This document shows positions 1 to 64,000 of a stretch of DNA of 64,000 nt, piece after piece. Location: assembly GCA_028532985.1 (NCBI GenBank), contig JANCIK010000007.1, forward strand, positions 2,356,001-2,420,000, in the 5' to 3' direction. Source of the DNA: Stropharia rugosoannulata (lineage: Eukaryota; Basidiomycota; Agaricomycetes; Agaricales; Strophariaceae). How positions within the stretch are numbered: position 1 is the stretch's first letter; every line of letters starts with the position of its first letter. A program made the position numbers and the translations under genes. The notes beneath the pieces were generated by a model, which saw only the letters and a program-made list of their open reading frames with translations, made no database searches and was not told where the DNA came from.

Positions 1-324
1 CCATACTTCTTGGTCAGAGTGCGTACCCATGACACTCTGGACTTCACGCGACAGCTTGACTTGCTGCTCACCTAGCTGGCCGGCATAGACGTGCGCCACA
101 TATTGGACCGCGTATGCACGGACTACATGGGGTACCTACAAACTGTCCTGCATCTTGATGTTAACCTGCTCAAATTTTCAAGGACATTATAACAAGATTT
201 ATTTCAGACTTCGGTCCGTCCGTTTAAATTGACCACTGGCATTCAGCGCACAGCTACTGTACATGTATGGAAGTAATATATTACGCTACGTTACAAGTAT
301 GGCACTAGAGTTACCCACACACTG
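1..324. other. Unassigned sequence at window edge
   Basis: No coding region, repeat or recognisable signal could be supported here. It lies downstream of the minus-strand HET-domain gene, so it may hold that gene's 3' UTR and part of the next locus. Confidence 0.3.
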
Positions 325-2460
325 CTAACGGAAATATACAGTAATTACCTTGAAGCCTAGCCGCTTTACATCTGCTCCAGTAAGGGTGTATACACCTTCC
401 TCTGATATACCAAGTCCGCCATATTGGAGATGTATCTTTCGTGGACCAAAGTGCCCAGAATATCTAGATACAGTGAGGGGGTTCACATCTGTGAAGCGTA
501 TTGTGATAGGGTCATGGCTGGGATTAAACAGGTCTGGGTCCACAGATACACCAAGATTGTTGCCAACTGGCATGTAAAACTGGTCATGATCTTGATCAAC
601 GTCTGAGTTAAGAATGGCAAGAAAACAGAAAGGAGTGAATCTGGAGGGGGTCGTTTGTGGAGGAACAGTGATGTTTAGGTTTGAAATCCACTCTGATGTG
701 TCTGTGCTATCATTCAGTGCAATATATGTTAACGAATTCCTGACATCTAATATCCAGGTTATACTGCTCATAGATGTATTGGGTGGGAAGTCATCTTTGT
801 ATCTATCTTTGCTGAACAGCGGAATTGCCAAGAATGTTGCACGGACTCCTAAATGTGACAGTAGTATTGGCTCCGGCGGAGGGATTTGGAGTTTTCTGTC
901 TATCTTTGTATGTCCAATGTAATCAGTGACTCTTTTCGGCAGGATGGACATATTGTTAGTGTGATGAAAGAGATCCCGAAAGTCGCGCCTGGAGATCATT
1001 ATCTGCTGAATCATTCGTCGTAATGCATTCTCGGACCCCTCACCATATGCAATGGGGATGCTAGCCTGGAGAAGACCCATTAAGGAGTAGACTTGATCTT
1101 CTGCACGGGTAACCTTGCACTTTGCTGCAAGCTCCATGATCCTGCAGATCGGGAATTCGTTAGGCCACATGTTGAGGACAAAGAGCTCTTTCTGTGTAAT
1201 TGAGGTTGCTTTGAAAATTTGGTACTGCACTTCCACTGCTATAGAATGTTGGCTGTAATACTCTGGATAAACAAACTCAGGGTCATGCAGGTGTGCGTCG
1301 AAATTGCCTGGGACTCGAAGCTGTGTCCAGTCGCGGTTGTAGAAATGAATGTTGTGATTTGCCACCAACTCTTGCAGTGTCCATCCCCGTGTGAACCACG
1401 CATCGTTCGGGATCTCCGCAAACTCCAGTGTGTCGGCTAGGTACGCGATGCAGACATGCGCCTGTTGATACCATTTGTACATTGACCTAATGGACTTGTC
1501 CAACTCGGCGCTGCTCTCCTTGTTTATACACACTGTATCCATCCAACCAAGAAGCACACTGTGATTGCGTGCAGAAACGGTGCAAAAATTGTCGATCTTG
1601 GCCTTTCCGCGGGTATTCCGAGGGAGCCCGCGGTTAGCCCAGTCATGGAAGACGACGTCGCCGGGAAAGCCACGCAGCCAAGTGTGCGAAAGGATCGCGT
1701 ACTTGCAGAATTCAGTTACAAGATCCAACACATAATTGTTATCCCCTATTATCGATCTGAGCTCCATGTCCAGTCCGTCTGGATAGACAGCGTGTATGCG
1801 GGTGAAAATGATGTCGACTAGTGTGCTGTGTTCGACTAGAGTACAACTGCCCCCACTCGAGTCAAAGCTTATCATGCGGATTGGCATCTGGTTGAATACT
1901 CTCTCGTTAATTGCTTCCATTAATTTGCTGAGTAATGCTAAAGAAACATTTAATTCGGTTACAATATGCAAGTTAAATAACACACCATATTCTTTTGGAT
2001 GCACATCTACTGGACGGGACAAGAGCAAAAATTCCTCCGCAGTGTCCGAGATTGGTTCTTTAGGTGGTGTCTCATTTACTGGAGATATTCATGTCAGTAT
2101 CAGTCATTGTTTGGATAACATATATACTTACAGGACCGGTATTCTTTACTGAAATGTTCTTCTATTTCGGATACAGATATGTCCATTGCTAAAGCTAGTT
2201 AAGTACATAAAATGCGCATAGACAGGGAGTTATACAGTACCTTCTTCCGCATCAGTTGTACCATTTCCTTCGGAGTCGACCACTAAGTTTATGAAATTGC
2301 CCAGCGTCTTCAAGAGCTGTTGCCCCTCGACAGACGCGCATAGGCGGGTAATATCTGCGTCTAAATGCGCTCTTAGTACTTCATATAGAACGCAGCAGCC
2401 AAATTGTACTCACTTGGTGTCGTGGGTCTGAAGAACCCAATCAGACTCACTAAAAGAGCT
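325..2460 (-). CDS. HET-domain (heterokaryon incompatibility-type) protein, 5' end unresolved
   Basis: The last exon (2078 down to 325) has the HET signature: YAILSHTWL, then WMDTVCINKESSAELDKSI and SMYKWYQQAHVCIAYLAD, then WFTRGWTLQEL, and a downstream AEDQVYSLMGL block with IAYGEG. I also see three upstream coding exons joined by in-phase GT-AG introns: 2188-2132, 2371-2241 and one ending at 2414. Introns are about 42-53 bp. The true start lies upstream of about 2460 and I could not fix it. HET domains in filamentous fungi are tied to allorecognition and programmed cell death, often as expanded families; the specific partner cannot be told. There is no NACHT or repeat domain in the visible part. 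The C-terminal 220 residues match nothing I know. The gene is intact as far as seen and sits outside the transposon nest, so it is the only clear host-type gene in the window. Confidence 0.85.
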
Positions 2461-3423
2461 GACCCGCGTGCATTGATTTCTACTCGTTGCCCTTAGCTTT
2501 CAAGGTATATCATGATCTTCGATCAAATGCATGTCATTTACTGGCTGATTTCAGGTGTGAGGGACCTGGTGATTCTGTTTACCGTGGAGGCTTAGCTTTG
2601 TGATGATAAAGGTTTCGTAACTTAATCCACTCACCTTGGCCTGGACTTAGGGAGCCCGTACTAGAAGTCATTGAGTTACACAGCAGCGATTTCAATGTGT
2701 TTGAGAATAGGGATGAAACGTGTGGCCGTCACGGACGGGGTTCCTTTATACACATTTCAGACAGCTCTATTCATAGTACATCAAAGTCAGACAAATTTGG
2801 ATACATCGAGCTGTTGATTGTGTATGCGGCGCCGGTGATGTGCTTTTCTCAACAGTTAAATAGACATTTTTACTTCAAAACAAGAACTGCGTTGCAATTT
2901 TGCAGGAATAGAAGAAAACACAATGAACCAAAAAATGAGCTAATACAAAGTCACTATATGGAACTCGATATAAGAAATAGTAAGCAGTATATGCCGGGGG
3001 TAGCACGTTAAGTGGGCCGGCGTACCAGAATAGCACCGCACGTGTGGGCTTGGGCTTGGGCGTAGGGTATGCGGTGTTCATCAATACCGGCCAGCCAGTT
3101 ATTATGGGAGGTGGGCGGCTGCGGTGACCTGGGACACGTGAGACCGCGGTGCATGCAGATGATCTGTTAAGCTGTACCACACATGGCGGCAGAAGGCAGA
3201 GCCCGGCAGCCATTCTTTCCTTGTCCCGCAGCAGGGTGACGGTCGAGCCTCTATATTGCGCGCTCAAATCCACAAAGCACAGGCCCAACACCGCCCTCAC
3301 AAGCTGCGCACACCCGGCAAAAATAGTTCTGCGTGCATATCTGCCTGGATCCCGCCAGGCTCGTCGAGGTAGGCTCTACCCTTCCCACCGAACTGATTAG
3401 CGCTCGCGCTGACACCTGACACG
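2461..3423. other. Gene-poor spacer
   Basis: Sequence upstream of the HET gene and before the TA-flanked element. Only short overlapping frames without recognisable features occur. The HET gene's first exon and promoter should lie in the first few hundred bases. Confidence 0.3.
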
Positions 3424-3425
3424 TA

Positions 3426-4755
3426 TGGGCGTCCGTTTGCACATTTATTATCACATTTAAAAAAACGTGCCTAAGGCGCATTACAAATTAAATCTTGCCG
3501 CATTTCATTGACTTGGATACCCGCAACAAATTACGCAATGCGCACAATTGTTAAGGTGGTCCGCACAACTGAAGATTTAGTGCGCACAATTAAAAACTGT
3601 GCGCATTGTTGGGATTTTGGTGTGCATGACTTAATAAATGGTCCGCACAATTGAAATCAGCGCACATTATTATCAAAAGTCAATACACACATGCTGCATT
3701 TCAAACGAAAGCATTAAGCCCGCAATACATATTGATGATGCCGAGGTGTGCCGTGCAACGGCATCTGGCCGAGATCGGATCAATGGCAAGCCCACTGCAT
3801 CAACTCCGCCTACTTAGCATGTACCCACGAATTTGTACTTAGTGCACCTGCGTCAAGTGTTCTCCTACATGTCCACAGTGCAGGGGTCTTCTATCAGACA
3901 CTACTATTAGTTAGCCTGACGTCTAAATTACTTACAATTCAATTTATAGATAATATTGGTTCCTCACTGCCGAGATACAAACACAATTACACAGATGTTC
4001 ACATGTTCCCACGGATTTGCAGGAAGTGCAGGTGCATCGACTCATTAAAGAGATCCACTTAGCCCGGGTGCTCTAACATACTAGTCATCTGTGAGTATTA
4101 TTTGTCTCCAGCTGAGTGGCATAACACCAATATTTTACAAGTACACAGGAATAAATAGAGGAGTACTTAATACTATCATTAGATACAAGCACCGGCGTCT
4201 GTACTAGGGTCTGTACTTGGACCCGGAGGCCTAGTACCCTCGATTAACTTGGCTTCTACCCCAGAAAAAATAAATCACCATTACTTTAAAAAATTAAACT
4301 AAAGGAGTACTCAATGTACTATTGAAAGCCTACATACAGTCCCTGTTTCAATAGACCCGTGGGACATTGCACACCAGCGGAGTAGATCTGTCATCAGTGC
4401 CGTTTGCTTGCCATTGATCCGACTTCGGCTAGATGCCGCTCTCGGCATAGAACGGCATGGTGCTCAATATTGCGGCCTTTAATGATTTCTTTGAAATGCG
4501 GCATTGGCACATTGTAATGCGCATCATTCCCACATTTGCGGGCTATTCAATGAGTTGTGCGCACTATGCATTTTGAAATGCGGACCATATTTACTTTGTG
4601 CGCATTGCACATTTTAAAATGCGGACCGTGTTTGAGTGATGCGCATTACAAACTTTGAAATGCGCACCATTTATTCAATAATGCGGACCAGACTAACAAA
4701 TACAGGGTAAAAAAAATCTCTGATTTCTTATGTGATATTAAATGTGCAAACGGAC
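3426..4755. mobile_element. Mariner-like non-autonomous DNA element (left part, split by the KDZ giant)
   Basis: The left end reads TGGGCGTCCGTTTGCACATT. The inverse of this sequence ends at 4755 (TGTGCAAACGGAC) and continues after the giant transposon as GCCCA at 32349-32353. Both outer ends are flanked by TA (3424-3425 and 32354-32355), the target duplication typical of Tc1/mariner elements. The terminal repeat is about 33 bp. No transposase is encoded. The interior carries many copies of short words such as TGCGCAC and GCGGACCA in both orientations near both ends (about 3535-3670 and 4480-4690), resembling subterminal repeats. Length without the insertion is about 1.33 kb. Confidence 0.65.
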
Positions 4756-5554
4756 CACATAGGACAGTGGCTGGGTACCGTAGTATACGGGACCTCAGTA
4801 AACTATTAGTATACCGTAGATCACGGGCCCATTTTCAACAAATGGCAACCTAGTATAATACCGTGATCTACGGGGCTAATGGCAACCTATCTTAGTACTG
4901 TGTTTCACAGGGCCATTTTCAACAAATGGCATCCGCATAAATAGGTAGGTAAATCCGGCGGAACCAGAAAGTTAAATAATTAAAAAGCGGTAAAATCGGC
5001 GGCGATGTGCGTAAAAAGAGGTAAATTCGGCGGCATTATAATTTTCACAAAATGAATTCCGGCGGTTGTACTGAAAACACCATTTCTATCTGGCGGATAT
5101 AGTCACATGATTTTCTCAAATTTCACGGGGCTAGTGGTAAATATTTTAATACCATGTGCTATAGACTCATTTTCAACAAATGGACTTGTGAGAGTTTCGA
5201 TGAGCCGGCTGGAAAAAATCCGGCGGCGAGCTGATGGTGGATGAGAATGGCCTGTCACTCCTCTCCGACTTATCCAAAGCTGATGGAATGTACCCAAAAT
5301 GCCCAAAATACTTCCACCCAGCTATCCTTTATGGCGCTGCCGAATTGGGTTACCAGGGGCATCTATTCCTTGCCTGGAACAGGGAATCATTTTAGCAGGT
5401 GAAGCTAAGCGGTCTGCCAAGCCAGCAAACTGGCTTTGTCCGCCGGTGAATGCGATATTCCCGGCGAGAACCTGGCGCAATTCAGCGTCAGAGGAGCGAA
5501 GAGAGTCGGTCACCAGCATCATAAGGGTTTTTGGAAGATTTGGATTTGATGCCT
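4756..5554 (+). repeat. Left terminal inverted repeat, 799 bp
   Basis: Starts CACATAGGACAGTGGCTGGG and matches the reverse complement of 31543-32341 with only a few substitutions in the inner 100 bp (for example GGCGCAATT against GGTGCAATT). It holds several CCGGCGG sites and internal short inverted repeats such as ATTTTCAACAAATGG. The frames read on both strands here are shadows of the repeat, not genes. Confidence 0.9.
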
Positions 5555-6377
5555 ACAACAGAGACATAACTCCAAATGTTACCCCATGATGGGTGTTTGT
5601 TCATTGCAAAACACCCCCAGCGACCAGGTGGAGCTGCCAGCCAAACAGCGCAAGTAGGCGGGGGCAGGGGCTCAAGGGGACCAAAAGGCACAAAGCGGCG
5701 GGGTCGGGGGGGCGCAGAGGACCAAAAAGCCCAAAGGGGTGGGGGCGGGGGCGCAAAGGGGACCAAAAAGCCCAAAGGGGCGGGTGCGGGGGCCCAAGGG
5801 GGACCAAAAGGCCCAGAGGGGCGGAGGCCCCCGCCTATGGCCGGCGGCCGCCGGCTCCTTCGCACACCCTTTGGGCCCCTGCCCCCTTGGGCCCCCGCCC
5901 CCTTGGGCCCCCGCCCCCTTGGGCCCCCGCCCTTTTGGGCCCCTGCCCCCCTTGGGCCCCCGCCCCCCTTGGGCCCCATGGCCGCCGGCCGCCGGCTGCT
6001 CCGCCGCCCCTTGGGCCCCCGCCCCCGCCCCTTTGCGCCTTTTGGTCCCCGCACCCGCCCCTTTGGGCTTTTTGGTCCCCTTTGCGCCCCCGCCCCCACC
6101 CCTTTGGGCTTTTTGGTCCTCTGCGCCCCCCCGACCCCGCCGCTTTGTGCCTTTTGGTCCCCTTGAGCCCCTGCCCCCGCCTACTTGCGCTGTTTGGCTG
6201 GCAGCTCCACCTGGTCGCTGGGGGTGTTTTGCAATGAACAAACACCCATCATGGGGTAACATTTGGAGTTATGTCTCTGTTGTAGGCATCAAATCCAAAT
6301 CTTCCAAAAACCCTTATGATGCTGGTGACCGACTCTCTTCGCTCCTCTGACGCTGAATTGCGCCAGGTTCTTGCCAG
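5462..6377. repeat. GC-rich near-perfect palindrome (about 0.9 kb) with CCCTTGGGCCCCCG minisatellite
   Basis: The sequence from about 5462 to 5840 recurs inverted from about 5990 to 6377, overlapping the inner end of the left terminal repeat. The centre (about 5860-5990) is a tandem array of units like CCCTTGGGCCCCCG flanked by mirrored GGCCGGCGGCCGCCGG blocks. Identical frames can be read on both strands because of the symmetry; none has coding character. The right end of the transposon has only a short, degraded GC-rich counterpart (31250-31420). This looks like a fold-back or duplicated end of the element. Confidence 0.8.
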
Positions 6378-6910
6378 AAATATTCTACTGACACACGGAG
6401 ATAGATGGCCCTGCTGTGTCAATGGGTGCACATGCGTGCAACACATCCGGCGGTTTCACCGCCGGATCCATCGCACCTTGACCCTTCCCTGATGTGAAAC
6501 AATTCTGCAAATGCTTTTACTACTTCTGTCCTTTCCTACCTCAGCATCCTTTCCATACACCCTTGCATTATTTACTTAGGTCAAGCAAACCACTTTCAAT
6601 GTTACCTCAAGATGCAGCTATTATCAGTAATAATTGAGCTTTGTTAACACCTTATTGGTGGGGCTGATATAATGTAGGCCGGCACATTATATGACGCCAG
6701 GATGTGGCGCTGAGATCACGTAAGGCCGGCGGAAAGTGAACTTTAAATATTCGAGCTATGTTGATTGGTGCCATGGGAATGTTTGCTATTCTTTGTACAA
6801 TGTTGAACTTTATAATAGCTCTAGGCGATCACCGGTTGTTTTCTTCTCTCCCACACCTTCATACTCTAAAAAAATCCCTCTCCTCCTCATTTTTCAAGTC
6901 TCGTCATCAA
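6378..6910. other. Spacer and probable promoter of the 797-aa gene
   Basis: Non-coding. It contains a small inverted pair, CCGGCGG...CCGCCGG, at about 6447-6466 and another CCGGCGG near 6724. No clear TATA box was found. It is the 5' region of the gene starting at 6911. Confidence 0.4.
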
Positions 6911-9399
6911 ATGGCCACCACATACAGCAACATGGAGCTCCGAGAGGCAATTCTTGCCTTCCACTTCGATTGCATCAAGGTTTGGGAGGGTGGGGAGCAG
7001 GTATACCTGCAAGAGAGGAAGAGGTTATGGAAGGCATTTGTGAGTATTGATTTCATTTATTATTGGATACTTACATTCTGTGAATAGATTGAACTTCGAG
7101 AACGCAAGAAGACCGCTGCCGGCCCTCGAATCGGGTGGACGCTGTACAGCTATATGCTGAAGCTCGTGTCGTCGGACTCGCCGGCGGATGGAAAGGAGGC
7201 GGAAGGTGTGAAGTGGGAACAGTGGAGAGGAATGGTCGAGGGAGGGCTGTATGTCCTGAGGCGAGAGGACCAGGCCAAGGTTGAGGTTGAACAGTCAAGC
7301 CTCCCTGTCATTAGTAAGTCCTGTTTCATTGCTTAATACATTATACTAATTATTCCGTAGAAAAACGGCCAGATATTGTGAAGGCCAGGGCACCAGTTCC
7401 GGCGGCTCAGCCGGCGGCGCAACCAACTGCGTTTCCCGCGCCAGTCCCCATCCCAACCCGTGCGCCAGTCCCAATCCCTGCTGCTGTCCCTACACCTGCG
7501 CCCGTGCCAACGCCCGCACCCACTCTGCCTGCAGCGCCCGTGCCAACCCCTGCCCCTATCACGGCCCCAGCGCCTGTGCCAATGCCTGCCCCTATCCCGG
7601 CCCCAGAGCCCGTGCCAATGCCTGCTCCCATCCCGCCCCCAGCTCCCGTGCCAACGCCCGCTCCCATCCCGCCCCCAGTCCCCGTGCCAACGCCCGCTGG
7701 GCCTATCCCATCCCCGGCCCCCGCGCCTATCCCGCCTCCAGCGCCCGTGCAAATGCCCGCGCAAATCCCGGCCCCTGCGCCCGTGCCAATGTCCGCACCG
7801 GAGCAACCCTTAGGTGCAGCGCATGTCTCCCCCTCTCCGCCGGCCGTAATCCGCCGGCCAAGAAACAAGAAACTGGCGGTGAGGGAGAAGACCCCATCCC
7901 CAACCGGCGCACATCCGGCAGCATTCCAAGATGTTGTCCAGCTGCAGAAGAAGGTCGTGGTCGAGGTGCCCAAGGGCAAGAAAACGCAGGGGAAGAATGC
8001 AAAGGGACCTGCAACGCAGCCGGCAGTTGCAGGTCCCTCCAGACTTCCGCCGGTTCGAGCAAGCGAAACCTTGAGTGATGACGACGAAGACCCGCCCCTC
8101 GCTCGCACTGTGAAAGTCAAGGGAAAGGGAAAAGGAAAGGCAAGGGCAATGGAGGTGGATGAACCCAGCCCGCGGGCGGCGGCGACCCCAGCCAGGAGAA
8201 GCAGGAGCAGGAAGACCGAAGACGAGGATAGCGACGTTCTGCCGGCCGCCGGCAAGGGGAAAGCAAAGGGCAAGGGCTCGCGTTCGAAGGGGTTGCCCAT
8301 CCCTGAGGGTTGTTATGCAAGCCAGACTCCCTGCTGGTCTTGCATCAACCGCGGGACGACCTGTCACGTCGAGTCGCCGGAACACGAGGCCGCTATGCTC
8401 GACGACCCCATCAAGCCCTGCACGACATGCCAGCTATACAAGAAGCCTTGCTTGAAGACGGCCGGTGTGATCACCCTCGACGACAAGGTCAAGCCGTGGG
8501 TGAAGTACCTCACGCGATTCATCACCCCAGATGGGGCACGGGCGTTCCCCACACCGACAACTGTGGGAGATACCCTCCTACTGACTCTTGACGCGGCGCA
8601 GAAGGCAGTGTCAGGCCTCGAGAATGGTGTTGACGAAATCAGCACCGAAGTTCAGGCAGTGCAGAAGCAGCACAAGGCGCTATCGAAGAAGTTTGAAGAT
8701 GGCGTCATCGCGATCGAAAACGTCGAGGACAAGGTTGAGACGGTGGAGAAGAAGGTGGAGACGATGCAGGCGGCAATAACAGAGCATGGTGAGATGCTCC
8801 TCCACATTGTGGAGGGGCAGGCAGCCATTGTGACGCTGTTGAGGGCTTTGGGGCGAAAGGTGGGCGGAACCGATCCCGAGTTCCGCCGGGAAGACGACGG
8901 CGCATCGAGACAGGACAACTTGCAAAAGTTGTTCCCAATCTCGACGGCAATATTCAAGCGTCAAGATGCTCATGCCGCCGCCAGACGTACACCGGCGGAT
9001 GCAGGCACCATTCCCCCACCACCACCCATTGCTGCCCCGACACCACCCGCCCCCACAACAAAGCCAAGGTCAAGTTCACCACCGGCACCATCTGCTCACG
9101 AGGATATGGAGGAGGATGACAATGAGGAGGATGAGCTGGAACAGGATGGCGAGGATGACGACGACGATGACACCGCCGGCGAGGACGACGGACAAGCAGA
9201 GGAGTCAATTTCGCGGGCTGGCAAGAAGGCCCAGCAAGGGAGTCCGAAGCACACCCGTAGTAAGACAAAGGTGAAGGTGAAGGCAGCAGCAGTATGTGTG
9301 CCCAAGGCAAAGGACACTGCCGGGAACAAACGTGCGCATGAGGAAGGTGACGCTGATCCGCCGGCGAAGAGGGTGCGAGGTCGTCGCGCGAACAAGTGA
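6911..9399 (+). CDS. Cys-rich, Pro-rich coiled-coil protein of the KDZ element (797 aa)
   Basis: Three exons, 6911-7039, 7088-7313 and 7361-9399, join in phase through consensus GT-AG introns of 48 and 47 bp and give 797 residues. An N-terminal helical region of about 115 residues is followed by a Pro/Ala low-complexity stretch of PAPVPTPAPIPPP-type repeats (to about residue 265), then a basic region. A cysteine cluster follows at about residues 438-485: CWSCINRGTTC, then CTTCQLYKKPC. A predicted coiled coil spans about 528-615, and the C-terminus is acidic and ends with basic nuclear-localisation-like clusters. The Cys cluster is a plausible zinc-binding, DNA-contacting module, but I recognise no named family. 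A nuclear, DNA-associated role for the transposon is inference. The gene contains many CCGCCGG heptamers. The same order (Pro-rich, Cys cluster, helical region) recurs in cargo gene 1 of the Ty3 element A. Confidence 0.8.
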
Positions 9400-9568
9400 T
9401 AGATTGCTTGTTCCCTGTCCGGTATCTTGTGGACATTTGGCCCTTTTTTTTATATTACATTTTGTTCCCGTAGTCAGTTGAGCTCTTGACCCAGAGTCAA
9501 GGGCAAATTCATATTTTTGTGTTTGGCAGAGAATATAAGTCTATTAAGTAAATTAAGAACAAGCAACA
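9400..9568. other. Intergenic region between convergent genes
   Basis: Short AT-rich spacer holding the 3' ends of the 797-aa gene (+) and the AT-hook gene (-). The poly-T run near 9447 is compatible with 3' UTR sequence; no firm polyadenylation signal is claimed. Confidence 0.35.
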
Positions 9569-12500
9569 TTAATGTCTAGCAGTCTTCTTGTTGCTCGACT
9601 TGGTCATACTTCGTGTGCGCAATCCGTCCGCCGGAAGTTTCGTGTTTGAACGTGTTGAACGGCGGAAAGTCTTACCAACTACAATCTCTCGCCTATGTCG
9701 CTTCCCCCTGCCTTTGTTCTCCTTGTCATCATTCTCTTCACCACCTGCTACTTTCTTCGCCTTCAATTTGCTTTTCCCTCCGATATTGGATACATCACGA
9801 AGTCCAGGTGGTCTACCCCTTCCCCGGCGGCGTGCCGGCGGAATATCGATGTTCTTGACAGCTATTGCGGACTTGGGTGGCTCAGGTGATTGTGCATTCT
9901 CGTCAGCAGTGCTGTCTTGCCCACTTGAATTGGTCTGCTGGTGAGTACCCATGGATACATCGCTATCTGCATTAGACTCTGTGGTAGCAGCTTTCTCTTT
10001 TCCCTTATCTTTCTTCTGCTTCAAAATGAAGTTGGTCGCCACAAAACGCTTATGGACCTTCTTGAACTTCTTCCGCCGGTGATACGCCTACGAGCGCTCC
10101 ACGTGCGGAATGGCGACGAGCAACAAACAAAAACGAAGGGGACACGTAGGGAACTCGTAGAAGGTGCGTAGGGGTGCGAGTGTGTTTCCAAAGGCTTCTA
10201 ACCAACAGTTCTCGAAGGTGAACAAAGTTTCTCCACAGTGTAAGCTGCCAATCAGCTTTGAACCACTTGGAGGCCGAAATGCGACGAGTAACGAGTGCGA
10301 GACGAGGTAGAACAGTAGACGAGAAGTCCACGCTAGGACTGGGCGATAAAACGAATATTACTTGTTATTTTGTAGCTGAAAGTACATGTCTTTTATACTA
10401 CAGATGTGAGTCATAATTGTAAGCAAAGAATTATCTAGAAAATTTGTAAAATGGAACGGATGAGTAAGGAAATGAGTAATCTACATATTTACAAAGTTTT
10501 AGAATGAAGGGGAACATTTTACGCAGTGAGGAACATAGATGATACAACCATATTCCGTGAGCTGTGCGCAAGCTGTGCGTGAAGCCGCGCCGGCCGCAAG
10601 TTTCCGGGTGATGCCGAGATATGCCGGGCGTGGGAAATGGACTTGTGCGCATCGCATTTTGTGCCGTTTTCGTGCGTGGAGCCGGCTACGGCTCATCATC
10701 TCCTCCCTACTGAAATTCTGACTGTCCTCAGTCAGCCGTGGTCAATCAGCACGTCGTGTATGGTACCTGGACCGAGATATAAGAGAAAAAAAAGAAATAA
10801 ACTGAGTGGGGATGATATATAAAACAAAAATCATAGAATACTATGTGCAGTCAAATAAAATGTCACCGTGAATGCAGAGGCGCTCCTCCCTACTGTAATA
10901 TCGACTCCAACTAGTCCTGGTCTTGATCTGGGTCTTCTTCTGCAAGTGTGTCGTCGTTTTCAGGGTCTGCAGCTGCTGTGGCTTCGAGCTCTCGCAGCCG
11001 TTGTTGTGAGACATCCAACAATTCATCCAAGGGTGGTAACTCGATCTTCTGGCGTGCAAAATATGGAATAACACGAAATGCGGCTATGGGGCGGTCGAAC
11101 AATGTTCCATCAAGTTCAGAGAGTATGTATGCTCCTCCCTTGTTGCGAGAAATAAATATGAGGGGTCCGAGGTATCTTGGGCGCATTTTTCGATTCAAAG
11201 ACTTCTCAATGCGTGTATTGCGGATTAGAACAAGGTCTCCGAGCTTAAAATCGAATTCTTTGATGGTGTGCGCATGTTCTAGTTCAAATCGTGCAGCTGC
11301 TTTGAGTCTTGCTTCGTAGACCTTTGAATGAAGTTGCTCGAGGTGTTCACGGCGTTTGGAAAGCGCAACAGCACGTCTAGAAATAAGGTCTGTGGTGGAC
11401 AACACACTGTCAGGTGGCGGCATCAGGTAATTTGCCTCAGAGATGTCGAAAGGAAGAAGTGGTTGTGTGCCAGTGAGTGCGAAGTATGGTGAGCAACCCA
11501 TGCGTCGTCTAATTGTGACTCTTTCCGACCAGAAAACATAGTGAGCATACTGGGGCCACTTTGACTCGTCTCCATCCGCTGCCTTGAAGATTGCTTGACG
11601 TACATCGAAGTGTGAGCGTTCTACAATGCCATTTGCACGTGAATTATATCCAGAGACCCGAATATGGTTAATGTGGTATTTCTTTGCGAGATATTCGACT
11701 GCTTTGATGATTGGGGGGCCATTATCTGTTACAATTTCGACTAGAGCACCGTAGCGGAAGATAAGATCGCGCATGATCCATTCTCCAACTGTTTTAGCAG
11801 TTTCACGACGAAGCATGCTGAACTCGGGGAAATGTGAGAGAGAACAACGAGCCTGGATGATATATTTGAAGCCTCCTGCAGGCGGCAGATGCATGGTGTC
11901 AATATAGACCTTGGCAAAGAGTGGGGCAGGAATTGCGACGGTTGGCGGGATTAAAATGTTCTGTGTGCGTCGTAGTTGACAAAGGTGACAGGTGCGAACA
12001 AACCAAGCAATATCAAAGGCCATAAACGGCCACCAGAAGCGTTCTGATATCAGGGAGTTTGTGGCATAGAATCCATGATGTCCCACATCATTATGTGCGG
12101 AAGAAATGATAAACAAGCGCCGGTGAGCAGGTACAACCAGTTTGTGACATCCATTGGGGTCCTTTCGCCATAATCTGTCCGAGTCCATGAAGAATTCTGT
12201 GCAGTATCGAATAAATGTCGCATAATCATTGTCAGACATGTCGGGTGGGCGCTTAAGCGTTGTAAGCCATTCTTTCACCTTAAGAAGACGTTCATCGGCT
12301 TTGTGTGCAGTATCTGAGCGGGGGATAATGGAGTAAGGTATGGGGGACGATGTAGAAGATGTGTCCGCAATGAGATTGGGGTCAGACGAGTTGGGTAGTG
12401 ATTCTGGTACTGAAGAAGTCGCGTACACAAGTGTGGGCGGTTGTACTACAGCCTGGGGTCGTGTTGGATTAATTATATGCATAAACCCGTTCATATGGTC

Positions 12501-15500
12501 GATCCAATCTTCAAAATCGTCTTCTGGCTCCTTGGAGTCATTTGGTTGAGGTTTGCGTCGTGATAATCCATCTGGTCCGTGTTGAGCACCTGGGATATGT
12601 ACAAGATCGAAATGAAACATTAAGATAGCTGCAATCCAACGATTTATGCTTGCTGAGGGTGCGATATCCGGATTTGCGAGCATACCCTTGATGTACTTGG
12701 CATCTACTTCGACCACAAGGTTGCGCACACCTAAAATATAAAGTTTAAGTGCACGAAGCGCACGAAACAAGCCATATAATTCGAGTTTGGGCTGAGAATA
12801 ACGGGATTCACGGTCGTTTAGTGTGATGGATCCAAAGCGTGCATGGTAACGAAAGCGAGTGTTGTCTGGTGCACATTGTGACAGAAGATAGCCAACAGCA
12901 ATGTATGAGGTGTCTACTGCAACGATAACGGGCGCTTGTGAGGTGTAATCAATTGGACGAAGTGCAGGTGACTTGAGAAGTGCTTGTTTGAGGTCTTGTT
13001 GGGCGCTTATTTGATCTTGGGTCCATTCAAACACGGCTCCCTTCCTGGTAAGTTTGACGAGGTGATGTGCACGGTGTGCAAAGTTGCGAATAAACATGCG
13101 GCATACTCCGATGGTTCCAAGGAAAGATCTGACGTCTGTGAGGTCCTTGCATGGTCCCCAGTTCGATATAGCTGAAACTCGCGATTCATCTGGTAGACGA
13201 CCTTCATGTGTGCACCTGTGTCCGAGAATAGTGATTTCGGGTGCGCACAGTACTGATTTAATGCCAGAGAAAGTTCCACCAGCATATTTCATACGTTGCA
13301 CGACACGATTAAGACCTTGGAAGTGTTCCCACACAAATCTACGTATTCCTGGATTTTCTGGGTGTGTTTCAAACTTTCCATCTGGTAATATGTAGCGGGA
13401 TCGAGGTCCTTTCACAGGTACGTCGTCGATGTATGGTACAGTTGTATGGGGAATTTCTGGCTGTAAAATATGCGTAACATCGTCGTGGAATATTGGGACA
13501 GAGTTAGTCCAACCCATTGGTAGTGTTGTGAGTCTCAGGGCGCCAAAAGGGGTCTGAAATGTGGTATAGTCTCGTGAGGACTCTGCTAGTGCGCGTTCGT
13601 CGTACCCTACGAATAAATCGAGGAGGCCGGCGCAAGCAAGAGCCGCAAACTGTTCAGCAACTTGTTCCGTGAATGGAGGAACACCAGAGTGTGCGATTGT
13701 GACTGCATTCAAAGGCTCGAGTGATTGAACTATGCGAAGTGATTTTCCATCCTTCTTGACAACTGCAAACCAACCACCACGATAAGAGGCGCAGGATTTT
13801 TCGAGTACACCTGCATCAAGTTTCTTCTGAAGGAGTTTGCACAGTTCATCATATATTCCGGGTGGTATTGGGCGATTACGGACAATCCAAGGCTTGTGAG
13901 GAATAACAGGCACTTCTACAGGCGGAAAGAAGTCCTCTCTGAAGTGACCGCGTTCTGTGTCGTTCCACGCAAATGCGTCCTGGTGCAGCATCATAAAATG
14001 GTGCATTAAGTTGCGTTCTGCTGGCCATAAGAATCCTGGTACGTGTGCGGCGTCAAAAACCTTCATTCTTTCCTCAGTATAACGTCCAGTAGGTGTAAAC
14101 GTGGGTGGGTGTGGGTTAAGTGCTGGTAAGTTAGCAAGGGGGTTGCCAGTAATGTTGCGAATGATCTGGTACTTCTCAGGAAGTTCTCCGTAAACTGGGC
14201 GAGTTTTCTTCGACACAGGCTTGTATTTCTTCTTTGTAGCTGCAAATATAGAATGGGATGGATGTGGCATGGTGTAGAGTGGAAAAACATTGTCAGAAGG
14301 ATTAGTTAGAGGTGTAAAATAATTTGTATGGTGTGACTGAGCTGTGTAGTCATGTAGGGCGTTAGAAATCGAAGGGATACTGTGGTCACAGGCAGAGAAA
14401 TAAGATAAGGAGACTGGAGTCGAGGAGTCTAGTGCTTGTATGGCTTCCACACGTAAGTGACCGTTATGGGCGCCTATTTTGATCGCAAACGTGTCTCCTA
14501 ACGTTTCTAGATCCTCGACATCTAAAAACCCTGGTTTCTGCGTTGTGCTATGCGAGGTGGACCTCTAGGTACAGTGGGGACGGTCACAACTTGTCCTGTG
14601 TTTGGATCCTCTAAGGTTATGGTCTGATCTTCGCTCCTATAGTTGTGTATGACACTGGCAGTGAGAATATCAAATGGACGACCTAATAGAATGTCGTATG
14701 CTGGGGCACGGATGATGTGGACTTGCATATACAAGGTAACATTGCCTATGCGAAAGGGGACGTTGCGAGCGAGGCCAAGTGACTGATCTATGCTTCCATT
14801 AGCTGACTGCATGTTGAGCGTGATAGTGGGATCGTAAGTGAGTGAAAGTTCATGACAAACATCCTCGGACATTGCAATAATTTGACTTCCTGGGTCTAGG
14901 ATGCATTCAATCCTTTGCGAGTTGTCGACTATAGGAAATATTGATCGAAGCGCAGCCGATTCTTTGGCTACTACAAGGCGATCTGGGTCGGGTTTTTCAC
15001 CATGGTGCAGTGAGCGATAATACTGCTCAAAAGGATCATCAATAATAGTAGCACCCTCTGGTACTTGTCGTTGTTGGCTTGCTGTGAGCGCTACCATGTG
15101 TGGCATGTGGTGATATGTGTTTGCAAGACGTTCCTGGGATCGTTCCTCCTGTAGTAAATTATTCTGTGCTGTATTATCGATGTTGGTGCTTCGCTTGGCT
15201 GTGGTTGCGTTTTTGTACTGATTACGAATGTCTGGAGATATTGACAAGAGTTCCCTTTGAGTAATTGTGACTGGAGCTTCAAGTGATCGATTGTACACAG
15301 CAGTAGAGATGTCTGCCTCGTGTATGGGTGTTATATTGCGATAGGCCGGTTCACCTTTCTTAACAGTGGCATTGGGAATTGCTGGGGCATTCCTGTGCTG
15401 CGGGGGAATGTATGTTGCGTCCACAACACTTCTGAATGGATGTTCAGGCTCTTCATCGATTGAAGTCGGTGGTAATACCCTTGTAGATGTGTCTCGAGTG

Positions 15501-18500
15501 TCCGAAGGTCTGTGTACCGGTTGCGAATCATTCTGCGACCTCTGAGGTGTTTTATCACGAGTTTGCGACGCAGCTGGAGCAGGAGTTTCGTCAAAATCTG
15601 TGTTAGGCGCTCGCTCCTTCTGTGCTCGTGTACGGATGATTGGGGTAAAGCCTGGGCGCTTAGATCGAAGGGTAAATATTTCTGCCTCAAGTAACGCGAT
15701 CCTGTCGTCTGTGGTAAGCTGATAATTTGCTTGAGTACTCTGAGATGCTGTATTTGAAGTATGAGGGACAGAAACCGTGTCCAGAAGCATGGTAGATGAT
15801 AGTGTAGCTGTGGCGAGCTGTCCAGGGTTACGGCGATGCCATTCGTCAATTTTATCCTTTAATAATGCCCCAGTAATTTCACGAGGGACAAAGGCTCCAG
15901 TTGGTAAGACTACCTTGCCGTCTATATTGCGTTTAACTTTTCCAGCACGCTGGTATTCATCCACAAGACTGCAGGCACGGATAAAGTGGTCTTTTCCGCA
16001 GAAGTTGCACTTTACTTCACGGTTACCGGATTCAGAGTAAGGTGTAGACGAACGTGGACGATTCTGGCTGTTATTCATGACCTCTTTAATCGATTTGGTG
16101 AACTCTGACAATATTGAGTTGAGTTGCTCCGTTTTGACGAAGTCATTGGTGCTGGGAGGTACAGGAGACGTGGTGGATGCGCCTAGTGTGCGAGAAGCAC
16201 CGTGAGTGCCATGTAAAATAAACTGTGCTGCAGCATAAACATCTGCAACATTGTAAGGATCCCCTGGAAGATGGTCCAAAAATTTGAGCTGTAACCGTTG
16301 GGAAATTTGTGTCCAAAGTGCCTCGGGAAATCCACGAACATAGAAGCGCTTCTGCTCTAGTTCGGATAGTCTGCCTTTTGAGATTAAGAATTTTGTAATG
16401 GCCAAAAATTGCGCATGATAGTCGGCGAGATCTGCGAGAGAATGAATGCCTAAACGCTGCCGCGTTCCAATTAAAAAATCCATATCAGCCAAAGTGTACT
16501 TGTAATCTTCGTTTGCACCTGGATAAAGGTCTCGTACTGCCTGTTTGAAGTCTCCAAACGATTTCATGGGGTCTGTAAATTCTGACAAGGCTTCCCATAG
16601 ATCTGCGACACTGTAATCCACGTAACGAGTTGCGTGGCGCTTCATTTCTGTCATGTCAGTAATTTTGGCGCCTTCCAGATGGTATTCAAGCTCAGAGAAG
16701 TATCTCTTGAGGTCTCGAGGTTTTGCGGGGTCAAATGTTGGTGCACTGCGGTCACCACGGGCTGGCATGCGTGTGGCCATTGTAGGTGTTGAAATTAATG
16801 ATTCTTCAGATGAACTTGGGAATAGAGATAAAGCTGCTAGCTCTGCGTCGAGTGAAGAGGTTGATGAGGATGGGGAGTAGGATGGTAGATCAGATAGATT
16901 AAATTGAGGAGAGGTTGGTGTTGGTAAATTATTGTGTGTAGCTTCGATGTCAGGTACTTCAATAAAGAATGAGTCGTCGCTGAGGTTTTCTGGGTTTTGA
17001 AAGGCTGCAATTAACTCGTCACGGAATGTGCGAGTGCGAAGGCGATTGTTGATTGAAGGCTCAATGTTGAATGAAACCCCCTCGCGGTGGGCTCCAAAAT
17101 GATACGCCTACGAGCGCTCCACGTGCGGAATGGCGACGAGCAACAAACAAAAACGAAGGGGACACGTAGGGAACTCGTAGAAGGTGCGTAGGGGTGCGAG
17201 TGTGTTTCCAAAGGCTTCTAACCAACAGTTCTCGAAGGTGAACAAAGTTTCTCCACAGTGTAAGCTGCCAATCAGCTTTGAACCACTTGGAGGCCGAAAT
17301 GCGACGAGTAACGAGTGCGAGACGAGGTAGAACAGTAGACGAGAAGTCCACGCTAGGACTGGGCGATAAAACGAATATTACTTGTTATTTTGTAGCTGAA
17401 AGTACATGTCTTTTATACTACAGATGTGAGTCATAATTGTAAGCAAAGAATTATCTAGAAAATTTGTAAAATGGAACGGATGAGTAAGGAAATGAGTAAT
17501 CTACATATTTACAAAGTTTTAGAATGAAGGGGAACATTTTACGCAGTGAGGAACATAGATGATACAACCATATTCCGTGAGCTGTGCGCAAGCTGTGCGT
17601 GAAGCCGCGCCGGCCGCAAGTTTCCGGGTGATGCCGAGATATGCCGGGCGTGGGAAATGGACTTGTGCGCATCGCATTTTGTGCCGTTTTCGTGCGTGGA
17701 GCCGGCTACGGCTCATCACCGGCTCGATTCCGTCCCTGAAGAATCGCTCTCATGAGTTTTCACCTCATCTTTCCGTAGCAGTCGACGCCTGGGTGAGGGT
17801 GCAATTTCATCATCTGGCTGATGATCATCACAAACAGGATCGGCCGGCGGAATTTCTTCCAATGATGATGATGACGAATATAATGATGAGTTTTCTGCAT
17901 AGTCTGCCTGACGCTCCAGCTCGGAAAGTCCAATATCCTCTTCTACCGGCCTACCCATGTCCGGCAGAGGAATTGAGAATGTTGTAAATATATCTGCAGG
18001 ATAGACTGCAGGGATACAAGTCATCTTCTCACCGATAACAGCTTTGAATTTAAATGGAATTTGATTAGCAGACTGTCGCCGGCGGATGAGATCGAGAATT
18101 GCAAATGCCGTTTCCCTTGTGTACTTGGACGGATCTTTGAATGTCACCCCACGAGGCATATAGAGTGGGTCTACTAACTCTTGCCAAGCATCAGCCTTTG
18201 CCAGATGTGTATAGGGTGGTCCCCTCGACGACTGTGTTGCTAGACCTGTGACAGGTTAGACTATCGTCTCCCCAACAAATAAATATGTGCTTACAGTAAT
18301 GTAAACCATAATATTTTCGTATCATTCCTTGCATGACCCTGACACTTTCCTTTCGTACCTTCGGATTGTATGACGGCACCCAAGGGAGACCAGATGGATG
18401 TGTATTACTCCTACCCCCTGCATGGTTAGGGTCGCCGGCGGAGCTACATTTGAGTTCAGTGATGTGTTCAATATATTTGATATAACTGGCCCGGATGCCA

Positions 18501-19473
18501 TCATATGCAGCCGGATCAAATTCTTGGAAGCTGGGGAAATGCATTGGCGCATTGGGCTGCACAACCTGTGTGTCATAACTCGAAGGCAGTCAGGGCCTAG
18601 TGCATATATGTAGTCATAATTATTACATACACTGTGAATGTCGCATTTCCGTCAGGTTTGGTGAATGTTGTGATCCAGAAGGAGCATACACCCATGCTAT
18701 CAAACATCTTCTTGTCAACCTCACGACAAATGTCTGCACAATGTTTTACAGCCTGTCTAAAAACATATCAGAATGAAGCTGCTGCTCAGACAATTCACAT
18801 ACTTGGCTTGGACATCCGGCGGAACACCCTTTGCTTTCCACTCCGAGACCTCATTTTGATACTCGGCTCGCTCCTCTTCCGTAAGCATTTCCTTGATATA
18901 TTTCTTCGCCCCTGCATAGTACCTGATCCAGGATCGGCTGCTATACCCAGCACCAAGGGAGGCGGTCTTGGCGTCATCATCGCCAGATTCCGCCGGATCG
19001 TCCGCCGGATCGGGAATGAGATCTTCATCAGAATCGGCAGCTGCCTCTCGCGCTCGACGCTTTGCTTCTTCCTCAATCTCCTTGCTTTTGTGCGCTATCA
19101 GTACTGAATCGAAAGTAACTTCCATATTGAAGCCTTTGATTTTCATACGTCTGGAGGTCTTTCCATTGTTCTTAAACCAATTAAATATTGACTGAAAGTA
19201 TCGACATTGAGTAATGTGCACATAATATAATATTGTACTTGCCTTTTTCTTCTTCTTCCACTCTTCCTGGACCTTATCGTTGAAATCTGGATTGTTTCTC
19301 TGGTACCTTGTGCCCCACAGTGCCTTGATCATTTTGATAACCTTCTCAGCAACAAATGTTCCCTTTCTCTCCTTCACCTGTGCACGATAACCCTCAACAT
19401 TGCTTCGTAGAATTTTCAATTCTTGTGCAGTCCAGATGTATGTCGATGCAGCAGTTTCTACAGGTAGTGTCAT
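9569..19473 (-). CDS. AT-hook protein of the KDZ element (682 aa if the Ty3 guest is removed), split by a Ty3 retrotransposon
   Basis: Exons run 19473-19243, 19191-18803, 18756-18633, 18565-18295 and 18245-17719, continuing at 10075-9569 on the far side of the Ty3 element. With one copy of the CCGG target duplication removed, the last exon reads through in frame, giving 682 codons with no stop. The N-terminal part (WTAQELKILRSN, KALWGTRYQ, FNWFKNNGK) looks helical and DNA-binding-like, and a later block (YIKEMLTEEERAEYQNEV) resembles an HMG-box-like helix, though I could not assign either firmly. The C-terminal part has an AT-hook core (RRGRGRPPG) and basic clusters. Intron 1 (19192-19242) is of GC-AG type. 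The 5' end faces the KDZ transposase gene, so the two probably share a promoter region, now separated by the hAT element. The gene must now be disrupted. Its function in transposition or chromatin targeting is inference. Confidence 0.78.
10080..10698 (-). repeat. 3' LTR of Ty3 element C
   Basis: 619 bp, TG...CA ends, apparently identical to 17100-17718. On the minus strand a TATA-like TATAAAAG lies at about 10388-10396. The polypurine tract AGTAGGGAGGAGA (minus strand) abuts its inner edge at 10699-10711. Confidence 0.95.
10718..10735. promoter_or_regulatory. Hairpin element beside the polypurine tract
   Basis: CTGACTG-TCCT-CAGTCAG is a 7-bp stem with a TCCT loop. Versions of it also lie beside the equivalent tract of Ty3 A (39135-39152) and upstream of cargo gene 2 in A and B. 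In this element no antisense cargo gene follows, so it may be a vestige or may serve reverse transcription. Confidence 0.5.
10911..14450 (-). CDS. pol: Pol polyprotein of Ty3 element C (reverse transcriptase, RNase H, integrase)
   Basis: About 1179 residues from the GTG at 14450; the frame stays open upstream to the gag overlap, so it is probably made by -1 frameshifting rather than its own start. Visible in order: reverse transcriptase with LDLFVGYDE, FGALRLTTLPMGWTNS and YIDDV; RNase H with VIVAVDTSYIAVGY, an ELYGLFRAL block and EVDAKYIKG; an H-H-C-C zinc region (GHHGFYATNSLI...CHLCQLR); and an integrase core with Asp in YIDTMHL, Asp in VTDNG and Glu in GIVERSHFDVRQ. A C-terminal GPLIFISRNKGGAYIL block resembles the GPY/F-type integrase tail. 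There is no clear chromodomain. No stop or frameshift interrupts it, so the copy could be autonomous. Confidence 0.95.
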   Translation of the reverse strand: MEAIQALDSSTPVSLSYFSACDHSIPSISNALHDYTAQSHHTNYFTPLTNPSDNVFPLYTMPHPSHSIFAATKKKYKPVSKKTRPVYGELPEKYQIIRNITGNPLANLPALNPHPPTFTPTGRYTEERMKVFDAAHVPGFLWPAERNLMHHFMMLHQDAFAWNDTERGHFREDFFPPVEVPVIPHKPWIVRNRPIPPGIYDELCKLLQKKLDAGVLEKSCASYRGGWFAVVKKDGKSLRIVQSLEPLNAVTIAHSGVPPFTEQVAEQFAALACAGLLDLFVGYDERALAESSRDYTTFQTPFGALRLTTLPMGWTNSVPIFHDDVTHILQPEIPHTTVPYIDDVPVKGPRSRYILPDGKFETHPENPGIRRFVWEHFQGLNRVVQRMKYAGGTFSGIKSVLCAPEITILGHRCTHEGRLPDESRVSAISNWGPCKDLTDVRSFLGTIGVCRMFIRNFAHRAHHLVKLTRKGAVFEWTQDQISAQQDLKQALLKSPALRPIDYTSQAPVIVAVDTSYIAVGYLLSQCAPDNTRFRYHARFGSITLNDRESRYSQPKLELYGLFRALRALKLYILGVRNLVVEVDAKYIKGMLANPDIAPSASINRWIAAILMFHFDLVHIPGAQHGPDGLSRRKPQPNDSKEPEDDFEDWIDHMNGFMHIINPTRPQAVVQPPTLVYATSSVPESLPNSSDPNLIADTSSTSSPIPYSIIPRSDTAHKADERLLKVKEWLTTLKRPPDMSDNDYATFIRYCTEFFMDSDRLWRKDPNGCHKLVVPAHRRLFIISSAHNDVGHHGFYATNSLISERFWWPFMAFDIAWFVRTCHLCQLRRTQNILIPPTVAIPAPLFAKVYIDTMHLPPAGGFKYIIQARCSLSHFPEFSMLRRETAKTVGEWIMRDLIFRYGALVEIVTDNGPPIIKAVEYLAKKYHINHIRVSGYNSRANGIVERSHFDVRQAIFKAADGDESKWPQYAHYVFWSERVTIRRRMGCSPYFALTGTQPLLPFDISEANYLMPPPDSVLSTTDLISRRAVALSKRREHLEQLHSKVYEARLKAAARFELEHAHTIKEFDFKLGDLVLIRNTRIEKSLNRKMRPRYLGPLIFISRNKGGAYILSELDGTLFDRPIAAFRVIPYFARQKIELPPLDELLDVSQQRLRELEATAAADPENDDTLAEEDPDQDQD
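14522..16780 (-). CDS. gag: Gag-protease polyprotein of Ty3 element C
   Basis: 752 residues from ATG at 16780. The N-terminal capsid-type region begins MPARGDRSAPTFDP, matching the Gag of Ty3 A and B. A CCHC knuckle, CNFCGKDHFIRAC, is at about residues 255-267. The protease-type domain near the C-terminus carries LDPGSQIIAM where retropepsins usually have D-S/T-G, and ends with YDILLGRPFDILT. The frame also stays open about 300 bp upstream of this ATG, up to the primer-binding site. The last codons overlap GGGTTTT, then TAG. Confidence 0.92.
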   Translation of the reverse strand: MATRMPARGDRSAPTFDPAKPRDLKRYFSELEYHLEGAKITDMTEMKRHATRYVDYSVADLWEALSEFTDPMKSFGDFKQAVRDLYPGANEDYKYTLADMDFLIGTRQRLGIHSLADLADYHAQFLAITKFLISKGRLSELEQKRFYVRGFPEALWTQISQRLQLKFLDHLPGDPYNVADVYAAAQFILHGTHGASRTLGASTTSPVPPSTNDFVKTEQLNSILSEFTKSIKEVMNNSQNRPRSSTPYSESGNREVKCNFCGKDHFIRACSLVDEYQRAGKVKRNIDGKVVLPTGAFVPREITGALLKDKIDEWHRRNPGQLATATLSSTMLLDTVSVPHTSNTASQSTQANYQLTTDDRIALLEAEIFTLRSKRPGFTPIIRTRAQKERAPNTDFDETPAPAASQTRDKTPQRSQNDSQPVHRPSDTRDTSTRVLPPTSIDEEPEHPFRSVVDATYIPPQHRNAPAIPNATVKKGEPAYRNITPIHEADISTAVYNRSLEAPVTITQRELLSISPDIRNQYKNATTAKRSTNIDNTAQNNLLQEERSQERLANTYHHMPHMVALTASQQRQVPEGATIIDDPFEQYYRSLHHGEKPDPDRLVVAKESAALRSIFPIVDNSQRIECILDPGSQIIAMSEDVCHELSLTYDPTITLNMQSANGSIDQSLGLARNVPFRIGNVTLYMQVHIIRAPAYDILLGRPFDILTASVIHNYRSEDQTITLEDPNTGQVVTVPTVPRGPPRIAQRRNQGF
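14525..14531 (-). promoter_or_regulatory. Candidate -1 frameshift site GGGTTTT between gag-pro and pol of element C
   Basis: On the minus strand the zero-frame codons are GGT-TTT-TAG preceded by G, fitting the X-XXY-YYZ slippery heptamer. A -1 slip enters GGG-TTT-TTA-GAT, which stays open into pol. No downstream pseudoknot was evaluated. Confidence 0.65.
17077..17096 (-). promoter_or_regulatory. Primer-binding site of Ty3 element C
   Basis: On the minus strand TGGAGCCCACCGCGAGGGG follows the 5' LTR after three bases. The same sequence follows the 5' LTR of Ty3 A and B. The complementary tRNA was not identified. Confidence 0.75.
17100..17718 (-). repeat. 5' LTR of Ty3 element C
   Basis: 619 bp, apparently identical to 10080-10698. 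TATA-like TATAAAAG on the minus strand at about 17408-17416 would drive gag-pol. Confidence 0.95.
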
Positions 19474-19589
19474 TGGAGGAGGGGTATAAATTGGTTCGAT
19501 GAATGGATGTCACAATGGTATACGCAGTATATATATACATACAGACATGTGTATCGATATCGATTATTATGAAGCAGTACACATGTGGC

Positions 19590-22500
19590 TAGTGTTGCCA
19601 CGGTCCGACTCGGCTTGACTTCGGCTTGACTTAGACGGTTTTGGCAGAACTTTCAAAGTCAGTCAAGCGAAGTCATAAACAATCGACTTGACTTGACTTG
19701 ATGTAGACGCAAAGCGGCTAAGTCAATGACTTAACCCTAAAATAGTAATCGTACCAAAATTGTACATAAATTAGTACACACGCCACGGCAATCTCAAGAA
19801 AGAGATGACATGAGAGACTGTATATAGGCATTTATGTCCTCGGGAACGGCAGCTTCGTCAACCAGCACTGATGTAAGATAACTCTCGATGTCCTCCCTAG
19901 ATGTTCCTTGTGTAAAGTTCAGACTTTCACCCGCCTTGAGAGAAAATTTAAGCATTTGTAGCATTTCCATCAGATCTTCATTAATGCGGCTGCGTCGAGG
20001 TGTCATGGTTTCCTTTGCTGATGAGAATACACGCTCACACGGGACAGCAGACCCCTGAATCGCAAGGTAATCCAAAGCTGCCATAAACAGTGTCGGATAG
20101 CGGAGCTGGTGTTCCTACATGTACTGGATTAGATGTTCTTAATTTAAGTAGAGCTAATAGATGTATTTACCTGCCAAAACGACAAGGAGCATGTGCTGGT
20201 TGATGAGTCATTTAAGTACTGGGTAATCTCAGTATCCAGTGAATTTCTTGCTTGCACGTTTGCCCTCGACAAGCCAAGAATCTCATCAGCAGTTCGGCGA
20301 GCGGTTGAATTCCGAATTGAATGACCCCGGATCATTCTCGATCGGCGAGGCGTATAGTCATGTGCCTGCAATGATTGCGCCGTGGGAGCTACCTGGTTAG
20401 TATCGAGGGGGTTCATTGTTTGAGCCCCAGCTGATATGGTCTTGCTTTGTAGATATTTCTCGTAGTATGGGTTGAGCTGTATATGTTATATAGAACATTA
20501 ATTCAATATTTATTTTGGAGAATTAATTAAACTTACTGTGTCTCGCAGCAAAATCCGTGCTTCATTTTGCTTTTCAACAGGGATGTAGTTCAACTTCATA
20601 TCAGGATTCAATACTTATGAAAAGTTAGCAATATATGTTAGTATATAAGTATATAACTCACTCATTGCAATAATGTATGCAGGATTTGAACTAATCCGGT
20701 CCTGGTATATATTCAACTTCTTGATACCTTCCTCTATGATCTCGGAGAATGGAGAACCAAAAGAGGCTTGAAGGTCCCTCCACACCGAGATTATGGCATC
20801 AAAGCATGGGAGTGCATTGCAGAGTGTAGGTGTTTTCTCGGCTGAAAGCTTTTGTTGAAAGGCATCAGGCACCTATGCAATTCTAAGTTCACACAAACTA
20901 TAATAGAATAATAGAATAAACATACTATCAATATTTCCCGTGCATAGGTAAGAATAGTCCAATGTGCTTCAGACAGTTTCTTTAAGTCTCGAAAATCATT
21001 TGATGCGGACATTGCCGTGAGAGCCTACCATTGTTGAAAGATTAAGTCAGGAATAAGTTGACACCAATATAAACACATTACATGCCTTTTCAAGACACAG
21101 TGCACGGTCAATCATGTATAAAGTAGAAGACCAGCGTGTATCAACATCTCGAAGAAGTTGTAGGTCACATCCGTGATATGTTTTTGCAAGTTCATCAAAA
21201 TGTTGGCGGCGAAGAGATGATGCACGGATCTAGATAGAGTAAAATATGAATTGAATTAACCAAGCAAATCAAACAACATACCCCACGTATGAGAGAACGA
21301 AGAACTGGAATTGGATCGCCATCAAGATCCAAAAATAGATCTGATGAATCGTGCATATCTTCAACCTTTGACAGTGCTGCAAGCACTGCCTTGCATGCCA
21401 GATTTACAATATGTGGAAAGCATCTAAACTTTATTTTAATTAAATACTCTGGTGATTTATGAATTACATACCTTATGCGGTTATGGTGTCGATCAAACGG
21501 TATGTCTCGTACTCGCAGCTCACATTCAAGAATCATCATAAATGTGTCATTATTGGATGCATTGTCGAGCGTAACCCAGCCAATCTACAACAGAAAATAT
21601 TATTAGATATAGCATAAAAACAGGACATGTTAATACACACCTTGTCCGTAATTGAAAGCCGGTCTAGAATATATAAAAATGATTGTGCGAGATGCTCGCC
21701 ATCATGACGGCCTGGAACTCGGTGAAATCCAATAAGCTCAGACTTTAGTGTGAGAACATGCTGTGGCCCATTGGCAGTCTGTACTAATGTTGTGTGAATC
21801 CAGTGTGCTGTTACGGCCATGAATGGACTAAGATTCGGATCAGACCACAAGTCGGTTGTCAAAGAAATCTTTCCAAGTGCGCCCTAGGAGATTATTAGTA
21901 ATAGTATATAATAAAGTAGAAATGTAGACATGCCTTCAGATCAGACTCGAGCTGAGTGAGGTGTTCATCCCACAGTGACTTAATCCGATTACGGATTGTT
22001 GTGCGGTGTGGGATTTGATCATCTGTCAAATCTTTACGAAGAAGCATAAAGATTCTCCGCAAGTGTGGGCTTTCTATGACATTGATTGACTAAATTTAAC
22101 TATTAGTAAATCAGAGTGATAGGCAGACATTGACGTATATATGCTCACCTGATCATCTGCAATAATAAATTCGGTAATTGCATCCACGAAAGCATTGTAA
22201 GAAAACTCCGGAATATTGGGGGGCCGATTGCTCGATGGTGCAGTGTTTCCCAATGCAGTGACATCACCCTTTGAGGTGCGATACTGTGCCACGGGACCCT
22301 TAGCCTTATCAGCGGTAATTGCAATATTCATTTTGTCACATCCATCAACCCAAAGAGGCAAATGGTATGTAATCAAATGACCTCGCAGGGTTGTAGTGCT
22401 TGTTTCGATGGCAAATGGAAAAACCTCGTGGGCCGAGTTAATTGAATTCTGCTGTCTGATAAAGTACCAGTAAATAGCCGCTCAATTAAGAGACTCTAAA

Positions 22501-23912
22501 TGAAAACATACTCGCAGAATAAACAAATCCGGGCTTCAGTTGTTTGTCGAAAAAAAGTCCAGACATCTCGTGCAGCACGTGTGTTCTTTTTGCCACCTTT
22601 TGAATGAGCACTCGATGACTTTGACACAGTGTGTGAGTGACTCTGTGTGCCGTGAGTCCGACCTGATTGAGGCAAGTCATGTGATTTAGTTTGTGGTGTT
22701 GTCTGACCAGACTCGGATGCACTTGTCGTCGGACTCGGATCAGGGAATAACTCCCCATCTGAAATATCACCCATTGTACCTGAAGGGAAAGCGTGTGCGG
22801 CTGATGAGAAAGGGTTGGATGGACTATCAGGAATCGCAGGGGCTATGTAAAACATTAGTAAAACTTCTGCCAAAATGTCTAAATAAACATACAATTGCTC
22901 GGAGGCTCTTCAGATATTCTATGTAGATTACCGAGCTCGGCATTGCTTGTAGTGTTAGTTGGTGTGCTAGATACAGGCCGAAAAGCCAATGGCTCTGTGC
23001 TTAAAGCTAATCACATGTTACTTATTAGCAAGAGAGAAGATATATTATCATTAATACTAATTTATACCTTGAGTTTGAAAATGTATCTCGGCAGACCCAT
23101 TGTCATGAATCCGGGTTGTTGTTGATCCGCCTTGGCTAGTGTCACCACTGCGCTTGCGACCGCCGCGACGAGACTGAGTAGTAGTGGACTTGGCTGCTGC
23201 ACTTCGAGGAGGCATGTGGTAATTGTTGGTCTTTGCTAACTCACTGCTTCGTTCAATGTTCTTATAGGGATACGCCAACCACTGGTTGCACTGTGCAGCC
23301 AATGCACACTTGATGTGCATGCATACTTAATGACGGCTGTACAGCAGTATGCAACATGCTTGCATCATGTCTGCAGCCTTGACTATGCTGCCGTGGTGCA
23401 GTCTACTTACCATACACATCATTTACTTACAACCTTAAAACACATATAAAACATGTTTGATAACTAGGTATACATATTAATTAATGTATTCAACAGATGT
23501 ATGCAGCAGAAATGAGATCTCCAAGCTCGTTACATTGGCATACTTAGGGTGTGAATTAAGTGTCAATCCTTGATCGATCTCAAGATTAAACACGGCTCCT
23601 GGCCTGTCCTTTTGCCATGAAAACTTGCATACTTCACGCAGACATGTATAAGACATATGCATATAGTGATCTGAGCACAGGCAGCATGCAGAAAATGATC
23701 TAGGGCTCTATATCACGCAAAGCTTACTGGATGACATCTAGACTACCAAATTTAGACTGAAGTCACCGCTTAACCGGCTCAAGTCGATACAAGCCGCCAA
23801 GTCGACTGTACGACTTATACGTCAGTTATTAGTCAATGGCTCGGTCATCACGACTTATTATTCGGCTTGACTAGTGACTTGAGTCAAGTCGAGTCGAGTC
23901 GTGGCAACACTA
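19590..23912 (-). mobile_element. Complete hAT transposon
   Basis: 4323 bp with terminal inverted repeats TAGTGTTGCCACG...CGTGGCAACACTA and an exact 8-bp target duplication CATGTGGC (19582-19589 and 23913-23920), both diagnostic of hAT elements. Both ends carry subterminal arrays of GACTT/AAGTC-type words (about 19605-19740 and 23760-23905), likely transposase sites. It sits between the divergent AT-hook and KDZ genes and breaks no exon. No CCG(G/C)CGG heptamers were found in it, marking it as a later guest. Confidence 0.95.
19794..23216 (-). CDS. hAT transposase, multi-exon
   Basis: The probable start is the ATG at 23216 (MPPRSAAAKSTTTQ). Around ten short exons separated by introns of about 45-60 bp follow, of which I did not fix every junction. 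A BED-type zinc finger is suggested by DVWTFFRQTTEARICLFCE near 22540. The core has LTTDLWSDPN (first Asp, about 21855) and TLDNASNND (second Asp, about 21570). The C-terminal dimerisation block PCERVFSSAKETMTPRRSRI (about 20045-19985) is the hallmark of the family. The last exon ends at 19794. No clear stop was seen in the exons read, so the copy may be active. Confidence 0.88.
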
Positions 23913-23976
23913 CATGTGGCATTGGTTTCTTAATATAAGGTCGAACACCAAATGCACATGCAACTGTCTACTCCCA

Positions 23977-26900
23977 ATGCACCGTGTCCGTATAACACAG
24001 CACAATGTTCCCAATCAAGCTGGTGGCATCCAGATAGAAGAGCGGGACCATAGAGGAAAGGTCATCACAAAGAAGCATAAACATGGTGGTGAACCTGTCG
24101 CAGAGAATGTAGCACCGACTATTCCTGCTATTCCTGCTATTCCAGACGTTCCACCAGGCTTTGAACCACAGGAAGTACCTGACCGTCTAGACTATGCTGG
24201 AGATATAACTGAGGATCAGGTTATCGAAAACCTACAAAACTTGGATCTACCAGTATACAGAGGCAAGGTATGTTGTATCACCCACATGAATTGCACACTG
24301 CATATATTAAATTGTGCAGTCGCAAAACGATTTTCTTAGAGAATGGCTTGTCAGAAGGGATACCCACTTGAAGATTGTTATGGCATCTCATGCACCTGCC
24401 AGAGGGATCGATACATGCAATGCTTGCAATGCACCTGCTGCCAAATGGAAGTGTAAGGCATGTTTTGGAGGACGACTCTTATGCACGACATGTTGCCGGC
24501 GGATTCATGATTTCATGCCATTTCATCGTATTCTTCGTTGGGATGGTAGTGCTTTCACACCGGCAGCGCTATGGCAAGTCGGTGTAAAGCTTCATCTTGG
24601 CCATCAAGGAAATAGATGTCCTAATACAATGGTCGACTACAATGATATACAAGAAATGCAAGAGGCGCTGTATGGAGATGAACATGAAGGCGATATCCGC
24701 CGGGCTTACAATGCTGGTCTGCAACCTGAAGCTGAGGAAGGTGCCGATGAATATATTGATGAAGACACAATTGTGTTTGATATTGATGTTACTTACCCTC
24801 GAGTCTTACTGAGGCCAGCCCAACATGATACCCATGGTAATCCATTTGTTACGATTGTTGAGGTGAATGGAATCCATCACCTGCCGGCTGTCAAATGTCA
24901 CTGCAACAATCAGCCGCCGGAGGATAACCAATACATGCAGCTGGCACTATTCCCAACCTCTTTCGATGTCGTCAAGACTGTCTTCACATTTGCTGTTCTT
25001 CGAGACTTCAGGCTGTCTAACTTGGAGTGCAAGACATCAGCATATCAGTATTACGCGAAACTCCGCCGGTTGACCTGCCCAGCATTCCCACAGGCAGTAT
25101 TGGATCGATACCGTGAGCTCCGCCGGCTGAGTAGACAATTTCGCAACATAAAGATGTGGACCATGCATGGCCGAGCTCATGGACTATGGCGCCCAAACCC
25201 TGACCCACCAGCTATCCCGGAAGTACGGATTCTTGCTGATAATGAAATACCAAATGAGGATATTATGCCTCCACCAGTTGCAGAACAGTGTGAATCAGAC
25301 AGTGAAGATGGGGCAAGTGAAGACGCCGCCGGTGGCACCGCCGGAGGGATTAAAACAACACCATCGATGTACAGCGATATACTGGCTCTATTTTGCCCTG
25401 CTTGTCCTCAACCAGAAATCAATCTCCCTGACAACTGGAAAGAGAATGACAAGAAGTTTCTTTTTATCCGCAAGTACTGTGCTGATGGGAACTTCAAGGC
25501 TGACCATTTAAATCAAAAGAATGCCCATGACGATATTGATTTGACAGCCGGCCAGGCATTCATGACAGCCGCCGGTCCATACCAGGAGCATTTGAAGGAC
25601 GCCAAAAAATATTCCAGGAAATTCACAGAGCCGCCGACTTGCCATTCTCATCGTGCCCAGCTTGACAGTGAAAAGGTTGTTTCTGGCCGCCGGGTCAGAG
25701 GGATTGGGGTACAGGCATGTGCAAGACACGGCTGCTTCTGTCCAGGCAGTCTTGTTGACTTCGAATTGGGTGAACGTCAAATGTGCATGGACTACAGTAT
25801 TTCTGAAGCACTCAAGCATACCAACACCGGCGGCATCGAGACTGTCATGTTCATTTATGACATTATGTGTCAGTTCTACAAGAATATGACTAGGCGATTT
25901 CGACTAATGAAGGGTCTCACTTGGCCACAAAGACTTCGATGCATACACGCAGTCGGTCTCTGGCATGTACATGGCCACAAGACGGAATGTCTATATAGAT
26001 GGGCATCTACCTATATCCCAGGTGTTGGCATGGTAGACGGAGAGATTCTGGAAACACTATGGAGCCTGCTAAACAAGACATCTCGCAGTGTTCGGACTGC
26101 GACCGCTGGCCATAGAGCTGAAGTACTCGATGATCACATGGGCGATTCTAATTGGAAGAAGATGGTCAATATGCCATCTACAATTATCAAGAAATATATT
26201 CGAGCAGTGAATCATGAAATTGATTCCATTGTGTACTATAACGATATTACTGCAAGTATGCCGGCAGATAAGCTCCCAGAATGGTTGGAACAGATCGAGG
26301 CTGCTGAACGCCGGCAAGATGAGGAGCCAGAAGCAATGGACATTTATCGACCGGCTGTGGAGAAGGCTGCCACCATGCGAGAAATTGAGGTGCAGCTTTC
26401 AGAGAATGAAATTCGAAACGGAGAGACCGGTGGTCGAGCTGTATGGCTCTCACAAGGTATTCAAGCTGAGCAATTGCAGTGAGTATCAATCATTATTACC
26501 AGACAATTTATTCATTATTTAGAAATGAATTGTGGTCGCACGTCCGCCGTATGCCTCGAGATCCTACTGTGGCTCAGCGTCAGGATCTTGTACGCCGCCG
26601 GCACACACTTCGCAAGCAGCTGGACAAATTTGCTCGCAATGCTGTCGACATCATGGGCATTGATATTGTGAATTCTTTCAATGATGAACATGATGTCCCT
26701 ATCCTGGATGGTGCACAAACAGATGAAGAAGCAGAGGTGGCTAATGAAGAAGTCAGTTATGCTGACCCTGAAAGACAGCTGATGGCATTCCCTTCTGAAA
26801 TCACCGAAGAGATTTTGACATCCGCTGGTGCATCTGCCCAGGATAAATCTGTTCTCCGCCGGTTGCGAAAAACAGAGCTAAAGATCAGAAAAGCTCATGC

Positions 26901-27677
26901 TGATGATTTATTAGAATCAATTCGTGGAGAAATTATTCAGAAATCTTGGCTATATGCATTTGACGTCAGGAGGACAGATGGTGCACATCACACCAGAGCT
27001 CAGGATCGTGTGGTTGTGTTGGCACAGGCAACCAGTACACACCGGCGGAAATATAATGAAAACAGATTGTCAATGCTACGCCTTGCAAAGGATGACACTG
27101 ATAGGGCTGCCATTGAACAACAATTCCCCATCATGTCAAAAGCTGATACTAATACTAGTGCATCCATAACTGAGCCGAATGCAAGAGGGGGTAGCAGTTC
27201 TCGAATGTCTTGGATATGGAGAATAGAACATAATATGGATCCGCCGGATGATAATCCGCCGGTTGCAGGAAATCTCAATCGCGAAAGAATCAATGATTGT
27301 AAGTTTTATTGATATTCATCAAGCTGTGACTAAATACAATTGTAGTCTATCGAATTCATTGGCTACGAGCAAGAGCACAGAAAATGCACTGGGAGGAAGA
27401 GGTTGTGCTATGTCAGCATGAAATGGACTGGACAGTCCGGTTCTATGTGCATATGGCGAATATGTGGAAACACCGGCGGAACGTCTGGGCAGATGCAGTG
27501 ACTGCCATTCAAAACCCATCAAATGACGCCGCTGGCCAATTTAATGCTCACCCATTAGGTTTCCAGGCTTACGCGCAGGCACAGATCAACTTATGGAATG
27601 AGTTAGGTAGGGTAGCAGATGCTAGATTTAGTAAGGCACATGTACATTATATAAGCCACTGGTATCATGTGGCCTGA
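23977..27677 (+). CDS. KDZ transposase with CxC2 cysteine cluster (1185 aa)
   Basis: Exons 23977-24267, 24320-26478, 26523-27298 and 27346-27677 join in phase and give 1185 residues. The N-terminal CxC2 module (about residues 127-200) shows CNACNAPAAKWKCKAC, LLCTTCCRRIH and LGHQG.RC. The KDZ catalytic region starts near FCPACPQPEINLP (about 455). The likely acidic triad is Asp in ADGNF (about 485), Asp in IYDIMCQF (about 611) and Glu in DGEILETLWS (about 674), with conserved CARHGCFCPGSLVDF between. The C-terminal third is helical. KDZ enzymes are RNase-H-fold DDE transposases abundant in basidiomycetes and move large DNA elements. The gene sits centrally, transcribed away from the AT-hook gene. 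The ATG is the first in the only open frame; the hAT guest lies 65 bp upstream and may affect expression. All expected residues are present. Confidence 0.93.
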
Positions 27678-27778
27678 GAAATGAATACATGTGACCTTAT
27701 CGATCTGCGATCAACATCAACCATCCCTCAAAATTTCTTCTTCGACACTCCTAACACCTTGTCATCATCTATCTACTA

Positions 27779-29736
27779 ATGTCCTCCTCCATCTCCATTG
27801 AGAATTCCACGGCCGGGACAACCGAAGACTCTCTCATTGACAAGATTCAATGCAACATCTTTTTGTATATTTGCATGGTACGAATCCGCTGCGCGCTCCG
27901 CTGCCATCCTACCCCCCAGGACATTTCACCAACACACATGTATTCAAGGCTATTCCTGCGAGAAATTGTAGGGAATATTTATGATATCGGTATATTATTA
28001 ACTGAAAAAACCATGATTTCAGGAATTGACTCTCATGCACATCGGCGCTTGTAATTTGAAGGGATATCAAATGTGCAAACCGTATCTTCTCGATCAAATC
28101 GCGACTGCCGGATATGGCGTCGCCCGCTGGCCAACCGAATTCCCACTTCCACCAGCCTACGATCCCGAATTCATGCAAGGGGAAGACATTATTCACATTG
28201 CTGTCACAGATAATCTGCCCACATGGTGGCTGATGGATGACAATGAGCTTTATGACCAGGATGTCACCTGGGACGACCTTCATCATCATTTCTGCAAATT
28301 CTTGGAGGTTATGCACGACATGTACAAGGATACAAAGAAAATCCCTGACTTGCTAGCCGGTTGTGACTACCCATACGAGTACATTCCTGGGCTTGCAGAA
28401 CGTCCGCCGGAATTAGCTCCGCTGGTTACAATGTGCCTCTCATGCCAGGCCTACCAGAAGAAAATTTGGTGGCTGAAGTTCTACCATAACATGATGGAAG
28501 AAGAATTCGATAGGGAGCCATGTGTTCAGACAAGCGAGTCAAGAGAAGTTTTGTGGGAAATGAGAGGGGAGCCTGCGGATATTCCACCGCCGGAATTGAG
28601 CATCCACAACATTCTCCCAGGGTGTCTACTCATAAGGTATGTAAATTCACTGTCAGATCCTTAGGTCATCCCATCTCCCTCGCTTTAAAGACACCAACAT
28701 ATCAAACATTCGCCGTCTCCGAGCAAATCAGATAATCAAACGGGTATGATAAGTCGATCTCCCTCTCCCTTCCACCCAAAACGGAGTCGTTCCGCCGGTC
28801 CATCTGGCAGCATCGCGCAACCCATTCCCAGAGTCACAAAACCAGGGCATGCGTCTGAAGCCGAAATGCAGGCAATGTATGCTGCATGCTACCGTCGTTG
28901 GAGCCCATCCCCGGAAGTATCCCTGCCTCTGGTCGACTATTCAGTGCCCTGCAACAGGGATGCACCAATTTATATCTCATCAGACAATGAGGCGCCCGAT
29001 GATGCACCCGCCGGCAAAGAAGACAGCGAAGATGATGCCCCCCTTGATGCACCGGAGGGTACACAGCAGACAGAGGACAGAGACAGCATTACACGTGATG
29101 GTGCTGATGAAGAAGAGGAAGCCCCCCTCGATGTCACAGTAGGCTCTCGGGATACTGACGATCTGCCAATGGATGAGCAGCCACCCCATACATCCGCCGG
29201 CGAAATGGAAAACGACGATGATGCCCCCCTCGATGTGCCAGAGGGCACACAGGAAAGCGAGGGACCCTTAAATGTTCCCGGGCCTGCCAATGAAGATGAA
29301 GAGGCCCCCCTCGATGTCCCAGTAGGCTCCCAGGTTACTGACGATCAGCAAATGGATGACGTGCCTCCCCACACATCCGCCGGCCATCAGCAAGACGATG
29401 ATGATGCCCCCCTCGAAGCACCAGCGGGCACACAGGAGAGGGAGGGTCCTGATGAAGATGAAGAGGCCCCCCTCGATGTCCCAATTGGCTCTCAGCCTAC
29501 TGAGGATGAGCCTATGGATGAGGATGACGCCCCTCTGAATGGTTCCGCCGGATCGGACAATGACGACGATGCACCACTGGGCAAGTCTCTCATTTATTAC
29601 CTATATATTACATACTAATAAAAAGACACTAGATGTGCACAATGACGAAAATATGGATGACATCAGCTCGGTATGCACTTCTATTCCCAATTCCTGGAGC
29701 CCCAACTCAAGCTCCAGTTCTGACTTTTCTGATTAG
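27779..29736 (+). CDS. Acidic-repeat accessory protein of the KDZ element (598 aa)
   Basis: Best model: exons 27779-27967, 28023-28636, 28691-29580 and 29633-29736, all joining in phase. The last intron (29581-29632) is GC-AG, and removing it restores an APLDV repeat unit across the junction, which supports the model. The first 260 residues form a globular-looking domain rich in Trp, His and Cys (LPTWWLMDDNELYDQD, MCLSCQAYQKKIWWLK) that I do not recognise. After a Ser/Pro basic linker, residues of about 330-565 are an acidic tandem repeat of the form (D/E)nAPLDVP(V/E)GSQ with 7-8 copies. Acidic repeat tails are common in chromatin-associated proteins, but function here is unknown. It follows the transposase by about 100 bp in the same direction and converges on the TET/JBP gene. 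Confidence 0.75.
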
Positions 29737-29946
29737 GAGGCCGATGCGGATGGCGAAAGCGACACTGAGATGTGACGCAGACAGCGGGATTAATTTTTGC
29801 GTGTCATCGAATCTGCCGGCCTCATCTATTTTTCCATTTTTTTTTCGTTTCTTGTCGCCTGCTCAAGTCCTTTAGGCCTTCGTAATATCTCAATTGTAAT
29901 GTGTTTGGCCTGCTGGCCAATTTTAATAATAAAAATTATAATATTT
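29737..29946. other. Intergenic region between convergent genes
   Basis: AT-rich spacer with AATAATAAAAAT near 29923-29936, probably 3' UTR sequence of the acidic-repeat gene (+) and the TET/JBP gene (-). Confidence 0.35.
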
Positions 29947-31210
29947 CTACTCTATCTGTCTAAACATATTTACATTTGCCCAAGTGCTAACAGTGTCAGT
30001 CAAATCTGATATTGCAGACTTTGAGTGAAAAACTAAACAAGTTCTGTCACCTTCACAGTGAGCACTGTGAACCACTAGCCTACTAGTCAAGGCAACAAAT
30101 GTTCCAGCCTTATACTCTAAATCCAAACCCAACCCCGGCAGAGCCATTTTACCCTTTTTGTAAGGACCCAAACTAGTGATGATATCGAACATTGAATGGC
30201 TTCCGCCGGAATCTCGATGCGGCGGCGAGTCTCTATTGTTGATGACCGTAAGCACCCCAAATGGAACACTCCAATGTTCAAGTAGTCCCTCCAACTCTGG
30301 ACCATGCCGCACTTCATCAGGGTGATCACTTAGCCAGCTAAGCATTTTCAGTCCGGCAGCATACTGGCTGGGGTTGACAATACTGAGGAGACCACCGATC
30401 AGCGCAAAAAAATCCTTTTGCTTCTTTATCCATGCTCGGCCGCCGGACATCCTAAGTTTGCGACCAACAATGGGTGGCCCAAAGCACTAGTTTTTGTCAG
30501 ACACAGTATTTATTTTTTCCGCCGGATGTACCCCATGCCCCATCTCAAACCATGCAATTGCAAGGCTAACATTGCCCGCCTTTCTCCACCCATCTCTCTG
30601 ATGATAATGATCAAGCCCGCTTCTCCAATTTGCTTTACATTTGGTGGTCTTCATCAAGCATGTTAGTTCGTCCACACTTCGCCATAGTTCCTCCTTTCTC
30701 TGCTGGTTAACTCTCTAGGCCGGCGGAGAAATGACGCAATCTTACCTGCAGATATGACATTATTGCATTTGGAAGGTACCATACTAATATGTTGCCCTCC
30801 TTGTCGGTCACCAAGCAAGGCTTCCTTAAATGCCGTGTCTCCGTAAATATTGGCAGGTACTTCTTCAGCATTTTATTTTCAACATTTTCATTCTTCCCTG
30901 TTTGTTTACTCAACATGCTCTGTTTGTAGTCATGGACACTCCAAGATGTTGAATCTGATTTATTTTAGTAACACTTAAATTGATCATCTATTAATGTCTT
31001 ACATTTGTTCTTGAACGCTGTCACCAGAGAGTCAATAATATGCTCGCATTCCCATGTCAAATGTGCTGTCAATGCTTTTGGTGACTCAGGGGGGCTGGTC
31101 TTGTTGACATGGCACAAGAATGAGGTATGCATATATGCAGCCACAACCTCTGTCATCTCTCTTGGGCTATATGAAAATTTGGGAGTCATGGTTGATTGAA
31201 GGAAAGACAT
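29947..31210 (-). CDS. TET/JBP-family 2-oxoglutarate/Fe(II) dioxygenase (375 aa)
   Basis: Exons 31210-31003, 30954-30746, 30702-30532 and 30486-29947 join in phase and give 375 residues. The C-terminal half is the fungal TET/JBP oxygenase domain. Visible are GGRAWIKKQ, the iron-binding HxD in NNRDSPPHRDSGG (His286, Asp288), LPGLGLDLEYKAGTFVAL, the distal iron His in RLVVHSAH (His336) and the 2-oxoglutarate Arg in EGDRTCLVFH (Arg344). This family oxidises 5-methylcytosine to 5-hydroxymethyl- and further forms, in the nucleus. In basidiomycetes many paralogues are linked to KDZ transposons, as here. There is no CXXC or other DNA-binding domain, so targeting would need a partner. The first two exons hold a helical region with TAHLTWECEHIIDSLV. 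The gene is convergent with the acidic-repeat gene, and its promoter lies next to the right terminal repeat. All catalytic residues are present. The start ATG is plausible but an upstream exon is not excluded. Confidence 0.9.
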
Positions 31211-31542
31211 GAGTTGATCATGTGATTGAAATATTTCTTGATTTTCTCATCAGGTATAGGGGGAGGGTGCGAGGGCGGGGACCCAAAGGCGGCGGGGGCC
31301 CAAGCGGCGGAGTACGCCGCCGGCCATTTGGCGAAAGAAAACGCTCAAAAGTCCCGCAAAACGCCCCAAGGGGCCTCAAAGGGGCGCAAGGTGACCCAAG
31401 GAGGAGCAGGTACGCGTTAGCCGCCGTCTCCATACCAACCTCTGGTGCCTCTTCAACGGTCTACGCTGTAATGCTCTGTGAGTATTTTTTCTAATGAAGA
31501 CAGACCAATCATGGTTAACATTTGATATTGTATTGTTGCCTC
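31211..31542. other. GC-rich spacer, likely TET/JBP promoter region
   Basis: Holds a GC-rich stretch (about 31255-31400, with GGGGACCCAAAGGCGGCGGGG-like sequence) related to the GC-rich palindrome at the left end, plus a GCCGCCGGCC heptamer site. It is a degraded counterpart of the left-end structure. Short frames here do not look coding. Confidence 0.45.
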
Positions 31543-32341
31543 AGGCATCAAATCCAAATCTTCCAAAAACCCTTATGATGCTGGTAACTGACTCTCTTCG
31601 CTCCTGTGACGCTGAATTGCACCAGGTTCTCGCCGGGAATATCGCATTCACCGGCGGACAAAGCCAGTTTGCTGGCTTGGCAGACCGCTTAGCTTCACCT
31701 GCTAAAATGATTCCCTGTTCCAGGCAAGGAATAGATGCCCCTGGTAACCCAATTCGGCAGCGCCATAAAGGATAGCTGGGTGGAAGTATTTTGGGCATTT
31801 TGGGTACATTCCATCAGCTTTGGATAAGTCGGAGAGGAGTGACAGGCCATTCTCATCCACCATCAGCTCGCCGCCGGATTTTTTCCAGCCGGCTCATCGA
31901 AACTCTCACAAGTCCATTTGTTGAAAATGAGTCTATAGCACATGGTATTAAAATATTTACCACTAGCCCCGTGAAATTTGAGAAAATCATGTGACTATAT
32001 CCGCCAGATAGAAATGGTGTTTTCAGTACAACCGCCGGAATTCATTTTGTGAAAATTATAATGCCGCCGAATTTACCTCTTTTTACGCACATCGCCGCCG
32101 ATTTTACCGCTTTTTAATTATTTAACTTTCTGGTTCCGCCGGATTTACCTACCTATTTATGCGGATGCCATTTGTTGAAAATGGCCCTGTGAAACACAGT
32201 ACTAAGATAGGTTGCCATTAGCCCCGTAGATCACGGTATTATACTAGGTTGCCATTTGTTGAAAATGGGCCCGTGATCTACGGTATACTAATAGTTTACT
32301 GAGGTCCCGTATACTACGGTACCCAGCCACTGTCCTATGTG
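31543..32341 (-). repeat. Right terminal inverted repeat, 799 bp
   Basis: Reverse complement of 4756-5554 with very few differences. Ends CTGTCCTATGTG, followed directly by the target duplication AACGGAC (32342-32348). Confidence 0.9.
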
Positions 32342-32353
32342 AACGGACGCCCA
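32342..32353. mobile_element. Right remnant of the mariner-like element with the KDZ target duplication
   Basis: AACGGAC (32342-32348) repeats 4749-4755. GCCCA (32349-32353) completes the mariner-like terminal repeat and is followed by TA. Confidence 0.6.
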
Positions 32354-32355
32354 TA

Positions 32356-33028
32356 ATGCATAGAAATGTCCGCGCGGATTTTTTACACTGCGCGCAGAAA
32401 TTTAATGCATGGTGTGTGTTGCGCACGCAGAAATTGAGAAATTGACTTGTACTCACATTTTTGACGTGCCGACGTGCCGGAGCTGGGATTTGATGATGTA
32501 AGTGATACGGTCGGCATCACGGAGCTTGGCATTTCGGACTTTAAAAACACCGTGGAAATTTGAAAGCAAGGGTAAGGTTGACATTAATGGCGCCTGTCTA
32601 CTTGCCATTGAAAATCTTGTAATCGTTTTGCTTACTTCAAAGATATACCAGACCCTTTAATGTGTGAATTATCTACCTAAGTCAGGTATAACATCTGGTT
32701 GAGTGGTTGTAGTAGGGTTATATTCAAATGCACCAGAGGATGCCAATCTTTACTATTACTAAACCAAGGTAAAAATGACATTTTGCAGAGAAAGTACATA
32801 GGCATTTATTACCAGGAGGCCAATTTCACACGCATTTTCAGAGTCCGATGTGTGAGCTCCGTGATGCCGACCGTATCACTTACATCATCAAATCCCAGCT
32901 CCGGCACGTCGGCACGTCAAAAATGTGAGTACAAGTCAATTTCTCAATTTCTGCGCGCGCAACACACACCATGCATTAAATTTCTGCGCGCAGTGTAAAA
33001 ATTCCGCGCGGGCATTTCTATGCATGCT
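32356..33028. repeat. Fold-back element with arms of about 170 bp
   Basis: The left arm (32356 to about 32523) recurs inverted at about 32851-33028 with few mismatches; arms contain TGACGTGCCGACGTGCCGGA and CTGCGCGCAGAAATTTAATG. The 330-bp loop codes for nothing recognised. It looks like a small non-autonomous fold-back transposon that abuts the mariner-like element's TA. Confidence 0.75.
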
Positions 33029-33230
33029 TTTGGACAAAAAACATGTATTTGACTCAAAAAACTCACCCCGCACAGATTTCGGACACTGAATTTCTGCGCG
33101 CGCGGAATTTCAACTTCTGCGGGGCACTTCAAATTTCTGCGGGGCATTTAGAAATTCCGCGGGGCATTCAACTTTTCTGCGGGGCACAAAATTGATCAAA
33201 AAATTGCGCGGAATAAAAGTACACATGGAC
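33029..33230. repeat. Short tandem/dispersed TTCTGCGGGGCA repeats
   Basis: Four to five variants of TTCTGCGGGGCA(T/C)TT occur at about 33113-33190, plus TTCTGCGCGCG at about 33092. The units resemble the fold-back arms next door (TTTCTGCGCGCAG), so this may be a continuation of that repeat family. Confidence 0.5.
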
Positions 33231-34333
33231 CGCCATAGTGGTGATACAATAGTGCCCCAAGTTACTTAAGTACGTTTTCATCAGGTATTTCCAATACTCG
33301 TGCGTGCGCCAGTTCTCAGGAACATCGGGTAACGGAGTGCGGCGAGTGAAGTTAATGATAAGGATTTGAATTAATTGAAGCAGTGACAGCTTCCTCTTGA
33401 CAGATGTTTGTTGGCATGAACGGCAAGGTCGCTGAGACGCCCATGTGTACGTCCCAACCGTTCGTCATTTTAGATTCGCATACACGATCAAGCTGATTGA
33501 GTACAGACATTACGAGGCTTACCCATCTACGCAATGAGGCAATAAAGGCCGCACGAGTACTTTTGCTCTACTCAGCTGCGGGGCGGTGTCTGAAGATTTG
33601 AAGGGCAGAGTCGCAAACGGTGTTGGGATCAGTCTAGTTTTGCAGTTCTGCTGATTCATGGATCAGTAGATGGCGCAGCAGGGATGCCGCGCCTGCTTTC
33701 AGCTTCCGTGCATCCTCGCAGCACTCGGAGCCCGTCCCATGGCTTGCCTGAGGCAGTCTCGACTTACCACCTGCCCCGGTCTGTCTCCTTTACATCTGTG
33801 CGTCCGTGCGCTGGCTCAGCATGCCACTGTGCTCACTACGTTGTCCTGACAATCGCTGTTAATCGAGCATCCATGCCACCAAAAAATTCCAGTGGATGCC
33901 ATCCGGCGAGCAGACATGCAGGGGGAGAAGGGGTGAATGGCATCGTCACAAGGGATGAGTAGCGTGCATGCAATGCGATAATCCAGGTATGCCCCTATTT
34001 TCACAGAGCAACGACCCTTTCAGTGGTACATGTCCCAACACCTGTATGCAAGAGAAATTTCAACTTTTGGATGCCCCACCAATGCTTTCCCGCAGCCAGC
34101 TCCGTAACACCTCCAGGACGACGGCTACGATGTACAATGCGATTTAAAGCAATTCAAATCTAGATGCATACATAATTCATTTCAAGCCACCTCTGAAACC
34201 TGCTCACTTGCCCTGCAACTACGTGCACACTATGCAGATGCTGCTCCTGCTCCTGCTCCTGCCTTACCATGGCAGTCCAGCCCCCTGCTAGGCTGCTACG
34301 CCGCCACACCGCCTTGTGTTGGCATTGTGTGGT
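33231..34333. other. Unassigned spacer
   Basis: No gene, repeat or signal could be supported. Frames are short and unmatched. A CTCCTG triplet repeat (CTGCTCCTGCTCCTGCTCC) lies near 34242-34260. Confidence 0.3.
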
Positions 34334-34337
34334 ATGT

Positions 34338-34731
34338 TGTAAGGTGCGCTATTTGCGTGCGCGCAGAAAAGATCCATTTGGTATAGGTCGATCGAAGAAA
34401 TATCTTTGGGTATCGGGCATCATGGCAAGAATGTTCTGGAGAGAACTCGGTTGGCCCTCAGGAGTTAGGAGAAGTTTTACATTTTATTTATATATACATG
34501 CTTTTACAGTATAAAAGGACGCCGTGTACATGTAGCTAGGCAGTTAATTTACGACCCACCTTCGTTTTACCATCCACAGCTCAGTTACAATCAGTCTATA
34601 GAGCCTGACCTCGTCAAATTCACTCTACATTAGTCAATCATTTATTCTCTTATTTCTCTGCCTTGAACTACCCTCAAGACGACCCCACCAGTCGTTGCTC
34701 GCACCTACACACACACAAAATCAATCTTACA
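34338..34731. repeat. Probable solo LTR, 394 bp
   Basis: Ends TGTAAGG...CTTACA are inverted at the tips and flanked by ATGT on both sides (34334-34337 and 34732-34735). A TATA box (TATAAAAGG) lies about 170 bp in. No retrotransposon coding sequence adjoins, so this is best read as a solo LTR of an unidentified family. Confidence 0.45.
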
Positions 34732-34735
34732 ATGT

Positions 34736-35271
34736 GTTTACCTACTTGATTCTCCTCCATCGTGGTCACAGGTCCGCTCGGCGATTTTCCTGGTAGAAAT
34801 TAGACGGCGCACCCCGGAGAGCTAGACATGCGGATATAGGTAGCATAGTGCACGCGGACGCAGACGGAGCGGGTGGCGGAAAAGGCAGGGCACCAAAACA
34901 GAAAAGGCAGGCGCAAAGATGGGGCATATGCAGTGGGGCTGGGTAGCAGTGCATAGGGGTTATATGCATGGACTCTGGAGGGTGCGAGGTTGGGCTTGGG
35001 CTTGGGATGACTCGGAAGGAGCAAAGGCATGCGGCATGAGGGACGAGGGAGGGAGGGACTTGAAGCCAAAACAAGACTGCCAACCCAGTGGTAGCGTGAT
35101 AGAGTGTGGGCACGGCGTGGTTCGCATAGACGCGCAAGGGATAGAGGGTGCCGGACATCGGTACGGGGTGAGCGGGTGAGCGGGTTAGCAGCGTGTGGGG
35201 TGCATGTGGTGCGGTGTGCTGGGAATGCATTGCATGCCAGAGGCCCACTCGTGTCATGTCTCGGTCACCGG
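34736..35271. other. Unassigned spacer before Ty3 element B
   Basis: No gene supported. It contains a short GGGCTT tandem (about 34993-35005). The last four bases, CCGG (35268-35271), directly precede the LTR of Ty3 B and are its predicted target duplication. Confidence 0.3.
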
Positions 35272-36978
35272 TGACAGGGCTGCTTTTTGGCTACGGGTGT
35301 AAACAGTCAGAAGGTCCGTTAGTGGGATAGCTGCGCACGGGAAAACACAGAGAGACTAGAGTGGAGCCTGCCTCGTAGTCTATAGCTATCAGCGCGCTTT
35401 ATGACTATAAGCACCTGCGCGCACTGTATTGCGAGAGAGATCGGTCAGCAAGCTGCACAGCCTAAAGTGCATAGTCTGGTCATCCGTGCGAGCGATCGAA
35501 GAGGCATAGAATGGTTAAGCACCAGCGAAGTGTGGTGTGAGTACAGCTGAGCAGATACCAAAGGCGGTGTGAAGGGCTGGTGCGTGTATCTCATATGCGC
35601 GCATCGCAAAGGCAGAATTTGTCTAAGTCCACACATCATGTGACCGTGGCGGCGCGCATCAAAAGACGCGCAAAAGCCCGAGGGAATGAACGACATGCGC
35701 GCAGCGAATGCCAAGGGATCAGGACACTCGAAGGGAAGCCCGGATGCGATGCGCGGACCTTTGGCCGCGCGTTGCTAGTATTTACTTTACCTTATTATTA
35801 GTACACATGCGCGCATCGCATATAAACCTGTATCCTTGTCTATAGTAATTTAAGCAATTGTCTACCCACTAGATCTGTGTGCTGGGTTCTGTCCCAGGCC
35901 GTCAGCGGGCTGTGTTTAGCTTTTGTTAGGGTTTTAACTGTGAAGTGTTTGTGAATCATAGGAGTTTTGGATAGCTTCTGACCGCCGGGTCATTTGGAGA
36001 GCTCAGTGAGGAGTCAGTACAACCGTGTACGGAAACTCGCACTGTAGTGTTTAGACTGTGAGACTGCACCGCCGGGTGAAAGACTTTGGAGAGTCTTGGG
36101 ATTGTTGGACTTTGGAGAGTCCGCGCATCGTACGAGGTCACCGGACCCGGAAGTGCGCGCTGATGAGCCGCGCCCATCTACGGCCACGGAATCCGTCACG
36201 CACAAGTCCGTGTTCCCACGTCGCACAGCCACCGTGCCACAATCCGACTTGCATCGCACTCGGAACAACTATGCTCCGCCTGCATTTCGAGCATTTTCCA
36301 TTACATTACTCATTAATTCTAGGTCTTTCATTGCCCCTTTACTTACTCAGCACCTACATTCTAGGATTACACTTATTCCGTAGGCTATGCTTTGATTTTA
36401 CATATATAAAGCATGTACTTTATGTAGAAGAAAAAGAAGATTTCGTTTCCCCTCGTCTTAGCATCCTAGTTTTCGTCTCAGTTCTCGTTCTCGTCGTATA
36501 CCTCGTCCAGGAGTGGTTCGAAGCTGACGCTGCAGCTTACACTCCCTCGTTCTCACGTCATTTCGTCTTGTTTGTGTTGTTTTGGGTTGGTTAGAAGCCG
36601 TGTGAAACCACCTCGCACCTGTACGCGCTCATAGAGAGCTTCAGCGTATCAGCGCAGCGAAGCCGTTCGCTAAAACAACTTATTTCATTCATCATCTTGC
36701 CTAGCGCACGCCACTAGCAACCGGGCTCTATCCGAGATTTACTAGAATTAAACCCCTCCTTACAAACGAACTTGCAGGCACTACTTGCTATTACAAAGAC
36801 TAGAGGACACAAGGTGCGCGCATCGCACGCCCAGAACGGGAACCAGAGCAGAGCATAGATTATACTACCATTTAGTTGAGGGCGTTCGCTCGATCTAAGG
36901 GATAGGATCTCGCTCCGCTGGGTGTGTGTGTGTGTTGTGTTTCGCGATTTCGAGTCTAGCTACGCAGTAGACCTCTCA
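35272..36978 (+). repeat. 5' LTR of Ty3 element B, about 1.7 kb
   Basis: Starts TGACAGGGCTGC and ends GACCTCTCA, both matching the ends of the A LTR (TGACAGGCCTGC...ACCTCTCA, minus strand). An internal stretch around 35876-35935 is homologous to the A LTR. A TATA-like CATATAAACC lies at about 35818-35827, next to a TGCGCGCATCGCA motif. The 3' copy is beyond the window, so the start rests on homology to A. Confidence 0.8.
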
Positions 36979-36980
36979 TC

Positions 36981-37000
36981 TGGAGCCCACCGCGAGGGGA
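36981..37000 (+). promoter_or_regulatory. Primer-binding site of Ty3 element B
   Basis: TGGAGCCCACCGCGAGGGG begins two bases after the LTR, identical to the sites of A and C. Confidence 0.75.
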
Positions 37001-37642
37001 AGGTTCAGAAATCTCATTTAGTGTTTCGGGAACTACGGCTTGCACCTATTACAATAAATCACAAAAATTTCAAATAAAACGGGGACGAGTAACAAGCGAG
37101 GCAAATTTCCTGCGCCTTCATCGCTCGCCGAGCCAGAGGAAGCCAGACCATCATTTGGAACGGTGCCTTCACGCGAGAGAACCACGAGGAGCAAGAAAGA
37201 CGCTGAGCTGGTAGAGCCGTTGGTAATTACACCGATGCGAGACAGAAAAGCAAAGAAAAGAGCGAGGGAGGAAGCGCAGTTGCAGATCGAGACTCAGGGA
37301 TTAGCGCAGCGCATCCCAGGTGTGCTCACCGAAAGCGACTCGGAATTAAGAGTAGGGACTAGTGGATTTTGGGGACCACCATCTGGCATCGAAATAGAAG
37401 ACCAATTAGTGGACGGTGATATTACACTCGAAACCGCGCCATTCGGTACTTCTGATAGCCAAGCTACCCAAGACACCCCTCCTCCATTCTCGGAAGTATT
37501 TGGAACTGCTAAGACATCCGTGCAGCGCACGGCGGAAAATAGCGAAAGTGAGGCAGAGCGCGTAGCGAGAGATATATTTGGAGGAGACTTGTCAGATCTC
37601 TCAGAAAGCGAACGAAATTCACCCCCACGAGAACCAGAAACT

Positions 37643-40600
37643 ATGCCTAAGGATATGTCCATGCCAGTACACGGTGCGCGCGGCGCGCCGAGCTTCGATC
37701 CGGCTGCAGAGCGCGATGAGCTGCCGCTGAGAGGTCTGCCGCGGGGCTAGACTCGAATCACAAGAAACACAACACACACAACCCCAGCGGAGCGAGATCC
37801 TATCCCCTAGATCGAGCGACGCTCTTCAGCTAAGCGGAATATAGATGTCTACGCTTTTCCTGGTCCTCTCCGCTGAGCGACTGTGATGTTTAAGAGTTTC
37901 GTAAGTTCAGTCCAGATGTCCGCTGTACAGTGCCTGCAAGTTCGTTTTTTAAGGAGGGGTTTAATTCTAGAAGTCTCAGATTAATGTCTGGGCGACCTCC
38001 GCTGAGCGCAGGGTATCGATAGTAATGTATAGTTTTGATGGTGGCTCCGCGGGGCTTATTCCGCTGAGTGGGTTTGAGGTCCGGTGACCGATGCAGATGC
38101 TCACACAAGCTGGTATTCCCAATTGTGCCTCGCTCCGCTGACTATCCACAGTCCTATTCCGCTGAGGCTATCCAGAACCTCGTTCACCCGGTGGTGCAGT
38201 CTCAAATCTCAAAACACTACAGCGCGAGTTTTCGTACACGGTTGCACTGACTCCCCGCTGAGCTCTCCAAATGACCCGGTGGCCAGAAGCTATCCAAAAC
38301 TTCTATAATTCACAATACACTTCACAGTTAAAACCCTAACAAAAGCTAGACACAGCCCGCTGACGGTCTGGGACGGAGCCCAACACACAGATCTAGTGGG
38401 TAGACAATTGCTTAATTTCCGTAGTTACAATTACAAGTTTATATAGACGCGCTGTGTACTAATTTAGGTGGAGAGTAAATACTAGCAACGCTGACCAAAG
38501 GTCCGCTGAGCGCATGTGCCTCCGCTGGGCGTTTTTTGATGACTACTCCGCTGAGCGCGACCTGATCCCGTTGCGCCGCCAGCCTCCGCCGAGAGACGCT
38601 TTAACCCGCTGGGCGGTTCCTTCTTGGTCATCGAGGCCTGGTTACCGCTGCCAAAGTTCCCCAGCGGAGTCCGTGCTGTGTGCATTATTCATTCCCTCGG
38701 GCATCACACGCTCCAGCGCGCACGCCACGGTCACCTGACGAGTGGACTTAGGCAAATTTCGCCTTCGTGATGTGTTCCGCTGAGCCCTTTTTGGGACGCC
38801 GTCTACACACAGTCCTGCTCGTCGCCTTTGATATTTTCCGCTCAGCTGTACTCCTGCCTTCCGCTGGGACGACAGTAACCGTTATGTGCTCCGCTGACAG
38901 CTATTCCAGGTAATCCAACTGTGTACTTATGACCCGTACAGTCCGCTGAACCCCACACAACCGCCCGCTGAGCACACGCGTGATGATTTGTGATGCACGC
39001 GCTGAGCGCTGAGACGACTGATCAGGCTAATCACCGCTCCGCTGTACCCCTGCACTCCAGCCCAAACCGCTCGCTGTGGCCACTTACAGCCTTGGTATAA
39101 ACGCAGGCCTGTCATCTCCCCCTCACTAAAAATTTTGACTGTCCTCAGTCAAGATCCGCCTGTATTTTTAGACTCAGTACTGTCCCCGCGTCTACTTTTA
39201 GCGCCCCATTTTCTATTTTCAGCTTTCCCCAGCGCCTATTTGCCTATCTTTAGCTTCTCGGTCGTCTCCGATGTCCACTTTCATTGTTATCCGTTTCTCT
39301 CTCTGTTTAAGGATATTCTTTCCCTTTTTCAGCCTTGTGCCGCTGCTTCTAAACCCCCGCTCTCTATGTAGGTCGCCTGAAAGTTTATGTGACGCCGCCA
39401 CCCCGTACTTTTATCTTCCAGAAAATTCTCCGCTGGGCGAGCCTTTGTCTTATAAACGTCGGATACTGCTCTCTGGCCCTTCTCATCCTTTCTTTCCCCT
39501 CTCCTCCTGCAGACCCCCTGCATACTTTCTTCTCTAGTCTACCGAACATGGCTTTTCGCAATTTCGACCGCCGCCAGCGCGAGAAAGAGCGCGCTGAGGC
39601 CCTTTTAGACGCTCAAGACCGCTTCCGCCGCCTCCGCCCCGCGCTCATGGTTTATCAAGAGTTCGAAACGTTGGCTGGTGCCGACAACTTGCCTGACGAC
39701 GGAATGGCGCGGTTAGACGAGCTTCGGGTGGTCATCGACAACGCTGTCGAGGACCACCTGAGCTTTCATTGCTCTGACGGCCTCTACCACAACGGGGTCC
39801 GCGAATTTTGCATCCTCCTCTCCGCTGTGGCCAACATGCTTATCGCCAACGACCCCTCCCTGGCCCCGACGCTGCAAGCGCGTCGCTGGTTCACGAGTGG
39901 TCACCAGCCCCTGTCCTCCTACGTTCATTTCTTTGCTACCGCCTTCCCTACTCAGTGGGATGGCTCTTCCGCCCCAGGCCCTCGCCCCCTCTCCACCTCC
40001 GCTCCGCTCGTCTCTCCTGCCCCTCCTCCCATCCAGGCCGCTCCCGCTGCGGAGGATATTATCATGGTTTCAGACGACGAAGTTCCACGGCCCCCTTCGC
40101 CTTCGCCCGCGGTTCGTAAGGACAAACGCAAGCGTCTTCCTACCCCTCCTGTCGTCTTCGTTCCTCCCGCGCCGCCCCCAAAGCTAATTAAACGCCAGCG
40201 CCCCGCTGCGCTTGCGGCCAGCGCTGCTATCGCTGGTAAGTTTTTCTTTTAGATTTCTTTATTCCTCTATCCTGATCCTTCCCAGCCCAAGCCGATCTCG
40301 AGTCCCCAGCGGTAGTTTCCGTCGTCCGCTCCGCTGGCGGTCCTACCTTGGCCCTGACCGACAGCGGAATTGAAGAGATCACCAATACCCGCCCTGATAG
40401 CAACAAAATCGCGTACAAGTCTACCTATCCCATTCTCGACGTCTTGCCCCCTGTGTTCTCCGCTAAACTCGCCCTGGCTGGCGCTCCTCTGCCCGACGCG
40501 ATTGACATGAGCATGCTCCCCTCTGAGGCCCGCCTCGAAGGCGCTATTATTGTGCGTGTCTTATCTGCCCGCTGGGCGCCCCTTTCTATTTTTACTAACT

Positions 40601-43600
40601 GGTTTTCCACTTCTCACAGAAGGGAATGGTGTGCAATCACTGCGCTCGTCCTTTCAATGCTCGCATAAATGAAGGCCTTCACCAGTGCATCTGCCGCGGG
40701 TGGGCGCGGAATTGCTGTACTTGCAGTACCCAGCAAAAAGGAAAATGCCTCTTTTGTTGTGAGCCCGCGGAGGTCGACAAGACTATCGAGGACTCCTCCC
40801 TGTGGCATCGCACTTCCTTGACCAGTGAGTCTATTTCCCATCTCTTTTCTCTTATTCTGACTTGTAATTTTCTTTCTTTCTAGGCCTTCTGTCTGGCTTC
40901 GCTCGCCTCAGCGCCTATACAGAGCAAGCTCGCGTGGCTGAAGAGCAGCGCCGCTCCGCGGAGCGCATGTTCTTTGGTCAACTCATTGAACTTTCCCAGC
41001 TGGCGCGCGCCATGGCGCTCACCCTTCCCACTGGGATCATTGTTGGCCCGCGCTTCCGTGATTGCGAAACCTTCGACGCTCTCCGCTGCCTCGACCTCGA
41101 TCGACTCCACGAGGCCTACGCCTCTCTTTGTGCCCCCGCTGTCGTGGAAGACCCCCTTATCGTTGCCCCCGCCGCCTCTTTCTACGATCCAAAGCATCCG
41201 CGCTTCGATCCTACCACCTTCATCCCTGCCCCCCAGCCTGACCAGGCCATCACTCTAGAGGCCTTCAATGCGGCCGAATCTCAAGCTTTCGAGGACGCGG
41301 CCCTCCGCCAAGCTGAAGAGGCCGACGCTATCATCGCAGCGGAGAAGGTCAAACGCTCGCGCGATCGTTCGTCCAAGAGAGGGACTCCCGCGGACGGCTC
41401 TCTTCCCGCCACTCCCTCCACCAGTACTTCGCGCCTCGAGCCCTTAACCACCACTTCCAAGGGCAAGGCCCCCGCTGTGGCTCGCACTTTCCTGACTCCT
41501 TCGCGCGTCCCTAGCGAGGTAGACGCCGCCGAGGTTCCCGCGGAGGGGGATTGAGGGATGTCGCGCGCTCCGCTGGTTGTCAGGCCTTGGGGCCTTTATT
41601 TCTCTTTTCTACATTTCTTGTTCTCCTGCTCTGTATTACTTTATCTGGCATATGTAAAGTAAATTAGATCTTGCTATAATCAAATATGCCTCCTTTGCTC
41701 TGTCTTCTTTTGTGTGACTTTGCAACTTCTCAAGTCCTTAGCCATAGACTCCGCCCCGCTGAGCAACCTGCAGACCTCTGAGGAGGTGTCCTAGCTGTTG
41801 GCCGGGTTCTCCTACAGCTGACTCTCTTCTGCTATCTTTCTCTTTTTCTTAGGTCCGCTCAGCGGACTTCTTTTCCCCACACGTGCTCCGCGGCCATATT
41901 TTTGGCTCTCTCCCCTCACTATAAAATCAACTGTCCTCAGTTGATAGGCTCTTTATTCTTCTTCTTCTTCCTTTAGTCATGCAACGCTACCAGCGCACCA
42001 ATGTCGCCCGCCAGTTCACCTCCATCCTCAAGCAGCTGGCTGTCCATGTTGAGCTCACAGAAGACTCCGCTGAGACCACGCTCCATTTGTCGTTGCAGTC
42101 CGCGCAGGCTGTTGTCCGTGCTCTGGTAAGGCCTACTTCTATAAATTCTACTCCGCTGACTATTTCCACAGGATCGTATTACCCTCCCGCTGAGATTCGT
42201 TGACTTTAATCGCCAATTTCAGGCGTTCCTCATGACCATCGTGTTTTACGAGGCCCGCGCTCAGCGACATTCAGCGATGATCACTTCGACCCGCGCCTAC
42301 TCAGTAACGCCGCTTCGCGTTCTCGACCGATACAGTCATCTGGGCATGCCATTCCATCTGTTGCCTTCTTCTGAACGAATTGCAGCCGATGTTCAAGAAG
42401 TGGACCCTGATGCCGCGCTCATCGTAGACGATGTGTGCTCTGATTAGGTAGTCCGCTGCGCTGACCATCTACGTATATAATATAACTCCCTCTGTCTGTA
42501 TTCCTATACGCCAACATGCCCTCCTTGTCCGCTGAGAGTAATCTCTTATTACGTGCCCATTCCGATCCTCGCATCCTTCGTCTCGATGCTTTGTCCCGTC
42601 GTCCGCTAAGCGACATTCCTCCTCACGATGTAGCCCGAGTATGCCGAATCTATATAACTGCCCTTCACTATATTCTGGACTCCGCTGCAGAGGAACAGCT
42701 ACCCATGAGTGTCTGCCTCCCGCTGCTTAACCGAGTTCAAGATCATGCTGTAAGCCCCTTCTCCACGGTCCATGCACTCCCACTGAGTAGTCCGCGCAGC
42801 GGCCTAGAGCTGACCGAGTCCACCTGTCATTCACCGCTTCTTTCTCATCTCTGCGCTCAGCTGTATTACACCGAACTTGTGCTTCGTCTGTGTGGTACCA
42901 ACGACGCTGAGCGCTACGGCGTTCTTAATCACACCGAACACTTTCAACGCCTCCATTACGCCGCCCAGCATTTCTACCAGGAGGACTTCTTCCCCGTCTG
43001 TCCCCTTTTCTCTTCCTTCCCCGCTGCGCTGAGACCAAGATTATGTCAGGATGTTTGAGGTATTGCGCCCCTTCCTTGGTTTACTCCGTAGGGTACCCTT
43101 GTTACAGTAACCAGAGTAAATGGCTATTACATGTGGTGCCTCCTTTGCTATTTGAAATGACAAGTATCTAGTTAGGCACTATGTATTGTCGGTGCCAATA
43201 CCTGATTCGGACATAATTTTTCCATATGCGGTAATCACACGATCAGCCTCCGCTGAGCGCTTTCAGCTAGGCGCGCTCTCCGCTGGATCTCATTTCGTCT
43301 ATCAACTGCTCCCGCTCTGCACCCGTTTTATGCGAGCGTGCATGTGGTGGTCTGTCTCTACCTCCAGCGTTCATACCATAACTCCGCTGGGAGTCTGGTC
43401 CGCTGGGATGCCACATTCCTCGCCGCTGGCCGCCCCTCATTAGGTCCTCTGCGCTCCGCTGAGCCTATATATGCCCTACTCTCCTACTTTGAATCACTCA
43501 GCTACTAATGTCCAACGCACCCGCTCCGCTGTACAACTTTAGTAATGTCAAGCACCAGCTGGCATTAATCCAAGATATCAGAGGCTTGGCTTCCGCCATG

Positions 43601-46600
43601 CCTTCCAACTATACCGGGAGCCTCGAGCTTCTGGCTATTGACTTAGTACGCACAGCACTTAGCTGGTCTGCTGGGTCTTTTACTCCGCTGACCACTCGAA
43701 CTTTTTAGAACCGCTGGCGTGATCCCCACGGCGGCATTACTCGTATCATTAATAACAGCGAGGCTGTTGATATTCTCAACGAGACGCGTGCCATCTACAC
43801 CTCCTTAGAGGCGGATCACCACTTCCGCACTTTCTCCCGCTGCCAACGCTTTTATCACTCTGCATGAGCAAGTTTTAAAAGCGAAAGCCGCTGCTTCGCG
43901 CCAGCGCATGCATACTCCCACTGGACCAGTACGCTGTGTGCTTGCTGCCTTTCTTTATCTTTTTAATCGTCCGCTCAGCGCAACGTTCGCCTCCTCTCGC
44001 GCTCCGCTGCCGATCCTGAGACGGTCTCTGCCCCGGAGGTACCTCCTCCCCCGATTCTGATGACGACAAGGTGTGACTGACTTCCTCACCCTTTTAGATA
44101 TTACTAACATGCAGCTGTACCTCCTCCTTAAAAAGATGGCCCTCGATGACAAGATCGAGGCTGCCACTGAGGGCGGAGTACCTAGCCGCCAGAATACCCC
44201 AGAGCCTAGTCCTTCGAAGAAGCGCTCAGCGCCTCCTCCCGACACTCCTCGTCAGGTTCGTTCTGTTGCGTTTCCTCCTCGTTACTTTCTCACTTCTATG
44301 TCAGCGAGAGCGTACTGAGGCCAGCGGACATCGCACTCGCGTGCTTGGCCGCGGCATGACACTCCGCTCTTCTGACAACCGGCGCCTCCGCGCGACACAC
44401 CTTTCCACGACGCTTCCTCTAAGAAGGCTCGTCTCGGCGCTGACGGCGTTCCTACTTTCGCCGATTCTCCTTTCATTGTGCAGGGTGCGCTATTTGCCCT
44501 TATTCTTCTCTGTCGCGTCCGCTGAACTCTTTCATCTTCTTTTAGGTACCAATCTCACTCTCTCGAACGACAAGGTCAATGCCTGTCTCGACGCTGCTAC
44601 CAACCTCATTAAGGAACCGCTGAACACCGAACCCCTCCGAGCTCGTCACTCGCCGTCTCATCGGAGATTTGCAGGCTGAGATCATCTGTGACTTGCACAA
44701 GATTGACTTCATCCTGAAGCGCCGCGCTCTGCTCGTTAACGAGTTAGAGACTTTACAGCGCAGCTTGATTTGACTGGGACCAGCCCGCTGAGGAGCCCGC
44801 GCGCAGTGACGGCCCTCTTAATTACTCCGCTGAGCGCCTCAAAGTGGTCCTTAGCTAGTTTCTTTTGTACCTTTCTCCTTTAGTTTACCCAATATATTCT
44901 ATTGTGGTCTCCTTTTCTACTTTGTGCCTCTAAGCATCGGGCTCCGCCCACCCATCCTCATCATCATCTTCTTCGTCCGCTGAGACTTGGCCGCTGCCTG
45001 AAACCACTCCTGGTTCATCAAAGATATAGTCTTTAGGTATGGCCGGCTCGTAGTCTGGCGCTGACATCATCTTGTTGAGGTTCTCCCGCGTTTGATCAAT
45101 GATATCGTCTAAGTCCGCTGGCAGCTTCAGCTGACGCCTGGCAAAGTAGGGTATTAAACGGAATGCTGCGACTTTGTCTTTCAGCACCGACCCATCCAGC
45201 TCAGCGACTAGATAAGCGCCTCCTTCCTTCCGCGCGATGACGATGTATGGTCCATTCCAGCGCGCCAACATTTTGCGATTTAAGCTGGACTCAATGCCAG
45301 AGTTACGCATCAGTACGACATCGCCAGGTTTGAACGCATAGTCTCTGATCTTAGCGGAGTGTTTCCGAACTCTCTGATAGCATCCCGCTTTATCTTTGAC
45401 ACCCGCTGACGCATCTCCTCCACTGTGTCCCTATGTTTGGCCAGCGCACGCGCACGATACCCTACTAACTCCTCTGTGGTAAGTACCCGATCTGGTAACT
45501 TGACCAGCCACGTCGCTTCAGCGATGTCCAGCGGTAGTATCGGGTGCGCGCCAGTGACCATGAAGAAGGGTGAACACCCAAATCCGCGGCGCACTGTAAC
45601 GCGGTCTGCCCACAGCACATGGTAGAAGAACTTGCTCCAGCGCTTATGTGCGCCCTCGGTACCTCCACACGCTTTCCACAACATTTGTCTGATGTCCCAA
45701 TGGGGCCGCTCTATCTTTCCGTTCGCCTGAGAGTTGTACGCTGAGATGGTAATCCCTGTAATACCATACTTCTTTTCTAAGTACTTGAGCGCTGCGCGGA
45801 ACGGTCCACCGTTATCTGTGATTATCTCTCTAAGACATCCCCAGCGGCAGATAATATCCTCAAAATACCCATTTGAGGCAGGCGACATGTGCATAGTGTC
45901 CGCGTGTAGCTGCTGGAAGATGGAAGGCGTATGTGTCTCCGTCCGCGGAATCTGGATGATCGTCTTTTGCCTCAGCTGACACACATGGCATGTCTTGACA
46001 TACCAGTAGACGTCCCGCTCCAGCTCTGGCCACCAGAAGCGCTCCATCAGCAGTTTGCGCGTGGCGTATGCGCCTCTGTGCCCCAGACTATCATGCGCGG
46101 CACGCAACATACGCGTCCGCTGAGCGGGATCAACTACTAGTTTATGTGCCTCGTCCACTGAGCGCCGGTACATCCGCCCATCCTTGTCTAAGAAGAAGTT
46201 TCGTGCGTTACGGATGAAATTCTGATACTCCCGCTCGCTCATATCCTTGGGTCTTGTACTGGGATTTTGCAGCCAATACCTTATCATTGGCAGCTTATCA
46301 TCCATGTCCTTCCCCGCTGACGTTCGGTTCCGCTCATCGTACTCTTCGTCTTCCAACTCATCTATCTTTGATTCTGGAATTACATGTGCCAGAACAAATT
46401 TCTCTAAGTACGCCCGCTGAGCGGGCGACACCTCCTCTGTCTGTAGGAAGTTACGCACTGTCCGCTGTTCTTCTCTCGTCTCTTTTCTCGCCCGCTCCAG
46501 TTCTAACTGGAAACAGTCAACCGAATGTGCCTCCGTTCTAGCTGGCTCAGCGGGACCATCAAACAACTCGTTGAGGAATCCAGCTTGTAGATATCCTCCG

Positions 46601-49600
46601 CGGTCGTCAATCTGGTCCTTGAACTCTTCTAAACTCAGCGGTCGGGATCCTCTTCATACACTTTCTCGTACTCCAGCGGACCTACTTCTTGGTCATCATC
46701 CTCCGCCGAGTGCTCATACTCTTCATCTCCTGGTTGTCCTTCTCGTCGCGACAGGCCGTCCGCGTAAACGTTTTGCCTGCTACATGCTTCAGCTGAAAGT
46801 GGTACATAAGGATCTTGTCTATCCAGCGGTTAATGGTAGCGTTAGGTCCCATGCCCGGATTATCCAACATCCCTTTGAGATATTTGGCATCCGTCTCCAC
46901 TACCAACTTCCGCGCTCCGATGAGCCAGTAATAGCACGCCTGCAGCGCTGCAATAGCCCATATAGCTCTCTCTTTGGTTGTGAGAACCGCTGTTCCTCTC
47001 AGTTAACAGAATTGACCCAAAGCGGGCGTACACACGCTTCTTCGCGTTCAGCGGATCTTGCTGGTAGATATAAAATCCTACAGCGCCAAGACGTATCTAC
47101 TGCCAACGTGATTGGTCCTGGCAGTGTATAGTCCAGCGGCTTAACACAGTGTGCGTTCCGCGCTCCATCCTTCAGCGCATCCATACTGGCTTGCTGCGCT
47201 GGCCCCCACTCGAAGGGTTCTTTCCCACGCAACAATCTCTGTATGTGCTCCGCTCGCTTAGCGTAGTCTGAGATGTAAATACGCAGGAGTCCCATTGTAC
47301 CCATGAAGGCGCGCACATCGCTGACATTCTTACACGGTCCCCAGTTGAGGATGGCGTGCACTTTATCTGGCGCTGGCTTTCGACCTTCGTAGGTACATAA
47401 GTGTCCCACCACTACAATCTCCGCTGCACACAATATGGATTTCTTTCCGCTGAAAGTCCCTCCTGAGTACTTCATCCGCTGAACTATCCTATTCACATTC
47501 TGCATGTGTTCCCACACGAAACGCCTGATTCCGCTGTTCTCCGGAATCGTCTCGTACCCTCCATCCTCTAATTCGTACCGTGTCTTTGGTCCGCGGATAG
47601 GCACATCGTCAATGTACGGCTCCGTGACGTCTGGTATTTCATCGCGGAGAATATAAGTTACATCTTCATGAAAGATGGGTACAGAATTGGTCCAGCCCAT
47701 TGGCAAGGTCACTAAGCGGAGCGCACCAAACGGTGTCTGGAATGTTGTTAAGTCCCGAGACGACTCCGCTAAGAGCCGCTCGTCGTAGCCTACATACAAA
47801 TCCAGTATTCCGCCACACGCACGCCCAGCGAAGTGTTCTGCCAAACTCTCCGCTGCCGGTGGCAATCCTGAGTGCGCGATGGTAACAGCGTTCAGCGGCT
47901 CTAAGCTATGTACTATTCTAAAGGACACCCCGTCTTTCTTTGTTACTGTGAACCAGCGCGACCGGTATGATGAACTGGATGGTTCATAAGTCCCAGCGCG
48001 GATCTTAGTAGCGATGAACTCGCACACCCGCTCGTACATGCCTGGCGGAATGGGTATATTTTTCAGTACCCACGGCGTATGTTCTACCGTTGGAATATCT
48101 ACCGGCGGGAAGAAGTCTGTTCTAAACCTCCCCTTTTCCGTGTCATCCCACGCGAACGCCTCATTCTGCTGCATGAACACCTGATGTACTAGCTTGCGCT
48201 CTTCTGGCCACAGGAAATCTCCTCCGTGCGCTTTATCTATTTCCTCCTTCCGCTCCGCTGTGTACCTTCCCGTGGGTACGAACTCTGGTGGGTGTACCGT
48301 CAGCGGAGGCATTTCCTTCAGCGGATCTCCCTTTATCTCTCTCACTATTCTGAATTTCTCTGGCAGCTCTTGATAAACGGGCCTGACCTTGTCAGCGACT
48401 GGTTTATATTTCTTTCCTGCAAAGGCGGTTATGGTAGTGGCATTCTTACCAGTTAACCGCTTTCTAGTTACTCCTTTCCGCGCTGACTGGCCTTGCTCGG
48501 GGTCCGCTGAGCGGAATTGCCCCCTAGGCTCTCCTTTCACCGTCTCTTTTTCTCGCCATTCTTTTTGCTGAAAGTACTTATAAATTGATGCTTTCTCTTT
48601 ATCCTCCATCTTAGCCTCGTGCACAGCTTGAGCCATGTACACATCTCTCAGCTCAGCGGAGCCAAATCTCCCTCCCTTCTTTGGCAACGCATACCCCGCT
48701 ATCTCTATCTTTCCAGTCCTATCATCCCGCTCGAACATTAACGCGACCTCTCCTTGACGCATCAAATCATCGAGGACTGAAAATCCTGGTCGGCGTGCGG
48801 CTCCTCCGCTGCGCTGGAGTCCTGCACATCTGGCTCCCGCTGAAGTATCTTCGGCCCGCACCCTCGATTATACGTAGGTACCACTAGCTTCCGCTGAGTG
48901 TTTGGGTCCGTCAGCGTAAGTTCCACTGTGCCATCCCCGCGCGTCTTCACATTGCTTTCAGTGAGAATCTCGAACGGCTTCCCCAACAGAACCTCATAGG
49001 CGGCCGCGCTGATAACGTGCACTTGTAGGTACACTGTCAGTCCGCTGAACACAAAAGGTACATTCCGCGCTAAGCCCTTAGTCGACTCGACTTGTTTGTT
49101 AGCGCTCTGCATCCTAATGGTAAAGTCAGGATCCCAGCTTAAGCCTAGTCGCTCCGCGGTATCTTGCGCCATGGACACTATTTGCGATCCGCTGTCGAGC
49201 AGAGTCTCTGCACGGCCTTTCCCATTGATCAGCGGAAATACCGCCTTGAGATGGTGCGATTCTCGTGCCACAATTAATCCCTTTGGCTTTTCGCCGGGTT
49301 GTAGCGTCGAGATGTATTGCTCATAAGGATCCTCCATGATTATTGTGCCGGGTTGTAAGCCACCGCGCTCCTCCGCGCAAGTGAGGAATGTCGCCGCTGG
49401 GAGCTCGTCCATTCGCATGAACTCTTCTTCTTCATTCTCCTGCTTCAGCTGGGCGATGGCCTCGTCCATCTCCCACTCTTCTGCCTCATAATCCAGCTGC
49501 AAAACCCGCATGGTATTTACATCCAGCGGAACCTTGCGCGGTATGATACGCTCGACAAACTTCCTCCTAAACCCCGCTGTAGAGATCCCCAATAATTGTC

Positions 49601-52600
49601 CTTGAGTGATCTCTATTTTCTGGCTCTCTAAACGCTTAAGGACTTCGTCCGCTTGCGCTTCATCCTCAATGGCCGCGCGCAACTTATACGCTGGCTTCCT
49701 CTTCTCTATCACTGGCATCGGCGCCTCTCTTACAGGCGGCCGACTCTTTTCTGGTACGCGCAGCGGAGGAACCATTACATACGGCACCTGCGCTGGCTTT
49801 TTATTCTCCCCAACTTTCTGCGCTGGCGCTGCAAAGCTTACTTTCTTTTTCTCCACTCCGCTGGGCGCCTGTCTACTGATCTCCTCTATGAACTCTTCCT
49901 CATCTCCGCTGTCGACCTCCTCGATAGTTGTCCTTGGTGTACTTCTTACTGGTAGCTTCTTATTTACGCCTTCCGGGTTCTTGGGTTTATCAGAGCCGCT
50001 ACGCTGAACTCTGCCCGCGCTTCCCTTCATCAGACTCAATCGAAACCCTGGCTCAGCGCTGCATCCCGCTCCGCTTTCATGGTCGCGATCAGCTGCCGCT
50101 GTTCCTCTATCACCTCCTCTGGCGTCTTGACCGCTGAGCGCTCCTTTAAGAACGCCTTCCGACTGTCCAGCTCCTGTTGTAGTGTTCGAATTTGCTCCTC
50201 ATAAGTCTCATCGAGAGAGCTGGCTGGTTGGTAGACCTGGGCATACACCATGCTCGGCGGAGTCCCCATGTACGCTGGGTGTACCGGCGCCATGTAGGTC
50301 TGCTGCGCTGGCGGCCCATTCTTCTTATGCCACTCGTCTACACGTTCTTTGATAGCGCGCGAAGGGTCCCAAGGTAATGACGATCCATCTGGCAGCTGGA
50401 GCCTTCCAGCTTCCGTGATGATTATCTTCCCAGCGGACAGATCCTGTTGCCTCACAATACACTCCGCTACGATGTGTCCCGTCTGTTTACAATAGAAGCA
50501 CCTCGGTTCAGGTCGCTGTTGGTATTGAAACGGACGCGGCGGCGCTCCGCTGAAACCTGGTCCTCCCATTGGCATCATAGGTACCGCTGGCTGGACTGGC
50601 GCAGCGACAGGCGCTGCCCGCGACGACATTACATTGCGCAGAATATCTTCCAACTCCTTCTTATTGGTCTCCTTTGACTTCGACACCGTCTTTTCTACCA
50701 GCGACAACGTATCTTTAAACGACGCTACAAAACCCTTCAAGTCCTCAATTTCCCCGCGCAGCGTATGCACCTCCGCTGACTCGGTCTTGATAGCAGGCAC
50801 AGGCATGAGCCCGTCCGCTGAGTCCCGACTCAAGCTGAGTGAAGTGCTAGGATTCTTGGTGCGCGCCATCTGCTCTGCCATTTCCGCCACCTGTTTCAGC
50901 GGATACATGTCCTCAGTCCGCGCTTCCACCTGAATCCCCGCTGGCGCCGTAAAGGGTATATTGCGTTCCTTTAGGTACTTGTCAAACGATGTTCTCGTAG
51001 TGTAGTCGATATCCAGCTTGTTAAACAACCTCTCCCTGAACCCCGCTGTGAGACTGTTGGTGAAGTAGGTCACCAGCGTATGATTAGCCAGCAAGGTAGG
51101 CGCCTTGGTCAACTTCGCTGCCTCCGCTAAGAATGCCCGCTTGAAGTCCAACAGCACCTGGAGGTCTTCCTCCGAGATGCGCTGGTTCTCCTTGCATAGC
51201 TTCTTTAGGCGCGCGATGGACCCCGTCTGAATACTGATCACCTCAGGATATTCATTGAGGATCATCTTCTTCAGCTCAGCGTAACTCTTGGTGTCATAGC
51301 CTGGTAAATTCTTCCACTCCTCCGCTGTCTGCATGGGTACATATTTGATTACATAGCCTCTCCTCTCATCATCCTCCGTCACCTCAGCGCGCTTGAACCA
51401 GTCCTCTAAGTCCTCGAAGTAGCGTGGGAGTTCATCACGCTCAGCGGAGGGGTCGAAGCTTGGTGCACCGCGCGCTCCGCGCACAGGCATAGATGTTTCC
51501 TTAGGCATGGTGATAATTTCCGGGGGCGGTTCGTGTTTACTTGTGGAAAAGTCTGATAATTCCCCTTCAAATATATCTCTGGCCACGCGCTCGGCCTCGC
51601 TCTCACTATTATCTGTCGTCCGCTGAGCGGATCTCTTAGCAGTCTCGAATACTTCCGAAAACGGAGGAGGTGTGTCTTGAGTAGCTTGGCTATCGGATGA
51701 GCCAAATGGTGCAGCTTCAAGCGTAATGTCTCCGTCCGCTGAGTTTCAATTCCAGAAGGCGGTCCCCAGAATCCGCTGGGCCCGTCCTCCCGCTCTGAGT
51801 CACTCTCTGTAAGCGCTCCTGGTACGCGCTGAGCAAGATCCTGCGTTTCTATCTGTAGCCACGCCTCTTCCCTTGCTTTCCTCTTCGCTTTTCTATCTCG
51901 AGTAGGTGTAATCACCAATGGTTCCACAAGCTCGGCGTCTTTCTTGCTCCTAGTCGATCGCCCGCTCGGAGGTAGTATACCAAATGATGGTCTAGCCTCC
52001 GCTGGTTCTGCTAGCGACGACGGTGCAGGAAATTTGCCTCGCTTGTTACTCGTCCCCGTTGTATTTGAAATTTTTGAAATGTTTTGTAATAGGCGCTAAG
52101 CCGTGGTCCCCGAAACACTATATGAGATTTCTGAACCTACCCCTCGCGGTGGGCTCCAGATGAGAGGTCTGCCGCGGGGCTAGACTCGAATCACAAGAAA
52201 CACAACACACACAACCCCAGCGGAGCGAGATCCTATCCCCTAGATCGAGCGACGCTCTTCAGCTAAGCGGAATATAGATGTCTACGCTTTTCCTGGTCCT
52301 CTCCGCTGAGCGACTGTGATGTTTAAGAGTTTCGTAAGTTCAGTCCAGATGTCCGCTGTACAGTGCCTGCAAGTTCGTTTTTTAAGGAGGGGTTTAATTC
52401 TAGAAGTCTCAGATTAATGTCTGGGCGACCTCCGCTGAGCGCAGGGTATCGATAGTAATGTATAGTTTTGATGGTGGCTCCGCGGGGCTTATTCCGCTGA
52501 GTGGGTTTGAGGTCCGGTGACCGATGCAGATGCTCACACAAGCTGGTATTCCCAATTGTGCCTCGCTCCGCTGACTATCCACAGTCCTATTCCGCTGAGG

Positions 52601-54946
52601 CTATCCAGAACCTCGTTCACCCGGTGGTGCAGTCTCAAATCTCAAAACACTACAGCGCGAGTTTTCGTACACGGTTGCACTGACTCCCCGCTGAGCTCTC
52701 CAAATGACCCGGTGGCCAGAAGCTATCCAAAACTTCTATAATTCACAATACACTTCACAGTTAAAACCCTAACAAAAGCTAGACACAGCCCGCTGACGGT
52801 CTGGGACGGAGCCCAACACACAGATCTAGTGGGTAGACAATTGCTTAATTTCCGTAGTTACAATTACAAGTTTATATAGACGCGCGCTGTGTACTAATTT
52901 AGGTGGAGAGTAAATACTAGCAACGCCGGACCAAAGGTCCGCTGAGCGCATGTGCCTCCGCTGGGCGTTTTTTTGATGACTACTCCGCTGAGCGCGACCT
53001 GATCCCGTTGCGCCGCCAGCCTCCGCCGAGAGACGCCGTTTAACCCCGCTGGGCGGTTCCTTCTTGGTCATCGAGGCCTGGTTACCGCTGCCAAAGTTCC
53101 CCAGCGGAGTCCGTGCTGTGTGCATTATTCATTCCCTCGGGCATCACACGCTCCAGCGCGCACGCCACGGTCACCTGACGAGTGGACTTAGGCAAATTTC
53201 GCCTTCGTGATGTGTTCCGCTGAGCCCTTTTTGGGACGCCGTCTACACACAGTCCTGCTCGTCGCCTTTGATATTTTCCGCTCAGCTGTACTCCTGCCTT
53301 CCGCTGGGACGACAGTAACCGTTATGTGCTCCGCTGACAGCTATTCCAGGTAATCCAACTGTGTACTTATGACCCGTACAGTCCGCTGAACCCCACACAA
53401 CCGCCCGCTGAGCACACGCGTGATGATTTGTGATGCACGCGCTGAGCGCTGAGACGACTGATCAGGCTAATCACCGCTCCGCTGTACCCCTGCACTCCAG
53501 CCCAAACCGCTCGCTGTGGCCACTTACAGCCTTGGTATAAACGCAGGCCTGTCACCGCGGTACTTCGAGGACCTGGAGGATTGGTTTAAGCGCGCGGAGG
53601 TGACGGAGAACGATGAGAAAAGAGGATATGTAATCAAATATGTACCCATGCAGACGGCCGAGGAGTGGAAGAATTTACCAGGTTATGATACCAAGGGGTA
53701 CGCGGAGCTCAAGAAAATGATTCTCAACGAGTACCCGGAGGTGATCAGCATTCAGACAGGGTCCATTGCGCGGCTCAAGAAGCTCTGCAAGGAGAATCAG
53801 CACATCTCAGAGGAAGACCTCCAGGTGTTGCTGGACTTCAAGCGCGCGTTCTTGGCCGAGGCCGCTAAACTCACGAAGGCGCCTACTCTGCTCGTGAATC
53901 ATACCTTGGTGACTTACTTCACCAATAGTCTCACTGCGGGGTTCAGGGATCGTTTGTTTAATAAACTGGACATTGATTACACGACGCGCGCATCGTTCAA
54001 CAAGTTCTTAACTGAGCGCAATATACAGTTCACTGCACCTACTGGGGTGACGGTAGAAGCGCGCACCGAGGACATGTACCCTCTCAAACAAGTAGCCGAG
54101 ATGGCGGAACAAATGGCCCGCACCAAGAACCCAAGCACTACGCTGAGCCTAGGGCGCGAGAGCACTGATGGACTTATGCCGGTGCCCGCCATCAAGACTG
54201 AGGCCGCGGATGTTGGTTCGCTGCGCGGAGAGATTGAGGACCTGAAGGGGTTCGTCGCCTCCTTCAAGGATACCTTATCGTTAGTAGAGAAGACGGTGGC
54301 GAAGTCGAAGGAGTCGAGTAAGAAGGAATTAGAGGACATTATTCGCAATGTCATGGCTGTGCACGCCGCACCGATGTCGGTGCCTGTACAACCAGTAGCC
54401 CCCATGATGCCCATGAGCGCACCGGGTTTCGGTGGACCGCCGCCTAGGCCTTTCCAATACCAACAACGCCCGGAGCCTCGCTGCTTCTACTGCAAGCAGA
54501 CGGGACATGTGGTGGCTGAGTGCATTGTACAGCAGCAAGACTTGTCAGCGGGGAGGATTGTCATCACAGAGGCGGGGCGCTTACAGCTACCTGACGGGTC
54601 ATCGATACCTTGGGACCCTTCGCGTGCAATCAAAGAGTGCGTCGACAAATGGCATAAGAAGAATGGGCAGCCCGCACAGCAAGCATATATGGCACCCGTC
54701 CATCCCTCGTACATGAGTATGCCTCCTAGCATGGTATATTCGCAGATGTACCAACCGGCCAGTTCCTTGGACGAGACCTATGAGGAGCAGATACGCGCAC
54801 TCCAGCAAGAGCTGGAGAGTAAGAAGGTGTTTCTGAAGGAGCGCGCATCGGCGAAGACGCCTGAGGAGGTGATAGAGGAACAGCGTCAGTTAATAGCAAC
54901 CATGAAAGCCGAACGTGACGCTGCGCTCAGTCAGGGTTTCAATTGA
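37643..54946 (+). CDS. gag: Gag of Ty3 element B, split by element A
   Basis: Segments 37643-37727 and 53559-54946 join exactly in frame once element A and one CCGC duplication are removed, giving 490 residues, the same length as the A Gag. The start at MPKDMSMPVHGARGAPSFDP is chosen by homology to A and C. The frame is also open about 550 bp upstream without an ATG (to about 37090). Capsid-type region PRYFEDLEDWFKRAEV, a CCHC knuckle CFYCKQTGHVVAEC, and a C-terminal coiled-coil region ending LSQGFN. It overlaps pro in the -1 frame. Confidence 0.88.
37728..39114 (-). repeat. 3' LTR of Ty3 element A
   Basis: 1387 bp direct repeat of 52161-53554. It holds about twenty CCGCTGA-type words. The minus-strand purine tract AGTGAGGGGGAGA adjoins it at 39115-39127. 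Confidence 0.93.
39135..39152 (+). promoter_or_regulatory. Hairpin promoter-like element upstream of cargo gene A1
   Basis: TTGACTG-TCCT-CAGTCAA, a 7-bp stem with TCCT loop, preceded by a pyrimidine tract and ACTAAAAATT. It lies between the 3' LTR and cargo gene A1 and has counterparts before cargo gene 2 in A and B. Confidence 0.55.
39548..41554 (+). CDS. Cargo gene 1 of Ty3 A: Pro-rich, Cys-cluster protein (609 aa)
   Basis: Exons 39548-40235, 40286-40551, 40620-40824 and 40884-41554 join in phase and encode 609 residues from ATG (MAFRNFDRRQREKERAEALL). Features in order: a basic helical N-terminus; a globular helical region to about residue 150; a Pro/Ser-rich, acidic (DIIMVSDDE) then strongly basic stretch (RKDKRKRLP, KLIKRQRP), likely nuclear; a cysteine cluster at about 320-370 (CNHCARPF, CICRGWARNCCTC, KCLFCC); and a helical C-terminal half ending in Ser/Thr/Pro-rich sequence. 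The cluster is probably zinc-binding. The family is not recognised. It is antisense to pol. A partial counterpart is at the edge of element B (63700-64000). The layout parallels the Cys-rich gene of the KDZ giant, suggesting, as inference, a DNA-binding regulator. Confidence 0.82.
41555..41978 (+). promoter_or_regulatory. Spacer and promoter of cargo gene A2
   Basis: A pyrimidine run and CTATAAAAT (about 41919-41927) lead directly into the hairpin TCAACTG-TCCT-CAGTTGA (41927-41944), 35 bp before the ATG. The arrangement (CTCCCC, CACTATAAAA, hairpin) copies that at 39115-39152. Confidence 0.6.
41979..42447 (+). CDS. Cargo gene 2 of Ty3 A (140 aa)
   Basis: Exons 41979-42125 and 42172-42447, in phase. 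The product starts MQRYQRTNVARQFTSILKQL and contains TLPLRFVDFNRQF, MTIVFYEARAQR, LDRYSHLGMPFHLLP and an acidic end DPDAALIVDDV. The element B counterpart (142 aa) aligns along its length. Between RAQR and LDRYSH the A protein is in a different frame from B: a one-base loss and a one-base gain compensate, so about 20 residues are altered. Function unknown; no motif recognised. Confidence 0.75.
42516..43058 (+). CDS. Cargo gene 3 of Ty3 A (143 aa)
   Basis: Exons 42516-42749 and 42861-43058, in phase. The 78-residue first exon (MPSLSAESNLLLRAHSDPR..., RVCRIYITALHYIL) has exactly the same length as in element B. The second exon carries LVLRLCGTNDAERYG, HTEHFQRLHYAAQHFYQEDFFP, again conserved in B. 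A TATA-like GTATATAATATAA lies at about 42472-42485. The intron contains the CCGCGCAGCGG-type word. Function unknown; probably an all-helical small protein. Confidence 0.75.
   Translation: MPSLSAESNLLLRAHSDPRILRLDALSRRPLSDIPPHDVARVCRIYITALHYILDSAAEEQLPMSVCLPLLNRVQDHAVSPFSTVHALPLSSPRSGLELTESTCHSPLLSHLCAQLYYTELVLRLCGTNDAERYGVLNHTEHFQRLHYAAQHFYQEDFFPVCPLFSSFPAALRPRLCQDV
43059..43507. other. Spacer between cargo genes A3 and A4
   Basis: Non-coding, with several CCGCTGAG words and a TATA-like CCTATATATG (about 43464-43473) about 40 bp before the ATG of the next gene. Confidence 0.45.
43508..44774 (+). pseudogene. Cargo gene 4 of Ty3 A, frameshifted
   Basis: Counterpart of the intact 365-aa gene of element B (61598-60282). 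Visible pieces: MSNAPAPLYNFSNVKHQLAL..., NRWRDPHGGITRIINNSEAV..., DITNMQLYLLLKKMALDDK-like sequence, RERTEASGHRTR and NDKVNACLDAATNLIKEPLN. Compared with B there are small indels, for example near 43835 (TTCTCCCGCTGCC), in the AAGGTGTGA region near 44070, and near 44630 after AACACCG. Several fall within or beside CCGCTG words. It is therefore either a recently broken gene or an intact one with assembly errors at the motif. Confidence 0.65.
44930..48790 (-). pseudogene. pol: Pol of Ty3 A, frameshifted and with an integrase gap
   Basis: Reads from the -1 overlap at about 48786. The largest piece (to 46999) has reverse transcriptase with LDLYVGYDERLL, LRLVTLPMGWTNS and YIDDVP. RNase H pieces (VETDAKYLKGM) and the integrase piece (45310-46566: HH-CC with CHVCQLRQK, LHADTMHMS, ITDNGG, NGKIERPHWDIRQ) follow in other frames. 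The tail (44930-45310) has NRKMLARWNGPYIVIARKEGGAYL. Breaks relative to B lie at about 47060, 46985, 46955, 46755, 46645 and 45355, mostly single-base and mostly inside or next to CCGCTG/CAGCGG words. Integrase also lacks 31 residues between the first two catalytic Asp (about 45868). The tail gene boundary at 44930 is supported by homology to B. Confidence 0.85.
48766..50039 (-). CDS. pro: Protease-region protein of Ty3 A
   Basis: Open in the -1 frame relative to gag, beginning in the gag overlap (about 50045) and ending SSMI at about 48766. The N-terminal half is basic and acidic low complexity; it contains KRKPAYKLRAAIEDEAQADEVLKRLE and ITQGQLLGISTAGFRRKF. The retropepsin-type domain shows LLDSGSQIVSM (D-S-G) and YEVLLGKPFEIL. 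It has no frameshift, unlike pol. Confidence 0.85.
48780..48786 (-). promoter_or_regulatory. Candidate -1 frameshift site GGATTTT between pro and pol of element A
   Basis: Zero-frame GAT-TTT preceded by G. A -1 slip enters the pol frame (GGA-TTT-TCA-GTC). The same heptamer is at the same place in B (56196-56202). Confidence 0.5.
50036..51508 (-). CDS. gag: Gag of Ty3 A (490 aa)
   Basis: Starts at the conserved Met (MPKETSMPVRGARGAPSFDP). Capsid-type region with PRYFEDLEDWFKRAEV, a coiled-coil segment, a CCHC knuckle CFYCKQTGHIVAEC, and a C-terminal coiled coil ending LSQGFD. The last codons overlap GGGTTTC (50042-50048), a candidate -1 slip site into pro. Upstream of 51508 the frame continues open with sequence conserved in B (ERVARDIFEGELSDFS), then shows a frameshift near 51740 at CTCAGCGGACGG. 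Confidence 0.88.
   Translation of the reverse strand: MPKETSMPVRGARGAPSFDPSAERDELPRYFEDLEDWFKRAEVTEDDERRGYVIKYVPMQTAEEWKNLPGYDTKSYAELKKMILNEYPEVISIQTGSIARLKKLCKENQRISEEDLQVLLDFKRAFLAEAAKLTKAPTLLANHTLVTYFTNSLTAGFRERLFNKLDIDYTTRTSFDKYLKERNIPFTAPAGIQVEARTEDMYPLKQVAEMAEQMARTKNPSTSLSLSRDSADGLMPVPAIKTESAEVHTLRGEIEDLKGFVASFKDTLSLVEKTVSKSKETNKKELEDILRNVMSSRAAPVAAPVQPAVPMMPMGGPGFSGAPPRPFQYQQRPEPRCFYCKQTGHIVAECIVRQQDLSAGKIIITEAGRLQLPDGSSLPWDPSRAIKERVDEWHKKNGPPAQQTYMAPVHPAYMGTPPSMVYAQVYQPASSLDETYEEQIRTLQQELDSRKAFLKERSAVKTPEEVIEEQRQLIATMKAERDAALSQGFD
51509..52140 (-). other. Upstream in-frame extension of Ty3 A gag (no ATG)
   Basis: Between the primer-binding site and the gag ATG the reading frame is conserved with B at the protein level (RSKKDAELVEPLVITPTRDR, SGFWGPPSGIE, DTPPPFSEVF) yet starts without an ATG. 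One frameshift separates the two halves in A. This suggests a translated leader with non-AUG initiation or an unrecognised start. Confidence 0.5.
52141..52158 (-). promoter_or_regulatory. Primer-binding site of Ty3 A
   Basis: Minus-strand TGGAGCCCACCGCGAGGG, two bases inside the 5' LTR; identical to the sites of B and C. Confidence 0.75.
52161..53554 (-). repeat. 5' LTR of Ty3 A
   Basis: 1394 bp direct repeat of 37728-39114. A minus-strand TATA-like TATATAAAC lies at about 52870-52880. The seven extra bases relative to the left copy arise from small indels near 52883, 52926, 52971, 53037 and 53045, several beside CGCTG/CCGCTG words. Confidence 0.93.
54934..54940 (+). promoter_or_regulatory. 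Candidate -1 frameshift site GGGTTTC between gag and pro of element B
   Basis: Zero-frame GGT-TTC-AAT-TGA preceded by G. A -1 slip gives GGG-TTT-CAA-TTG, open into pro. Same heptamer and position in element A (50042-50048, minus). Confidence 0.55.
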
Positions 54947-56220
54947 GTCTGATGAAGGGAAACGCGGGCAGAGTTATGCGTAGCGGCTCTGATAAACCCA
55001 AGAACCCGGAGGGTGCAAACAAGAAGTTACCAATCAAGAATATACCCAGAGCATCAGTTGAGGACGCGAGTGATGAGGAGGAAGATGAGTTGCGAGAGGT
55101 AGTGGAGGAGCAAGGTGCGCGCAGCGCACCCGTAAAGAAGAAAGTAGTATTTGAGGTACCTGCAAAGGCTGGGCCTAGTGCACGACCAGCAGCAGTGCCA
55201 TATGTAATGGTACCTCCGCTGCACGTTCCGGAGAAAGTAAAACCTAAGGTTAGGGAAGAGCCCATACCTGTAGTAGAGAAGAGGAAACCTGCTTATAAGC
55301 TGCGCACACCTATCGAAGATGAAGCGCAGGCTGACGCAGTCCTCAAACACTTAGAAAATCAGAAAATTGAGATCACGCAGGGCCAGTTGTTGGGAATCTC
55401 GACTGCAGGTTTCAGAAGAAAGTTCGTTGAGCGCATAGTACCAAGAAAGGTACCATTGGATCTGAACACGATGCGCGTACTACAATTAGACTACGATGAA
55501 GAAGAGCGCGAGGTAGATGAAGCTATCGCGTGGTTAGCAGAAGAAGAAGAGGAAGAGGAATTTATGCAGATGGATGAGCTACCAGTGGCCACTTTCCTTA
55601 CTTGCTCAGATGAGCGCAGCGGACTGCAACCGGGGACCATCATCATGGAAGACCCGTACGAGCAGTACGTCTCGACTCTGCAGCCAGGCGAAAAGCCTAA
55701 GGGACTTACTGTGGCGCGCAAATCGCACCATCTAAAGGCGGTATTTCCGCTCATCAACGGCAAGGGACACGCGGAGACGTTGCTCGACAGTGGGTCACAG
55801 ATTGTGTCAATGGCACAGGACACCGCTGAGCGCTTAGGACTTAGTTGGGACCCGGACTTCACTATACGGATGCAGAGCGCGAATAAGCAGGTGGAATCCA
55901 CCAAGGGCTTAGCGCGCAACGTACCATTTGTGTTTAACGGACTGACAGTGTATTTACAAGTGCATGTCATCAGCGCAGCGGCTTACGAGGTACTCTTGGG
56001 CCGGCTGTTCGAGATCCTCACGGAGAGCAATGTGAAGACGCGCGGCAATGGAACGGTTGAGCTTACGCTCACTGATCCCAACACACAGCGCAAGCTGGTA
56101 GTACCCACCTATAACTGAGGGTGCGGTCCCAAGATTGTGCAACGCGAACCTAAATTGCAGGACCCTGGCACAACGGAAAACCCTAGCGCAGATCAGGATT
56201 TTCAATCCTCGATGATTTGA
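54943..56220 (+). pseudogene. pro: Protease-region protein of Ty3 B with one nonsense codon
   Basis: Aligns with the A protein throughout: KRKPAYKLRTPIEDEAQADAV, ISTAGFRRKFVERI, protease LLDSGSQIVSM, YEVLLGRLFEIL. The frame hits TGA at 56116-56118 where A has CGA (YNRGCGPK), then continues open to 56220. The change is a C-to-T transition at a CpG. The catalytic part lies upstream of the stop, but Pol could not be reached by frameshifting. Confidence 0.82.
56196..56202 (+). promoter_or_regulatory. Candidate -1 frameshift site GGATTTT between pro and pol of element B
   Basis: Zero-frame GAT-TTT preceded by G. The -1 frame continues GGA-TTT-TCA-ATC into pol. Confidence 0.5.
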
Positions 56221-59200
56221 TGCGTCAAGGAGAGGTCGCGTTGATGTTTGATAGAGATGATTGCACGGGGAAAATAGAGATAGCAGGGTACGCGCTACCA
56301 AAGAATAAGAAGCAGTTTGGGAGCGCTGAGCTCAGGGATGTATACATGGCTCAAGCAGTACATGAAGCTAAGATGGAGGATGATGAAAAAGAAAGAATAT
56401 ACAAGTATTTTCAGCAGCGCGAATGGCGCAAAGAGGAAGTAGTCAAGGGAGGGCCTAGAGGGCAGTTCCGCGCATCGCACGAGGAACAGGTCCCTAGTAA
56501 GAAACAAGGAGTAACGCGTAAGCGCTTGACTGGCAAGAATGCCACAACCGTTACGGTGCTCGCAGGAAAGAAGTATAAGCCAGTGGCTGAGAAAGTCAGG
56601 CCCGTCTATCAAGATTTACCAGAGAAGTTTAGAATAGTGAGGGAGATTAAAGGGGACCCACTGAAGGACATGCCACAATTGTCACCACATCCACCAGACT
56701 TCATACCTACAGGTCGGTACACCGCTGAGCGCATGGAAGGGATTGACAAAGCGCATGAAGGGGATTTCCTGTGGTCCGAGGAGTGCAAGTTGGTGCATCA
56801 AGTTTTCATGCAGCAGAATGAGGCATTCGCGTGGGATGACACAGAGAAGGGTAGATTCCGTACAGACTTCTTCCCTCCAGTAGACATTCCCACTGTAGAG
56901 CACACACCTTGGGTATTAAAGAACATCCCGATACCACCTGGGATGTATGAGCGTGTATGTGAATTCATCGCGACCAAGATTCGCGCAGGCACGTATGAGC
57001 CCTCGAGCTCATCGTACCGGTCGCGCTGGTTTACAGTGACTAAGAAAGACGGGGTCTCGTTCAGAATTGTGCACAGTCTTGAACTGTTAAATGCGGTAAC
57101 CATTGCACATTCAGGACTACCTCCAGCAGCGGAGAGTCTAGCAGAGCACTTTGCGGGGCGCGCATGTGGCGGCATCCTGGACTTGTATGTTGGGTACGAT
57201 GAGCGGCTGTTAGCTGAATCCTCTAGAGACCTGACTACATTCCAGACGCCGTTCGGTGCGCTGCGCTTAGTGACCCTTCCTATGGGATGGACGAACTCCG
57301 TGCCCATCTTTCATGAGGATGTCGCATATATATTATGCGATGAAATACCTGAAGTTACAGAGCCCTATATAGACGATGTACCTATTAGGGGACCTAAAAC
57401 GCGCTATGAGTTAGAAGGAGGAGGATACGAGACGATACCAGAGAATAAGGGAATAAGGAGATTCGTATGGGAGCACATGTTGAATGTCAACAGAATCGTG
57501 CAGTGCATGAAATACTCAGGGGGAACATTTAGTGGAAAGAAGTCCATACTGTGCGCGGCTGAGATAGTAGTGGTGGGGCACTTGTGCACATACGAAGGAC
57601 GAAAGCCAGCACCTGATAAAGTGCATGTGATTCTCAATTGGGGACCATGCAAGAATATCAGTGATGTGCGCACATTCATGGGTACAATGGGTCTGCTACG
57701 GATTTACATCTCGGATTACGCGAAGCGCGCAGAGCACATACAGCGGCTATTGCGTGGGAAAGAGCCCTTTGAGTGGGGGCCCGCTCAGCAAGCTAGCATG
57801 GACTCGCTGAAAGACAGTGTGCGCAACGCACATTGCATGAAACCACTGGACTACACATTGCCAGGGCCGATTACTTTGGCTGTAGACACATCATGGCGAG
57901 CAGTAGGATTCTATATTTACCAGCAGGACCCACAAGGTTCGAAGAAAAGGGTATATGCGCGCTTCGGATCAATACTGTTAACGGAACGCGAGCAGCATTT
58001 CTCACAGCCCAAACGGGAGTTGTATGGACTCTTACGTGCGCTGCAAGCCTGTTATTACTGGCTCATCGGTGCGCGCAAGCTGGTGGTGGAAACGGATGCC
58101 AAATACCTGAAGGGCATGTTGGATAATCCGGGCATGGGCCCTAATGCGACTATTAATTGCTGGATAGATAAAATACTTATGTATCACTTCCAGTTGAAAC
58201 ATGTTGCGGGCAAAACCTTTGGTGTGGATGGTTTATCGCGTAGGGAAGGGCAACCTGGAGATGAGGCGTACGCGCACTCCGAAGAAGATGATGATCAGGC
58301 GGTGGGACCGCTCGAATATGAGAAAGTCTATGAAGATGACCCAGATCCCCTGGACTTTGAGGAATTCAAGGAACAGATCGATGATCGCGGAGGGTATCTA
58401 TATACAGGACTCCTCAACGAGTTGTTTGAAGGTCCCACAGCGCGCAAGTTACCAGAAGCGTGCTCTATAGGCTGTTTCCAGCAGGAGCTCGAGCACGCAC
58501 GGAAAGAGACGGAAGCGGAAAAGCGGGCCGTGCGGGACTTCATACAGAAAGAGAGTGTGCCGCTCGCGCAGCGCGAGTACTTAGAGAAATTCATACTAGC
58601 ACACGCGATACCCGACTCTAGAATAGAGGATCTGGAGGATGAGGAGTACGATGAGCGCAACAGGACGTTTGCAGGAAAAGATATGGATGAGAAATTGCCG
58701 ATGATACGCTACTGGTTGCAGAATCCAACCACTAGGCCTAAAGGCATGACGGAGCGAGAATATCAAAACTTTACGAGGAATGCTCGTAACTTCTTCTTAG
58801 ACAAGGATGGGCGGATGTACCGGAGATCCATAGATGACGCGCATAAGTTGGTGATAGATCAGGCGCAGCGGACACGCATGCTGCGCTCAGCGCATGACAG
58901 CTTGGGGCACCGAGGAGCGTATGCTACGCGCAAATTGCTAGCTGAGCGCTTCTGGTGGCCTGAGTTGGAAAGGGATGTCTACTGGTATGTGAAAACATGT
59001 CATGTCTGTCAGTTAAGGCAGAAGACGATCATCCAGATCCCGCGCACCGAGACACACACGCCGTCTATCTTCCAGCAACTACACGCGGACACTATGCACA
59101 TGTCCCCGGCCTCCAATGGGTATAATTACATAGTGCACGGAAGATGTGCGCTGAGCTCATGGGCGGAAGGGCGGCCATTAAAGAAAGAGAATGCCCGTGC

Positions 59201-60155
59201 AATAGCGCAGTGGATATTCGAGGACATTATCTGCCGTTGGGGCTGTCTACAAGAAATCATCACAGATAATGGTGGACCGTTCCGCGCAGCGCTTAAGTAT
59301 TTAGAAAAGAAGTATGGGATTACAGGGATTACCATCTCAGCGTACAACTCGCAGGCGAATGGCAAGATAGAGCGCCCCCATTGGGACATAAGACAGATGT
59401 TGTGGAAAGCGTGTGGAGGAACAGAAGACGCGCATAAGCGTTGGAGTAGGTTCTTCTACCATGTGTTGTGGGCTGATCGAATCACTGTGCGACGAGGATT
59501 CGGGTGTTCCCCATTCTTCATGGTAACGGGCGCGCACCCCATACTACCATTCGACATAGCAGAAGCGACTTGGCTGGTCAAACTACCAGATCGCGTGCTG
59601 ACTACGGAGGAGTTAGTAGGGTATTGCGCGCGCGCACTAGCCAAACATCGCGACACAGTAGAAGAGATGCGCGCATGAGTATCAAAGACGAAAAGAGATG
59701 CGATCAGGGCATTTGAAAAGAAGCACTCGGCTAAAATCCGTGACTATGTGTTTAAGCCAGGAGATGTAGTGCTAATGAGGAACTCGGGCATAGAATCCAG
59801 TCTGAACCGTAAGATGCTTGCACGATGGAACGAGCCTTACATCATTATTGCACGAAAAGATGATGGAGCATACTTAGTGGCAGAGATGGACGGCTCTGTG
59901 TTGAAGGATAAGGTGGCGGCGTTCCGCCTCATTCCCTACTTTGCACGAAGGCAGCTGCGCTTACCGGACGGCTTGGATGATATAATTGATCAGACCAGGG
60001 AGAACCTCGCTAAAATGCTAGAGGCACCGGACTATGAACCAGCTATTCCCAAAGATTATATCTTTGATGAGCCTGGTGTACCCTCGGGTAGCGGTGCGCT
60101 TACAGTGGAAGAAGATGAAGAAGACGATGATGACTGGGGCGAAGAAGACACTTAG
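56217..60155 (+). pseudogene. pol: Pol of Ty3 B with one nonsense codon
   Basis: One frame from the pro overlap to 60155, broken only by TGA at 59676-59678 where A has a sense codon (another CGA-type site). Reverse transcriptase: LDLYVGYDERLL, LRLVTLPMGWTNS, YIDDVPIRG. RNase H: ITLAVDTSWRAVGFYIY, RELYGLLRAL, VVETDAKYLKGM. Integrase: GHRGAYATRKLL with CHVCQLRQK, LHADTMHMSPA, ITDNGGPF, NGKIERPHWDIRQ. After the stop the same frame gives VLMRNSGIESSLNRKM and the GPY/F-like WNEPYIIIARKDDGAYL. There is no chromodomain. Motif GCGCGCA words are frequent in it. The element would be defective without readthrough. Confidence 0.88.
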
Positions 60156-60281
60156 GGATGCGAGTATCGTAGGAAGAAAGCGACCACAATATAATATATT
60201 GGGTAAAGAAGATGGGGAATACAAAGAGAGCTAGCTACAGACGCCCCTTTAAGGCGTGCAGCGCACATTGAGCCAGGCTAT

Positions 60282-61598
60282 CTACTGGGCCGGTTTGTCC
60301 TCGGTGGCAGTAATGCCAGTAACGTCGAGGCTGCGCTGCAAGATGACGAGCTGCTCGACGAGGAGTGCACGGCGCTTGAGGATGAAGTCGACCTTGTGGA
60401 GATCACAAATGATCTCTGCTTGTAAATCACCAATGAGGCAGCGCGTCACCAACTCGGAAGGGTTACCCGTATTAAGGGGTTCCTTAAGGAGGTTAGCGGC
60501 GGCATCAAGACAAGCATTGACCTTGTCATTGTCCAAAACGAGAGAAGTGCCTAAGGGAGAAGGGTTAGAAAAGATCAGTAAGAGAGTGGTGCGGTGCGCG
60601 CACCTTGCATAATAAAAGGAGAGTCGGGGAACGTAGGAACGCCCTCTGAGCCCAGCCTGGCTTTCTTAGGAGAGGCCTCACCTGCAGCGGCGTCACGGAA
60701 TGAGCGACGGAGCTCGGTCTGACGATAAGTCATGCCTCGACCAAGGGGACGAGAGCGGTAACCGGGAGTGTCTCCGCGCTCGCGCTGGTATTTCTATAAG
60801 AATCTAAGTGCGCGCAGCGGAGACGGGTCAAACACACACCTGTTTAGGAGTATCAGGAGGCGCGGTGCGCTTCTTGTTAGGGTTCGGCTCGGGTGTATGC
60901 TGCCTGCTGGGAGGACCTCCCTCAGTCGCGGCTTCAACTTTATCATCGAGGGCCATCTTTTTGAGGAGCATGTAAAGTTGCATGTTAGTGATGTCTGGTA
61001 AAGAAGCGAAGGTTAGCCACACCTTGTCATCATCAGAGTCAGGAGATGTAGTACCTCCAGGCGCGGAGGCGGTCTCAAGGTCCGCAGTTGCGGAACGCGT
61101 AAGAACGCAAATGTTGCGCTGCGCGCACCAAAAAGGAGATTAAGTATAGAAAGGGTTAGGGAAGGAAGATGAACATACCGGTCCAGTAGGGGTATGGGTG
61201 CGCTGACGAGAAGCGGCAGCCTTGGCCTTGAGGACTTGTTCATGCAAGTTGATAAATGCGTTGGCGGCAGGAGAGAAGGAGCGAATGTGGTGGTCAGCCT
61301 CGAGCGACGTGTATATGGCGCGAGTCTCATTGAGGATCTCGATAGCTTCATTGTTGTTTATAATGCGAGTGATACCGCCGTGCGCGTCGCGCCAGCGGTT
61401 CTGCAATCGTGCCAGACGAAGTCAGTAACATACAACAAGGGAACCGCGCGATGCGCGCACCAAATCGACAGCAAGCAGCTCCAGGCTGCCGGTGTAATTG
61501 GCAGGAGTGGCAGAGGCCAACCCACGAATGTCCTGGATCAGCGAGAGTTGATGCTTGACATTGGTGAAGTTAAAAAGAGGAGCATGAGTAGTAGCCAT
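60282..61598 (-). CDS. Cargo gene 4 of Ty3 B (365 aa)
   Basis: Exons 61598-61461, 61400-61179, 61118-60840, 60793-60604 and 60550-60282 join in phase, giving 365 residues with no stop. The start is MATTHAPLFNFTNVKHQLSL. Conserved with A: IQDIRGLASA, NRWRDAHGGITRIINN, LEADHH, DITNMQLYMLLKKMALDDK, GRGMTYRQ, NDKVNACLDAAANLLKEPLN and the C-terminal LQAEIICDLHKVDFILKRRALL. It is a mostly helical protein with no recognised domain. Two of its four introns begin with the family motif GTGCGCGCA, and the others contain it near their 3' ends. A TATA-like GCTATATAAG lies at about 61658-61667 on the minus strand. It starts 127 bp downstream of the pol end, tail to tail with it. Confidence 0.82.
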
Positions 61599-62128
61599 GG
61601 TAGTGGTTGAGAGCAGTAGGAATAAAGTGCGATGCACTCATACAGAGACGGCGAGCGTCTTATATAGCATTCGCTGGTTTGATCAGTGCTGTGCGCAGCT
61701 GGTGACTGACCGAACAGCAGGCCCAAGGAGTTAAAGGAGGGACTTTACAAAAGGGTCCAGATGGGTCATAGCACAGGGCTACACCCGTCTAACGTTACAT
61801 TCACGGAGATTGAGTGGGATGGAAGGGACCTGAATACAAGAGCCCATATAGCAACGAGAAGAAGGGGGGAAGATCGTGCGCGCATCGCAGCAAAAGAGTG
61901 AGCGCATCAGAAGAGATGCAGGTCTTTCCCCGTTTGGCAAAGTGATGTCTGTTTTGGGATTGATGCCGAAAATGCATAACAATGTTACCCGACAGTCTTA
62001 TTTCAAATACAGGGTCATGACACATGTACCAAGGAATAGATGCTAGCTATAACTATAGATAGTTATCAATGGAAAGACAGCAAAATGTCAGTTCGGGAAT
62101 TAGACATCCTAAGAAGTGATTGTCAGGG
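61599..62128. other. Spacer between cargo genes 3 and 4 of B
   Basis: Non-coding; holds the promoter of gene 4 and the 3' region of gene 3. It includes a CGTGCGCGCATCGCAGC motif near 61876. Confidence 0.4.
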
Positions 62129-62645
62129 TCAGCGCAGCGCACGAGGAGAAAGACCCACAGGAAAGAATTCCTCCTGGTAAAAGACCTGGGCGGCATAGTG
62201 GAGTTGTTGGAAGTGTTCAGAGTGAGGGAGGGTGCCGTAGCGCTCAGCATCTGTAGTACCACACAAGCGCAGGATGAGCTCGCTATAGTGAAGCTGAGCG
62301 CACAAGTGCGATAGGCGAGGCGAGTGACAGGTAGCTTCGGTCAGCGCCAGAGCCCGCTACAAGGATGTCAGAGTCGCGGACGAAAAGGGTGGAGAAGGGA
62401 CATGCGCGCACTGCATGGTCTTGAACGTGGCGCATCATGTCTAGGCAGATGGTCATGGGAAGCAGCGGTTCAGTCGCGGCCTCAAGAATAAAATGAAGGG
62501 CGCCTATGTAGATGCGGCAGACGCGCTCATGATCATCGAGCGGAATATCAGCTAGCGCCCGCTTGGGTAGAGCAGCTAAGCGCAAGAAGGAAGGATCGGA
62601 CCTTGCGCGTTGAAGGAGATTACTTTCGGTATCGAAGGAGGGCAT
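62129..62645 (-). CDS. Cargo gene 3 of Ty3 B (132 aa)
   Basis: Exons 62645-62412 (78 codons) and 62293-62129. The start MPSFDTESNLLQRARSDP aligns with the A start MPSLSAESNLLLRAHSDP, so upstream in-frame Met codons are not used here. Conserved: RVCRIYIGALHFIL, MRHVQDHA, then ELILRLCGTTDAERYG and FQQLHYAAQVFYQEEFFP. The intron donor is GTGCGCGCATG and its acceptor lies in TGTGCGCTCAG, both motif-like. Function unknown. Confidence 0.8.
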
Positions 62646-62716
62646 GATGATAAGAGACATGTTCATTTGAGGGATCATATATATCACTAAATGATCCATC
62701 AGAGCCGTGCACGGGC

Positions 62717-63198
62717 TCAATCGTAGCTAATATCATCTACTACAAGGGCAGCATCGGGATCTACGTCTAGAATGGCGGTCCCTGTTGGTTCCGAGGGTGG
62801 GAGATTGTGAAAAGGCATGCCAAGATGGCTGTACCGATCGAGAATGTGAAGAGCAGCGTTGCTGAGCATGCATGCATCGAAATGATCATCGCTAAATCTG
62901 CGCTGAGCGCGGCCTTCGTAAAACACGATCGTCATGACTAAAGGCAGGAATTGGCGGTTGAAGTCGATAAAACGCAAAGGCAGTGTAATCCGATCCTGGA
63001 GGAAAGCGTTAGCATAAAGAAGTGCCTGCATGAACCTAAGGAGGTTACCAGTGCGCGCACGAGGGACTGAGCAGACTGTAGAGGAAAGTGAAAAGGGCCG
63101 TTGTGGCAGTCCTCTGCGAGCTCCGCATGAATGGCGAGTTGTCTCAGTAAAACAGTGAATTGGCGAGCGACAGCGGTGCGCTGATATCGGAGAGCCAT
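62717..63198 (-). CDS. Cargo gene 2 of Ty3 B (142 aa)
   Basis: Exons 63198-63049 and 62995-62717 with a 53-bp intron. The product starts MALRYQRTAVARQFTVLLRQ and includes TLPLRFIDFNRQF, MTIVFYEGRAQRRFSDDHFD, ILDRYSHLGMPFHNLP and DPDAALVVDD. It keeps the middle segment that is out of frame in A, so it is the better reference copy. Function unknown. Confidence 0.82.
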
Positions 63199-63218
63199 AG
63201 AAGGCAGTAAAGAAACTG

Positions 63219-63246
63219 TCAACTGGGGACAGTTGAATTTATAGTA
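63219..63246 (-). promoter_or_regulatory. TATA box and hairpin upstream of cargo gene B2
   Basis: On the minus strand CTATAAAT (about 63245-63238) leads directly into TCAACTG-TCCC-CAGTTGA (63236-63219), 20 bp before the ATG. Same layout as at 41919-41944 in A. Confidence 0.6.
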
Positions 63247-63699
63247 GGGGGGAGAGATGGCCTAGCCAAGCAGAGATAAATCCAGGAGCCTAAGGAGATA
63301 AGGAGATAATACAAAAAGGGCAGAAGTAGCAGTTGGTTAGCGTATACGCATAGGCACATCTTTCATATGCGCGCATCGCACCTACACTTGCCCACAGTAG
63401 AAAGACAGGAGCAAAAGTTGGTGGATACATATAAGCAGGTGGACACTGGTCATATGCGCGCATGGCACTTGTAACAGCTTAAGAGGAACCAGGCTATTAG
63501 ATATCTTAAAAGACAGAAAGAACTTAGGTTCACACAAGGAAGAGAAAAGAAAAGCATATATAGAAGCATATCTTAATACATAGTACAGGCCTATTTTACA
63601 TATGCTAGGTAAAATAGGGTCAAGACAAGGAAGAAAAGAGAGGGCAAGAAAAGAAAAGAAGTCCAAAAGGGGGCATTCAATGCACGCATCGTGAAACAC
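63247..63699. other. Spacer between cargo genes 1 and 2 of B
   Basis: Non-coding. Contains ATGCGCGCATCGCACC near 63367 and ATGCGCGCATGGCAC near 63455. Confidence 0.4.
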
Positions 63700-64000
63700 C
63701 TAGGCCTCCGTTGCGTGCCCGTCCTCATCACAGGAAGCCTCAGGGCTCGACTCGGGAACAACGGACGCGGACTTATGGGGACGAGAGGGAGCTTTCCCCT
63801 TGCCCTTCGAAGAACTCGCCCCCTTGCCCTTCGAAGAACTCGCCCCCTTGCCCTTCGAAGAACTCGCCCCCTTGCCTTTTGAAGAACTCGCTTTGGAGGC
63901 GGCAGGGCTGGAGGTGCGCTGCGCACGCGGGACGATTTTAGTAGCAGCAGAGGGTTGTTCTGCGGACCCAGAGGTGGAAGGTTCGAAACGGGGATGTGCA
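63700..64000 (-). CDS. Cargo gene 1 of Ty3 B, C-terminal part only (runs off window)
   Basis: The frame enters from 64000 and ends at 63700 with ...HATEA. It is Ser/Ala/Lys/Pro-rich like the end of A cargo gene 1 and occupies the same position in the conserved gene order. It has four copies of an ASSSKGKG unit encoded by a 24-bp tandem repeat (about 63790-63885). The Cys cluster, if present, is beyond the window. Assignment rests on order and composition, so it is tentative. Confidence 0.6.
   Translation of the reverse strand, partial: AHPRFEPSTSGSAEQPSAATKIVPRAQRTSSPAASKASSSKGKGASSSKGKGASSSKGKGASSSKGKGKAPSRPHKSASVVPESSPEASCDEDGHATEA

Follow-up and report, generated by a model that had tools for sequence, protein, structure and literature searches.

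Family-private CpG words in giant Ty3 retrotransposons and a KDZ zone of Stropharia rugosoannulata, with a putative element-encoded reader

Why would transposable elements in one genome carry, along their whole length, short CpG-centred words that differ from one element to the next? This question is raised by a window of 64,000 nucleotides (C7:2356001-2420000), part of the 48-Mb genome of Stropharia rugosoannulata in 20 contigs. An earlier note on this DNA had proposed that three of its elements carry private motifs, and that these might belong to an anti-silencing system similar to that of the VANC proteins of Arabidopsis. Our analysis confirmed the family-private words, which occur much more often than chance would allow. 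The words are probably an address that is read by a fast-changing protein encoded by the elements, and its purpose is perhaps escape from silencing.

Element A (37728..53554, minus strand), a giant Ty3 LTR retrotransposon that is complete at 15,827 bp, is delimited by its LTR pair, target site duplication (TSD) and word counts, and is inserted in a second giant Ty3 element, B. The 5′ LTR (52145..53554, minus) and the 3′ LTR (37728..39114, minus) of A are 99.1% identical, and each includes 21 words (19 on the coding strand and 2 on the other). The TSD, CCGC, is found at 37724-37727 and 53555-53558, and copy L036 has a matching empty site. On the same strand, A includes a gag frame with a CCHC knuckle (50039..51745, a weak Pfam match), a protease frame (48765..50198), a reverse transcriptase (RT) frame (47002..48867, 89% identical to the pol of B) and an RNase H/integrase frame with an H2C2 zinc domain (45313..46653). 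Element B consists of a left part (35272..37727, plus strand), which includes the 5′ LTR and the leader as far as the insertion of A and whose last 4 bp are the TSD, and a right part (53555..64000, plus) with gag, protease, pol (RT, RNase H and integrase; 56217..59675, plus) and cargo. This right part extends 2.9 kb past the window end (L031), and the interrupted 3′ LTR starts 2.5 kb past it. LTRs of the form TG..CA, the TSD and the order protease-RT-RNase H-integrase are those of Ty3 LTR retrotransposons, and the gag-pol DNA of A and B is 77% identical.

Downstream of pol, and before the 3′ LTR, both A and B include antisense genes. In A, these are cargo gene 1 (39541..41551, plus), recognised by its frames and splice signals and with a hand-spliced product of 610 aa, and cargo gene 3 (42516..43055, plus), which has 136 matches in the genome. 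In B, a piece of gene 3 (62286..62726, minus) is 61% identical to that of A over 87 aa. Meanwhile, an ordinary Ty3 element of 7.6 kb, Ty3 C (10080..17718, minus), served as control; its 619-bp LTRs are 100% identical, and its RT core is 80% identical to that of B. The third word-bearing region is the KDZ zone (24301..32300, no strand assigned), which includes both a transposase with CxC2 and KDZ domains (24314-26482, plus) and a TET/JBP dioxygenase frame (29947..30450, minus; Pfam PF12851, E 1.1e-12). Terminal repeats were not found for this zone (24301-32300). KDZ/CxC2 and TET/JBP genes fit a basidiomycete genome.

To estimate the enrichment of the words, each sequence was compared with 200 dinucleotide-preserving shuffles. 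The core word of A, CAGCGG, often extended to TCAGCGGA, occurs throughout the element: there were 112 copies of CAGCGG on the coding strand (shuffle mean 8.1, maximum 16), 28 of CCGCTG, which is CAGCGG on the other strand (mean 3.5, maximum 10), and 40 of TCAGCGGA (mean 0.5, maximum 3). The core word of B is GCGCGC, often extended to TGCGCGCA, and the right part includes 46 copies of the former (mean 6.0, maximum 13) and 16 of the latter (mean 0.4, maximum 3). For copy B2, which is in two pieces, 15 and 23 copies of TGCGCGCA were found, 38 in total (mean 0.3 each). The KDZ zone has the word CCG[C/G]CGG, with 26 copies of CCGCCGG and 6 of CCGGCGG (mean 0.2 each, maximum 3), and in Ty3 C a lone CCGCTG was counted, while the other six words were absent. 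In addition, 1000 shuffles of gag-pol that preserve both the protein and the codon usage were made. In A, CAGCGG (32 vs 6.6) and CCGCTG (16 vs 2.2), and in B, CGCGCA (23 vs 6.0) and GCGCGC (18 vs 7.5), were reached in 0/1000 shuffles; the full TGCGCGCA occurs only three times in the gag-pol of B (0.5 in shuffles, reached in 10/1000). Thus, the proposal of private motifs is borne out for A, B and the KDZ zone against composition and, for A and B, against codon usage as well.

The words are also shared by other copies of the same family, a point on which the proposal could have failed. The word of A is present in copies A2 and A3, that of B in copy B2, and at each of 30 B-type pol loci the six top-ranking 6-mers by enrichment include CGCGCA. 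Genome-wide, there were 1442+1488 copies of TCAGCGGA (575+569 of the reversed control) and 2784 of TGCGCGCA (633). Privacy itself holds for 8-mers, which are exclusive to the family, but the short cores leak: GCGCGC is mildly raised in A (18; shuffle mean 9.1, maximum 17), and CAGCGG slightly in the gag-pol of B (6 vs 2.6, reached in 27/1000 codon shuffles). The words are distributed along the elements and end at the element ends. In summary, they are private as 8-mers, extend over the whole element but no farther, and are absent from the sole cargo-free Ty3 element read. They are independent of codon usage and are not made of tandem repeats; the single tandem array within 35272-64000 (63796-63891) has a unit without the words.

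The words have a preferred orientation, which is 112 to 28 in A, 21 to 9 for GCGCATC in B2 and 26 to 6 in the KDZ zone. The earlier note had read the word of A as a palindrome, and this does not hold: the palindrome CCGCTNAGCGG occurs only 5 times in the window, and CAGCGG lies 4 to 1 on one strand. In the genome, there were 270 copies of CCGCTNAGCGG vs 28 of its reversed control. Likewise, the window has only 5 occurrences of TGCGCGCATCGCA as one unit. When motifs were fitted by EM, they came out blurred and two-stranded, and word counts were used instead. The repeats in L033 (CTTGCAC) and in L036 1-1385 (TACCGGG) were set aside as mostly local clusters.

How do the words of A differ from B at aligned sites? 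Over the initial 7.07 kb of A, from the 5′ LTR to RT, 67 A words were compared with their aligned hexamers in B2: 3 were identical, 23 differed by one substitution, 19 by two and 13 by three or more, and 9 were gapped, whereas 92/464 control hexamers were identical. Thus, the A words differ from B mainly by point substitutions. It had also been claimed that the two words are swapped at homologous positions. Both of the quoted site pairs exist, but they do not reflect a rule: over 7380 aligned columns, 4/57 A words overlap an aligned GCGCGC of B2, the mean over shifts is 2.1, and 16% of the shifts reach 4. A general swap was therefore rejected, since there is no excess over shifts.

Copies A, A2 and A3 are 97% identical over the first 7.07 kb of A, and 61/67 A word sites are unchanged in both A2 and A3, compared with 173/225 control hexamers that have five G/C and a single CpG (p=0.006). 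Taking A2 or A3 as the reference gave p=0.002 and 0.011. For the cargo zone outside gene 1, the corresponding p values were only 0.03, 0.17 and 0.09. The LTR words common to pairs of A copies were 20/21, 20/21 and 21/22 at 94, 96 and 94% identity.

For B, decay of pol was measured against copy L002, and L001, the B of the window itself, was excluded from the age groups. In 17 young copies, synonymous CpG transitions were found at 13/493 (2.6%) in words vs 275/2159 (12.7%) outside, or by site 10/29 vs 88/127 changed (p=6e-4), with age groups and an eight-pattern B word set that were chosen after the copies had been seen, and with copies that share ancestry. Eight intermediate copies gave 23/230 in words vs 178/1014 outside, and in three decayed copies there was no protection (28/87 vs 103/381). 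With eight reference copies, p ranged from 0.0006 to 0.011, and against CpG-dense sites only, from 0.017 to 0.071. Nonsynonymous CpGs in words were unprotected in the young copies (28/1002 vs 84/4097; by site 21/59 vs 63/241). Since the words decay in decayed copies, the word context is not inherently less mutable. The words look selected: protection in young but not in decayed copies is as expected of purifying selection in a moving lineage. These signs of selection support a function of the words; the reader and the effect on methylation are inferred.

The methylation setting was read from the same kind of data. CpG transitions in three decayed copies reach 17-21% vs 3% at other C/G, and in two young copies CpG transitions are 1.9 and 3.5% vs 2.3 and 2.5% at other C/G; the similar rates in the young copies may be caused by reverse transcription and not by an unmethylated state. 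The genome has 6 matches to DNA methyltransferase (PF00145, exon pieces) and 32 to TET/JBP, 31 of them above cut-off. In the frames scanned, the Ty3 elements have no TET/JBP domain.

If the words are read by a protein of the element, which one might it be? The best candidate reader is the antisense cargo gene 1. Its Cys exon (40623..40826, plus) encodes C-x2-C-x(13-16)-C-x8-C-x2-C-x7-C across 15 aligned copies, and the six cysteines are invariant in 15/15 A- and B-type sequences. Gene 1 has no Pfam family match, and a profile search against PDB gave a best E of 0.21, so that neither Pfam nor PDB supports DNA binding. The structure model of the Cys exon was poor (mean pLDDT 52) and was not taken into a fold search. 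Elsewhere, both the hand-spliced protein and an alignment of exon 5 were used as queries, and among the 7995 candidates scored no relative of gene 1 reached E <= 0.001. A pol search found 1463 relatives, the best with 78% identity. Thus, related elements exist elsewhere, and intron prediction in those sources may hide gene 1. Viral contigs gave no relative.

Within the genome, the Cys exon has 31 A-type matches at 68-98% identity and 28 weak ones at 31-41% (E 0.006-0.15), which are B-type where checked. Matches to exon 5 are of two kinds, 64 B-like ones with 70-100% identity and 29 A-like ones with 53-62%, besides 7 pieces. Furthermore, gene 1 lies antisense, 3-10 kb downstream, at 67/87 RT matches of at least 89% identity and at 0/23 of those with 79-87%, where a too-diverged gene 1 would escape the query; 40/150 RT rows, namely a partial one at 91% and others that were partial or more distant, were left out of this count. 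Of the 23 relatives, one was read for words, namely Ty3 C, and it is wordless.

Protein identity between A and B is 89% for RT, 87% for gag, 81% for protease and for integrase and 59-61% for genes 2/3. In gene 1, A and B2 are 50% identical in exon 5 and 33% in the Cys exon, the most diverged part among those compared. The dN of the Cys exon is 0.10-0.26 (three A pairs) and 0.14-0.36 (three B pairs) between copies with the same word, and 0.67-0.84 in nine pairs with different words. Exon 5 shows a weaker contrast (0.30 and 0.14 within a word class, 0.38-0.40 between). In this comparison, the misaligned exon-1 row of L041 was unused, and no exon 5 was located in A2 or L040. The covariation of word and encoded protein suggested earlier is thus seen in the split of Cys-exon dN by word class, but with A vs B as the only clean contrast it could be mere phylogeny. 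Positive selection on gene 1 is unsupported (dN/dS 0.07-0.29 within families where computable).

Gene 1 behaves as an exchanged cassette. The cargo zones of A, A2 and A3 are 93-98% identical up to gene 1 (87% in one A-A3 window), and from gene 1 to the 3′ LTR identity is 52-74% in six 500-column windows. Similarly, in the B copy L041 the gene 1 zone is 67-69% identical vs about 90% alongside. The dS of gene 1 is 1.6 or more, or saturated, and that of the adjoining gene 3 is 0.07-0.17, which points to old gene 1 alleles exchanged between young backbones. Word counts in the gene 1 zone are 9+3 in A, 9+4 in A2 and 3+4 in A3. A, A2 and A3 keep one word though their Cys exons are only 68-85% identical. 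Thus, most change in gene 1 is not word change, and its evolution has further causes.

Several explanations of the words were weighed. It is very improbable that they arise merely from base composition, codon bias or local mutation. All the words are G+C-rich with a CpG, and the elements are high in CpG, but the counts far exceed both kinds of shuffle. Moreover, TCAGCGGA is absent from B and B2 and TGCGCGCA from A, and the words switch at the nested junctions: 2.4-kb blocks of B, A, A and B have 2, 26, 27 and 5 A-words and 13, 1, 1 and 7 B 7-mers, so regional mutation bias is no explanation. The reading ranked second, which we consider unlikely, is that the words are sites of a host factor, e.g. 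a host zinc-cluster regulator or remodeller, that keeps the element open or transcribed, with gene 1 doing something else. Fungal zinc-cluster proteins recognise CGG or CGCGC words, the A words are densest in the LTRs (15/kb vs 7-8/kb in gag-pol and the antisense zone), and the role of gene 1 as a DNA binder is putative. However, a host factor hardly accounts for sister families with different words in one genome, spread through coding sequence, or for the linkage of gene 1 to A/B copies and not to the more distant RT relatives, of which the one read has no words.

An action in RNA, in which the words in the genomic RNA are recognised by Gag or by another protein of the element and serve to package or protect that RNA, is ranked third and seems to us quite unlikely. 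It would fit the 4 to 1 excess of the A word on the genomic-RNA strand, an excess also seen in the antisense-gene zone (39 to 6), but the core of B is self-complementary, and the KDZ zone, a putative DNA transposon, has an equally oriented word. In addition, A and B hardly differ in the knuckle stretch of Gag despite their different words, which argues against Gag as the reader. Ranked fourth, and improbable, is a role in recombination, copy recognition or integration instead of escape from silencing. Gene 1 is exchanged between near-identical backbones, and 4-bp flanks with a central CG were found at all eight insertions read; nevertheless, words are sparsest in the exchanged zone of A (5.5/kb), where word sites are kept little better than controls, and Ty3 C is also inserted at NCGN, yet it has no word.

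We rank first a family-specific DNA-binding, anti-silencing function of the words, convergent with VANC, and give it an even chance of being right. Each giant Ty3 family would keep its own CpG-centred word as a set of putative binding sites for an element-encoded protein, with gene 1 as the best candidate, and dense binding might block or reverse CpG methylation and silencing on its own family only, the effect that VANC proteins have on VANDAL transposons. Of the hypothesis in the earlier note, this keeps the enrichment and the sharing among copies, but neither the general swap nor the palindrome. The protection of synonymous CpGs and a TET-rich genome, with a TET/JBP gene in the KDZ zone, add support. 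A fuller scenario, which we offer tentatively and hold to be somewhat short of probable, is that private whole-body CpG words evolved independently in two sister families of Ty3 and in a KDZ element with TET, as self/non-self tagging against CpG methylation. The Ty3 reader would be the six-cysteine protein on the exchangeable antisense cassette, and once the reader changed, about 140 sites per element would be rewritten point by point, those in coding sequence among them.

If the anti-silencing function is true, sequence-specific anti-silencing would not be peculiar to one group of plant DNA transposons but a recurrent strategy that includes an LTR retrotransposon. Because the genome combines two closely related elements, A and B, whose words differ, the co-evolution of DNA-binding specificity with about 140 target sites could be addressed directly. 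Young and decayed copies provide a natural assay of selection on the words, and natural variants of the candidate reader are available in the gene 1 cassettes.

Among known systems, the Zn2Cys6 (Gal4-type) domain has the pattern C-x2-C-x6-C-x(5-12)-C-x2-C-x(6-8)-C. Gene 1 resembles it in six cysteines in two groups, and the words of A and the KDZ zone contain CGG; however, the second spacing in gene 1 is 13-16, not 6. Zn_clus is absent among the Pfam matches to gene 1 up to E 10, and gene 1 does not match a Zn2Cys6 domain. Some plant LTR retrotransposons, e.g. Retand, are said to carry additional or antisense ORFs. As far as such elements are described, they share with A and B additional genes that follow pol and precede the 3′ LTR, some of them antisense, and differ in that the extra genes here are tied to an element-wide word. 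In a literature search with most subscription journals outside its reach, no title or abstract opening on such words in fungal retrotransposons was found. Fungal DNA transposons that carry TET/JBP, KDZ and others, have been described (PMC12730594), and the KDZ zone resembles them in its KDZ/CxC2 transposase and TET/JBP frame; dispersed words are not mentioned in the available part of that account.

The closest comparison is with VANDAL transposons of Arabidopsis, whose families have, as far as the available accounts go, a dense private short motif, mostly in one orientation, and VANC proteins with conserved and very variable parts; related families in one genome have different motifs (PMC5735166; PMC10398659). 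The A/B system is not a member of VANC. VANDAL elements are of MuDR type, whereas A and B have LTRs, protease, RT and integrase, and there is no recognised homology. The VANC21 motif is described as mainly non-coding and in tandem repeats (PMC5735166), but the Ty3 words also lie in coding sequence (7-8/kb in gag-pol, 15/kb in LTRs) and are scattered outside any tandem array. Nevertheless, both systems have dense, family-private words mainly in one orientation, an element protein with conserved and very variable parts, and related families with different words.

All eight Ty3 insertions with a readable flank (five readable on both sides and three on one side only) showed 4-bp flanks with CG in the centre, namely CCGC, ACGG, CCGT, and GCGT once each and ACGT and CCGG twice each, and the background share of CG among dinucleotides was 4.8%. 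In the window, the flanks of the giant retrotransposon A were located at 37724-37727 and 53555-53558, that of the left end of B, the related element hosting A, at 35268-35271, and those of the ordinary Ty3 C at 10076-10079 and 17719-17722. Further element ends were examined for flanks elsewhere in the genome (L034, L035, L036, L037, L038, L039, L040, and L041). It seems likely that Ty3 integration occurs at CpG.

Gene 1, the antisense cargo gene, is an exchanged cassette in the giant Ty3s (window 39115-41640; L034, L038, and L041). Among the copies compared, dS was saturated in gene 1 and 0.07-0.26 in the gene adjoining it.

Just past the interrupted 3′ LTR of B, a TET/JBP match was found (L031 4380-4814, that is, C7:2424380-2424814), and equal-scoring matches were present on C9 and C13. 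In addition, a second zone with CCG[C/G]CGG words lay left of Ty3 C (window 4301-10050), and the word count in window 5001-10080 was 14 CCGCCGG and 11 CCGGCGG. On the minus strand, window 325-2028 encodes a protein with a heterokaryon incompatibility (HET) domain, matched in Pfam at E = 6.9e-11. Furthermore, L033 included a local one-strand CTTGCAC array (3256-4460); across L033, CTTGCAC was counted 18 times, versus 1 on the opposite strand.
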